A stretch of 64,000 nucleotides of DNA from Halichondria panicea (Eukaryota > Porifera > Demospongiae > Suberitida > Halichondriidae), in contig NC_087377.1 of assembly GCF_963675165.1 (NCBI RefSeq), positions 7,333,122 to 7,397,121 on the forward strand. The letters run 5' to 3'. Under the pieces are notes generated by a model that saw nothing but the letters and a program-made list of their open reading frames with translations, did no database searches and was not told where the DNA came from. Shown piece by piece: positions 1 through 64,000 of the stretch. Within the stretch, counting starts at the first letter, position 1, and every line of letters starts with the position of its first letter. A program made the position numbers and the translations under genes.

Positions 1-7
1 CCTCGGG

Positions 8-1981
8 TTGCTGAACTACTACGGAAAGTTCATCAAGAATCTCTCTAGCATCCTTTACCCAATCAACCAACTTCTGCAAGCGAGTCATAAGTGGGAATGG
101 ACACAGGAATGTCAGGAAGCTTTTACAGAAGCAAAGAAACAACTTACATCATCTGATGTGCTCACCCACTATGACCCGGACCTACCAATCAACATGGCTG
201 CGGACGCGTCAGCCTACGGCATTGGAGCCGTTATTTCTCATGTACTACCAGACGGGGCTGAGAGACCAATCTGTTTTGCTTCACGCACGCTAACGACAAG
301 CGAACAAAACTATGCTCAACTCGAGAAAGAAGCACTGGCATTGGTATTTGGTACCAAGAAGTTTCACCAGTATTTGTATGGCAGGAAATTCACGTTAATC
401 ACTGATCACAAACCTCTGACAGCTATATTTGGCCCAAAGAAAGGAATACCGTCCCTAGCAGCTGCTCGTCTCCAACGTTGGGCAATTTTTCTCTCAGGTT
501 ATGATTACAATATCCAATTCAAGCCCACTCAAGCACACAGCAATGCTGATGCATTATCACGTCTCCCCTTGCCAGTACAAGATTCGTACGAAACGGCTGA
601 CATTAATGCTATTCACACTTTCAATGTGGCTCAAATCGAAGCTCTTCCTGTAACATCTCAGCAGGTGCAGACGGCTACCCGACATGACCCAACCTTAAGC
701 AAGGTGTTAAAGTATGTCAAATCAGGATGGCCACAGAAAGTGACACCGGATCTACAACCATATTTCAACCGCCGTCTTGAAATTGGCATCGAAAGTGGTT
801 GCTTGATATGGGGAATTCGCACAATCATTCCACAGAACCTGCATGCAAAGACCCTTCGTGCTCTCCATGAGAACCACCCTGGAATGTCCCGAATGAAGGC
901 TATTGCCCGCAGTTACGTATGGTGGAGTGGACTCGATAAAGACATCGAAAACCAAGCAAAAGCGTGCCTATCGTGCCAGGAACAAGCCTCTAAACCTGCA
1001 GTAGCACCACTCCATCCTTGGGTTTGGCCAAACAGCCCATGGAAAAGGATCCATATTGACTACGCTGGTCCATTCTTGAACAAAATGTTTCTAGTGGTTG
1101 TAGACGCCCATTCCAAGTGGCCAGAAGTGATTCAGATGTCTTCCACTACGTCTCAAAACACGATCGAGGCACTGCAAGCACTATTTGCTCGGTATGGACT
1201 ACCAGAACAGATTGTTTCCGACAATGGTGCACAATTCACATCCCAAGAATTTAGCGATTTTGTTCAAGCCAATGGCATAAGACACATACGAAGTGCTCCA
1301 TACCATCCCTCCACGAACGGCCAAGCTGAACGATTTGTACAAACGTTCAAAAGAGCCATGAAAGCTGGAAAGAGAGAAGGACTGAGTTTGAAAACAAGAT
1401 TGGCTCAGTTTTTACTGTCATACCGCTCAACTCCACATGCTACCACTAACGTCTCACCGAGTGAACTGTTCCTTCAAAGAAAAGTACGTACACGATTCGA
1501 TCTCCTCAAACCAAACACAGAGGGAAACGTATCTGACAAGCAGATGAAACAGAAACAGCAACATGACAAACATGCTAAACCAAGGACGTTCTCTGTTGGT
1601 CAACAAGTAATGCTCAAAGATTTCCGAACAAACGGTACATGGCTTCCAGGAAGCATTGTACAACAGACAGGACCAGTATCTTACAAAGTGGAAATTGGTG
1701 ATGGCAGGATACTACGTCGACATATCGACCACATACGTGATAGAACTCATTCTCTTTCCACCACCGAGTCGTCACAAGACGATATAACAAATCCAAACGA
1801 TTTCGACGATACGGCAGCTCACAAGGATTTGCAAGATTTTGAAGTTTCCCCTGATCAGTCAACTGATCCGTCTCCGACCCCACCTGATGAGTCACCCTCG
1901 ACTGGTGCATTAACAGCTCGACAATATCCGCAAAGAAATCGCAACAGGCCTGATCGATATGGTGGGTACACTAACATTTAA
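8..1981 (+). CDS. Ty3/gypsy Pol, C-terminal part (RNase H and integrase), 5' cut by window
   Basis: Open frame of 657 codons, incomplete at the window start. It opens with the end of the reverse transcriptase (YYGKFI). An RNase H follows at about residues 60-190, with acidic residues in AADAS (D66), ITDHKPL (D133) and NADALSR (D181). The integrase has an H2C2 zinc knuckle (H287, H290, C320, C323) and a catalytic core with D351 in HIDYAG, D405 in SDNG and E441 in QAER. The last 120 residues carry the usual basic C-terminal region. It would copy and insert the element. The visible frame is intact, so the element may be young. A polypurine tract and a putative LTR follow directly. Confidence 0.93.
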   Translation: MLNYYGKFIKNLSSILYPINQLLQASHKWEWTQECQEAFTEAKKQLTSSDVLTHYDPDLPINMAADASAYGIGAVISHVLPDGAERPICFASRTLTTSEQNYAQLEKEALALVFGTKKFHQYLYGRKFTLITDHKPLTAIFGPKKGIPSLAAARLQRWAIFLSGYDYNIQFKPTQAHSNADALSRLPLPVQDSYETADINAIHTFNVAQIEALPVTSQQVQTATRHDPTLSKVLKYVKSGWPQKVTPDLQPYFNRRLEIGIESGCLIWGIRTIIPQNLHAKTLRALHENHPGMSRMKAIARSYVWWSGLDKDIENQAKACLSCQEQASKPAVAPLHPWVWPNSPWKRIHIDYAGPFLNKMFLVVVDAHSKWPEVIQMSSTTSQNTIEALQALFARYGLPEQIVSDNGAQFTSQEFSDFVQANGIRHIRSAPYHPSTNGQAERFVQTFKRAMKAGKREGLSLKTRLAQFLLSYRSTPHATTNVSPSELFLQRKVRTRFDLLKPNTEGNVSDKQMKQKQQHDKHAKPRTFSVGQQVMLKDFRTNGTWLPGSIVQQTGPVSYKVEIGDGRILRRHIDHIRDRTHSLSTTESSQDDITNPNDFDDTAAHKDLQDFEVSPDQSTDPSPTPPDESPSTGALTARQYPQRNRNRPDRYGGYTNI

Positions 1982-1993
1982 CAGGGGAGGAAA

Positions 1994-2237
1994 TGTGGTA
2001 TCCTTACGACATGGAACTAACATTAAGATAAAGACTTGTGATTCCGTAAATACTGTACTGTAAACCTGTGATTCCGTAAATACTGTGTTGTGTTAGTTCT
2101 AGTGGTTTCATGTTCTTATTTAGTCATTTCTGTACTATTGTTCTAGAAGGTTCTTTCTAGTATTGTTTTTGTATAAATAGCCTGTGTATTTTGTATGTAT
2201 CAGAGTTCTGATTTAATGAATTATTGAAGTTATCTCA
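1994..2237 (+). repeat. Putative 3' LTR of the first gypsy element
   Basis: A polypurine tract (about 1983-1992) lies just after the Pol stop, and the sequence after it opens with TGTGGTATCC as an LTR would. A TATA-like tataaata lies at about 2171. A 20-base direct repeat, tgtgattccgtaaatactgt, occurs at 2037-2056 and 2067-2086. The right end is uncertain: homology to hAT transposase starts at about 2220, so the true border lies between 2220 and 2237. The matching 5' LTR is outside the window. Confidence 0.55.
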
Positions 2238-2605
2238 AAGGGTATCTTCCCAGAAACCTTCAAGCTATTGAATATCATTTTGTCAATACCAGTTGGCACA
2301 GCAACAGTGGAGAGATCTTTTAGTCAGATGAAAATGATCAAGATGCGGTTGAGGAACCGGTTGTCTGATATGAATTTGTGTCGATTAATGTTGATAGCTG
2401 TGGAGGGGCCAGAACAGAGTAGTGTGCCATTTGAAGAGATACTAGATGTTTTTAAAGAAAAAAACAGACGTATTGAACTTTAGTTATTTCTGTCCATTTT
2501 GCATATAATTATACATTTTCTCTGGTTAACTGGATGAAAAAAAGGGGGGGGGAATTTGAGCTAGGGGGGGGATATCCCCCCTTTCCCCCCCTGTATGACA
2601 CCCTG
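2220..2605 (+). pseudogene. hAT transposase C-terminal remnant with its 3' terminal inverted repeat
   Basis: The frame from about 2220 to 2483 encodes the end of a hAT-superfamily transposase. The dimerisation motif is clear: FPETFKLLNI, then VGTATVERSFSQMK and RLRNRLSD. The rest of the transposase is missing, replaced by the gypsy LTR on the left. After the stop come G/C-rich tracts, and the copy ends with a terminus whose reverse complement reads cagggtgtcatacag (2591-2605). The same terminus bounds a small element at 47480-47642. Immediately to the right an integrase frame resumes, so this hAT copy appears to sit inside another retroelement. Confidence 0.8.
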
Positions 2606-3176
2606 GTCTACTCGGGAGTCGCCTTTCTTTTTGCTTTACGGTAGAGACCCCACGTTGCCAGTGCTAGAAGCTCTCTCGCGCGAGCGCTCACCTTATGTGG
2701 TAGATCTAGACGATTATAAAACAGAATTGGTAGCAGGACTGTCCAGTGCATGGCAAACAGCCCAGGAGTGCATTACAGACAAACAGAAACACCAGAAAAG
2801 TATGTATGACAGGTCAGCCAAAGAACCTAACCTCGAAGTTGGTCAACGCGTCATGGTTCACATGCCAAGCGAAGTTCAAGGCAAAACTTGGAAATTTGCA
2901 AGACCATTCCATGGACCGTTTCGTGTCTTGAGTTTGACACCGACGAATGCAGAAGTTCGACTTGTCGACGAACCCAAGTCTCAATCAATCTTTGTTTCCC
3001 TGAACCGTGTTCGAAAATGTTATGAAGAACTTCCTGATCAGTCGTGGCGAGGATCTACTCCACGCAAGTACGCCCAGGTTGCTAGTGACCAGCAACACCG
3101 CACTATACCTCAAGTTGTACCCGATTCCTATACTGGACCGATGACGAGATCTCGAACAGCTTCGGCTGGTAACTAA
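2606..3176 (+). pseudogene. Second gypsy-type integrase, C-terminal fragment
   Basis: The frame reads STRESPFFLLYGRDP, the conserved end of a retroviral-type integrase core, followed by a region with VGQRVMVHMP and FHGPFRVLSL typical of the gypsy integrase C-terminal beta barrel. About 190 residues remain. The frame begins exactly at the end of the hAT terminus, so the upstream part was separated by that insertion and lies left of the window or is lost. It is a different lineage from the element at 8-1981. Confidence 0.85.
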
Positions 3177-3288
3177 ACTGTATAACTGTGTTTGTTTTTG
3201 TTTTTGTTTTTTTTTGTTTGGTAATTAGTTACATGCGGCTTCACTGTGCCAATCTCGAGGACGAGATTTTCTCTCAGGAGGGGGAATT

Positions 3289-3600
3289 GTGATGATAGCC
3301 TATTCTAGTTATGTTATTCATTGTAATCTTATTCATTTAATTTATGTATTATGTAAGTGTCATGTGATGGACACATGATGGTGATAAGAACACACATGTT
3401 AATGTCAATATTTACTGTGAAAGTAATCTAGTTGAAATAGCAGGCCAGATAGCCTGTGTTACATTAGAATAATTTGCTTAATTCCGGTATTGTAAGGGGT
3501 GTGGTCATTTAAACTCTATCCTCGAATTAAAAACTGTAAAATGAGAAATTGAGCACTATATACCGACCGTATTATAGTATGAGCTTAAATTAATTATTGT
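3289..3600 (+). repeat. Putative LTR of the second gypsy element
   Basis: A purine tract (caggaggggga, about 3276-3286) is followed by TGTGATGATAGCC, the arrangement expected at the start of a 3' LTR. The right border is not certain. By about 3600 the sequence matches the intron before receptor exon 7 (gttgttgggttccc), also present in copies E and F, so the LTR ends before that. The retroelement has replaced the 5' exons of receptor copy A. Confidence 0.5.
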
Positions 3601-3622
3601 TGTTGGGTTCCCATTTCCTCAG

Positions 3623-4476
3623 AATCTTCCACTCCGCCAACTTCTCCACCTAATTCTGAGAGCATCACTGTCACTAAACTATCAAATGGAAGTGCTGAAG
3701 TGACCTGCACTACCACTGGCCAGAGTTGTCTGGCGTTGTTTCAATCTAAAACCTCTCTTGATCCGATGGTGATGATTGGTTTTATTGAACCACCTAATGA
3801 CAGAACCACTGTCACTCTTAATGCCACTTCCGATGTTTATGTGGTAGTGTACACTTGGAACAGTGATTCTGGTGAGACCACCTTTGATGGGAAGGTATCC
3901 TTCATTAGTCAATTGGAGCTACGAACTAGTAAGCCAAGAGTTAGTTTCAGTTTCAGAATTGTATGCGCTCGTTCTTGCTCTTGCAGGTCCTCCCCCTACA
4001 CAATCACCTCCTGATACTATATACTGGATCTCCAGTTCCATCGCCCATGATAGTACTAATAGCAGGTGAATGGTGCATGGCAATTTATGGCTGGCTGCAT
4101 GTGTACATTGTATTTTGTCTCTTATAAAGGTATCATAACCGTGGTCGTGGTACTGCTTCCCCTGGTAGTCACCATAGCTATTGTTGTGTAGCCGTGGTTA
4201 TTGTGAAGAGAAAACAAAGAGGTGATATCAATTAGTTAAATTTTTTTCATGTCACTTCTTCTCAACACAGTTGAGGTTCCAGAGTCAGATGGAAGAGTGG
4301 ATTGGTCATCAACATTTGCAGGAATTGAGCAGCCCAACGAAGCTTATGCTCCAGTACTGACGAGGAACATTGCTTATGAGCAGATAAAGAAACCAAGGGG
4401 ACAAAGGATCGATGACTCACAAACCCCGGCAACAAGAGAGGGACAGTATGAAAGCATTGAGCCAGTTCATGAATAA
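3623..4476 (+). pseudogene. Receptor copy A, type II, 3' exons only
   Basis: Only the membrane-proximal exons remain: domain 5 (3623-3928, frame intact, TWNSDSGETTFDGKVSF), stalk (3987-4065), transmembrane exon (from about 4130) and cytoplasmic exon (4271-4476). Two lesions are seen. In the membrane exon about five extra bases compared with copy E shift the frame and give an early TAG. In the tail one inserted base turns HEYEDV into a stop after VHE. Exons 1-6 are absent, replaced by LTR-retrotransposon sequence. The tail carries the IAYEQI version of the second tyrosine motif. Confidence 0.85.
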
Positions 4477-4573
4477 CGAGGATGTGTTGCCTCAGGGAAA
4501 AGCAAGTTGTGCAAATTATGTTAACGTTAACTGACAGATTTCCACATTTATTTTTATCGCACACATTTGTATA

Positions 4574-4724
4574 CCGTATAGCGGGAAATTTTCGTCGGTG
4601 CACATTTTCACTATTTGCATGGCTATACAGAGCCCTCAGCAGAAATTTTCATGGGTTTTAGTATTCGCGTTTCAATGCCAGCTAGGAAACTACACCCACC
4701 AACAGCTTTGCATGTGAAATACCA
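4574..4724 (+). mobile_element. M1 MITE, truncated at its right end
   Basis: Begins TA-CCGTATAGCGGGAAATTTTCG like the full copy at 19271-19485 and shares its interior (gagccctcagc, ccacacccaccaa-like, gctttgcatgtgaaatacc). The right third with the second inverted repeat is missing. Confidence 0.75.
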
Positions 4725-4867
4725 TATTGTTAGTGGCCCTGTAATTAGAAGTAACTGTAACTGTGTATGATCGAATGTGCTTGGTTTGATCTACATGTAT
4801 TGTGCATTGTACGTACTTCACCAGAATGGACAACTGAAACACACACACAATAATATTTACACCTTAA

Positions 4868-6800
4868 GGGTGCCCGCACATAGTAACAAATTGACATAAT
4901 TTAACCACAAAAATGCAACGTTTAGATCCTGAGACTTGCACACGCAGTATTTAATTTCAATGCGTGCGCTAGTATAGTAGTAACCACAAGTAACAACATA
5001 GTGGTTTTGTGAGAATGTCTTCAATTAAATTAACTACAAGCTGCAAAAGAAAATCAGGTAGCTACACAAACTAATAAATCAATAACAAAATAACACAATC
5101 CAATAAATACAGAGCCAGATTTGTAGCAAAGGAGTGCCTTCAGTAGTAGATGGGAGAAACGTAAGTGTGCCAATAGACCCCAGTCTCAGTACAATCAGCA
5201 CAAGTGTCCGAGTTCCTCAACTAGCATTAGTCACACAGCAGGTTGGATTGTCTTTTAATGTTAATACACACTGTCTTCATTTGTGTCGAGTGGAGACGTT
5301 TCTCTTCAGTGCTTTAGACGTGTACTATCCACGATTCGAGCTGTTCATGGCACTATCCAGTGTTGTCCTTTCTCCTCAATGGCCACCTGCATGTTGATAC
5401 GTCCGGTTGAGTGGCTGGTTGGGTCTTCCACCATGTTCCAGCACACAATGGCATCGCATCCTTCAGAAGCTGGAGATCCTTGCCACCAAGTTAGCAGAAT
5501 GGTCCTGTGGTCAGGTACGAAAAAAATATTGTGAACAGGGGCGATGACAAAAATAGGTTGGTTCCTATGGATGGATTCTACCTGACCCGGTGCCACTACA
5601 TAATTATTCACTGTACATGCACATGTATTGTCCAGATGAAGGGGACAGTCACCTTTCTGGCAAAAAACTTGGGATGGAGGACCTATACTTACAAACACGC
5701 TAGGAACTCGTCTGGAAGGTTGGCAATCTGTGCTATTATTTATTTTATGTATCACACTCACAGAAGCTCATTTCCAGATGTCCTGGCGATGGAGGCAGTT
5801 ACGACACACCATTCACTGATCAGCTGCCTCCCCAACCTCCCTATTCGGTCTGCTAATAAGCAGATGGAGCTGTGTGGACCTCACAAAAGCGGAGGTTCCA
5901 CCAATCCGATGCCCGGGGAAGCCAAGCATTACTGCAGCCCAGACAAAGAGACTGGTCCAACTTGGCCTGGAGCACAGCACTCTGGTGACACTGAGGTCCA
6001 AGAGTGGTATTACACACAGGCTTTCATGGAAGCTCTGAAGGGGAAGGGAGTGAAAAGCAAGGCCCTGTGTATCAAGCTAGCAAAGCTAGTTCATAGTTTA
6101 CCTTCAAAGTCCATCAAAACAGCAGCCAACCCTGGCAGAAGTCTATGAGCCAGCCAATTGTCAGCGCTGTCTGTAGCCCCAGCGTTGCCTATCTCTTCTC
6201 TTCAGGCTACTAACAAATGGCTCTTGATCTTCAACGCTAATTCTGCACTCTACGTACGCAATTGGGGCGTGGTCTACAGGCTTACGTCTTAATTTATACT
6301 CTAGCGTACGCGTACGCTAGAGCCAGATATAAAAAGTGTTCGATCTGACTATCTACGTACAGGACTTGGTCTATATTTAGCATGCTGCTATAATTAGGTA
6401 AGGTGAACAAAGTTACGGGCTGACTTTGTCCATATACGGTCTAGATTTTTCTCTAGAGGGTGTGTCATGACAAAAAATTCTCATAAATAGATAACAAAGG
6501 GATTTTACAACAAAAGCTCTTCGTAATGTTGAAGAGCTGTGTGTAGTGCACCTGCAAACAAACAATCAAGTCCATAGCTCTACTGGTTTCCTAAGCGGAA
6601 CTTCTTTTAGCTATATGATGAAAATCAAGTGTAAAATCTGTTGTCATCATCCTTTCCTCTCCATTTTTGGAATGCACACTAGTAGAGTGTTGCTTCATAA
6701 TCCTGTGAAGGATCCATGTCTCCCCTGCAGGTAGTTTCATAGTTAGCTTTCCCTAGCAACGTGTGTGTGGGCGTACGTGGGCGTAGGTGTTCCAGCACCC
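4868..6800. mobile_element. 1.93-kb insertion flanked by TTAA, piggyBac-like ends
   Basis: The segment starts TTAA-GGGTGC and ends GCACCC-TTAA, giving short inverted termini and a TTAA target duplication (4864-4867 and 6801-6804). The flanks on both sides match the spacer upstream of copy J, where the corresponding site holds a single TTAA (60694-60697) and no insertion. TTAA duplication is known for piggyBac-type transposons. No transposase was recognised. The interior has frames of 138 aa (5345-5761, minus) and 213 aa (5507-6148, plus) that I cannot assign; both may be chance. It also holds the perfect palindrome at 6299-6322. Confidence 0.75.
6299..6322. repeat. Perfect 24-bp palindrome
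   Basis: Twelve bases, CTCTAGCGTACG, followed at once by their exact reverse complement with no spacer. It lies inside the TTAA-flanked insertion, 480 bp from its right end. Function unknown. Confidence 0.9.
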
Positions 6801-7636
6801 TTAATGATAAAGGAATACTATTTTTGCTATCAAAGGTATACCTCCGGTAGTGAGGTCAATAAAAATGTGTACTAGACCTATTATACAGTTCGAAGAGGCT
6901 ACAAGACAGACTTTCATTTAATTCATCATGCATATACATGTACTATACACTACGTTCACGCAACCTCACTCCAGCACTTCACTACTTTAGTGCATTTGCA
7001 TAATCGTGAATAATTATGTTACTTTACTGAGTGCTGCCTTAAAACATTTTAGGGAGGTTGTCCTTTTAAGAGGTGTCCATGCTTATATTCTCATATAAAA
7101 TTGAGGCTCTAGTTACATACCCTTCGACTGCATCCCATCAAATAGTGTATAGAAGTTAATGTTTATATAGTTATGACCACATAAATCAACTGTTTGTTTT
7201 TGCCATTAGCCACTTTCAATATCAATTCCTTTTTTAGTCAGGTTTAATAAAGCTGTTGTGATGTTTTTAGTTAGACTATTCTATTTATTTATAGTTGTCC
7301 AAACTGAACATGAATGTTTATATAATGAGTGCACTTTTTTATGGTTGTGGTTGGGGTTGTCATGGTAGCGTTCCAGTAAACTTGTCGGCTTATTTTGTGT
7401 TGATCGATACATGTACAGATCTAGATACAGGATTGCATGGTAAAGATCACACTATGAATAGGACAGTTTCAGTATTAATGTCATGGTTTAAACCTAGTGT
7501 CAGTAAATAGGTGAGTAAATACATGGAAGAGATTGTGCATTGAATTTGTGTTGTAGCTGTACATAGATATGCATGGCTAAACTAAATCTTATTCTTCCAC
7601 ACAGCTTAGCACATGTAGATCTACACTCATGATCTG
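6801..7636. other. Spacer upstream of receptor B; repeated intergenic module
   Basis: No gene seen. The sequence from about 6805 to 7400 recurs upstream of copy J (60697-62620), and parts recur at 12520-12960, 53140-53570 and, inverted, in an intron of C (18560-18725). It ends at the signal-peptide exon of B, so it probably holds the promoter of B, but no element could be picked out by eye. Confidence 0.6.
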
Positions 7637-10600
7637 ATGGACAAGAGTTTGACATCATTCACTTTCTTTTTTGTGATAGGGTCATTCATCATAGCTGTAA
7701 AAGGTAAGTTAATTTAGCAGTAAAGTTATCAATATATTCGGCCGTCTCTAAAAATCAGACGCTTACAAAACAACTTGCTGCAACTCCAGGCTTAGAGATA
7801 CTATACTATAATTATATAATTATATATATTCTAGCTACTGAAAGAGGTTTGATCATAATCCGAAGTGTCAGCTGTTAACCTCAATTGTTTAACGCTGCCA
7901 CTTTTTGCTGACAAAGCGATTATACTGGCATCTGTATAGCACCTACACATAGAGCCTAGCCTTTCTACTTTTTTTTAATTAGCCATAGTAGTTTTTAACT
8001 AAGTGGTGTTGAACACATGGTATAATTTATAGTCAAGTTCTCAATATGGGCACCATTTGTGAAAAAACTACGATCGAGGAGATACTACCGTACGTACTCG
8101 CCTTGCCTCTTAATGCTCATAATTGTATAAAACAAAGGAAGAAGCATGCAAAAAGGCCACGGCAAAATAGACTCAGAAAAAGTGCTGAATTAACATGATT
8201 GGATTGCATCCGGTTTTTCCGTCATAATTAGACAAATCATGCTATCTCACAGCACTTTTCTTAGTCAATTTTTCCTATGCTTTTGCCTTTGATTCTGAGC
8301 ATCGTATGCATGAGGCATGGCGGGTACCCCATAGGTCTAGAAAGTCATAGTTGGGCGTGGCCCCACCCTAAACGCGAACGTAGGTGGGGCCACGCCCAAC
8401 TGAGAAAGTCATAGCAAAGCTTATAGAAATTTTCGCAACAGTCTAGTCGGCAATAGGTGTTGCAAACGTAATTGATTATTGAATGTTTGAACCACCGACT
8501 TTAAGCTGCTGCTGTGCACGAGTAAAGCTACCAGATTACTTCTAATTGTGGTAGGCACAATACCTGATCATTGTCTATTTTTGCATACAATGAAGATAGC
8601 TCTTAGTGTCTCTCCCTAAAAATGCGTGTCACTTGGCTTACTCTAGCATGATGCATTGGACACTGTACAAGTCAAATTGCATACTACACATTCCCACTTG
8701 CATATAGTCTGTAGACATACTTCACATACATAATTATGTAGTTTATTGTTAATTGTTGTATTAACCATTATTTTGGCATATCCGATTTTTGCTGTTCCAG
8801 TAATTACTGTATGCCTAGCTACTCGACTTTTATTTACGTTGTATATATAATTATACCGTATAGCAGGTATATTTCAAGGGTATAAACCTTCGCGGAATGA
8901 CCGTTATAATTTTTGCGGAATAGCATCATTTCTGTAGCATGCATGCATGCATGCGATATTAAATTCGTGGGTATAAATGTTCGCGGTACATGCTTAATCA
9001 GTGAAAACCACGAACATTTATACCCTCGAAATATACCCGTTATAGCTATACGGTGTGTCACTACTTATGGGCGAGTTTTATGCAGTAAACATCTAGCTAG
9101 CAATCCGTGCCAAACCAAATGGCCGGTATTGAGGTGGTTATACTTCAAAGAGCTGAATGTCTATACTCTACATGTTTCTTACAGCTCAGTTCACAGTACA
9201 GCCATTGTCAGTGCTGGAGAGAGCCGAGGGACTGGAGGCAGTGTTCAGTTGTCAGTATCAAGCCGAGGGATTAACTGTCACTTATGACTGGGCAATAAAC
9301 AATTCCTTAGTCTCCACAGATACAGACACTGTTAGAGTACGTCGACCTTCATCTCCTGGTGGACCAACCACAATGACAATCTTGGCTACTCCGCAGCACA
9401 ACAACTCTGTTGTGTATTGTGAGGCTGGTATCAGAAATGGCTCTGATCGTACATTTGAGATTTCACTCACAGCATCTCTAGTTGTTCATGGTGAGTCAAT
9501 ATCTTGATTGTCTTGGCATAATTTGTCCTTCTTTTATTACATTAGAGACGGTCCTCACTCATCTTATTTTTGTATCAAATACCATCACCGTGATGTGGAA
9601 TGCTCTACCCCTCACGGAGTACTGTGTGGATATCACCAAGACAACTCTGGACTCCACTGAAACAGTTGTTCTTGATTCTGTGTGTGGACTGGCTAATGAG
9701 TACATCTTCACGTACTCCAACCCCATCAGTGTGTGTGACAGATTCTCCTTCACTGTGACTCCTACTGAAGGAGAGATGAGGGGAACAACCAGTGAATCAG
9801 TTACGGGGTTCTTTACGAGGGCAGAAGGTGTGTATGGTGCACTCTAACATACACACGCTGCTTGTTACACTTCTACATTGTGCAGGTAGTATTGAAGAAC
9901 CACATCGTATTCGTGAAAGTGGGGAAAATAAGTCAGTAGGGTTTAAAGCCACTGTGAGTAATTTTATAGTTGGTGAGATATACACATGCATACTAACGTT
10001 CTCCAGATACCCAGTTGTACAAGATTCACTTGGTATCGTGTTGACTCTGACTACTTATTGACTCCCTCCACCAGCCTTCCAATCACAGACCCTCTTCTGT
10101 TTGATGGCTCACTCAGTTTCTCCCTCCCCACTGACAAGATGACAGAATACAGTGTCACACTGACTGATGAGAATGGAATAGACCTCGTGTTTGAGAACAT
10201 TAAAATCAGTGAGCGGCTCAGCCTATCATGCATGTGTATACTTTGAGCTAATAATTAATTATTCACTCAGGTACATTTGATGTTCAAGGAGTCCTAGTGT
10301 TTGAATGTCCTGGTGGTGGTTGTATTAGTGCGAGCATAGAGTATGTTGAAGGTACCCTCTCTCCCGGAGCTCTCGTCTGTGTGATACGTATCATTGATGG
10401 AGAGTTGGATTTTACTAACACAAAAGTAATGACAATACCTCGTAGCAGGAGTGACAATTTCACAATATTAGCTGTTCCCAGTGGAAACTACGGAGTGATT
10501 ACGTTTGATCTTGAATGCAATTCTCTGCCGAGAATGCCCATCTCAATTGCAGCTGACAGCAGGAATATATCTATTACGGTGTCCTCCGAAGATGGAGGTA

Positions 10601-11515
10601 TTTTTGTACATGCGCATGCATAGTTTCACTTGTCCTATTCATTTTGTAGGACAACCTCCCAGTAGTGAGGGCGTTTCTGCCACAAAGCTGCCAAACGGAG
10701 ATGCACAAGTGACTTGTGCTGACTCTGATGTCGTTTGTCTTGTTTTGTTTCAGTCTACCATCAGTATCGACAGAGTTTTAGTTGCTCTCATTGACTCATT
10801 TGCGAGTTCAACGAGCTTCTCTGTCAGTGACACTTTTGCTAATGGCCATGTTATAGTCTACTCTTGGAATAGCTCACAGTCTATCTTCGACGGGAAGGTA
10901 TCACTCACTAGACAACTCAATCCACCAATAAGTGAGTGCATTTGGTAGCTCATTTTCAACAGTTTACTGTGTTGTGTATATACAGGTGCACCTTCTACTT
11001 TGTCTCCTACCGATCCCACACCTGTTACTGGGTCCCAATTTCCATTGGCCACTGGAGTAATAGCTGGTAAGCGAATAGTATTAAATGTTTAGCTAAAATT
11101 ACACCTATATAATTATAATAGGGATAACTGTGGTGGTGATTCTGCTATTGCTTGTAGTCATTGTTGTTGGAGCAAGCATCATTGTAATTTGTATAAAAAA
11201 AAGAAAAAATATGCAGAATAAAGGTAAATAAGTCATGCACGTTGCTAGATACAAATACATTGACCTTGATGCGCAGTAACTATTCAAGCTCCCGAGTCAG
11301 GTGGACAAGTGGATTGGTGCTCAACGTTTCCAGGAATTGAGCAGCCCAACGAAGCTTATGCTCCAGTATTCAAGAGGAACATTGCTTATGAGCAAACAAA
11401 GAAACCACGGGGACAGAGAATCGATGACTCACAAGCCCCGGCAACAACAGAAGGAGAGTATGAGAGCATTGAGCCAGTTCATGAGTATGAGGATGTGCTC
11501 CCGAAAACTAGTTAA
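7637..11515 (+). CDS. Receptor B: intact type I Ig/FN3 membrane receptor with tyrosine tail
   Basis: Ten exons: 7637-7703, 9185-9490, 9546-9827, 9886-9953, 10007-10208, 10271-10597, 10650-10931, 10986-11066, 11122-11223, 11277-11515. All have GT-AG borders and compatible phases, giving 1956 nt and 651 aa. Order: signal peptide (MDKSLTSFTFFFVIGSF), Ig-like domain (C45, W58, C101), FN3-like domain (about 125-218), domain 3 (219-308), domain 4 (309-417), domain 5 (418-511), Ser/Thr/Pro stalk, transmembrane helix (about 540-562, VVVILLLLVVIVVG), basic stop-transfer KKRK and tail. Tail tyrosines: Y600 (EAYAPV), Y610 (IAYEQT), Y634 (YESI), Y643 (YEDVL). Predicted cell-surface receptor; ligand unknown. 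Exon 1 is assigned by its match to C and I and by phase; a 1.5-kb first intron holds MITEs. Confidence 0.87.
8350..8400. repeat. Hairpin with 18-bp GC-rich arms
   Basis: gttgggcgtggccccacc at 8350-8367 is matched by its exact reverse complement at 8383-8400, with a 15-base loop. It lies in intron 1 of B and resembles the ends of the element at 43122-43430 (gggcgtggccc), so it may be a minimal fold-back transposon. Confidence 0.8.
8856..9053. mobile_element. M1-related MITE in intron 1 of receptor B
   Basis: Termini ccgtatagcaggtatattt and its near reverse complement, ending ctatacgg. The interior has a second inverted layer (cgaacatttataccctcgaaa against ggtataaatgttcg). About 198 bp, TA on the left flank. 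Confidence 0.7.
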
Positions 11516-11644
11516 TTTTATATCGCAACATTTTTGACTTTACAAAACTAGATTTAGATGGGCATGGCCCGTCCTCCATTATTAAATTGCTTTATTCATT
11601 ATTTTTGTGGTCGCAATCTTTTGTAGACAATTGCAAACCAGGTA

Positions 11645-11880
11645 CCGTATAGCGGGGAATTTTTGCCAGGGAAAGTTTTTTTGCTATTTGGCTGCAGAGC
11701 CCTCAGTAGAAATCTCAGTAGAAATGTTCATGGGATCTAATATTTGCGGTTCATTGCCAGGAGACCACACCCACCAATAAGCTTTGCATGTGAAATACCG
11801 GTGTGTGGGAGTTTATCTTATTAATTTTCTGCCCTCAAAAAACGAAAACCTTCCACCTCACGAAAATTTCTCGCATATGC
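11645..11880 (+). mobile_element. M1 MITE in the 3' flank of B
   Basis: Left end TA-CCGTATAGCGGGGAATTTTTG and the family interior; right end decayed (cgaaaatttctcgcatatgc). The same copy is present after H (about 52456-52692), so it predates the duplication. Confidence 0.7.
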
Positions 11881-11916
11881 ATGGATAACTAGATAATACA
11901 CTAATGAATAATTATA

Positions 11917-12112
11917 CTGTATAGCGGGTAATTTTCGGGGGAGAAAATATTCGTGGTTCAGCAATATTGAGACATTTCGTGGGTAATATTTTCGTGGTTG
12001 GAGCTTGCACTGCAGGTAAGGTCGCTTCATTTGTGGGTAAAATATGCGTGGTCAGATCTCCAACCACGAAAACCACGAATATTTTGCCCCACGAAAATTA
12101 CACGCTATACAG
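11917..12112. mobile_element. M1 MITE with TA duplication and a known empty site
   Basis: Runs from CTGTATAGCGGG to CGCTATACAG with TA on both sides (11915-11916 and 12113-12114). The duplicated spacer after H lacks it: there the flanks join at one TA (52725-52726). This shows a TA target, as for Tc1/mariner-type elements. It has strong internal complementarity (cgtggttggag against ctccaaccacg). Confidence 0.8.
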
Positions 12113-12586
12113 TAGTTCGAACAAATTCGTAGATCGAGGCTAGAAGACATATTCAAGTGTATGAGCTTTGATTCACCATGAAATAATAGAAGCATGTACT
12201 TACTATTAATACACAATACTCCAGCACTTTTAAAGCCTCTCGCCATGTTTTTGCTTTCACTCTGGCATTTGCTCAGCAGCTGTCATTTGTTGTGAAGTAA
12301 CTTTTAAGTGCTGCCTTATAGGGAAGTGGGAAATGTTCATGCTTATATTTAATTCTTTTCTACATGTACTTCTGTACATGTACTCAAATGGGAATACATT
12401 CACTTCGTTGACACAAGGGTATGAGTACTAAAAGCTAACATTGTTGTTATACTTGCAATGTTATTGCATTCTAAAGTGCGGTACAGGAATGACCTCAAGA
12501 GAAGAAGTGCGGCCTTGGATCAAGGCTATACATGTAGTTAATACGCTTCAACTGCATCCCATTGAACACACTTCACAACAATAAAA

Positions 12587-12714
12587 TCGCAAAACCTGCT
12601 GCACACGATCCTTGCCAGAACGCAAATAGTTAGATCGCAAAAGATCAATTTTTCTGCTGATTTGGCTCATTCGCAAAGGTTTTTTCACCAGCAAACATTT
12701 TAGTAATCGGTATA
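12587..12714. mobile_element. M2 MITE fragment
   Basis: Shares cgcaaaacct...cacgatccttgccagaacgcaa...ctgatttggctcattcgcaaagg...ttagtaat with the fuller copy at 29529-29748. Also present in the duplicated spacer at about 53207-53330. Confidence 0.65.
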
Positions 12715-15449
12715 ATTAATATGACCACTGCTTGTGTTTTCATTAGTTGACATGGCTATTTCTGTATCAATTCCTTTTTTAGTAACGGCAATAAAGCTGT
12801 TGTGTACGATGTTTGTTTTTAGTTTGACTATTCTATTTTATTTATAGTTGTCCAAACTGAAGATGAATGTTTATACACATTCTCCATTGAGTGCACTTTT
12901 TCCATACATGGTTGTGGTTGGGGTTGTCATAGTAGTTTCGTAAACTGGTCAGCTAGAATGCATTCCTGCATTTGATGATACTGTCAATGACGACGTGCAA
13001 TTACTGGACCGGATGTGATACGGGATTAATTGCTGCATGTGCACTCTCCAGTTGCTAATAGCATATCATAAAAATTTAATTATGATTATAGTAATAATGG
13101 ATGTGTCAGTACAGAGAATTTTTGTTATGACATGAGAGGAGAGTGGGATAACAATAAACGTTCAGTTAACGAGCCGAGCCGTCTTGTGATAGTAAGATTA
13201 TTACGTCAGAACAACCAATTTTGGATCTAGAGTGAGAGCCTCATGAGATAATTATTGGTACCATGCTACTCGTGAATGAGATTGTGATCTAGTTTTAATT
13301 TGGTGAATTTTACTGAGGATCGCCAAATTTTATCGGAAGTGGCAGAAGTAGTCAGACCCGAGGCGCCGAATTAAAAAACGCTAAATCTTTCATCGTAATA
13401 CTCGCAAAATTTTCGTGTCATGCAGGTTATTCGAGGGTATAAAAACATTCGTGATTTTCGCTGATTAAGTATGCATGTACTGTACCCACTTACACCAACG
13501 AATTTAATATTGCACACATGCATGCTTGCTGCAAAACAACTGCTATTCGCGAAAATTATCCGCGAGAATCTTTCTAACTGTCTTTCCACAAACGTTTATA
13601 CCCTTGAAGTAATTATACTCTCTCCTCTATATATACAGTATAAAGGGTCAACAATACGTCATCAAGTGGTCAAAGAAAAGGTTCAACCTGGCTTCAATGT
13701 TTGTACGCAAATATTAAATAGCGCATGTAACTATACATGTACAGATGTGAAAAATTGTCTAGAGTATAGGGTATAGAATTTGGTGTGATACAGATCATCT
13801 TTTAGGAAACTATATACATGGACCTAGTCATAGACCTATGTAATACCTTGACTTTCAAGTTCAGCAAAAGTTCAGGACAGTTTCAATATTGTTGAGTACT
13901 CAAAGCTGAGAGGGTATCCAGAGTCTGGAAGCAGGATGAAGTCTTCGAGATCAATGCCACACATTCTCGAAGAGGTGAAACCTGTACAGAACAAGCAAAA
14001 CAAGGGTTGTAAAAAGTCACACAGTTTCAAAATCACTGACCCAATGCACAGTTGAGTTTAACTCACCATAATTGCCGAACATACATAAAGCATGAATGAT
14101 TTTTTATAATGCTTCTTATGCAATTGTGTGATTTATTGATCAGAAACCTAGCTGACATAATATCAATTAATGCATGCAATAATAGACCACACATGCATGC
14201 AATTATAGTCAACCAAAGCAGGAAGAAGAAAAATAACAACAATCAGGAACAGGATATGAGCCAGACATGCAGTCACTGTAAATAATAGATTTGTCCTCTG
14301 ATGTCTCACACTATAAACAGCAACCCTGTTCCTGATCACAATATCCTGTGTTTACATCGGATGAATTATTATTATAGTTGCATAATTAAATGTCTCTATA
14401 ATTAAGTGCACTAGCTAGTAGACACCCATATACAGTGCAACCATTCATACAGTGCACTTTTATGTTCTTAGACTATAACATGACAGGGTTCATGACAACT
14501 TTATATACAGAAATATGAACACTATAGACACTGCTCTGACAAAACTACGCATGATATTTGATTTCAGTATACGTGAATTAAAGAACATGCATATACGAGC
14601 CTGGCCTGAGGCCTGAGGGACCTTGCAGACCAATTATAATAGGCTAACTGCAGTGCCAGCAATAATTATCGTGCACTGTGCTGCACAATAATTATACACG
14701 ACTGTATAGCTCAAGGCTGTTTATCTATTTTAGCGAGACACCTCGATCAGTGTGTTTTCATAACTATGACCAGGAGTGCATGACAATTCTCCTACTATCA
14801 CTGCAACAAACAGATCTTCCCTAGAATAATTATATTGCTACACACCTTATGCAGATATCACTATCCAAATTGTACACTGCACCTGCCGTGATAAGAGTCC
14901 AGCCTGCAGACACTTTGCCCGTATATAGTGAATGGTAGTAAGTTGTTACATGGACAAACACATTGCATGAACAATCCAAGACCAGAGAGGCACAAAAAGT
15001 AGCAATGCAATGTGAGCTAAGAGATAAATAAAAAGATGGCATATGCATCAAAACAATGCATGTGCATACAATTAAAGACGACTGCCTTGGAATCACAAAC
15101 ACGCCTTTTTACAAGAGCCAGAATATTAATTACGTATAGCAAATAGGTTGTTCAGTCTGAGTTTCATGCCCGGATGGTGGCGCTGTAATGATTTAATCGA
15201 CAAAATTATATATCACCTCAAGTCAGTTCCATCCGTGAGAAATGAGGAGAGACAGGTCTGGGATAGGGTACCCCACCACGCCGGGGTAGATCTAGATCGG
15301 CATGCACACAATCTTGAATTGTATCCAAAGATAATACTAGACAGTGCACCTGGGATATGATGGAGGGTAATACTTAATACATTAAGGGTAAAGAGGTGGC
15401 CTTGTTCCTTTAATTTCCTCTGAAGCTTTTAATGTTCTGCAAGACTACA

Positions 15450-15525
15450 ATTGGTAAAGATCACACTAGATCTAGAGCCTATTAGTAGTCACTAGACATC
15501 TAGATCTAGTGTGATCTTTACCAAT
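15450..15525. repeat. Hairpin with perfect 27-bp arms, copy 1
   Basis: Arm attggtaaagatcacactag... at 15450-15476 is repeated exactly in reverse complement at 15499-15525, with a 22-base loop. It lies about 110 bp upstream of the signal-peptide exon of C. The same hairpin stands at 55221-55296 before I, and half an arm (gtaaagatcacacta) at 7440 before B. It could be a fold-back element or a promoter-proximal structure. Confidence 0.9.
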
Positions 15526-15633
15526 CCTATAACTCTTGTAGATTCTACATGTAGTCTACATGTAGAACTAAGATCTATCAGGTATTATTAAAACTAGACT
15601 AGTATTAAATCTTCCACATAACTTCATGCTCTG

Positions 15634-18600
15634 ATGGACAAGGGTTTGACATCTTTCACTTTTCTTTTTATGGCAGGGTCATTCATCATAGCTGTAAAAG
15701 GTAAGGCTATTATGTTACATTGGCAGTACACTTATAAATTTCAGAATACTGCTGCATACAAAATAATGTTGCCACAAGAATACTATTCTGCATGTAGATC
15801 GTATACCGAGTTTCGAATGCCTAATTAGTCAATTGGGAACGACATTGTATAAGCCTGGATACTATTGGAAATTGCACGTGCAGCATGCTATAATTGTATG
15901 CTCCTTGCGAATCAGATCACTCTTTCCTTTGCAACCGCTATATACTAATTATATGCAGCCAGAGATTGTGACTCATAATTATAGTCCAGCATGTGATGCT
16001 CCTCTGCATGCATCAGTACCACCACTATTGGCACACTTTTGGATCCATTTACAGTTGGTTACTGCTAGGGTATACCCCAGCTTATAGTTTTTGTCAGTTT
16101 GTGTGTGCGAGCCTATACTGAATTATTATCTCCCCAGAATCTCGACCCCGGAATATAATTATGACTACCGTATAGCGGGTAATTTTCGTGGGGTAATATT
16201 CGTTATTTTCGTGGGCAGGCTGACCTCCACGAAATTTTATCGTAGGCGTGGCTTATCTGAACGTAGGAATGCCGTGCAGCCACGAGACTAAACGAAATTT
16301 TTACTCACGAAAACTACCGTTTCTCGAGTTGAACGAATTTTTTACCCCACGAAACTTACCCGCTATACGGTATGTACATTAATTGTGTGCTGTCAAATTA
16401 TACTAGTGTGCATTGTACTTTTGAATAAACTGCTGAAACACGTCATGACTGTTACTAATTTAGACAGTGATATCTACTAAACAAGATTGACCTAGCTGAC
16501 TTATAATAATGATTATAGTCTTGATTAAGTACAGTAACTCTGCGTGCTAATATTTTCTCACAGCTCAGTTCACAGTACAGCCATTGTCAATGGAGAGAGC
16601 CGAGGGACTGGAGGCAGTGTTCAGTTGTCAGTATCAAGTGGAGGGATTCTTTGTTACTTATGATTGGGCAATAAACAATACGATAGTCTCAACAGATACA
16701 GAAACTATTAGAGTACGTCCACCTTTATCCCCTGGTGGTCCAACCACACTGATAGTCTTGGCCACTCCGCAGCACAACAACTCTGTTGTTCTGTGCCGTG
16801 CTACAATTAGTAATGGTATTGTTTTTGTAAGGTCTGAATTATCGATCACAGCAACTCTAACTGTTCATGGTGAGTTAGTAACTATATAATGATGTGTATA
16901 AGATTTTGTAGGCATTTCCCTGTAGGAACGGTAATCACTAATGTTTTGACTGCTCCAAATACCATCACTGTGATGTGGAATGCTCTACCTCTCACTGAGT
17001 ATTGTGTGGACATCACCAGGACAACTCTGGACTCGACTGAAACAGTGGTTCTTGATTCTCTGTGTGGACTGGCTAATGAGTACACCTTCACGTACTCCAA
17101 CCCCATCAGTGTGTGTGACAGATTCTCCTTCACTGTGACTCCTACTGAAGGAGAGATGAGGGGAACAACCAGTGAACCAGTTACTGGGTTCTTTACGAGG
17201 GCAGAAGGTGTGTTGTATTGTTACATACACACTTCATACACAATGTATACATAATATTGCAGGCAGTGGAGAACGACGTCGTATTCGTGAAAATGGAGGG
17301 AATAAGTTAGTTGAGTTTGAGGCCACTGTGAGTCATTGTATATATAGTATAAAAGATGCACATGTAACAAAGCTAACGTTCTCCAGATACCAAGTTGCAC
17401 AAGGTTCACTCGGTATAGTGTGAACTCTGACCTATTGACTCCCTCAATCAGTCGTTCAATCACGGACCCTTTGTTTGATGGCTCACTCAGTTTCTCCCTC
17501 CCCACTGACAAGATGATAGAATACAGTGTCACACTGACTGATGAGAATGGAATAGACCTCGTGTTTGGGAACATTTCAATCAGTGAGTTCAATGAGGCGT
17601 GTTCAGATGTTTATTACGACTCCCTTCTTAGGTACATTTGACGTTCAAGACCTGCTAGTGTCTGAATGTCCTGGTGGCGGTGGTATTTGTGTGAGCATTG
17701 AGTATGTTGAAGGTACTATCTCTCCCGGAGCTCTCGTCTGTGCAGTTCATATCATTGATGAAATCCTTGATTTTGCTAACGTGAAACTGGTCACCATCCC
17801 TCGGAATTCTATCGAGAATTTCACCATTCCTGTTCGTAGCGGAGAATACAAAGTGATTGCTTTTGATCTGGAGAATACCAAGTTACCAAGAATGCCCATC
17901 TCTATGGTAGCACTGAGTCTGGACATTATAGTGAATTCGACTGGGGAAGGTATGTGCTCTGTGTGTAAATATGCTTTTCTAGTGACTATAGAAAATTTAT
18001 AGGAACCAGTCCACCACCCAGTGAAGTCGTTAGTGCAACCAACTTATCAAATGGAGATCTTGAGGTGACTTTCTCTGACTCTGCTCGGAATTGTCTAGTT
18101 CTGTTTCAACCCATTTTGGACAGAGTACTACGTGTAGTTGATTTTATCAACACATCTGAAAGCTCTACTGTCGTTGTTGTTCGGAAGGACACCTTTGGTG
18201 ATGGCTATGTGGTGGTGTATTCTTGGAATAGTTCACAGTCCATCTTTGAAGGAGAAGTATCGCTCATTATACAACTGGATCCACCCACCTGTAAGTGCCT
18301 CTGTGGATCAGAGCTAACATCATTCATTGATTTTTCTTTTTTCTATTGCAGCTGCTCCCACTACACCTCCAACGTCTGATCCACAAACAGACCCACCTCC
18401 TCCTGATATGGAGTCCCTGCCAACATCAGTTATCGCTGGTAGGTTTCTAGTGCTGTAAAAGTGTATCATAATGATTCTCTCCATTCACTGTCACAGCAGC
18501 AGCCATAGCTGGTAAGTCAATGTACCTACAGAGCACTGACTAAGTCTATTTGTGTTGAGTTTGACCTTCATAAAGTTGTCATAACTTATGAAGCCATGAT

Positions 18601-19231
18601 TGACCACATAACTTCCGGGGTCGAACTCAACGCTTTTTATATGAGAATATAAGCATGGACACCTCTTAAAAAGGACAACCTCCATATACAATGTTTTAAA
18701 GGCAGCACTCGTACAATAACACATTATTCATCGCAATAGACTTTAGTTTGTAAAATAGCATATTATGACGCAGTTTGTGAATATCTACAGTTTACTTTGA
18801 ATAGGATTCGTACACTCTAATAGTATGGATGCACATTTTTAGGTTTGGTGACTCTGCTATTGCTTGTGGTCACCGCTGTTGGAACTGTCGTAGTGATTTT
18901 AAGAAAACGGAGACAAAATGAAGGTACCTAAATTATTCGTTAACTTGTCTTGAACAATTGACATGCAGTTGAGGTTCCAGAGTCAGATGGAAGAGTGGAT
19001 TGGTCATCAACATTTGCAGGAATTGAGCAGCCTAACGAAGCTTATGCTCCAGTACTGACGAGGAACATTGCCTATGAGCAGACAAAGAAACCACGGAGAC
19101 AGAGGATCGATGACTCACAAGCCCCGGCAACAACAGAGGGACAGTATGAAAGCATTGAGCCAGTTCATGAGTACGAGGATGTGTTGCCTCAGGGAAAAGC
19201 AAGTCGTGCAAATTATGTTAACGTTAACTGA
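15634..19231 (+). CDS. Receptor C: intact type I Ig/FN3 membrane receptor with five-tyrosine tail
   Basis: Eleven exons: 15634-15700, 16564-16869, 16926-17207, 17263-17327, 17387-17582, 17632-17949, 18003-18290, 18352-18438, micro-exon 18497-18511, 18843-18923, 18969-19231; total 1968 nt, 655 aa, all phases agree. Signal peptide MDKGLTSFTFLFMAGSF; Ig-like, FN3-like, domains 3-5; a longer Pro-rich stalk than B; micro-exon AAAIA; transmembrane helix (LVTLLLLVVTAVGTVVVI) followed by RKRRQ; tail with Y594, Y604, Y628 (YESI), Y637 (YEDV) and Y651 (YVNV, a Grb2-SH2-type pYxN motif). Close paralogue of I and, less so, of B. Predicted surface receptor whose tail could bind SH2 proteins when phosphorylated. 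No kinase domain. Confidence 0.87.
16168..16370. mobile_element. M1 MITE in intron 1 of receptor C
   Basis: CCGTATAGCGGGTAATTTTCG...ending CCCGCTATACGG with TA on both sides; 203 bp. The equivalent intron regions of D (about 19800) and I (about 56430) lack it. Confidence 0.85.
18497..18511 (+). other. 15-nt micro-exon of receptor C
   Basis: cagcagccatagctg lies between a good acceptor (tgtcacag) and donor (gtaagt). Five codons in phase 1 add AAAIA just before the membrane helix. The same micro-exon with intact splice sites is kept in I (59955-59969), but no equivalent is seen in B. Confidence 0.65.
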
Positions 19232-19270
19232 CAAATTTACCCACTTATTTTTATCCCACACATTTCTATA

Positions 19271-19485
19271 CCGTATAGCGGGAAATTTTTGCGGTGCACA
19301 TTTTCACTATTTGGCTACAGAGCCCTCAGCATAAATGTTCATGTGTTCTAGTATTTTGCGTTTCAATGCCAGGAAACCACACCCACCAATAGCTTTGCAT
19401 GTGAAATACCGATGCGTGGGAGTTTATTATCCCATTTTCGCGTCTTCTTTTTGCCCTCACCTCACGAAAATTTCCCGCTGTACGG
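19271..19485. mobile_element. M1 MITE, complete copy after receptor C
   Basis: CCGTATAGCGGGAAATTTTTG to TTTCCCGCTGTACGG, TA on both sides, 215 bp. It is the reference copy for the family here. Interior landmarks: gagccctcagca, cacacccaccaa, gctttgcatgtgaaatacc. Confidence 0.85.
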
Positions 19486-19639
19486 TATGCGATTGTACAA
19501 TGTACCATTCTATCAATTTTTACAAAACTTACATTTACATATGTATTCTTAGTGTGGATTGTGTTATTATATGTAATATTTACCAGCCCCTCTGATTATA
19601 GATGAGTGCATTGCTAATTTACTTCTACATAGCTTGGCA

Positions 19640-21706
19640 CACCTATTCTTTGATAGGTAATTACACTAGTTTCCTCTGCATGAGTACCACTATTGGCACA
19701 CCGTTACTGCCATGCTAGGGTACCGGCTTACAGTTTTAATTTGTCAGTATGTGTGTGTGAGCCTATACTGAATTATTATCTCCCCAGAATCTCGACCCCG
19801 GAAAATGCACCCATGTAAATCTGTACATAATAAATTGTGTGCTGTCAAATTACTGTACCTTTAAATTACCCTTACATTATATCTGAATGAACTGCTGAAA
19901 CACAATTTACATGTTGCTTAATTTAGACATAGGGATACAGTCATTTTAGTAAAACTTGCAATATTCTGATACCTTTCTGCAACCACAGTTGTAACCACAT
20001 TGATGAGTATGAATACCATTAAGCATGGAAAGTTCAAACATCTAACAGCAGCCAAGCACTAGTTTTTCTGCACTGCATGTACACTGTACACCATAATGAC
20101 TTCACACAGCCTCAGAGAACAGCTCAAACATGCTAATGAAGAGGATGTTCGTATAAGTGTCCAGGGTTCTCATAATTCGAATAACACTATAATTATATAC
20201 ATGTACATATACCCATGTAACTTATTTTCAGCATGCTGTAATGCATGCATGTTGCTTCCCTTCTCCACTAGCCTACAACACGGACACTGCCACGTACCAT
20301 AATTATAGGGAAACTCGCAAAATAAGTATAATTAGTATAAAATAACCATTCTCAACGAGTTTTATTGGCATATGGAGCTGTTTTCTGAGGCTGTGCTGAA
20401 GTCATTCAACGTATGCTTGCTGTTACATAACTGATATTTGACTTGGTCTTGCTGCTTACATGGTTTAATTATATTCATAATCATGTCCTTTCTGTGGTTA
20501 CTACTGTGGTTGCAGCCAAATTACACAAAATATTGTTTTACTAAAATGACTGTATCTAGATAGGCTCGTACTCTTGATTAAGTACAGTAACCCATAACGA
20601 CGACTGGTGCTAATATTTTCTCACAGCTCAGTTCACAGTACAGCCAGTGTCAGTAGAGAGAACCGAGTGACTGGAGGCAGTATTCAGGTGTCTGTATCAA
20701 GGGGAGGGATTGACTGTCACTTATGATTGGGCAATGAACAATTCCTTAGTTGGAGCAGATACTGAAACTGTTAGAGCTCGTCGACCTTCATCTCTCACAG
20801 CACAACAACTCTGTTGTTCAGTGCCGTGCTACAATTAGTAATGGCTTTGATACTGTAAGGCCAGAAGTATCGATCACAAAAACTCTAACTGTTCGTGGTT
20901 AGTCAATAATTATATTGATTGTCTTGGTATAATTTGTTTCTTTTATTACATTAGAGACGGTCCTCACTCATCTTATTGTTGCACCGAATACCATTACCGT
21001 GATGTGGAATGCTCAACCTCTCACTGAGTACTGTGTGGACATCAACACCGGTGTGGGAACTGTCGTTGTGATTTTAAGAAAACAGAGACAAAATGGAGGT
21101 ACCTAAATCATTTGTCAACTTTTCATAAACAATTGGCATGCAGTTAAGGTTCCAGAGTCAGATGGAAGAGTGGATTGATGTAACAGACTAGCCTCTCTAG
21201 CCTGTTAGTGAGGGAACTATCCGTGGATCTTTAAACAGTGTTTCAATTGATATGACTTTTTAAGCAACAACAGTACAGATAATTCTAGTCCTACTTTTAT
21301 ACACCAAATAAAAGAAACTTCTGGAATTGTCTTTCCAAGTATACTAAATTCTAGAATCATCCTGCACTACAACCACAAACCACTAAATTACTGAACTTTA
21401 AACCATAGTAAATTCTAGAAGTATCCAACAGCTAGTTCTTGATAATTAATAAGTCCGTTACAATAATATTGATCATCAACATTTGCAGGAATTGAGCAGC
21501 CCAACGAAGCTTATGCTCCAGTACTCAAGCTCAAGAAGAACATTGCCTATGAGCAAACAAAGAAACCACGGGGACAGACGATCGATGGCTCACAAGTCCC
21601 GGTAACAACGGAGGGAGAGTATGCGATCATTGAGCCAGTTCATGTGTACGAGGATGTGTTGTCTGAGGGAAAAGCAAGTCGTGCAAATTATGTTAACATT
21701 AACTGA
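19640..21706 (+). pseudogene. Receptor D: degenerate type I copy, internally deleted
   Basis: A stub of a type II signal exon (19640-19667, tttgataggtaattacactagttt) is joined to intron 1 sequence of the C/I type. The Ig exon starts at 20627 and has a TGA (20668-20670) in place of the conserved Gly codon, then a deletion. The FN3 exon starts at 20955 and at 21050 runs straight into the end of the membrane exon (tgtgggaactgtcg), so domains 3-5 and the stalk are gone. The tail exon starts at 21144, is split by an insertion (21179-21467) and ends in YVNIN at 21706. No function expected. Confidence 0.85.
21179..21467. mobile_element. 289-bp insertion in the tail exon of D, possibly a solo LTR
   Basis: It splits the conserved VDW-SSTF codons. 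Five-base direct repeats attga flank it (21174-21178 and 21468-21472). It begins TGTAAC and carries GTTACA five bases before its right end, as in many LTRs. Interior has aaataaaag-like signals but no coding frame. Confidence 0.6.
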
Positions 21707-22168
21707 AACTTTCCCACACAGTTGTTTGACGGTATACAATGTATCTACCCATCTTTGTACAAAACTGAAAATGAAAGTTATAATTGTACACAGGAGTGCA
21801 TCATAACATGATTCTACTGTCTTACTATTGTGATCTTTAATTAAAATTTAATACTAAATCTAGAATGTGATTCATTTTTCTACTACATAGCTAGCTTGGC
21901 ACACCTATGCTTTGATGGATGATTACACTAGTTTGACATTTCTTCTATTTGTGGGGACGTTCACCATAGCTGTAAAAGGTACGTAAGTAGCTATGCATGG
22001 TCTAGGCATAATTATTTTGCTATTCCTGGTCCAGAAATGCATGGTGATACTCTTGCTATTTTATAGGCTATTGCTTTGTTTGTTACCACAATTATCCAGA
22101 GATTGGCTGCATGTATAATGTGTTTGACCGTATTATCTAATGGCTTACATTTGTGGTTAGTGTAGATA

Positions 22169-22430
22169 CTGTATATAGCGGGAAATTTTCGTAGGTGCAC
22201 AATTTTGCATTTTTTGAGGGCAGAGCAGTTACGCAAAAATTAAAACTGGGATAAATTCCCACGCACTGGTATTTCACATGCAAAGTTCTTGGTGGGTGCA
22301 TGTGGTTTCCTGGCATTGAAATGATAATTATTAGAACCCACGAAAATTTCTGCTGAGGGCTCTGTAGCCAAATAGCAAAAAGGGTGCTAATATTTTCCCG
22401 AAAATTTCCCCGCTATAATTATATATACGG
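22169..22430. mobile_element. M1 MITE in intron 1 of E, reverse orientation
   Basis: TIRs gtatatagcgggaaattttcg and cgaaaatttccccgctata...tacgg, with tgcatgtgaaatacc-type landmarks seen on the reverse strand. A short tata expansion lies at the right end. Confidence 0.75.
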
Positions 22431-22465
22431 TACTGAATGGGGGCTCATATAGTTGTATTTCTCCA

Positions 22466-22512
22466 CCCACACCACACCACACCACACACCTCACACACAC
22501 ACACACACCCAC
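22466..22512. repeat. CCACA/CA simple repeat
   Basis: ccacacc units grade into (ca)n. Ordinary microsatellite in intron 1 of E. Confidence 0.8.
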
Positions 22513-25500
22513 ATGTTACACTCACCGCCACTATATAACGGTAATACCGGTACCGTTTTTCTTCTGATTACAGTAAGAAAGTGCTCCAATTGAGCGGCAA
22601 GTAAAGTCTAATGGCGCGCTATTAGAAATAACAATAATAATAGCCTAAAATCAATCAACGCTATAATTGATCCATTGCTACTATCATGCACTTTACGTTA
22701 ATTCTTCCTAATGCTATAAGCGCCTGTTCTATTGGTGATTAGAAGAAAACGATAGTTGTGCAAATTAATTACTGAATGGACGATAAAACATACACAATTA
22801 ATGTAGAAGAGTATACTATTAATTTGTTGTTCCTATCAAAGGTATATAGTGATGTATATATACATAATTATATTCAATTGGCCTTCCTGTCTTCCTAGTA
22901 CCATACATTTATCATGTACACAGCCCAACAGTTTACAATTGAGCCTGAGTCAGTGGTACAAGCCGAGGGATTATTGGCATAGTTTGAGTGCCTGTCTCCT
23001 GGAGCACTAACTCATCCTTGGTTTGTGAATGGCATTGAGTCTACAAACCCTGACTTCTCATCTGAAATCAAAGTAGCTGGAGGCACTTCAGGTCTTCCCT
23101 CAGTGTTAACTATCCCAGCTAGCTTACAGTTCAACAGCAGTGTCGTTCAGTGTGCAGCCGTTTCAGTGACTGGTGGAGTCTTATCAAGGAATGCAACGTT
23201 GAAAGTTGGTGAGTAGTATAATTACTTGCAGAGTATACATCTTGACACAGTTGCTTTCAATGAGGTTTTTTCTCTCAGAGTGTGTATCTATTGAAGTGCT
23301 GAATGATGAAACCATTACCGTCTCTGTGACCAATAACTTCACAATAAATATCCTCTCCTATCATGTGGACATCTTTCTCACTACTCTGGGCACCAATGAG
23401 ATGGTTACACTCCCTCCTCTAAATGGGATTCAAAATCAAACACAGTTTAATTACGGGCAACCTGATAACCACACTGTCTGTGATATATTCACCTTCACTG
23501 TGACTCCAATTAGCGAGTCAGGAATGGAAGGAAGATCCAGTGAACCAGTAATTTACTTCTTTACAGCAATTAGAGGTTCTGTGAATGTTTTATTGAACGT
23601 TTATGCTTGACAATTACCACAGATAATAACAATGTCACTTCCCTCATCAGTCAGGGAGGAAATGTGTTGATGAAAATAGTACATCTCAGTGGTATGGTAA
23701 GAGACGTATTGACTGTAGTAAGATACATTTATTCAGCACACCTCTATATAGGTACCCAACTGTACCAACTTCACCTCCTACCAAGTGACCTCTGACATAT
23801 TGGCACCCATCAATAAGACCATCGAAGACCCCCACATGATAAGTTTCTCTCTTCCCACTGACCAGATAATCAACATCTCTGTGACGCTTACTTCGATCAC
23901 GGGTGTACGTCTCATATTCAAGGACATGCTAATCAGTAAGTCGTGTTATTCAGTAGTAAGTATTACATGCTGATTTTAACACAGGAACAACTGATGTTCA
24001 AAATTTGATTGTGGACGTTTGCCCTAAAGAAAACTGTGCAAGTATTGAGTATGTTGAAGGTACCCTCTCTCCCGGAGCTCTTCTCTGTGTGATACGTACC
24101 ATTGATGGAGAGTTGGATTTTCCAAGCACAAGACTAGTGCCAATTCGACGGAATATGAGTGACAATTTTACCATCCCGGTGACTGTTAGTGGAAATTACA
24201 GTGTGGTTGCATTTGACCTTGAGAACAACAATTTGAGTGTACCAAGAATCCCCATTTCTATAGCGGCCAACGATGAAACTATATTTTTGCTCAATAGTAA
24301 GTCGGCTATTATATGTCAGTGTTGTACATATACTTTTTTGTGTGCTGTGCCATATCCTCCCAAAAAATTGTACTCGCAGATAATTGGCATTAAAACCGCT
24401 TGCGAGTAATTGAAAAATTTAATTTCACAACTTGAGCAAGAATTTAATTTAATTAATTTTTAAGCTAAATAGTGAAATCGCAAACAAATCAGGCTACCTG
24501 TGAAAATATGTCACCTTAAGGTAATTATAAGTAGACAAAAGCAACCTCTCACGAGCGGACCTTCTGGATTCCGGACAGCGGACAATCTTTGTGCAAAACT
24601 TCCTCTTATAACGGACAAACAGAAAATTACACATGTATATTTTATGTCCATATTATGGTATTATGTTATTGCTATAAATCGTACTGCCATACTGCAAAGC
24701 ATGAAAGAATTATGCTTTATATCTTTGATTTTAGCAAGTTTCTTACTTATCGTACTTTTTGAACTAGAATTAGGGTCTAATTATAATTATACATGAATAC
24801 TATCTTGATATGGCAATTTGAATGAACCTTCAAAAAGAGACTAGGACAAACACTCTGCCTCCAAAGTGTCCTTTATTCGGAGGTTCCATATAGTGCTTTC
24901 GCAGGTTGACCTCGAACCTCAAAAATTCTGTCATTTGAATTTCTATCGTCATATAATTATAACAACGCAATTTGTGAACATAATTATTTTTGCTAGATAG
25001 TACTGTGTTAATAAAGTTGTTGGGTTCCCTTTTCCTCAAAATCTTCCACTGAACCAAATTTTCCACCTAATTCTAAGGACATCACTGTCACTAAACTATC
25101 GAATGGGAGTGCTGAAGTAACCTGCACTATCACTGGCCAGAGTTGTCTAGCATTGTTTCAATCTACAAACTCTCCAACCTCTCTTGATCCGATGGTGATG
25201 ATTGGTTTTATTGAACCACCTAATGACAGAACCACTGTCACTCTTGATGCCACTTCCGATATTTATGTGGTAGTGTACACTTGGAACAGTGATTCTAGTG
25301 AGACCATCTTTGATGGGAAGGTATCCTTCATCAGTAAGCCAAGAGTTAGTTTCAGTTTCAAAATTGTATGCGTTCTGTTCTTCCTCTTGCAGGTCCTCTC
25401 CCTACACGAGTACCTGACAGTACAGAGTTTGGATCTCTGCCCATACTAATAGCAGGTGAATGATGCAATTCACAGTTGTCTGTGTATATTTTTGTCTTTT

Positions 25501-25925
25501 AAAAGGTATCATCACTGTGGCCGTGGTACTGCTTCTCCTGGTAGTCATTGTAACTATAGTAGCCGTAGTTATTGTGAAGAGAAAACGAAGCCGTTTTACA
25601 GAATCAAATGGGAGAGTGGATTGGTCATCAACATTTGCAGGAATTGAGCAGCCCAACGAAGCTTATGCTCCAGTACTCAAGAGGAACATTGCCTATGAGC
25701 AAACAAAGAAACCATGGGGACAGAGGATCGATGACTCACAAGCCCCGGCAATAACAGAGGGAGAGTATGCTAGCATTGAGCCAGTTCATGTGTACGAAGA
25801 TGTGTTGCCTCAGGGAAAAGCAAGTTGTATTAACATTAACTTATAGTTTTGTACCAGATTTTACCCCTTATAACTATTAATTAACTTATAATTTTGTCCC
25901 ACACAGTTGTGTAATTGTACAATGT

Positions 25926-26114
25926 CAAGGGGATATGAAGAGAAGAGGGCATGCAAATCACTATTATAGTCTAACGTGCGAGCAAGAACTGGATTCAATC
26001 TATCTGCACATGTACTTTACACAAAATCAAATAGATATTACTGTACTTTTCCAGTAAATTCCACCGCCCACAACAGTTTTTGCTCGCAAGCCCTCTTCTC
26101 TTCATACGCCCTTG
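25926..26114. mobile_element. M3 MITE, diverged copy
   Basis: caagg.gatatgaagagaagagggc at the left and gccctcttctcttcatacgcccttg at the right form inverted repeats of about 25-30 bp. Same ends as 28794-29026 and 60191-60417. Confidence 0.75.
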
Positions 26115-27523
26115 ACAATGTACGATTCTATCAATTTTGTACGCCAAACTATTTCTTTTTCTATTTGTCCGCCACTGGCTAAGACAGTATATATAGTTAG
26201 ATGATCACTGGACTGGACTACACTGCATGGACTCACCTTTGACCTTATGTAAATAAGAAAATGATTATGTACTTGGAGATGGAAGCATTAGATGGTATTT
26301 AGCAAAGTAGTGCTGAAAAATCTACCTTTAGTTAGTACATCAGTCATGCATACGGTCTGTTTGAATATTAATGGTTGCACAAAAATTAATGGGTCATTCG
26401 TACAAGAATTTGCACCAACAAAAATTACCCGCTATATAATTATACTGTATAATAATTATAATTATAATAGACCACTCTTAAAATCTAAGACTTATTTTTA
26501 GACTTGAACTTTTGGCATCGATCGTTTTTAACAACAATCATGGTTGATCATTACCCACTATTCGCATGCAGCAAAATTCATCACAATAATTATAATCAAT
26601 GTGTGTATAAAAGCTAGCTATTAGTAGTTTTATGTTATGTAGCTTTGGTACCTCCACCGAGGCATCAGCACCCGCGGTGCTTTCATTATTATAATTATGG
26701 AATGGCATGAAAATGGCATACATAAATGAATATTGTTCGTTGTTAACATTATTGTCTCAAACGCTTAAATTATAGTCAAACACTTAATACTACCGAAGAC
26801 AACTTATGGAGCACCTCGCCACCTGCATGCATGAATACAGCAAACAATGTATTATAATTCTGTACACTTAATACTTTGACATTCATTATAATTCTGTACA
26901 CTTACTGCTTGACATTCATTATACCTCGGTGTGCATGTAACTTCCAGTATATCATACAGTCATGCAATGGTAAATTTAGCACACATGTTGTATAAATTAT
27001 AGTTAGAAACATATAGTACTAATTGACTTCAAGTAGTATAATTTATACACGTATATACCGTATACCGTGTTGTTTTCAAGAGTCCTCCACAAACATTGCT
27101 AACAGCGGATGCAACGTGCATTGACATAAGGTATAGCGTGAAATTTATGTTTTATATATAGGTAATTCTATTGAAAGTTAAGTGCCTTGAAAATTTCGTG
27201 CATAAGAAGAGAAGAGTATCAAACTACTGATTCTTGCCCAAGGTTGGCTTGCTTATGCTTCGCAGCAGCTTCTTTGTATGAAGCGTTTACCATTAGTAAT
27301 GCATGCATAATGGTTATCCAAATGCGTTGAGCAAAGTGCAGTTCTTTGCTGCCTCCAAGTTCATCACCTGACTGGACTTCTGCAATCTGATTGGTCAAGA
27401 CGGAATTCCGTCTTGGCACATAAAACGATGACAAGAGTGCTCAGACGGTGTTCCAAAGGAACGGCGGCTGATTCATGAGACTAACCTGTACCATGGATAT
27501 CTGCGTGTGTACTGTTATTGTAC

Positions 27524-28025
27524 CATAGATAGAGTAGAAGGGGATTGGTAACGGAAGTGGTTCACGTGATGTTTTACAATGAAGTCTATGTAGAGTTCAG
27601 AAACAATCCGTGTTTCAACTGAGTCTATGCATGCGTCTCAAAGACCCCTCTAGCACTTAAACAAATGCCCCCTGATGGTGAGTATCATTTGGAAACGAAG
27701 AAAATACAATCTTGATTGTCATGAAGTAGCTAGTCTAACACAGAGCGATTTTTCATGCTTGTGTCAGTTTAGCTACTACGATATAGCTAAGGTTGTGTCA
27801 CTAAGTAGTGTGCTGTGTCCCAAATGGCCACAAGTATTTAATGAAGTTGATGTTTAGAAGCAAAACTGCTCGTGGACTTTTTACAGACAGCAAAAACAAT
27901 TCTCATGAATTATTATTCATGTTTAGACCCCACGTTGGAAATAAGCCTCGATTAAAACCGCGGGGAAACACGGATGGTACTTCGAGGGTACCTCGTTTCC
28001 AATCCCTCTCTACTCAATCTATGAT
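27524..28025. mobile_element. Inverted-repeat element, about 500 bp
   Basis: catagatagagtagaaggggattgg near the left end pairs with ccaatccctctctactcaatctatg at the right. The same terminal motif bounds 44879-45671, so this is a small family. No transposase seen. Confidence 0.6.
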
Positions 28026-28793
28026 TGTACTACCTCGTGCAGTTGTACATGTATGTATTCCCTCGAGGAATACATAGAACTGCCCTCGGCAGTACAAATC
28101 CAATACACCCTTGATATCCATGGTACAACTATTACATGTATAGCCTGTTATTGAGACAATAATTATATCTGTATGTGTTTTGCCAATCATAATTTCCTAG
28201 AGTAATAAGTTCAATATGAAAGCACCGCGGGTGCTGATACCTCAGTGGAGGTGCCAAAGCTACATAACATAAAGCTACTAATAGCAGGGCATAACACGTA
28301 CATGTGTAAGTTATTGAGATATCTAGCCTCTCATGATGAAATGGAAAGTAGTCCAACTAGTTACGAAAACTACCAACAAAGATTTTGAAGTTACACTACA
28401 TATGTACACACATGCAACTGTCAACAGACTCCACTTGGGGAATTAGCTGACACGTATACAGTGACACATATAAATGTATGTACTTCAAACAAACTACTAT
28501 AAAGTAAGCACTATCCCTAAAATTTACTCCCACAGTGACATAATTATAGTAGTGCACATAATTTTATACTACTTGACACCTTTGCCAAAATGTCTGCATG
28601 AAGAATTGAACAGGTTATAGAGGTTATCATTCAGGGGCTCCACTGTATACTGTCCCACAAATAAGTTTGTTTCAGAGTATTCACACTATATAGTAGCTAA
28701 CAGATAACACAAGTTTACAACGTACCTATCACCCCTGAGTAGTATTTGTACCATTGTGAATTCATGGTAATTACTGCTCAGTCATAATTATAC

Positions 28794-29026
28794 CAAGGGC
28801 GTATGAAGAGAAGAGGGCATGCAACTCACAATGTATACTGTGTATGCGTCATATTATTGATGAGTCAGCAGGATATACTATATTTAGTCATGATTTAGCC
28901 AACCGTCCACTAGGGAATAAAGGCTAGCCAGAGTATAAAGTGCACATGCAATACATTCTTTAGACATAAACCTCCGCCCATTTGATAGATTGTAGTTGCA
29001 TGCCCTCTTCTCTTCATACGCCCTTG
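28794..29026. mobile_element. M3 MITE, complete copy
   Basis: Starts caagggcgtatgaagagaag and ends cttctcttcatacgcccttg; arms of about 30 bp, 233 bp in total. Confidence 0.85.
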
Positions 29027-29275
29027 ATTATATCTAAAGACACACAAATTATATAGCCAGCCGGTAAAATAGTTCAAGTGATACATGTATGTACCGTATA
29101 CTGTTACTATAGAATGTTTTTTGAGCATCAAACATGAAAAACTTTGCAAGGGTTTATCAATAAAATCGCACACCTAAAATTAGTATGGTAAATTAATACA
29201 CATAATCCTTGCCAGAGCACAATAGGGTCAATTTTTCCTGATTTGGCTCATTTGTAAAGGTTATTCACCAGCAAA

Positions 29276-30063
29276 CTAGAGCACTAAAGTGCAAACCCTC
29301 GGCTGGTGACATGATTACAAAGAAACCAGAAGTTAAGAACTAGGTAGTTACTGAGCTGTCTAGCCCAGCAACTCAGAACTAAACCAGAGCGAGACATGCT
29401 GAAACATTTGAGAACAGAGTTTTATGGTACATAGATATATGCACCGTGGACTAGGATCACAGTAAAGAAGCCTGGAGTCTCAGAGAAGTATGGCTCCTGG
29501 AGTAGGATTCCAGAGTCTCAGTCAGCTACCGTATTACTAGAATGTTTTGCGAGAATCAAACATTTGCGAATTTTGCGAGGGTTGATCAATATTGTCGCAA
29601 CAATAAAATCCGCAAAACCTATTTTATTACTAGTAAATACACACGATCCTTGCCAGAACGCAATAGTTAGATCGCAAAGGGTCAAATTTTCTGCTGATTT
29701 GGCTCATTCGCAAAGGTTTTTCACCTGCAAAATATTCTAGTAATATGGTATTACAGAGACAACATCCAGTCACAATTCTAGCTTTCTATTGTAGTGAACC
29801 TTTTCCATTGTTCCTGGTACGGGATCACTTCATCTGCAAGTAATAAAGGCCATAGTGTAGCTAGCTCAACGTGCAAGTTCAAGCTTTTATTCGACAATGA
29901 AGCTTTAACATCAAAATCTGCCACTATTAAAAACTAATAACTTGTTATGTGAAGGCTATCCACGCTGTAAACGCAGCGCTATGATATCCAGGTGAGTAGA
30001 TTCAGAATACACAAACAAACCAACAGACTACTATACCTGTGGCCGCCCACGCGCGCCTCGGGT
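29276..30063 (-). repeat. R3 interspersed repeat, reverse copy
   Basis: Reads on the minus strand from a head acccgaggcgcgcgtgggcg...cgggtatagtagtc to a tail gcactttagtgctctag. The tail forms a 12-base hairpin ending in CTAG. Other copies: 35420-35793, 42319-42699, 61057-61643, 61644-62247. Confidence 0.7.
29529..29748. mobile_element. M2 MITE, complete copy
   Basis: TA-CCGTATTACTAGAATGTTTTGCG on the left and aaaatattctagtaatatgg-TA on the right are inverted repeats; 220 bp. A diverged copy lies at 29092-29278 and partial copies in both duplicated spacers. Confidence 0.8.
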
Positions 30064-30316
30064 AAATATTCTAGTAATACGTTCAGTAGTGCGAAATTGA
30101 TGGGCTTAATTTCTCCACGAAAATTAGGTCCATGAAATGCTTAGAGCTAACATAAGACGCAACTTCATTAAATGACGTTGCGTCTTATTTTAGCTATTTG
30201 GTCAAATTTTGACCAAATAGCGCAAAATTTCGCGCTATTGTTAAAACCATGGCACCACTTTTGTTGTAGAGCTGCTTTTCAACCATTTAAGCTACTATGT
30301 GGTGAACGTAATCGAA

Positions 30317-33300
30317 TCATGAGATCAATACATTCCATACATTACCTAATTCATGAATGTAGCTGGAATGCAACACCTTGTTGCCTCGTTTGCCTTTCTT
30401 CACTCGATACAGAATAACAATAACGATGACAATTATCGCAATGACCAGAATCAGAGTAACAACAATGACTGCAGAGAGAGAGGTCACGACTATTAATGCT
30501 AGCATGTAAAATAGGCAATGGAACGCAATCATATACCACACGTACTTGCTTACCTATTATTATTACTATGGGCGGTGGAGGTTGAGGTGAAGACAATGAT
30601 GGAGATTCCGTACTGTCAGGAGGTGATTGTGTACGGGGAGGACCTGCAACATTAAGAATAGAGCACATTATAATTCTGAAACGGAAACTAACTCTTGGCT
30701 TACTGGTTCGTAGCTCCAATTGATCAATGAAGGATACCTTCCCATCAAAGATGGTCTCACCAGAATCACTGTTCCAAGTGTACACTACCACATAAACATC
30801 AGAAGTGGCATCAAGAGAGACAACAGTTCTGTCATTAGGTGGTTCAATAAAACCAACCACCACCATCAAATCAAGAGAGGTTTTAGATTGAAACAATGCT
30901 AGACAACTCTGGCCAGAGGTAGTGCAGGTTACTTCAGCACTTCCATTTGATAGTTTAGTGACAGTGATGCCCTCAGAATTAGGTGGAGAACTTGGTTCAG
31001 TGGAAGATTCTGAGGAAATGGGAACCCAACAACAAGTAAAATAGTTCGAGCTCGATCATACGGTCAAGGTGTGTGCACACGAGATCAACTTTCATGAGAT
31101 CAACTCCCAAATTTCAGTGTAACGTACCCTATATTTAATATAACAAACACGTTCAGAGGAAATTTCAGGCCATTATACAAAGGCAGCCTTTGTGTTGAGG
31201 GATTGCTTTTGTACTAACGATCACTTTTTTCATTATTAAAATATCGTTGTTAGTTCTTGGCTGATGTGATTGAAAGTGAATGATCCAAGTTAATTTGTAC
31301 TACATGTAAGTGCATGAAATAGTCCACTAGCTCGTCAATGTCAAGCCAGGCTATTAACAAATGTCAATGGACAAAATGCCACAGATACCATAAAAATATA
31401 CGTCTCTTATTTTCGTGTAGATACACCCCTCGAAGTCTTTCCTATAGCTCTTCAACTGTTCCTGAATTCTTGATGATTGAGCCATTGAGAATGAGTGTGC
31501 ATTGTGCTAAATCTATAGGGGTTTGTTACTCAATACCTGTCAACCTTTGGCATGGGCGCATAGCTAAGAAAGTGAGGCCAACACCTTTAAAAAGTTAATT
31601 TCTGGATAACAAGATTAGAGTTGATTTGAGTTGATTTCAGGAGTTGAGTTGATCTTATGAAAAGTTGATTCTGTGAGAGTTGATCTATTGACAGTCGACC
31701 TCATGCAAAGTTGCTCTGGTAGGAATTATCTCTTTGGAGTTGATCTCATGAAAGCTGATCTCGTGTGAGGCAATCTATAAAACGCACACCACAAACGAAT
31801 GTACATGTACATGTACAAGACTGAGAGCCGACTCACCATTGCTCAAAACCGTAGTTTCATCGTCGGCCACTATAGAAATGGGCATTCTTGGTACACTCAT
31901 ATTGTTGTTCTCAAGGTCAAATGCAACCACACTGTACTTTCCACTAACAGCCACCGGGATGGTAAAATTGTCACTCATGTGCCGTCGAATTGGCACTAGC
32001 CTTGTGCTTTGAAAATCCAACTCTCCATCAATGATACGTATCACACAGAGAAGAGCTCCGGGAGAGAGGGTACTTTCAACATATTCAATACTCGCACAGT
32101 TTTCTTGAGGGCAAACGTGCACAATCAAGTTTTGAACATCAGTTGTTCCTGTGGAAATCATTGTAAATCAAATCAGCATTGTAAAGCCCCGTTTACACAA
32201 GGCCTTTAATCTTGGTTGGAATCCAGATTAAACCTATCCGCGTTTGTGTAAACAGGCTCCGGATTAGCCAACCTACCTCTAAAGCAGAGGAGGTACCACA
32301 CTTTCTTGGCTTCATGTATTGCTCAAGGTCTCTATGGCTAGCTACGTATATTGTTTCTCCAGCTGAGGTCCTCGTCAATATATTTATGAAGGGTGCAGCT
32401 AGTGCTCTCACCTCTTGTAGCAAGCATATCTCGTAACTGAATAGGGGTTCACTGGTGTTCAGCAAAGGAAACAGTTTGATCTAGGTCTAATCTATATACT
32501 ACCCTTGACTTTGAAAAGCCTCAGTCACAGAATAATGAAAGCACCGCGGGTGCTGATGCCTTGGTGGAGGTGCCAAAGCTACATAACATAAAACTACTAA
32601 TAGCTAGCTTTTATACACACATTGTTATTGCTGCATGCCAAATATAAATCTAGTGGGTAATGATCAACCATGATTGTTGTTAAAAACGATCGATGCCAAA
32701 AGTTCAAGTCTAAAATTAATGGCTGCAAGTCAGCAGAGCCTTGCAGCTCTCTGCTCACTCTTGCAGCTACCAATAGCTAGCGTTCTAGTACAGAGCTAAC
32801 TACTAAGTTGAGTAGTAACACTCGGTGAGCAAGTTTTGCTACGGACTCTTCTGAAAAGGCTGCAATGGCATTCCAAGTAAGCAAAACTAGGCATAACTCG
32901 AGAACGAAGCATTATTTTGCAAATCCACGAATTAAAATCCAAGTAAACATGACTAGAAGCCTATAGAAACTCTTACTTGCACTTGATTCATCCTTGAGCA
33001 GCTGTAGCAGTCTACATAGACACACACACAAACACACTACCGTATACCTCGCTTGCGCATGCGCACCGAGGCATAATTAACGAGTTATTATGAAGAACAC
33101 ACTAAAACTAAGATTGGAATACAATTAAAAGAGATATCACGAGATGTTGTCGTACCGCTTAGCTGTGAGTAAACACAAAGGGCTAATTCTGAGGTGTTGT
33201 TTATGTTTTTGCGCAAATGCAAGTAGTGGTCGTTTTACTATTTTACTATGCCCACTATACTCAGACAAATCAGACCCGGATTTGACCCAGATTAGGCGTC

Positions 33301-34528
33301 GTGTAAACAGGGCTTTATACTACTACCAGGAGTGCTACTGAATAACATGACTTACTGATTAGCATGTCCTTGAATATGAGGCGCACACCCGTGATCGAAG
33401 TAAGCGTCACAGAGATGTTGATTATCTGGTCAGTGGGAAGAGAGAAATTTATCATTTGGGGGTCTTCAATGGTCTTATTGATGGGTACCAATATGTCAGT
33501 GGTAACTTGGTAAGAGGTGAAGTTGGTACAGTTTGGTACCTGAGAGGTGAGCTGAATAAGTGTGTCTTACAGTCAATACGTTTCTTACCATACCACCGAG
33601 ATGTACTATTTTCTTCAACACATTACCTCCCTGACTGATGAGAGGAATGACATTACTATCTGTGGTTTTTTTGTCAAGCATAATTATATAAACACATTAA
33701 AGATAATATTCACAGTACCTGTTACTTGTGTAAAGAACCCAGTGACTGGTTCACTCTGATTTCCTTCCATTCCTGACTCAGAAGTAATCGGAGTCACAGT
33801 GAAGGTGAATGTATCACAGACAGTGTGGTTCTTAAGTTGTTGATAATTAAACTGCACTTGATTTTGAATCCCATTTAGAGGAGGAAGTGCAACCATCTCA
33901 TTGGTGACCAGAGGCACCAGGGAGATGTCCACACGATAGGCGAGGTTATTCATAGTGAAATTATTCATTACGGAGACAGTAATTTTGGTTTCACCATTCA
34001 ACACCACAAGAATTACACGCTCTGAGAAAATAAGCACAGCAACTCAAGGTATACTTTCTACAATACACCACTCACCAACTGTCAATATTGCAATCCTTGA
34101 GAACAACACTGCACCACTCAGTGAAAATGCTGCACACTGAATGACACTGTTGTTGAACTGTGAGCTAGCTGGGATGGTCAGCACTGAGGGACGACCTGAA
34201 GTACCTCCAGCTACTTTGATTTCAGATGAAAAGTCAGGGCTTACAGACGGTGTGCCGTCCACGAACCAAGGATAACCTGATGCTCCAGGAGACAGGCACT
34301 CAAACTTTGCCAATAATCCCTCGGCTTGTATCACTGACTCGGGCTCAATTGTAAACTTTTGGGCTGTATTATTATGACGTACATGGCGGCAGTTTGTCAT
34401 TGCATGTAAAATATTTATAGTGACACATGTATATGTATCATACCTTCAATAACTGTGATTGTAAGAAATAGCCCAACTACAATGCACAAGGCAGTTGTCT
34501 GACTTGCTATAGCTGCCACCAACTCCAT
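30317..34528 (-). CDS. Receptor F: intact type II ectodomain and membrane helix, no tyrosine tail
   Basis: On the minus strand, exons 34528-34444, 34363-34076, 34021-33719, 33659-33589, 33539-33356, 32148-31837, 31009-30704, 30643-30554 and 30489-30317. All borders are GT-AG, all phases agree, total 1812 nt, 603 aa. Signal peptide is unlike the others (MELVAAIASQTTALCIVVGL). Ig-like domain (FECLSPG...PWFVDG...VIQCAA), FN3-like domain, domains 3-5 and a Pro-rich stalk match E. The membrane helix (AVIVVTLILVIAIIVIVIVIL) is followed by YRVKKGKRG and about 20 residues to a stop. The conserved IEQPNEAYAPV tail exon was not found downstream. An alternative donor at 30345 could lead to an unseen last exon. 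It is the only copy on this strand. Confidence 0.8.
32182..33317. mobile_element. Inverted-repeat element in intron 5 of F, with nested repeats
   Basis: taaagccccgtttacac at the left and gtgtaaacagggcttta at the right are inverted ends; the right end continues into tctgggtcaaatccgggtctg. Inside are an R4 repeat (about 32535-32730) and an R2 repeat (about 32735-33085, reverse). It accounts for the 1.2-kb intron, which is about 50 bp in E. Confidence 0.65.
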
Positions 34529-37500
34529 CTACAAGAGCTACAATAAAAATAGTTTGACTCTAACTATGGGTTATAAAATTCATTACTAGCTTGTCGTCTG
34601 ATATCGGCTGTGGTCCTTGTAGATTCACGATCAGCTATAGCGCTAAATGTATAATAGCTAAATTAAGTCTTGCTATTCATAAAATAGTTAGCGTAGTCTA
34701 CTTTCTTAAACCTGCTAGAAATGAATTTAATATTTCCTGAGAAAGGGTTATTAGGATAAAACACGTGATGATCCAATTACTCGTCCAAAGCATGAAGCTG
34801 AAGCTATGCATAATAATTTATAAGTGAATATAATTATCACTTGGTACCTATAAAGGAGGATTCAACACACCTCATCACAACAAAAGAACTCTTCACAACC
34901 TCCAACTTGACTGAAGTCTTTAATTTATTGCCTCCATTTCCAAGAATGAGATATCGAATGAGATATCGTATAATTCATCTCTGCTGGTAAGTGAGTATAA
35001 TTATAGAGACAGACAAAATTATTAGAAACACATTGTTGTTATGCCTCGAGGCGTAGCCACACGAGGGATACGGTAAAGCTGACTGTGTGTGTGTGTGTGT
35101 GTCTGTTCCAGCTGTAACTGCTCAACGGTTGCAATGCGACGAAAACTAACAGCTTCTATAGGCTTCTAGCCACGTTCTCTTGGATTTTGATTCATGGATT
35201 AGGAAACTAAAGTTTCTTTCTCGAGTTATGGCTAGTTTGACTCACATTGAAGGCTGTTGCAGTCTCTTCAGAATCTTTCATTTACATGTAGCGCCTTACA
35301 TTACTATACCAGTGCTGTTGTGTATAGTGTGATTGACCACTCTTTAGTAGCAGCATAATTATAATTATTATGTTCTTTTGTGTGCTTCGATCAACTCCTT
35401 GTACAAAGTACGTATTATTACCCGAGGCCGTGCCGCGGCCAGCGGGTATAGTAGTCCGTTGGTTTGTTTGTTAGTGTATTTTGAGTCTACTCATCTGGAT
35501 GCCATAGCGCTGCATTTACAGCATGGATAGCCTTCACACAACAATTTATTAGTTTTAAAAGTCGCAGATTTCGATGTTAAAGCTTCGTTGTCGTATAAAA
35601 GCGAGCAAAAGCTAAGAAGCTAAGAAGCTTGAACTTGCGTTGCCTAGACATGACCTTTATTTGAGGTACATTGTAGATCTATTATTTGCAGCTGAAGTGA
35701 GCCAGCCTTTATCGGTCTCTATTAAAAGTACGTTGTTGCTTCTTTACTCCGCTGGTTTTTATAGATTTATTTATTGCACTTCAGTGCTCTAGTAATTATA
35801 GTGATGCTAGGCAAATTTGACAAGATACTACCAACTACTGGACCTACTCGATATAATTATACATCAAGTTTAAATTACCCCATATCTAACTATAGACTAC
35901 AACTATAAGTAAGCTCAACATTACCTTTGGACTGCTCTATGATATCTTTGGCCTGTATAGCTAGCTCGATACTCACAATTTTGATGGGGAGTGGACGCCG
36001 TGGCCAAAAAAAAACTTATTTGTGAAAATGGAGAATAAGGTGGTGACTTACTGACAGCAATCAGCCTGCACGGTGACTGTTCTCAACTGCAAGTCCTATT
36101 CAGTCTAGCGTTTCAGTGGAGCAGTTTATATAAATAGAGCATCAGTGATAACCATCGCCACAGGTACGTGTTGTAACTGCTGCGTCCAAGGAGGTAATTT
36201 AGTTAATCACTGTCTCCAGTCTGTAGCCTTTGAACCTGCTGCAGGAAAAATAAACATATAACCACCCAATTCTTTGAGTCGAGTGACCATAATTATTGAT
36301 CTACAGAAAATGCTGAATTTTAAAACACCCTGACAAACCTATATTTTGTACTTTATTGATAATAGTTTAGTCAGAATCCAGTTAAGACATCTTGGACCTG
36401 AGTACGTATAGATCTAAGTCAATGTCTTATGTTTAGATCTATGATCTGTAGGCTCACCTTACAAGAAATCATAATCAAGAGAAGAATCAAGAGAAGAAGA
36501 CATAGATACCGGTGTAGAAGCGATATGGGGCTCCCCCCCATTTCAGGGCCCCCGGGCCCTAAAACGCTAGCGATACATGTACATTGTAGATGCTGGTATT
36601 ATAAAGGCAATAATTATATTCAGGGGGCCAGACAGAATATCTCAGGGGGGCTACATTTAAATGTCAATCAATAGCATAATTATGCCTCGAGGCGTAGCCG
36701 CACGAGGGATACGGTAAAGCTGACTGTGTGTGTGTCTGTCTGTCTGTCTGTCTGTCTGTGTGTGTGTGTGTGTATTCCAGCTATAACTGCTCAACGGTTA
36801 CAATGCGACGAAAACTAACAGCTTCTATAGGCTTCTAGCCACGTTCTCTTGGATTTTGATTCGTGGATTAGCAAACTAAAGCTTCTTTCTCGAGTTATGG
36901 CTAGTTTGACTCACATTGAAGGCTGTTGCAGTCTCTTCAGAATCTTTCATAGCATCATCTGTCCGCACAAACTTTCTATTCAACATAATTATGAGTTAGC
37001 CTTGCACTAAAGCGCTAGCTTTTTGTTAGCTACAATACTCAGAAAATATCTGTTAAAACAGCTAGCTAGCAGTAGCCATTTGTGAAATTGATCTCTTTGG
37101 ACACACCCTTTAATTATTCCTGTGGATGTAATGCGCATGCGCGCTCATTCCCCATGTGTGAGAAAATAATATCCAAGATCCAGATCCAGATCCTCCTGGC
37201 AGAATCATCTTTGTCTTGAGGGCCTGGTAAGCCACAAAACACTACCATATAACAATATAGATAACAATATGCATGTACACAGGTCTTTTCTTCTTAGATA
37301 TTATATACACTGAACTACAGATCCTGGAAGAATCAATTTTCTTCTTTCTTGAGGTCCTGGTAAGCCACATAATACAGCAATAGATGCATGTAAATAAGTC
37401 TTTTCTTCTCAGTGACTTTATATAGATAAGCTAACTTTAATATAAAATTCATTATAGATAACACTCTAATACTTTTGAGCGAAAGCAAAAACATGGCGAG

Positions 37501-39573
37501 AGGCATTAGCACAGCGCCAGCTTGAACACTAGTTTAATCTAGGTAGATAGTCCAAAACTGAACAAAAACATTGAGTGTGTGTATTATCTGTATCTGTTAT
37601 AGGCTGAGAGCTGAGGCTAAGAATTCACTACTAGACCAAGGTGAGCTACAATAGATCTAGAGATTTTAAGGTAGAGGGAAGTCACCAGAAAATGTTGCTA
37701 AAAAAAGATACCTTTACTAGTATGGTGGTCTTATCAACTGGCACCTATTACATGTGTGTGACCCTCACAATGAATGTGATTATTGATCACAATTTTGGTA
37801 CAGTGTACGTACGTAATTAAGGTTAGGGTAGTTTCACCCCTGCAAAATGTATAGAGTACCTATGAATATCATTATCGCTACCCTCTGGAAGGTACTTAGC
37901 TATAATACATAATTATAGATACCAATAAAGCTTGCTTGAAGTATTTACTGCACTTATAAATTGAGGCAAAAAATAATCTATTATTATGCCTCGAGGCGTA
38001 GCCGCACGAGGGGTAAAGCTGACTGTGTGTGTGTCTGTCTGTCTGTCTGTCTGTGTGTGTGTGTATTCCAGCTATAACTGCTCAACGGTTACAATGCGAC
38101 AAAAACTAACAGCTTCTATAGGCTTCTAGCCACGTTCTCTTGGATTTTGATTCGTGGATTAGCAAACTAAAGCTTCTTTCTCGAGTTATGGCTAGTTTGA
38201 CTCACATTGAAGGCTGTTGCAGTCTCTTCAGAATCTTTCATAGCATCATCTGTTCGCACAAACTTTCTATTCAACTTATGAGTTAGCCTTGCACTTAAGC
38301 GCTAGCTTTTTGTTGGCTACAAGAGTTAGAAAGAGCTGCTAAAGAAGCTAGCTATTTTAGTAGCCATTATTGATTGAACTGCAGACACACCCCTATTCCT
38401 GGATGTAGATCTAATGCGCATGCGCGCTCAATACCACGTGTAAGAGAATCCATTTTGCAGAGAATCAGCTTTGTTGAGGTCCAGGTAAGCCACAAACCAA
38501 CCTTTTATTTTACTGCAGTTTTGATGCCCTAAAAAGCATGAATCTCTATGTTGAGAGTTTTATCTAGAAATAGTTGCCAGTGGCCTCTGCTGTGTCATCT
38601 TTCAGCCTGTAAAATCGCTCTAAGCGTTCGTATCAGCACACAACCGAAATTCACTTAAATAGAGGGCGTTTTACATAGAATCATTGTAAAATCCATCGGA
38701 AATGGTTGTCACTGTCCGTTTATTGCCGTGCATAAGTGATGTTTGATGCTTATTTTCTCCAACAAAAATATCTCTATGTCATGCATTATTTTGTGAAGTG
38801 AAGTACAAAAGTTAGCTAGTGTCTGCTAATACCCTCCAGTGCTCTATTAATTATATGTACGTTCTGAATTGAATTTCCTGCAAGTTTGTATCAACTTAAG
38901 AAATCTGTTTTTGTTAATACCGTAAACGATGTCATTACAGCGCCATGATAATTATTATAAGCTCCAATTAATTCAGCATCAGCATAATTTTTGAGGCCCT
39001 AAAAGAAGCGCTTACCGTTGCTGAAATTTTTTTTTCTGGCGCTTATAAAAAGGCTTGTTTGAGACATCAAGACAATTATAGACTTCCTTCACACTTTGAA
39101 CAGTTGTCTGACCATAGCTACAGTCCATGAATGTTGTTCACAAGTCAGCTTTCAACGTTGCAGCTTGCTAGCTACTATAGCTAGCAAGTAAAACGGACTA
39201 GACCACACCTATTTTCTCTAAAATGTCTGTACTAGCTGTACAACATAAACGCCATCGTAATTTAGGCGCCCGCTAGGCTGAACGCACTTTTTTGTGCTCT
39301 AAAAGATGCGCCCCTCAGAAGTGGAATTATTTTTTTCTGCCACGTAATTACATTCCAAGCGCACGTCAAGCCTTTAAAAACCGATTCAGCATTATAATTA
39401 TCAAGCGATGTATACTGATAATTTTACTTCACTGACAAAGGATCGATTCAATTTAAGTGGATGCTTATCTCAAAACCAGGATATAATTATTATTATTTTA
39501 AGCTATTTTGTACACTGCATAAGTCCTGTCCTGTGGTACTTTACTTGTGTAGGTTCGTGTGCCTGGCATCACA
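34529..39573. other. Repeat-rich gap between F and G
   Basis: No receptor exon or other gene supported. Contains R1 repeats (35041-35290, 36681-37545, 37985-38500) and an R3 repeat (35420-35793). Around 36530-36660 there is a G/C-rich stretch (ggctcccccccatttcagggcccccgggccc cut here) that may be a further short element. The rest is AT-rich. Confidence 0.65.
36681..37545 (+). repeat. R1 interspersed repeat, long copy
   Basis: Head ttatgcctcgaggcgtagccg...cgagggatacggtaaagctg, then a tg/tctg microsatellite, then a conserved body (ctataactgctcaacggtta, cttctataggcttctagcc, gattcgtggattagcaaac). It matches 57607-58455 over its whole length and 35041-35290 and 37985-38500 in part. Confidence 0.8.
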
Positions 39574-42094
39574 ATGAAGGCCCTACGAGTGTTGTTGCCT
39601 GTCATTATCATAGTGCTCACATATCCGATTGGTTGTGGAGAAGGTTTGCACATACATTTTCATAAGGCCATCACATACATTTACATAAGGCCATCATTTC
39701 CCGCTTGGTAAAAGTGTAAAAGTATGCCTCTTTGTCTGTCATTATTCAGAGGAGGTACGACACGAGTACCTCGATTAGGCTTGGTCACATGAACAATTAC
39801 CATATCTACATGTACAAATCATGTATGATAACGCTTTCAATCTAAACAGAAGTTATGGCCACACAAAGTTAGCCTAGCTTTCAATCCATTGAACAGTGAA
39901 GTCTTGTTGCATACATGTGACATTAACTCAATTTTAGCCTAATTGAGGTACTCGTGTCGGGCCTCCTCTGGTCATTATTGCTGTAAAACATTGACACACC
40001 CCTTAATTTCTTAATTTATGTATTATGTACGTGCTCTTTTTTGGTTCAGAATTTAATATTCATTGTCCCCCCCCCCCCCTCATGTCCTTTCCATTTTAAT
40101 GAGGGTATGAATAATGAGAATAATGACCAAAGGAATGTACTTTGTCTGGCCTATTAAACATGGGGTGTTACGGTAAACAGTTTGCTCATGAATGTTTGAA
40201 GTACATACATGATAAATATATTGGTGTATCATTCTGTATGAGAAGTACAGTGTATCAATCTAATCTTCAAAACATCTTTCAGTGGAAGCTCTGAGCGATC
40301 ATCAAGTTACTATAGAAACAACACAAACTAGTAGTCATTTTAAACTTCCAAAAACACTTCTAGCTCTGTATTCTTACTCTTATACGATGCTTTTTACCAT
40401 TTTGGAGGGCAGCTCGAAGTGTTTTTTTCTTTCCAGGCCAAAAAACTCTCACAAAAATTAATATGTAGACTAAAATGGTGGTCACAGCCAAGGAAAACAG
40501 CCTCTTATGAGCTTTCAGCAAAATATCTCTTCGAGCCGCCCTGCATATAGTGAAGCTACAGTAGAACTATCTAGTAAAAGTGTCTATTGGAGCAACTACT
40601 GCGTTTCAGCTGGACTTCTAGCCTCGACCCCAGGCCGATCCGTCTCCAATTGAACTTCGTTCTATTAAAAAAAAATCGGCCTGGGACCGAGGCTACTGGA
40701 CTTCCAGCTCATTCTAGCTGCTCACGATCACTAGATCTAGCTCATGAATAATTAATGAGCAAACAGTTTACCGTAGCAGGTACTTGAACTTGTAAAGTAT
40801 TTGTTGCGTGCAGTAATATGTGCACCGGTCACTATTTATGTAGTATTGCAATGATACTCTGTTGTGTGCTTGTTCTTATTTCTCACAGCTCAGTTCATAG
40901 TACAGCCAGTGTCAGTGGAGAGAGCCGAGGGACTGGAGGCAGTGTTCAGTTGTCAGTATCAAGAGGAGGGATTGACTGTTACTTATGATTGGGCAATAAA
41001 CAATACCATACTCGAAACTGATACAGAAACTGTTAGAGCACGTCCACCTTCATCTCCTGGTGGACCAGCCACACTGACAATCTTGGCCACTCCAGAGCAC
41101 AACAACTCTGTTGTTCAGTGTGTGGCTACAATCAGAAATGGCATTGTTACTGTAAGGTCTGAAGTATCGACCACAGCTACTTTAACTGTTCGTGGTGAGT
41201 TAGTAACTTTCTATGCATGAGCATTGTTTAAGTATTGCACTATAGCAACAATTATCAGTAATGTTCTGACTGCTCCAAACACCATCACTGTGATGTGGAA
41301 TGCTCTACCCCTCACTGAGTACTGTGTGGACATCACCGAGTCAACTCTGGACTTCACTGAAACAGCTGTTTTTGATCCTGTGTGTGGACTGGTTAATCAG
41401 TACATCTTCACGTACTCCAACCCCATCAGTGTGTGTGACAGATTCTCCTTCACTGTGACTCCTACTGACGGAGAGATGAGGGGAACAACCAGTGAACCAG
41501 ATACTGGGTTCTTTACAAGGGTAGAAGGTGTGTATGGTGCACTCTGAGCAAGCTACTGTAGCTTGTTACAATTCTACATTATGCAGGTAGTATTGAAGAA
41601 CGACATCGTGTTCGTGAAAGTGGGGAGAATAAGTCAGTAGGATTTAAAGCTACTGTGAGTAATTTTATAGTCGGTTGAGATTTACACATGCATTGTATTC
41701 TTGTGTTTTTTTAGAGGACATTTTTCCCTTATTTGGTCCTTTTTCGATTCACTGTTCAGTTGTAGTATGACCGGTAATTGCAGTCCATGAAACAACTTTC
41801 ATTGTTTCCCTCTCCAGCCCTTCCACCACGATGCCCTGACACTAACACTGAGGAGCTGCACACAGAGAAGACACTAGGTGTGTGGTTAGTACTTACATGC
41901 TGCAATACCGTATAGCGGGTAATTTTCGTGGGGTAAAATGCAAATATGTCAATATGTCCTTTGGAAGCGAAGCAACTATATGTACTATACATCTGTTTAT
42001 TATTCTCAACCAATATCTCCCTCCAGCCCTTGCACCACAACAACGCCGTCCACCCCCACCACCCATCTACAAAACGTCCTTAATAACTGTGTGA
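39574..42094 (+). CDS. Receptor G: type I signal, Ig and FN3 exons with a divergent 3' end
   Basis: Exon 1 39574-39643 encodes a distinct signal peptide (MKALRVLLPVIIIVLTYPIG). Exon 2 40889-41194 is the Ig-like domain, exon 3 41246-41527 the FN3-like domain, exon 4 41587-41654 the start of domain 3; all are open and in phase. Exon 5 and all later family exons are missing. Two outcomes are possible. Reading past exon 4 stops after eight codons (KATVSNFIVG), a secreted protein of 249 aa. Or exon 3 joins two phase-1 Pro-rich exons, 41818-41877 and 42027-42094 (ALPPRCPD..., ALAPQQRRPPPPPIYKTSLITV), giving 261 aa with a PPIY motif and no membrane helix. The second model is a guess from splice sites and phase. 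Confidence 0.55.
40619..40695. mobile_element. 77-bp fold-back element with 9-bp target duplication
   Basis: tagcctcgaccccaggccgat at the left pairs with atcggcctgggaccgaggcta at the right. Direct repeats ctggacttc (40610-40618 and 40696-40704) flank it. The same ends bound the 1.4-kb insertion at 57240-58684. Nine-base duplications are typical of Mutator-like elements. Confidence 0.85.
41908..41960 (+). mobile_element. M1 MITE left-end fragment
   Basis: taccgtatagcgggtaatttt cut from a longer match, followed by cgtggggtaaaat; the right half is absent. It separates the two Pro-rich candidate exons of G. Confidence 0.65.
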
Positions 42095-43121
42095 GAACAT
42101 AATAACTTACTCGGCAGATTAGGCACATGCACCTCTTTACATTAATTACTAACACGTACATTGCACTGCTACTTGTGGCATGTAGATGATAATGCTGTTA
42201 TTGCTGCTTTAAATTTCTTCTGACTCTTCATGGGTTGTATCGAATATCGGTATAAACTGGGTGGTCTATGCATGCATGCCTGCTCTAAATCAATCAAGTT
42301 ATTATGGTATAATTATTAACCGAGGCAATGCCGCGGCCAGCGGGTATAGTAGTCCGTTTGTTTGTTTGTTTGTCTGTCTGTTTGTAATTTATGAGCCTGC
42401 TCACCTGGATGCCATAGCTCTGCGTTTACAGCATGGGTAGCCTTCATACAATAGTTTTAACAGATTTCGATGTTAAAACTTTGTTGTCGTATATATATAT
42501 ATATATAGCTTGAACTTTCACGTTAGCTAGCTCTATACACACAACCTTTATTCAAGGTAAATCTACATATTTGCAGCTGAAGTGATCCTTTACCGATCTC
42601 TATTAATAGTTTGTTGCTTCTTTATTAGAACACTCCTTCGGTTTTTATAGATCTATTTATTCATGTCAACAGCCGAGGGTTAGCACTTCTGTGCTCTATA
42701 CTTTACAATCTCTTTGAATTACTGGATGTACTATTTTTTCATGCAGTTAGATTTGCTGATTTTATTATGCCTCAGTGCACATGCGCAAGCAAGGTATACG
42801 GTAGTGTGTTTGTGTGTGTGTAGACTGCTACAGCTGCTCAAGGATGAATCAAGTGCAAGTAAGAGTTTCTATAGGCTTCTAGTAATGTTTACTTGGATTT
42901 TAATTCGTGGATTTGCAAATAATGCTTCGTTCTCGAGTTATGCCTAGTTTTTGCTTACTTGGAATGCCATTGCAGCCTTTTCAGAAGAGTGCGTAGCGAA
43001 ACTCGTCCATGGAGTGTTGCTACTCTACTTAGTAGTTAGCTCTGCACTAGAACACTATAGCTATTGGTAGCTGCAACAGTGAGAAGAGAGCTGCAAGGCT
43101 CTACTAATGCAGCCATTAATC

Positions 43122-43430
43122 TAGATGGGTGTGGCCCACCTCCAAAAGGGAGACGAGTTGCTGCATCGCGTACTAACTATGAATATCAACCGCGCCTCTA
43201 ACCACAAAGCTCAGCTTGCTGCAGAGAAGGGGAGGGGCTGGGGAAGCCAACAAATGCGTTACGTAAGGTCTATACAATCTGATTGGTGCTAATGCATTCC
43301 TGAATGCAAACTGTTTACGTAATGTAAGCAGTCTGCAATCTGATTGGTGCTGCATGTTTTTCTGCAGCAGAACGAATGCTAGATAGGGCTGCAACTCGGC
43401 TCCCTTTTGGAGGCGGGCCACGCCCATCTA
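43122..43430. mobile_element. 309-bp element with about 40-bp inverted ends
   Basis: tagatgggtgtggcccacctc at the left matches gaggcgggccacgcccatcta at the right in reverse complement, continuing through ccaaaagggag. The direct repeat cattaatc lies just outside both ends. Two internal copies of caatctgattggtgct are also present. Confidence 0.75.
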
Positions 43431-44532
43431 TCATTAATCTTAGCTTAAACTTTTGGCATCGATCGTTTTTAATAACAATCATGGTCGATCATTACCCACT
43501 CCTTGAGTTTCCCTGGATTCTGCCTGCATGCAGCAAATTAAAATTAATCAATACAAGAGATTGTTCATCAAATTCATGATATAATAATTATGTGTGTGTA
43601 AACGCTAAATTAGTAGCTTTATGTTATGTAGCTTTAATTGACACCTCCACTGAGGCATCAGCTGCACCCGCGGTGCTTTCATTACTATAGGAAAAGTACC
43701 TTATAATTATAGTCTCATTATTAGGCCAAACAAACTCAATTATTAATTTCTCGTCCCCGCCCGCTCCTATAGGCCTGATACCTGATGCCACCGCTTGCAC
43801 GCTCATTATACCTGATCAGCCATAATGATCATAAAGCTACATGTACCTTTTTGCTTGTTGTGCGCATGATTCATGTAAAAGTTGATAAGGGATTATAAGT
43901 ATATACAAAAAGCAAATATCGTGACCGTCCATGACATGCATATGCCATGCATATATATACACAGACAAAATTATAACATTGAGGACTATATAGGTATAGG
44001 AACTCGCTTCACAGTATAATATTATAGACTCTCACTGTTCTGGCTCTCTGAAGTATACAGTCACCTCGATATACTGGTCGTTTTGTTTAATTGGCACAGA
44101 TTGCTAGCTTACTGCACAACACTCGTCCTGAAATGTGGGCACTCACTATTCCGGATACTGGTCAGTTCTGACTGACGCCCCAAACTAGATTTTTAACATG
44201 AAGTACTAAGTCCCACAGCACATGTATAATTATCATGTCTGCTACTTATCATGCAGGAATGCATGATCTCATCATACAAAAAAGACTGCTAAAATGATTA
44301 ATGTCAATATTGAGTGCACTTTCACGGTTGTAGTTTGTGTACCAGCATCTCGACCAGTACATATGTTCAGGTCAGCTTACAATTTTTTAGTGATACTTTT
44401 AAAGAGATAGATGAGACTATATATTTGTTGCCCAGTGAGTGGGCAGATTAAAGCAATCCAGTGCTCGATCTGTATATATATGTCATGTTACATCACTACC
44501 AAGCAACCATATATTGCACTGCACTGGTATTA

Positions 44533-44768
44533 CTGTATAGCGCGAAATTTTCGAGGCACTTATATTTCGTGGAATGGCCTCTAAAAGCATTTCGTTGCAC
44601 AATATTCACGGAATGACTGCTTTCCATGCCAGAAGCCACGCCTTTAAATCTTTGATCTAGCAGATACTTCTAATTAAAGAACAATTTTTGTGGACTTCAT
44701 TTCGTGTAGGATTGCTAACTCACAAAATCAGCGAAAGTTAAGCCCCTCGAAAATTTCGCGCTATACAG
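44533..44768. mobile_element. M1-related MITE
   Basis: CTGTATAGCGCGAAATTTTCG to CGAAAATTTCGCGCTATACAG with TA at both sides; 236 bp, perfect 21-bp arms. Interior differs from the 19271 copy. Confidence 0.85.
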
Positions 44769-44878
44769 TATATGCACTTGCTCTAATGTGTAAATGCAGT
44801 AAAATTTGAGAATCTGCTTTTGGGACTTATACCTCACCCTGCCACCCAATAACTCATTTGGTCCGTTTTATCATGGAT

Positions 44879-45671
44879 ATAGAACAGTAAGAGGGATTGG
44901 AAACGAAAATGTTTGCGTGAAACACTCTGCGTTATAGGGTGTGGCTAAAACTACAAAGGTTATAGTCAGCATGCTCATTACCTGTCTTGCTGCCATACAA
45001 TGTGCTGTACATAGAAATGGTGAAATTGATCACTTTTAATCTAAAAAGTAAAGAGAATCTAGCTCTAAAAGGTCGACTAAGCAACGCATGCAGCCACTAT
45101 CACTAAACAGCTATACTTCGATCCCAGCCCCTTTCACTAGAGTCTTTCTCAATTGAGAGCCGCCTGGAATCGAGGCTAATGCTATATACAAGAAGGAATA
45201 GCCCTTACTATGAAGTCGTGGGAGGTCAAGGCCCGTGGTGTCTCTAAAAGTATACTAAAGCAGTTTGAAGGACTATACTGCAAACGTTTATGAACAGTAC
45301 AGCTTATCCATAGCATGAAACCATTCTATATAGCACTTAGATAATACATAATAACCAAGTCAAGCAATGTCCTTTGCTGTTTCGGCTTCACAGCAGGGAA
45401 AGAGAAAAGTTGACATGGAGTAATTCAAGCAAATCTCAACAAAAAGTGTAAAGACAACGGACTTAGAGCTTGTCAGTGGTATAAACTTACTTATCTATAG
45501 TACCTCCCAGCCCCCGAGTGATCGCTAGTGGATAGGAGAGCTAGAAACAGTTGAAATACAACCTGAGTACGCTAAAGACTACAATATTCGCGAGCGCGAA
45601 ATCATAACGCGGAGTGTTTCACCCGTTGACACAGGGCAGCCTGGTCGTTTCCAATCCCTTTCCTGTTCTAT
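44879..45671. mobile_element. Inverted-repeat element, about 0.8 kb
   Basis: agaacagtaagagggattgg...tgaaacactctgcgttata at the left pairs with tataacgcggagtgtttca-like...ccaatccctttcctgttct at the right. Same terminal family as 27524-28025. Interior shows no transposase. Confidence 0.65.
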
Positions 45672-46469
45672 CTATGGTTTTATAGGCTACTACCTAATGC
45701 ACTAGTTGTGGGAAGAAAACCTAAAAATGTACTTATCGAATTCACTAAAATTCCTCAAAACACATGTCTTTTAACAATTTATCGTGCTGGGCAATATACT
45801 AATAATTCTTTGATTCAATCCTCCTTTTCTCCAGGCATAATAACTTTGTTGCCTTTTGACCTCTGAGATGAAAGGTATATGGCATATTGCACTGTGGCCA
45901 GTTCTGTATAATTATGGCATACAGAAAGTTGACCTTTTGGTGAAGGTTCCCACCTCCCACCCAAACTGTCAAATCATTTTATATAGTGAGTCTTTATAGT
46001 GACACACTATATATGGTTCCTGTGGGAAAATTACTAGACAGCATATGCATTCCACATTATGTTACTGGGGGTGGCCATGCTGATCTGTTAAATTTGGAAT
46101 CTGTGCTTAAAGTATGCACAATTAAGGTAGGTTAACAACATGGTTTCGATGCAGTTATTGTAATTCCAACCACCAAAAACATTTTTAAATAGTAAATATT
46201 ACATGTATTGGAGTGGCAGAGGCTGAAATAAAAGTAAGGTATAATACAGGCTATAAATTATAATTATGTACACAATAGTTGCGTTCAGGCAGAGAGGTTG
46301 GAGTCCGTAATGGTAAGATCCACCGATGCATGCAGCTATGAAGGGTGACTTCGAAAATCTGTCGCCTCTCAGACACATAAGATAGAGGATCTGAGTGGTG
46401 AGAAAGATATTCTACATCTTAGCCAGCCAATGGTGGTACTGTAAGGTTGCTTCCATTTGTCCGAGAGCA

Positions 46470-47350
46470 TGCTGGCTAGGCAAGCTGCAGCTGTGGTAGT
46501 GAAACAAGGGGGGTAAATGATAAGTGCTTGACTTCTCTTATACGCTGTTTGTATAGTGCCTCTTTTTTTAAATTCTCCTGATGGCGATAAGATGCAGATA
46601 GTGAGGAGCGTCTATTCGAGGGACCAAACGAGTTAAAAACCCTAACGTCAAAACTTCCCCAAAAGCCATTGGCCAACTACATCTATAGACGGGCACCATT
46701 CAGTCGGTTTGCGGTGGTTCTGTTGAATGTTTCACTTGTTATAGGTTGTAGTGCCAACTCCATGGGAGGTTTCTGCGATGCTGTGATATCTCTCAGCTCA
46801 TTGTGCCTTATTGAGGGGAATCCTCCTCTGGGGCAGGAGATGGCATGTTGCACTGAAAACGAGTGGCCACAGACACAGTTTGAGGGGATCTACGATGGGG
46901 ACCAGCCATACTGAAGAGCAATGGCATCACGGAAGGCTGTTTTATGGAGTGCAAAGTCGTGCTCTTCTAGCGTTATAACACAGTGAGCCAGTTAGCTAGC
47001 TGGAAGCGCCTTTTTCTCGGGACTCTCGTACATCATTAGCCACTTTTAGTCCTGTACGTCTTCTTCTTTCTTTCATTTTGTTCTTTGTGTTGATTTGGTG
47101 TAGGAGGACTTCGTATGGGTAGTTTTTGTTTTGCGATGCTAGTCAACAAGGGGTTTTGTCACCTATTGTGATGCTTTATATTGATCTTCTGCCAACGACG
47201 CAGGATTTCCGATGTTTAAACCTCCAAGGAGAGCAGGGAGGGCAAGATCGTTGGGTGCCTCTCTGCCTATTAGTTTTGGCAGCAAGGTGGTTCAAATAGA
47301 ATTCTCCAGTGGAAGCAGTAGTTGGTCAATGCCTGCATTTGGGGTAGTTC
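46470..47350 (-). pseudogene. Degenerate reverse-transcriptase-type retroelement, 3' part
   Basis: Read on the minus strand, broken frames give a recognisable series: LLPKLIGREAPND, ALPALLGGLNIGNPASLAED, CPRGGFPSIRHNELRDITAS, FWGSFDVRVFNSFGPSNRRSS and RIREVKHLSFTPLV. This order is known from the C-terminal region of reverse-transcriptase-bearing proteins common in invertebrate genomes. Stops and frameshifts separate the pieces, so it is dead. The reverse transcriptase itself is not seen upstream (above 47350). The assignment rests on memory of the motif order. Confidence 0.6.
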
Positions 47351-47454
47351 TTGAAAGGTAAGACCATTTACTTGCAAGGCTAGTGATAGCACTGTAGGCT
47401 GCATGTGGTTAATGGCTGTCTGCCATTTCTGACAGTTTTCAATTTCCGCTATCC

Positions 47455-47945
47455 AGTGATGTGAAACAGCTTTTCAACCGGGTCATACAGGGGGGGAAGG
47501 GGGATATCCCCCCCCCCCTTTGAAGTACTAGTTGTATGACTGAGTGTCCATAGCTGGGTATTGAGTTGACCTTTTTTTAGCAAAATTGTCTGGTTACTTT
47601 TCTCATTTCCCCCTCTACTTCAAAATCCTGTATGACACCCTGTTGAGATATTATTGTTTTTAAATTAGTTGTAGTTTGAGTGTTTAACAAGTTTCGTGCC
47701 TGCATTCAGGAATCACTGCCAACATCTGAGCCTTGATTCTTACAATAAATCTAACTGGTTGATTGTTGGGCTTATGCTGATGTGAAATAGCTTTTCAACC
47801 AACCATGCACCACTTAGATTTTGAGATATTATTGTTTTAGTGTAGTTCTGTTTTAGAGTGTTTAATAAGTTCCGTGCCTGCATTCAGGATATAGGATCAC
47901 TGCCAACATCTGAGCCTTGATACTTACAATAAATCTATACTTGTA
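47455..47945 (+). repeat. Local tandem duplication
   Basis: tgtgaaacagcttttcaacc...attattgttttt...gtgcctgcattcagga...catctgagccttgattcttac occurs at 47459-47755 (with the MITE) and 47780-47935 (without). Confidence 0.8.
47480..47642. mobile_element. hAT-related MITE, about 163 bp
   Basis: Left end ggtcatacagggggggaaggg and right end cctgtatgacaccctg match the terminus of the hAT copy at 2591-2605. It interrupts one member of a local duplication: the other member (about 47780-47945) reads through the same flanks, cttttcaacc...ttgagatatt, without it. Confidence 0.75.
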
Positions 47946-47959
47946 AAATTCTAGCTACT

Positions 47960-48762
47960 AGCCAGCAACAAATTGCAGCCACGTGAGCTGAACCGAGTGT
48001 TGTATATACCTCCTCTGCGGGCCAATAAACAGCTTGTGGCACTCATAGCCATGTAATAACTATTACATATAGTGTAAGCTTGCTTGTGCATTCAGTGTTT
48101 AGATACTGATTATATTTTGTGTGCATGCATGCACAGAGTGCTTTAACTTATTCCATGCAGGCACCCAGGCTCCACTATATATAATAATGGCTATATATAT
48201 AGTATATGCTGTAAAAGGTGTACGTGTCAATGCACTATTACTGCTTATATGCTGTATTTATACTCTCGTATGCATCCATGGCAGGTTTGTATATAACATT
48301 TTTTTATCTGTACAATGTAAGTGACGTTTGTGAACTGTATGAAAGTAAATTTTGGCACCTGACACTACAAACTAGGCTAGAAGTAGTCTGCAAGAATTTA
48401 ATTAGCTAAAGGTCAATATGGCAAGTGGTTTCAACATTATCTTATTCACAGCCACCTTAACATATTCGAGGCTAAGCTGCCGCCACTTTTTAGGTTAAGC
48501 CACCACTACCAACTAAACACCGCCACCTCTACATTTTGGCACTATATTCACCTCTCAGACACAGTTGTATGATTGTGTACAATGTATCGATTTGAAAAAT
48601 GAAAGTTATGGTGTCGTATATTATTTTGATCTTTACCAGTCCCTATACACCGTGCATAATCATTGTTCATAATAGGTGACTGCATTGTAGCTGTACTAGA
48701 GTCTATACAGTCATACTATAACTAGACTGTATTTTCCTAGATCTATATACTAGTATACTTTG
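47960..48762. other. Spacer upstream of H
   Basis: No gene seen. The last 150 bp resemble the sequence before the signal exon of E (tacactagtttgacatt context). The promoter of H, if any, would lie here. Confidence 0.5.
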
Positions 48763-48950
48763 ATGTGATTACACTAGTTTGACATTCCTTCTGCTTGCAA
48801 TTGCAGGGACATTCACTGTAGCTGTAAAAGGTAAGTTAGCTATGCATGGTCTCTAGGCATTATTTTGCTATTCTGCAATTAGGTCCCAACATCACCTTGT
48901 GTTTGTAATGTTACCATAATTATTCAGAGATTGTGGCTGTAATGATAGTA

Positions 48951-49102
48951 CCGTAAAAACTCGATTTAAAGCGACACTTTTAAATAATTACGTTTTGGCA
49001 AAAGTAAAGTTTTAATGTACACAAAAAATTATATGGTGCTATATGGGCGAAATGTCCAAGTGTCGCTTATTTAGAGGGTCGCCTTAAATCGAGGATTTAC
49101 GG
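48951..49102. mobile_element. M4 MITE abutting an M1 MITE
   Basis: ccgtaaaaactcgatttaaag to ccttaaatcgaggatttacgg, TA at both sides, 152 bp. Its right TA (49103-49104) is also the left TA of an M1 copy at 49105-49345, so one element inserted exactly at the edge of the other. Both lie in intron 1 of H. Confidence 0.8.
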
Positions 49103-49104
49103 TA

Positions 49105-49345
49105 CCGTATAGCGGGAAATATTCATGGGGTGCAAAAATTTCCTGTATAAGTTTACGCGAAAATAAACTGGGAGACTTGATCTCCCACGCACCGGTATTT
49201 CACATGCAAAGCTCTTGGTGGGTGCATGCATGGGTTTCCTGGATTGAAATGCAAATATTAGAACCCATGAACATTAATTTCTGCTGAGGTCTCTAGGGCC
49301 AAAATAATAGCGAAAGTTTACACCAGCAAAATTTTCCCGCTATAC
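49105..49345. mobile_element. M1 MITE in intron 1 of H, reverse orientation
   Basis: ccgtatagcgggaaatattca on the left, attttcccgctatacg on the right. Same site and orientation as the M1 copy in intron 1 of E, so it is inherited with the type II 5' half. Confidence 0.75.
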
Positions 49346-52300
49346 GACAATGGCTCACAATTTGTGGCCAGTGTATATAGATACGTTACAATACCGTCTT
49401 TCTTCTAATTACAGTACCACCCTAATTAAGAAGCGCGCCAGCCACCAATTGAGCGGCAATGGAATTATATTTTGTGGGGCTTATATAATATGTAATTATT
49501 AGAAAGAAATAAAACGGCCTAAAATCAATAATCCCTAAATTATAATTCATACATTTAACTCATTATAACCTTGTTGCACGGCTACTATCACTCTACATTC
49601 TAACGTCCAATTACACTAGCACCACTCCAATAAGTATAAGTGCCAAACTAGCTATTTGTGTGCGCGCCATGCACTGTAAACCACAATTGTGTCGCTGCAA
49701 TTAGAAGAAAAACGATAGATCTAGTTAGACCGTATAATATCAAAATAGATCTATTGTGCCTAAATGGACAACTGAAAGTAACACAGAAATTTGTTTATAA
49801 TTATCATTTTTACACTTAATAAGAAGACTATATTTACCCCTATCTAAGGTAGTAATCATGATGTACAGTATATATAGGCACTTTCTGTCTGCCTAGTACC
49901 TTATAGTCTATAGTGTATATATACTGATCACACAGCCCAACAGTTTACAATTGAGCCTGAGTCAGTGGTATACAAGCCGAGGGATTATTGGCAGAGTTTA
50001 AGTGCCTGTCTCCTGGAGCACTAGCTCACCCTTGGTTCGTGGATGGCATTGAGTCTACAAGCCCTAACACTTCATCTGAAATCAGAGTAGCTGGAGGTAT
50101 TTCAGGTCGTCCCTCAGTGCTGACCATCCCAGCCAGTTTACAGTTCAACAACAGTGTCATTCCGTGTCTCGCAGCTTCAGTGAGTAGTGTAGTGTTCTCA
50201 AGGAATGCAACATTGATAGTTGGTGAGTTGTAGATAATTATTTGTAGAGAGTACACCTATAGACACGGTTGCCTTAATTTAATGAGGCCTTTTTTCAGAG
50301 CGTGTATCTATTGAAGTGGTGAATAGTGAAACCCACCTTGCTGTCTCTGTGACGAATAACTTCACTCTGAATAATGTTACCTATCGTGTGGACATCTCGC
50401 TTACTGCTCTGGGCACCAATGAGATGGTTGCACTTCCTCCTCTAAATGGGGTAACAAATCAAGCACAGTTTAATTTCGGATACCCTAACCACACTGTCTG
50501 TGATATATTCACCTTCATTGTGACTAATTAGTGAGTCAGGAATAGAAGGAAGAGATCCAGTGAACCTGCAGTCCCTGCATGGGTTTTTCCTACGAGTATA
50601 ACAGGTACTGCAGTACATTTTGTATATTGATATTTTGCACTCAGCTCTGTGTTCTTCCACGTACAGGTGATAGCATTGCCCCACTCATCAGCCGGAATGA
50701 AGATGTGTTGATGAAAATTGTGACTTTCATTGATGCGGTAACTGGAACTTCACCATTATAGTATTAATGCTCCATTTTGCAGGTGCCTAACTGCCGCAAC
50801 TTCACTCATTACCGAATAGACTCAGCTGCTTTGCCAAGTCCCATCACTGAGATCATACAATACCCGCTGACTGTGCTGAGTTTCCCTCTTCCCTCTGACA
50901 TAATAACCAATGTCACTGTCACACTTACTGCACTGGGGGGTGGAACTGATATTCCAAAACATAGCAATACGTACGCCATAATAATTATTGGAACAATAAT
51001 TATAATGGCTAATTGTGCATGTTTTATCCTTGTAGGAACAACTGATGTTCAAAATTTGACAGTGAACATTTGCCCTGAAGGAAACTGTATTAGTGTGAGC
51101 ATTGTGTATGTTGAAGGTATACCCTCTCTCCCGGAGCTCTTGTCTGTGTGATACGTATCACTGATGGAGAGTTGGATTTTGGTAGCATAAAAGTAATTAC
51201 CATACCTCATAGCAGGAGTGACAATTTCACAATATTAGCTGTTCCCAGTGGAAACTACAGAGTGATTACGAACGCAATTTTCTGCCGAGAATGCCCATCT
51301 CAATAGCAGCTAACAGCAGGGACATATCTGTTACGGTGTCCTCAGGAGATGGAGGTATTTCTGTACATGTATATATTTATTTATATACATGTATTTCTGA
51401 TTATGTGTTTATATAGTGTCACTTGTCCTATTTATTTTGTATATAGGACAACCTCCCAGTTGTGAAGGCGTTTCTGTCACAAAGTTGCCAAATGGAGATG
51501 CGCAAGTGACTTAATTGTGCTGACTCTGATGTCGTTTGTCTTGTTTTGTTTCAGTCTACCATCAACAATCTCGACAGAATTTTAGTTGCTCTCATTGACT
51601 CATTTGCAAGTTCAACGACCTTCTTTGTCAGTGACACCTTTGCTAATGGCCATGTGATAGTCTACTCTTGGAATAGCTCACAATCCATCTTCGACGGGAA
51701 GGTATCAATCATTAGGCAACTCAATCCACCAACAAGTATAAGCGTATTTGGTAGCTCATTTTCATACTGTTTACTGTGTTGTGTATACACAGGTGCACCT
51801 TCTACTTTGTCTCCTACCGATCCCACACCTGTTACTGGGTCCCAATTTCCATTGCCCGGAGTAATAGCTGGTAAAGCGAATAGTATTAAATGTGTAGCTA
51901 AAATACACCTATATAATTTATAATAGGGATAACTGTGGTGGTGATTCTGCTATTGCTTGTAGTCATTGTTGTTGGAGCAGGCATTGTAATTTGTATTATA
52001 AAAAAAAAGAAAAAAGATGCAGAATGAAGGTAAATAATGTCAATGCACGTTGCTAGATACAAATACATTGACCTTGATAAGCAGTAACTATTTAAGCTCC
52101 CGAGTCAGATGGACAAGTGGATTGGTGCTCAACGTTTCCAGGAATTGAGCAGCCCAATGAAGCTTATGCTCCAGTACTCAAAAAGAACATTGCTTATGAG
52201 CAAATAAAGAAACCACGGAGACAGAGGATTGATAACTCACAAGCCCCGGCAACAATAGAGGGAGAGTATGAGAGCATTGAGCCAGTTCATGAGTACGAGG

Positions 52301-53784
52301 ATGTGCTCCCGAAAACTAATTGATTTTATATCTCAACAGTTTTGACTTTACAAAACTAGATTTAGATGGGCATGGCCCGTCCTCCATTATTAAGTTGCTT
52401 TATTCATTATTTTGTGGTCACAATCTTTTGTAGACAATTGCAAACCATGCAGGTACCGTATAGCGGGGAATTTTTGCCGGGGAAAGTTTTTTTGCTATTT
52501 TGGCTCCAGAGCCATCAGTAGAAATCTCAGTAGAAATGTTCATAGGATCTAATATTCGCGGTTCATTGCCAGGAGACCACACCCACCAATAAGCTTTGCA
52601 TGTGAAATATCGGTGCGTGGGAGTTTATCCTAGTTTTAATTTTCTGCCCTCGAAAAACGAAAACCTTCCACCTCACGAAAATTTCTCGCATATGCATGGA
52701 TAACTAGATAATACACTAATGAATATAGTTCGAACAAATTCGTAGATCGAGGCTAGAAGACTGTATGAGCTTTGACTTCCTATATATACTTAATTCACCA
52801 TGAGATATAATTATGCATGTACTATTAATAATTATTATACACAATACTCCAGCACTTTTAAAGCCTCTCGCCATGTTTTTGCTTTCACTCTGGCATTTGC
52901 TGAGCAGCTGTCATTTGTTGTGAAGTAACTTTTAAGTGCTGCCTTATAGGGAAGTGGGAGATGTTCATGCTTATATTTGTACATGTACTTTTGTACATGT
53001 ACTCAAATGGGAATACATTCACTTTGTTGACACAAGGGTATGAGTACTAAAAGCTAACGTTGTTGTCATACTTGCAATGTTATTGCATACTAAAGTGCAG
53101 TACAGGAATGACCTTATGAGAAGAAGTGCGGCCTTGGATCAAGGCTATACATGTAGTTAATACACTTCAACTGCATCCCATTGAATGCACTTCACAACAA
53201 TAAAATCGCAAAACCTGCTGCACACGATCCTTGCCAGAACGCAAATAGTTAGATTGCAAAAGATCAATTTTTCTGCTGATTTGGCTCATTCGCAAAGGTT
53301 TTTTCACCAGCAAACATTTTAGTAATCGGTATAATTAATATTACCACTGCTTGTCTTTTCATTAGTTGACATAATTATGGCTATTTCTTTGTATCAATTC
53401 CTTTTTTAGTAACGGCAATAAAGCTGTTGTGTACGATGTTTGTTTTTAGTTTGACTAATTTATAGTCGTCCAAACTAAAGATGAATGTTTATACACATTC
53501 TCTATTGAGTGCACTTTTTCTATACATGGTTGTGGTTGTCATAGTAGTTTCGTAAACTGGTCAGCTAGAATGCATTCTTGTATTTGATGATACTGTCAAT
53601 GACAACGTGCAATTACTGGACCGGATGTGATACGGGATTAATTGCTGTACACTCTCCAGTTGCTAATAGTACATCATACGATTATAGTAATAATGGATCA
53701 GCATACAGACAATTTTTACAATAATAATTACATTTTATGACATGGGAGGAGAGTGGGATAACGATAAACGTTCAGTTAACGAGC

Positions 53785-54350
53785 CGAGTCGTCTTGTGAT
53801 AATAAGATTATTACGCCAGTACAACCAATTTTGGATCTAGAGTGAGAGAGTCTAATGAGATAATTATTGGTACCATGCTACTCGTGAATGAGGTTGTGAG
53901 AAACCCAGTTTAATTTGGCAATTTTACTGACGATCGATTTTTTAAAAGTGGCACGTTAGAAAGGTTTTTTGCGGATTTAATTTTCGCGAATAGGAGCCGT
54001 TTTGCAGCAAGCATATGCGATATTAAATTCGTTGGTGTAAGTACATGCATGCTCAGCGAAATCACAAACGTTTATACCCTCGAATAACCTGCTATATATA
54101 TATACAGTATATACATGACACGAAGATTTTGTGAGTATTACGATGAAAGATTTAATTCGGCGCGCCTCAGGTGTGGCTACTCTGCCACTTTAATATTGGT
54201 GGCTACTTTTAACATTAGTAAAATTTGCCAAATTAAACTAGGTTTCTCACAATCTCATTCACGAGTAGCATGGTACCAATAATTATCTCAGGAGACTCTC
54301 ACTCTAGATCCAAAATTGGTTGTACTGACATATTGATCTTACTATCACAA
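53785..54350. repeat. Large inverted repeat with about 130-bp arms
   Basis: The arm at about 53785-53932 (gtcttgtgataataagatt, caaccaattttggatctag, ggtaccatgctactcgtgaat) recurs reverse-complemented at about 54213-54350. The block between the arms contains an M1-like MITE core whose orientation is opposite to that at 13370-13612 in the first spacer, where only the left arm exists. Confidence 0.8.
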
Positions 54351-55220
54351 GACTGCTCTGACAAAGTACTACGCATGATATTTGGTTTCAGTATACGTGA
54401 ATTAAAGAACATGCATATACGAGCCTGGAGGGACCTTGCAGACCAATTATATAATTATAATAGGCTAACTGCAGTGTCAGCAATAATTATCAGCACTGTG
54501 CTCCACAATAATTATACACGACTGTATAGCTCAACTCTTCATCTATTTTAGCCAGACACCTCAGTGTGTTTTCATAACTATGACAATTCTCCTACTATCA
54601 CTGCAACAAACAGATCTTCCCTAGAATAATTGTATTGCTACACACCTTATGCAGATATCACTATCCAAACTGTACACTGCACCTGCCGTGATAAGAGTCC
54701 GGCCTGCAGACACTTTGCCCATGTATAGTGAATGGTAGTAGCTTACCACACGGACAAACACATTGAACAAACACAGAGTCACAAAATGTAGCATTACATT
54801 GTGAGCTTAAAAAGATGGCATATGCAGCAAAACAATGCATGTGCATACAATTAAAGACGACTGCCTTGGAATCACAAACACGCCTTTTTACAAGAGCCAG
54901 AAAATTAATTACGTATAGCAAATAGGTTGTTCAGTCTGAGTTTCATGCCCGGATGGTGGGGCTGTAATGATTTAATCGACAAAATTATATATCACCTCAA
55001 GTCAGTTCCATCCGTGAGAAATGAGGAGAGACAGGTCTAGTCTGGGATAGGGTACCCCGCCGCGCCGGTGTAATCTATAGATCGGCATGCACACAATCTT
55101 GAATTGTATCCAAAGATAATACTAAACAGTGCACCTGGGATATGATGGAGGGTAATACTAAAGGGTGAAGAGGTGGCCTTGTTCCTTTAATTTCCTCTGA
55201 AGCTTCTTTGCAAGACTACG

Positions 55221-55296
55221 ATTGGTAAAGATCACACTAGATCTAGAGCCTATTAGAGTAGACTAGACATCTAGATCTAGTGTGATCTTTACCAAT
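55221..55296. repeat. Hairpin with perfect 27-bp arms, copy 2
   Basis: Arms at 55221-55247 and 55270-55296 are identical to those at 15450-15525, with a loop that differs by a few bases. It lies upstream of the signal exon of I. Confidence 0.9.
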
Positions 55297-56018
55297 CCTA
55301 TAACTTATTGAGGCTGCATGGCTTTAATATAAAAGTAGACTAGATAATATATCTACTGTCGTTCAGTAAAGGTGAGTGATCTGAAGGGGGGTATGGGTGT
55401 AGATTGTGTTGTAGCTGTTGCCATGCATAGATATGGCTAGATCTAGTCTAGACTGATCTATCAGGTATTAAAACTAGACCTATGTACATTGTAGATCTGT
55501 TAGAAATCATATCTATCATAAATCATATCTATGATTAAATCTTCCACATAGCTTCATGCTCTGATGGACAAGAGTTTGACATCTTTCACTTTTCTTTTCA
55601 TGGCAGGGTCATTCATCATAGCTGTAAAAGGTAAGGCTATTATGTTACATCGGCAGTACATTTTAATTTTAATAATACTGCTGCATACAAAATTTAAATG
55701 TTGCCACAATGGATAGATTGTATACCGAGTTTCGAGTGCCTAATTAGTCAATTGGGAACGACATTGTATAAACCTGGATACTATTGGGAATTGCACGTGC
55801 AGCATGCTAATATGTATGCTCCTTAATTGCGAGTCAGATCACTCTTTCGTTTGCAACCGCTATAATTATACATAATTATATATGCAGCCGGAGATTGTGA
55901 CTCATAATTATAGTCCAGCATGCTCCTCTGCATGAGTACCACCACTATTGGCACACTTTTGATCCATTTACAGTTAGTTGCTGCTAGGGTACCTCGGCTT
56001 ACCAGTGTGTGTGTGTGA

Positions 56019-56390
56019 GCCTATATAATAGTTGTAGGCCCGAAGGCCCAAAGCTGTAGTATCCCGAGCGTAGTGAGGGTGCTATACGTATACTAAGGGC
56101 CTGAACTGATTTAGAATAGTGAAGCTAGACTACGTTAACACAAAGAAGACTCTGAAACCAAGAGTTTCTACAAGCCTCAAGCAACGTTAAAGCTTCGCTC
56201 TGGCTAGTCTACATAAAAAAACTTGAAGGCAGTTAATTTCCGTCTCTTGAGAATCATGCATAGCAAAAACTGTAGGCATAATCAGTATAATAGACCTATA
56301 CTTAGAAGACCTCTGACAGCTATTGAGAGGTCTATAAGTAAAATAATGGACCTCTCAGTGACCAATCAGTATTACTACAAGCATTTTCTA
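56019..56390 (+). repeat. Insertion in intron 1 of I, R-type repeat
   Basis: C and D read gcctatactgaattatt; in I about 370 bp lie between cctata and ctgaatt. The insert starts near gttgtaggcccgaaggcccaa and includes gtttctacaagcctcaagcaacg, related to the body of the R1 and R2 repeats. Confidence 0.65.
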
Positions 56391-57239
56391 AACTGAATTA
56401 TTATCTCTCCAGAATCTCAACCCCGAAAAATGTGACCATGTAAATCTGTACATAATAAAATTGTGTGCTGCCAAATTACTGTAATATTGATATCTAGTAA
56501 AAAAGATAGGCTCGTACTATTGATTAACTACAGTAACCCATAACGACGTCTGGTGCTAATATTTTCTCACAGCTCAGTTCACAGCACAGCCAGTGTCAGT
56601 GGAGAGAGCCGAGGGACTGGAGGCAGTGTTCAGTTGTCAGTATCAAGAGGAGGGATTGACTGTTACTTACGAGTGGTTTCTAAACAATTCAATAGTCGGA
56701 GACAGTACAGAAACTGTTAGAACACTTCGACGTACTGGTGAACCAACCACACTGATAATATTGGCCACTCCACAGCACAACAACTCTACTGTGTACTGTG
56801 AGGCTACAATCAGAAATGGCTCTAATCGTCCATTTGAGATTTCATCCACAGCATCTCTAGTTGTTCGTGGTGAGTTAATATCTTGGTTGCCTTGGCATAA
56901 TTAAATTTTGTCCTTCTTTTATTACATTAGAGACGATCCTCACTCCCTTTATTATTGCACCGAATACCATCACTGTGATATGGAATGCTCTACCTCTCAC
57001 TGAGTATTGTGTGGACATCAACACGACAGCTCTGGACTTCACTGAAACAGTTGTTATCGATTCTCTGTGTGGATTAACTAATGAGTACATCTTCATGTAC
57101 TCTGATAACAGTGTGTGTGCCAGATTCACTGTGACTCCTACTGATGGAGAGATGAGGGGAACAACCAGTGAATTATGTACTGGGTTATTTACGAGGGCAG
57201 AAGGTGTGTCTTTACCATAATAGTATTCACATTAGTTGT

Positions 57240-57659
57240 TAGCCTCCTTCACCGGCCTTCAAGCGAAAAGAAGGCCTGCTACTGACTGCTTGCGCATGCG
57301 CGAAATTATTGGATATATTTTCCCGTAAAATTCCCTATAATACTGAATAATACTGAATTTATCACGAAAATATCCTGACAAAGTATTGAAAGTCATACAC
57401 AGAGCTATTATAGCTAGCTAGCTAGAGACAGAGCTGTAGGTTTGTTGTACAGCTATTTTCTTTCTGATAGTGTCAGTAGCAGTAGTATAGTAGACTTTTC
57501 ACCAAGTTAGTATTTGATGGGCGTGGGCTGTCCATATAGGCTCTTGTCAGCTTTCACTCTGTTCAGACGATTGTCATCCACACTGTTGCTGGTTGTGAGT
57601 CTTTTGTTATGCCTCGAGGCGTAGCCGCACGAGGGATACGGTAAAGCTGACTGTGTGTG

Positions 57660-57698
<39 letters not shown>

Positions 57699-58684
57699 GT
57701 GTGTGTGTGTGTATTCCAGCTATAACTGCTCAACGGTTGTAATGTAACGAAAACTAACAGCTTCTATAGGCTTCTAGCCACGTTCTCTTGGATTTTGATT
57801 CGTGGATTAGCAAACTAAAGCTTCTTTCTCGAGTTATGGCTAGTTTGACTCACATTGAAGGCTGTTGCAGTCTCTTCAGAATCTTTCATAGCATCATCTG
57901 TCCGCACAAACTTTCTATTCAACATATGAGTTAGCCTTGCACTAAAGCGCTAGCTTTTTGTTAGCTACAATACTCAGAAAATATCTTTTAAAACAGCTAG
58001 CTAGCAGTAGCCATTTGTGAAATTGATCTCTTTGGACACACCCTTTAATTATTCCTGTGGATGTAATGCGCATGCGCGCTCATTCCCCATGTGTGAGAAA
58101 ATAATATCCCAAGATCCTCCTGGCAGAATCATCTTTGTCTTGAGGGCCTGGTATATAAGCCACAAAACACTACCATATAACAATATAGATAACAATATGC
58201 ATGTACACAGGTCTTTTCTTCTTAGATATTATATACACTGAACTACAGATCCTGGAAGAATCAATTTTCTTCTTTCTTGAGATCCTGGTAAGCCACATAA
58301 TACAACAATAGATGCATGTAAATAAGTCTTTTCTTCTCAGTGACTTTATATAGATAAGCTAACTTTAATACTAATATAACACTCTAATACTTTTAAGCGA
58401 AAGCAAAAACATGGCGAGAGGCATTAGCACAGCGCCAGCTTGAACACTAGTTAACATAGTAGGCTAAGGGTAGCTATCAGAATACTATCAGATGGGCTAG
58501 AAACCTTCAATGGAACCTTCTATCTACTTCCTTTAATCCACTTCCGTTTGTTGTGACGTCACTGTTTTACTGACCATAAACGTTGTTATCCGGATTCGCC
58601 AGATACCGGCGGAAGATTAGCGCATGCGCAAGCAGTCGATACCAGGCCCACTCTTCGAGGAAATGCGGCCTGGGATCGAGGCTA
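57240..58684. mobile_element. 1.4-kb Mutator-like insertion in intron 3 of I, 9-bp target duplication
   Basis: Direct repeats attagttgt (57231-57239 and 58685-58693) flank a segment starting tagcctccttcaccggcc and ending ggcctgggatcgaggcta. The ends pair for about 60 bp, including gactgcttgcgcatgcgc near the inner edge. Most of the interior is an R1 repeat (57607-58455). The intron in C is only 55 bp. No transposase is present, so it is non-autonomous. Confidence 0.85.
57607..58455 (+). repeat. R1 repeat inside the Mutator-like insertion
   Basis: Matches 36681-37545 from the cctcgaggcgtagccg head through the aatgcgcatgcgcgctcatt region to ggcattagcacagcgccagc. The microsatellite (ctgt)n at 57662-57700 is longer than in the other copies. 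Confidence 0.8.
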
Positions 58685-60190
58685 ATTAGTTGTTAGTATT
58701 ACACTTCTATAATATTATGCAGGTAGTGGAGAACAGCATCGTATTCTTGTTACTAAAAGGTAGTCAAATTTAGATCAACTGTGAGTGATTCGATTTTAGT
58801 TGTTCGCTAGGTTGTTATGTGAATGCATTTTGAGTTCTCTCTAATATTCTAGGTTCCAAGTTGCACAAGGTTCACTCGGTATCGTGTGGACTCTGACCTA
58901 TTGACTCCCTCAATCAGCCGTTCAATCACGGACCCTCTTCTGTTTGATGGCTCACTCAGTTTCTCCCTCCCCACTGACAAGATGACAGAATACAGTGTCA
59001 CACTGACTGATGAGAATGGAATAGATCTCGTGTTTGAGAATCAGTGAGTTTAATAGTACGTCTTCCTTTGCTAATTATTTGATCCCCAGGTACATTTGAC
59101 GTTCAAGACCTCCTAGTGTCTGAATGTCCTGGTGGTGGTGGTATTTGTGTGAGCATTGTGTATGTTGAAGATACCCTCTCTCCCGGAGCTCTCGTCTGTG
59201 CAGTTCGTATCATTGATGGAGTGTTTGATTTTGCTAATATGAAACTGGTTTCCATCCCTCGGCATTATATTGAGAATTTCACCATTCCTGTTTCTAGTGG
59301 AGAATACCGAGTGATTGCTTTTGATCTGGAGAGCAACCATTTACCAAACATGCCCATCTCTATGGTAGCACTCAGTCAAGACATTATGAAAATGAACACT
59401 AGTGTTGAAGGTACCTGCTCTGTGTGTTATTGCTGTGCTCTAATCTTAGTCATTTACCGTAGACATTACCAGTCCACCACCCAGAGAGGGCATTAGTGCA
59501 TCCAATTTAACGAATGGAGATGTTAGTGTGACCTGCTCCAACTCTGCCCTGAATTGTCTAGTCTTGTTCCAATCCACCACCATCTTGGACAGAGTATCTG
59601 TTGGTTTCATCACCGCATCTGAAGTATCAACTGTCCTCTCTTTAAATGACACCCTTGGTGATGGCTATGTGGTGGTGTACTCTTGGAATAGTTCACAGTC
59701 CATCTTTGAAGGGAAGGTATCACTCATTATGCAACAACTGGATCTACTCACCAGTAAGTGCCTCTGTAGATTATCAGAGCTAACATAATTCATTGCTTTT
59801 TCGTTGCAGCTGGTCCCACTATACCTCCAATGTCTGATTCACAAACAGACCCACCTCCTCCTGATATGGAGTCCCTGCTGACATCAGTTATCGCTGGTAG
59901 GTTTCTAGTGCTGTAAAAGTGTATCATAATGATTCTCTCCATTCACTGTCACAGCAGCAGCTATAGCTGGTAAGTCAATCTACAGAGCACTGACTAGTTT
60001 AATATATATAATAATTATTTGCTATTGTTATAATGCTAGAAAAATATAGTGATACCTTTGCTGTTTATAACGGAGATATTGGGCCACCGTTTTCAATCAC
60101 AGCGCTCCACTCCAATTGAGCACCAAGCGGAATTATTTTTTACTGGCACTTAGAGAGAAATTATAGCTTGGCCTAAAATCGAGGCTATAG

Positions 60191-60417
60191 CAAGGGCGTA
60201 TGAAAGAGAAGAGGGCATGCAACTACAATTTACAAATGGGCGGGGGTTTATGTCTAAATATAGTAAACAATTTATTGCACGTGCACTTTATACTTTATAG
60301 ACTATCCTAGTGGGAGGTTGGGCTAAATATAGCATATCCTGCTGACTCATCAATAATACGACGCATACACAGTATACTTTGTGAGTTGCATGCCCTCTTC
60401 TCTTCATACGCCCTTGG
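60191..60417. mobile_element. M3 MITE
   Basis: caagggcgtatgaaagagaag to cttctcttcatacgcccttg, 227 bp. The interior runs in the opposite sense to 28794-29026. Confidence 0.85.
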
Positions 60418-61270
60418 CTATACGTACAAATGAACAATCAGGTGGCCTTGTGGAACAGCTATATACTATCTTCTATTCCAATGCTATATATAAGCGCCAA
60501 CTATAATTATGTAAAATTATTGTTTTATCTTGTTCTATTTGCGCGTCACTGGAAAATCATCTAATTATTTGTGGCCCTGTAAGTAGAAGTAACTGTAACT
60601 GTGCATGATCAAATGTGCATGGTTTGATCTACATGTATTGTGCATTGTATGTACTTTACCAGAATGGACAACTGAAACACACACATGCACTACTTAATAA
60701 TAGAGGAGTACTATATTTGCTATCAAAGGTATACCCCTCCGGTAGTGATGTACAATAAAAATGTGTACTAGACCTATTACACAGTTCGAAGAGGCTGCAA
60801 GACAGACTTTCATCATGCGTATACATGTAACCTCACTCCAGCACTTCACTACTTTAGTAATTTGCATGACTGTGAATAATGTGTTACTTTACTGAGTGCT
60901 GCCTTAAAAGGAGGTTGTCCTTTTCAGAGGTGTCCATGCTTATATCCTCATATAAAATGATACATGTATACTCAAATGGAATGCATGCTCTTTGTTGACA
61001 CAAGGGTATGAGTACTAAAAGCTAACATTCTTGGTTAATGGACTGCATGTTTTGTTACCCGAGGCGCGCGTGGGCGGCCACGGGTATAGTAGTCTGTTTG
61101 TTTGTAACAATAATATCTACTCACCTGGATGCCATAGCACTGCGTTTACAGCATAGATAGTCTTCACACAACAATATCTTGGTTTAAATAGTGGCAGATT
61201 TTGATGTCTTTGTCGAGTAAAAGCGAGCAAAAGCTAAGAAGCTTAAATTTGCCACGTGGCCTTGAGTCAA

Positions 61271-61345
61271 GGTACGGGATCACTTCAGCTGAAAATATGT
61301 AGTCAAGGCTTGATTACGTATTTTCAGCTGAAGTGATCCCGTACC
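61271..61345. repeat. Hairpin with about 31-bp arms
   Basis: ggtacgggatcacttcagct... at 61271 is repeated in reverse complement ending at 61345, with one mismatch and a loop of about 13 bases. The arm sequence itself belongs to the R3 repeat body (gatcacttc, ggtacggg), so it may reflect two R3 ends meeting head to head. Confidence 0.85.
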
Positions 61346-62895
61346 AGGAACAATTGAATAGGGGAGTAGAATTGTGACTGCACTGGTTGTTGACTGACTC
61401 TGGATCCTATACTCCAGCCTAGAAGGAGCCATACTTCTCTTAGTCTAAGACTCCAGGCTTCTTTGCTGTGATTCCAGTCCATAGTGCATGTCTCATGCAT
61501 GTACGTTGTTAGTTTAGTTTTATTGCTCTTGAGTTGCTGTGCTAGCGCATGCTAGTCATACATGCTACATGCATTGCATTATCACTCTTCTGGTTTCTTT
61601 ATTATCATGTCACCAGCCGAGGGTTTGCACTTTAGTGCTCTAGTTTGGTTTGTCTGTTTGTTTGTTTGTAATTTCAGGATCTGCTCACCTGGCTGCCACA
61701 GCACTGCGTTTATAGCATGGATAGCCTTCACACAATAAGTTATTAGTTTTAACAATAGTAGATTTCGATGTTAGAGCTTGGTTGTCGAATAAAAGCAAGC
61801 AAAAACTAAGAAGCTTAAACTTGCACAATGGCAGCTAGCTAGCTAGCTAACTACACGCGGCCTTTGTTCGAGGTATCCTCCGTATTTACAGCTGAAGTGA
61901 TCCCGTACCAAAAACAGTGGAAAAGGGTCACTACAATAGAAAGTTAGAATTGTGACTTGTTTGTTGCTCTGTTAGCTGACTCCAGGATCCCAGGAGTCAT
62001 ATCATACATGTACTTCTCTGAGACTCCAGGCATCTTTGCTGTGATCCTAGTCCACTGGGCATGCCTCATTACCACTAAAACTCTGTTCTCAATGCATGCC
62101 TCTAGTCTGGTTTAGTTTTATTGCTCCTGCATGAGTTGCTGTGCTAGACAGTTCAGTCATACACCACTACATGCATTGCATTATATCACTCTTCTGGTTT
62201 CTTTATAATCATGTCACTAGCCGAGGGTTTGCACTTCAGTGCTCTAGTTTCCACGTCAGCACAATGCACAGTACATCATAGGGTACAGCTAGGGATGATC
62301 TCACACAAAAGGTTGTGAACAATTGATTCGAGGCTCTAGTTACATACGCTTCAACTGCATCCCATTGAATAGTACATGTGTAGCTTATAATTATGACCAC
62401 AAATCTACTGCTTGTTTTTTCCATTAGCCACTCAAAATCTGTCATCAATTCCTTTTTTAGTCACGGTTTAATAAAGCTGTTGTGTTTGACTATTCTATTT
62501 ATTTATAGTTGTCTAAACTGAACATGAATGTTTATATAATGAGTGCACTTTTCTCATAATTATTATGATTGTGGTTGTTGTTGTCATGGTAGCGTTCTAG
62601 TAAACTGGTCAGCTTAGAATGCATTCTTGTAATGATACTTTTCCAGAGATTGATCAGACAATCTTTTTCATGGCATTTAAACGTACTGGTTAAACGGAGT
62701 TAATCAGGGAGACTCCCATACCCATCGTATAATCCTGCGCATGCGTACCGCTGGTCAGCTTAGAATGCATTCTTGTAATGATTCTTTTCCAGACTTCACA
62801 AAAGAATTTATTAACGTGGACATAATTTAGAGTTAATTACAAATTCGCTAAATTAGTACCCTTTTTCATTATCACTTGTCATATTCCTTTTGTAG

Positions 62896-63311
62896 GACAA
62901 CCGGCCAGTAGTGAGGGTGTTTCTGCCACAAAGCTGCCAAACGGAGATGCATAAGTGACTTGTGCTGACTCTGATGTCGTTTGTCTTGTTTTGTTTCAGT
63001 CTACCATCGCTCTCGACAGAATTCTAGTTGCTCTCATTGACTCAATTGCGAGTTCAACAACCTTCTCTGTCAGCGACACCTTTGCTAATGGCCGTGTGAT
63101 AGTTTACTCTTGGAATAGCTCACAATCCATCTTCGACGGGAAGGTATCACTCATTAGGCAACTCAATCCACCGACAAGTGGGTGTATTTGGTAGCTCATT
63201 TTCATACTGTTTACTGTGTTTTGTGTACAGGTGCACCTTCTACCTTGTCTCCTACCGACCCCCCACCTGTTACTGGGTTCCAATTTCCATTGGTCACAGG
63301 AGTAATAGCTG
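62896..63311 (+). pseudogene. Receptor J: domain 5 and stalk exons of a B-like copy
   Basis: Exon 7 (62896-63177, 282 nt) and stalk exon (63231-63311, 81 nt) have the sizes, phases and splice sites of B. A TAA (62952-62954) replaces the CAA of DAQVTC. Exons 1-6 are not found upstream. A gypsy element fills the next intron, so any membrane and tail exons lie beyond the window. Domain 5 otherwise stays open after the stop (VYSWNSSQSIFDGKVSL). Confidence 0.85.
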
Positions 63312-63353
63312 GTAAAGCAAAACAGTATTAAAATTAATGTTTAGTAAAAATAG

Positions 63354-63644
63354 TGTGAAAAGGTTCACTTGATAGTTGTAGATAAATGATATTGTTTCAC
63401 CAGACTGCCATGCACAATTTAACAACCAGTTTATATACTAATGCCTGCACTAATTGAATTCTATGGTTAGTCCTGATGAGTCTTGGTGGATCTTGAAGAG
63501 GCATGCTCGATCTTGAAGATGCATGATGAGTCTTGAAGAGGCATGCTCGATCTTGCCAGGTCTATGTGTGTGTGTGTTCTACTAAGAGTAACAATAATGT
63601 GCTAACATAATATAATAAACAACATCCATAATTACATTATTACA
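63354..63644 (-). repeat. Putative 3' LTR of a reverse-strand gypsy element
   Basis: On the minus strand a purine tract (cagaggggaacga) ends at 63645, followed by TGTAATAATG. The LTR contains tagtatataaa and ends TTTTCACA at 63354, about 291 bp. It includes a minisatellite (63472-63556) with units built on gatcttgaagaggcatgctc. The host sequence is the intron after the stalk exon of J. Confidence 0.65.
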
Positions 63645-64000
63645 TCGTTCCCCTCTGAAAAAGAAAATCCGTCCCGGATTATACCAACAATCAGCCAAAT
63701 ACCGCATGAATCGATCAGGGGGGCGTCGTAATCGGTGAGGGTAATGTCGTTGGTGGGCTATCGGCTGAGCTGTAGCATCATTGTCATCTTCAAGCAACTG
63801 CAGGTGAGTGCCAGCAGGTGTATTGCTCGGTGAAAGATAGGCTGGTCTACTTTTACGGACATGTTCAAGTCAAATGGTTGGAGGACATGGTTTAAGCCGA
63901 TCAAAGTGAATTATCGGACGTTGACGTGGGTTCTGCAATCGATAAACTGAGTCCGATAGTTGTTTGAGGATTCTGTACGGTCCCGTCCATGGTCGGTGGA
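63645..64000 (-). pseudogene. Gypsy integrase C-terminal end, cut by the window
   Basis: Minus-strand frame reads WTGPYRILKQLSDSVYRLQN and IIHFDRLKPCPP, the C-terminal barrel of a gypsy-type integrase. An in-frame TGA (63870-63872) follows, then about 75 further codons ending in the LTR. The stop may be the natural end of Pol or a later mutation. It is a third, different gypsy lineage. Confidence 0.75.

Follow-up and report, generated by a model that had tools for sequence, protein, structure and literature searches.

The sponge Halichondria panicea carries a receptor complex of ~0.79 Mb at C1:6.91-7.70 Mb, and the window analysed here (a stretch of 64,000 nucleotides) represents its middle part. 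Receptor anatomy, clustering, divergence limited to one face of the Ig domain, mosaicism, and tail classes are all observed, and the combination of one-face diversification, mosaicism, and tail classes fits a recognition complex. We consider it probable (approximately 0.7) that these genes form a complex of type I receptors in which the Ig face reads a variable partner, the tails give differing outputs, and duplication and crossover renew the combinations.

Organization of the complex and its copies in the window

By our own count, about 55 Ig exons are distributed across the complex, and related receptor copies reach far past the window on both sides. A small island of related members is also present on C2; apart from this island, members and broken copies are linked in one interval. 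RefSeq proteins of H. panicea annotated as "uncharacterized" match the window exon by exon, and 14 RefSeq proteins are covered by exact pieces. In one database search, all named matches (22 of 22) were from H. panicea, and every named match in a second search was also from this species (16 of the 34 matches carried no name).

Exon searches of the window bore out the ten related copies of the original prediction within 3623..63311, as well as the anatomy of a full copy, in which a signal peptide (SP) and an Ig-type exon are followed by more ectodomain exons, a single hydrophobic helix, and, in most cases, a tail exon rich in tyrosine. B, C, and F had been named as fully open: B and C are indeed intact, but F lacks three exons, and it is M, on the minus strand, that is intact alongside B and C. 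A, D, G, H, and J are broken or remnants. Coordinates below are on the plus strand except those of copy M. Copy B (7637..11515; 652 aa, 10 exons with GT-AG borders) comprises SP 7637-7703, Ig 9185-9490, D2 9546-9827, 3b 9886-9953, D3 10007-10208, D4 10271-10597, D5 10650-10931, stalk 10986-11066, TM 11122-11223, and tail 11277-11515, and an earlier 625-aa model of it had a top database match of 84% identity over 78%. Copy C (15634..19231; 655 aa, 11 exons with GT-AG borders) comprises SP 15634-15700, Ig 16564-16869, D2 16926-17207, 3b 17263-17327, D3 17387-17582, D4 17632-17949, D5 18003-18290, stalk 18352-18438 and 18497-18511, TM 18843-18923, and tail 18969-19231. It corresponds to RefSeq LOC135339233 (P0010, D2 to tail), 509 of whose 515 residues lie in exact pieces, and the D2 and tail pieces of P0010 occur at copy C only. 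Copy M (LOC135339430; minus strand, 34528..29781) belongs to the FTIEP clade and has a short tail without YxxI/L/V motifs. Its exons, given as the limits of exact residue matches with junction codons excluded, are SP 34528-34445, Ig 34364-34077, D2 34022-33720, 3b 33663-33586, D3 33539-33357, D4 32146-31838, D5 31010-30702, stalk 30641-30555, TM 30469-30347, and end 29834-29781, and exact pieces in this region cover 598 of 602 (P0017), 566 of 567 (P0018), and 479 of 480 (P0022) residues of the LOC135339430 isoforms.

Copy E (21915..25846; FTIEP clade, tyrosine tail) retains its exons; of the two point lesions ascribed to it, a stop within the Ig exon was the only one located in the exon sequences. 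Copy F (55564..59996) is incomplete, with SP, Ig, D2, D3, D4, D5, and stalk present. Neither tblastn nor inspection by eye of the opening 400 bases of the gap, in three frames, revealed its exon 3b; the gap holds a repeat also present at 36680-37534. The sequence 3' of F yielded no TM or tail exon up to the window end. Copy D (20626..21703), which has a downstream duplicate, is broken, with a stop and a frame break in the Ig exon, a shortened D2 fused to TM sequence, and a tail exon. Copy H (48767..52320) joins an FTIEP-type 5' half to B-type D5, TM, and tail, is disrupted by a stop as well as by breaks in the frame, and has a related copy at +125.7 to +129.2 kb. The remnants are A (3625..4503; D5 exon and a tail exon with a stop codon), G (40888..41654; Ig, D2, and 3b exons only), and J (62872..63351; stalk and a D5 exon interrupted by a stop codon). 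The SP exon is of a conserved type in B, C, E, F, and H and of a different type in the minus-strand copy.

Domain identity and diversification of one Ig face

C22, W35, and C78 are invariant in six of the eight Ig exons of the window (the broken D and E left out), and the outer domain was assigned to the Ig fold. Matches to Pfam Ig models in B and in seven members scanned fell below the curated cut-offs (I-set in B, 14.3 bits versus 23.7; best among the seven members, Ig_3 in P0011, 22.0 versus 30), which are a sequence criterion and not a definition of the Ig fold. On the predicted type I single-pass protein this domain is V-set-like, with V- and I-type structural neighbours equal in Z. The four further ectodomains are probably beta-sandwiches. 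The second domain was originally labelled FN3-like; the D2 exon of B has no fn3 match in Pfam, and D2 aligned weakly with eight FN3 exons of the H. panicea genome (hhalign probability 7%, E 0.005); the predicted model is unreliable over this domain (pLDDT 21-42 per ten residues).

In the main set of 11 intact genes, dN/dS is 1.18 on the GFCC'C'' face of the V-like Ig domain (face limits set after inspecting variable columns of the main clade), 0.42 elsewhere, and 0.32 for the tail; this difference between the faces was seen again in two further sets, and synonymous rates do not differ between the Ig faces. For the whole Ig domain of the main clade, dN/dS is 0.82, that is, not above 1 (bootstrap 0.59-1.18), and overlaps D2 (127/2000) and D3 (234/2000) in bootstraps that take no account of shared ancestry. 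A faster Ig exon than tail had been predicted for comparisons among individuals; run among paralogs, this check agreed with the prediction in the main clade. In the second clade, the Ig domain as a whole (0.60) shows no excess over D2 (0.65), D4 (0.79, 5 exons), or D5 (0.68, 5 exons), although the face contrast within its Ig domain persists. Since many copies are broken, part of the sequence change may reflect relaxed constraint. It is improbable, in our judgement, that these genes serve homophilic adhesion or tissue sorting and gained copies without selection for recognition. The top whole-model Foldseek matches are ectodomains of adhesion type, namely PTP-mu, contactin-2, and NCAM2 (TM-scores 0.13-0.17 by query), as such a role would suggest, but one Ig face evolving fast while the other is constrained at like synonymous rates, together with distinct tails, argues against it.

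Mosaicism and block duplication

The genes are mosaics. Ig distances between genes show no correlation with D4, D5, or tail distances, and D2 distances are weakly correlated with those of D4 (r 0.32, 54/2000), so that the gene halves are not wholly independent. Between copy C and its duplicate C', a recombination switch point lies in the D2 exon at 17001..17200 (94% identity), where identity changes from 83% in 16801-17000 to 98-100% for the 4.2 kb that follow. The Ig exons of C and C' differ by 25.5 nonsynonymous and 11.5 synonymous changes, and D3 and D4 by none.

The block C-D-E (16496..26388) has a duplicate on the same strand that spans +151.9 to +164 kb, counted from base 1 of the window, the latter being the end of the DNA analysed. 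The duplicate falls into three pieces that are 95-98.6% identical to the original, and a near-identical duplicate of copy E without the Ig-exon stop, E' (LOC135339303, C1:7493677-7496572), is located ~138 kb downstream. Such similarity might arise from uncollapsed haplotypes assembled in tandem, which would raise copy number artificially. This appears very improbable, considering that the sole N run in a contiguous stretch of 264 kb (200 bases, C1:7252816) does not lie between the C-D-E copies, that C/C' identity shifts abruptly within an exon, and that the compared intact genes are mostly far more diverged.

Tail classes and the putative partner

Related ectodomains are joined to three tail types: multi-tyrosine, long ITIM-form, and motif-less. 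As annotated, LOC135339104 would use one tail exon for copies separated by 32 kb. The tyrosine tail exon of B (EAYAPV, GEYESI, and HEYEDV) shares its motifs with that of C, which adds ANYVNV, and these motifs recur in RefSeq members. The ITIM-form motif, assigned by motif form only, is present in 5 of 24 proteins (P0009, P0011, P0016, P0020, and P0023), several of the 24 being isoforms or fragments. Of four RefSeq models with the long tail, two contain a Death domain, and the other two, P0011 and P0020, gave no Pfam match to it. No ITAM was found in the 24 proteins, no D, E, K, or R occurs in the 21-mers listed for 20 proteins whose helix score exceeds 2.2, and no kinase was matched by Pfam in seven members scanned.

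We infer the following course from sequence. The product of an intact gene extends from a signal peptide through an outer V-like Ig and four further domains to one membrane helix and a tail, and would be expressed at the cell surface, where the GFCC'C'' face of its Ig domain may contact a partner that varies and is borne by another cell, a sponge, or a microbe. Upon engagement, tyrosines in the tail would become phosphorylated. Depending on its class, the tail carries several YxxI/V sites, often with a YVNV site (first class), ITIM-form sites with a Death domain in some members (second class), or no such motif (third class). The same kind of contact could thus produce different, possibly opposing, outputs via the tail classes. 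Block duplication and crossover near D2/D3 would supply new combinations, the crossover shifting the recognition half against the stalk and signalling half.

Cells of other sponges (allorecognition) and microbes appear about equally plausible as the ligand, each at less than even odds. A lineage-specific innate receptor family, diversified through host-microbe or host-symbiont conflict, is quite conceivable, considering that dozens of copies, many of them broken, are present in a single genome, that some tails contain Death domains, and that Ig-domain genes, as a class, are described as responding to LPS in H. panicea (PMC8242945). The sequence itself offers nothing specific against it; however, sponges are also described as telling self from non-self grafts (PMC5450542). 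Strict allorecognition, in which alleles at one or a few genes decide fusion versus rejection as at Hydractinia Alr1/Alr2, is also conceivable, if somewhat less readily. It agrees with Ig diversification limited to one face, with a large linked interval containing many broken copies, as in the account of the ARC in PMC11067881, and with four Ig-D2 ORFs from outside (three from source 'ena'), whose full-length best matches in the genome reach only 69-87%. However, single exons of these ORFs match better (to 83% over 78 residues of Ig in P0034, and 90% in the D2 part of P0030), and the two control proteins from similar contigs were split, one matching at 96% and the other at only 73%. These data suggest, indirectly and with a mixed control, that receptor genes may differ between individuals. 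A more speculative version, which we hold only tentatively, is an independently evolved, ARC-like histocompatibility complex of sponges, with the Ig face as allotypic label or reader, crossover of cassettes, and ITIM-form and Death tails through which a mismatch could lead to rejection or cell death.

Several known systems invite comparison. Vertebrate LILR/KIR and teleost NITR genes combine related ectodomains with alternative tails, some with ITIM motifs, in birth-and-death clusters. The sponge genes resemble them in joining related ectodomains to alternative tails, some ITIM-form, and in forming birth-and-death clusters (no homology is claimed), but differ in having neither ITAM nor charged residue in the TM helices listed, and in that some members of the ITIM-form class have a Death domain. 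Ig-domain proteins of the sponge Geodia cydonium are polymorphic. A receptor tyrosine kinase of G. cydonium has an Ig-like domain (as described in PMC12018476), and an adhesion molecule contains Ig (mentioned in PMC11999971). Ig-like domains on the sponge surface are the shared feature, whereas the H. panicea members have no kinase match in the seven scanned, another architecture, and dozens of clustered copies. Sponge aggregation factors are secreted proteoglycan cores, unlike the H. panicea members, which are type I receptors with no aggregation-factor domain among the Pfam matches of seven members. These factors are involved in cell recognition and reported as highly polymorphic (cited in PMC5450542).

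The sponge origin suggested at first and the predicted likeness to clustered IgSF recognition complexes were upheld. Hydractinia Alr is described as a linked set of IgSF receptors that cross the membrane once and have domains of V-set and I-set type, accompanied by many pseudogenes (PMC11999971), and the sponge complex likewise has clustered Ig receptors of predicted single-pass topology, a V-set-like outer domain, and many broken copies. In contrast to the 'low overall sequence identity' of Alr, the sponge members are more alike (37-85% to P0002); they also belong to a different phylum and have four further ectodomain modules and, in some tails, a Death domain. The likeness is one of architecture and clustering.

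To our knowledge, there is no established recognition locus for sponges, nor did one appear among the open-licence papers listed. Rejection of non-self grafts by sponges has been described (PMC5450542), and a single linked interval with one-face V-like diversification and signalling-type tails makes sponge self/non-self discrimination a question of genotyping and fusion, for which a chromosome-level assembly of H. panicea exists. If our reading is true, V-like Ig receptor clusters with ITIM-form tails arose in sponges too. The complex is a testable candidate for how sponges discriminate self from non-self, or recognize microbes.

Extent of the complex and gene copies in the window

Whole-genome searches with RefSeq proteins P0002 and P0023 and with ORFs from other contigs (P0030, P0032, and P0034) place the family on both strands of C1 between 6.910 and 7.699 Mb and also show a small island on C2 (1.56 Mb). 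By hand tally of the C1 interval, at least 30 Ig exons with 60-80% identity to the query belong to the main ('FTVQP') clade, and at least 24 with 44% identity or less were assigned to a second ('FTIEP') clade from the cases examined; with window copy H, found by a separate search, the total is at least 55 Ig exons (C1:6.912-7.696 Mb), all of these counts being lower bounds. RefSeq names 21 loci of the family, all on C1. Each of the 22 database proteins matched by copy B is listed as 'uncharacterized protein LOC13533...' from Halichondria panicea, and the loci of the complex are carried in the annotation without names. Exact pieces of the 324 kb of DNA examined cover at least 98% of 14 of the 24 RefSeq representatives (P0001-P0024), such as 504/504 residues of P0001, 639/639 of P0008, 992/993 of P0009, and 653/659 of P0002. 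Coverage of the other 10 is lower, down to 324/657 or less, and all or part of each presumably falls beyond this DNA.

The window covers C1:7333122-7397121 of the 131 Mb genome. Tblastn with the exons of copy B, refined with exons of both subfamilies, recovered the ten related copies of the original prediction. Copies B (652 aa, 10 exons, GT-AG borders) and C (655 aa, 11 exons) are intact, as proposed; copy F had also been read as open but lacks exon 3b, TM, and tail, and the third intact gene is LOC135339430 on the minus strand (34528..29781). Two point lesions had been ascribed to copy E; the analysis found a single stop codon there, within the Ig exon. Copies A, D, G, H, and J are indeed broken or remnants.

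LOC135339430, matched at C1:7366835-7367482, has a second copy at C1:7689438-7690085, about 0.32 Mb away, with equal or near-equal scores to four queries, which is perhaps LOC135339659. More distant clusters of Ig-type exons, mostly with 30-48% identity to the queries, were observed at C1:3.44-3.69 Mb and C8:4.48-4.53 Mb. The 264 kb of contiguous DNA examined contains a single N run, of 200 bases, at C1:7252816.

Divergence of the Ig domain

Using exons without stops and with at least 90% query coverage, pooled dN/dS in the main clade (16 Ig exons) was 0.91 for Ig, 0.53 for D2, 0.49 for D3, 0.47 for D4, 0.43 for D5, and 0.37 for the tail. In the 11 main-clade genes with no detected lesion, D2, D3, and D4 each gave 0.51 and D5 gave 0.38; the comparison of Ig exon and tail proposed earlier, run here among paralogs, gave 0.82 for Ig (bootstrap 0.59-1.18) versus 0.32 for the tail (0.17-0.63; nine of these genes). 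An Ig value no higher than that of the other part occurred in 15/2000 bootstraps for the tail, 2/2000 for D5, 48/2000 for D4, 127/2000 for D2, and 234/2000 for D3. Such a contrast between domains is absent from the second clade (seven Ig exons; five each for D4 and D5), with values of 0.60 for Ig, 0.65 for D2, 0.41 for D3, 0.79 for D4, and 0.68 for D5.

Within the Ig domain of the 11 main-clade genes, residues 52-74 and 96-124 (strands C, C', C'', part of D, F, and G), limits that were set after viewing column variability in this clade, have a pN of 0.255 and a dN/dS of 1.18, versus 0.079 and 0.42 for the remainder. The pN difference was reached in 0/5000 column shuffles, and no face difference was found for pS (884/5000). 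With the limits unchanged, the second clade gave a pN of 0.174 versus 0.090 and a dN/dS of 0.75 versus 0.43 (18/5000), and six ORFs from outside contigs, two of them close relatives, gave amino-acid differences of 0.351 versus 0.167 (9/5000). Loops alone fail to account for the contrast. Divergence limited to the face is the pattern that would be expected where a ligand is contacted; these ratios and shuffles do not amount to a formal positive-selection test.

Mosaic genes, duplication, and repeats

When the DNA distances between each pair of the 11 genes were correlated exon by exon (2000 permutations), Ig and D2 agreed within the 5' half (r 0.59, 2/2000), as did D4-D5 (0.77), D4-tail (0.70), and D5-tail (0.82) within the 3' half, and D3, in mid-gene, correlated with both. 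Across the halves, values were near zero for Ig (-0.07 with D4, -0.06 with D5, and -0.14 with the tail); D2 gave -0.08 with the tail, 0.19 with D5 (191/2000), and 0.32 with D4 (54/2000). By these distances, the genes are mosaics whose halves are hardly correlated. One instance of the half-swapping event behind this pattern is offered by copy C and its downstream duplicate C', whose D3 and D4 are identical and whose Ig exons have 25.5 nonsynonymous and 11.5 synonymous differences. Their identity is 83% over 16801-17000, then 94%, and 98-100% from position 17201 onward, with the switch point inside D2 and 51-98% identity farther upstream. The C-D-E block copy lies 135-138 kb away in three pieces with 95-98.6% identity and no N run between.

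A 4.5 kb element over the left edge of the window (1-2238) has an inverted copy at 65938-70403, counted from window base 1, with 99% identity. Its open frames resemble those of a retroelement. Frame 2565-3176, which has no Pfam match above the cut-off, resembles the terminal part of a Ty3-type integrase, and frame 2220-2483 resembles a hAT transposase end. A short interspersed repeat occurs in both orientations at window positions 4572-4723, 11643-11816, 19269-19487, 22170-22417, 49103-49346, and 52454-52628, and is probably a small non-autonomous element. Of the six tyrosine tail exons on the plus strand, all but that of E (so A, B, C, D, and H) have this repeat within about 0.7 kb on their 3' side.

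Tails, individuals, and proposed function

Tails were surveyed in 24 proteins, several of them isoforms or fragments, of which 20 have a TM helix by an in-house score. The commonest tail has 3-5 YxxI/L/V sites (EAYAPV, GEYESI, HVYEDV, ANYVNV, and variants), a long tail that combines PPxY with ITIM-form motifs (VIYSEV, VVYVVV, and similar) is found in P0009, P0011, P0020, and P0023, and all of these motifs are lacking from P0024 and the minus-strand gene of the window. No ITAM was found among the 24. The meanings of these motifs (SH2, SHP, Grb2) are taken from general background. A C-terminal Death-domain match in P0009 scored 21.6 bits, just below the Pfam cut-off of 22.6, and PF00531 is among the precomputed domains of P0023; no Death match was obtained for P0011 or P0020. 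Window tail exons are of the tyrosine and motif-less types, with no Death exon found there.

Sixteen further ORFs (P0025-P0040) came from contigs of 0.9-17 kb other than those of RefSeq; after exclusion of P0039 (25% identity, 16% coverage), 15 were kept (12 'ncbi' and three 'ena'). Among the latter, P0032 is 100% identical to C1:7197109-7197732, P0028 is 87% identical to P0024 over 222 aa, with differences, by eye, in a linker reading like intron, and P0026 has no close match in the DNA examined and RefSeq proteins (best 85% over 125 aa). Best full-length whole-genome matches of four 'ncbi' ORFs were 87% (P0029), 80% (P0030), 69-71% (P0034), and 75% (P0035), single pieces reaching 83% for P0034 (78 Ig residues) and 90% for P0030 (D2 part); the remaining ORFs, compared with the 324 kb and RefSeq proteins only, gave at best 84% over 157 aa (P0027). 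For a single individual from Denmark, a fragmented assembly (N50 3084) has been described (PMC8994243). As a control, we used L035, a single-frame FN3-repeat gene that is itself a family member, and proteins from similar small contigs matched the genome at 96% (P0043) but only 73% (P0042). This control is mixed, and the identities are taken only as hinting at large differences between individuals. The L035 family, with single ORFs of 1353-1580 codons and FN3 matches, lies at C8:1.92, 2.76, 2.79, and 5.25 Mb and C11:2.20 Mb; those of its database relatives that carry names are 'Lar-like' and 'titin-like'. For one relative from outside, the genome contains no close match (73%).

The immune repertoire described for H. 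panicea includes SRCR, NLR, GPCR, and cytokine-receptor-like sets; neither 'allorecognition' nor 'death domain' appears as a term in the main text of that paper (PMC8242945). Among the listed papers on sponge IgSF and recognition loci, the complex is not evident from titles and abstract openings; this coverage takes in few subscription papers, and absence of the complex from print is therefore unproven. The closest working parallel, one of organisation, is the Hydractinia ARC, which comprises at least 41 loci, encodes single-pass IgSF proteins, and includes many pseudogenes (PMC11067881), and Podocoryna is a further case beside it (PMC13119343).

The favoured explanation is a complex of recognition receptors with a diversifying V-like face, in which the face would be diversified through point change and recognition halves would be shuffled onto conserved signalling halves. 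The ligand may be either another sponge or a microbe, with about equal weight on each. Outside the window, isoforms P0002 and P0005 of LOC135339104 (C1:7170154-7206871) take their ectodomain exons from two different tandem copies and share one tail exon, about 32 kb from the P0002 ectodomain. If these isoforms are real, recognition and signalling halves would also be combined at the level of splicing.
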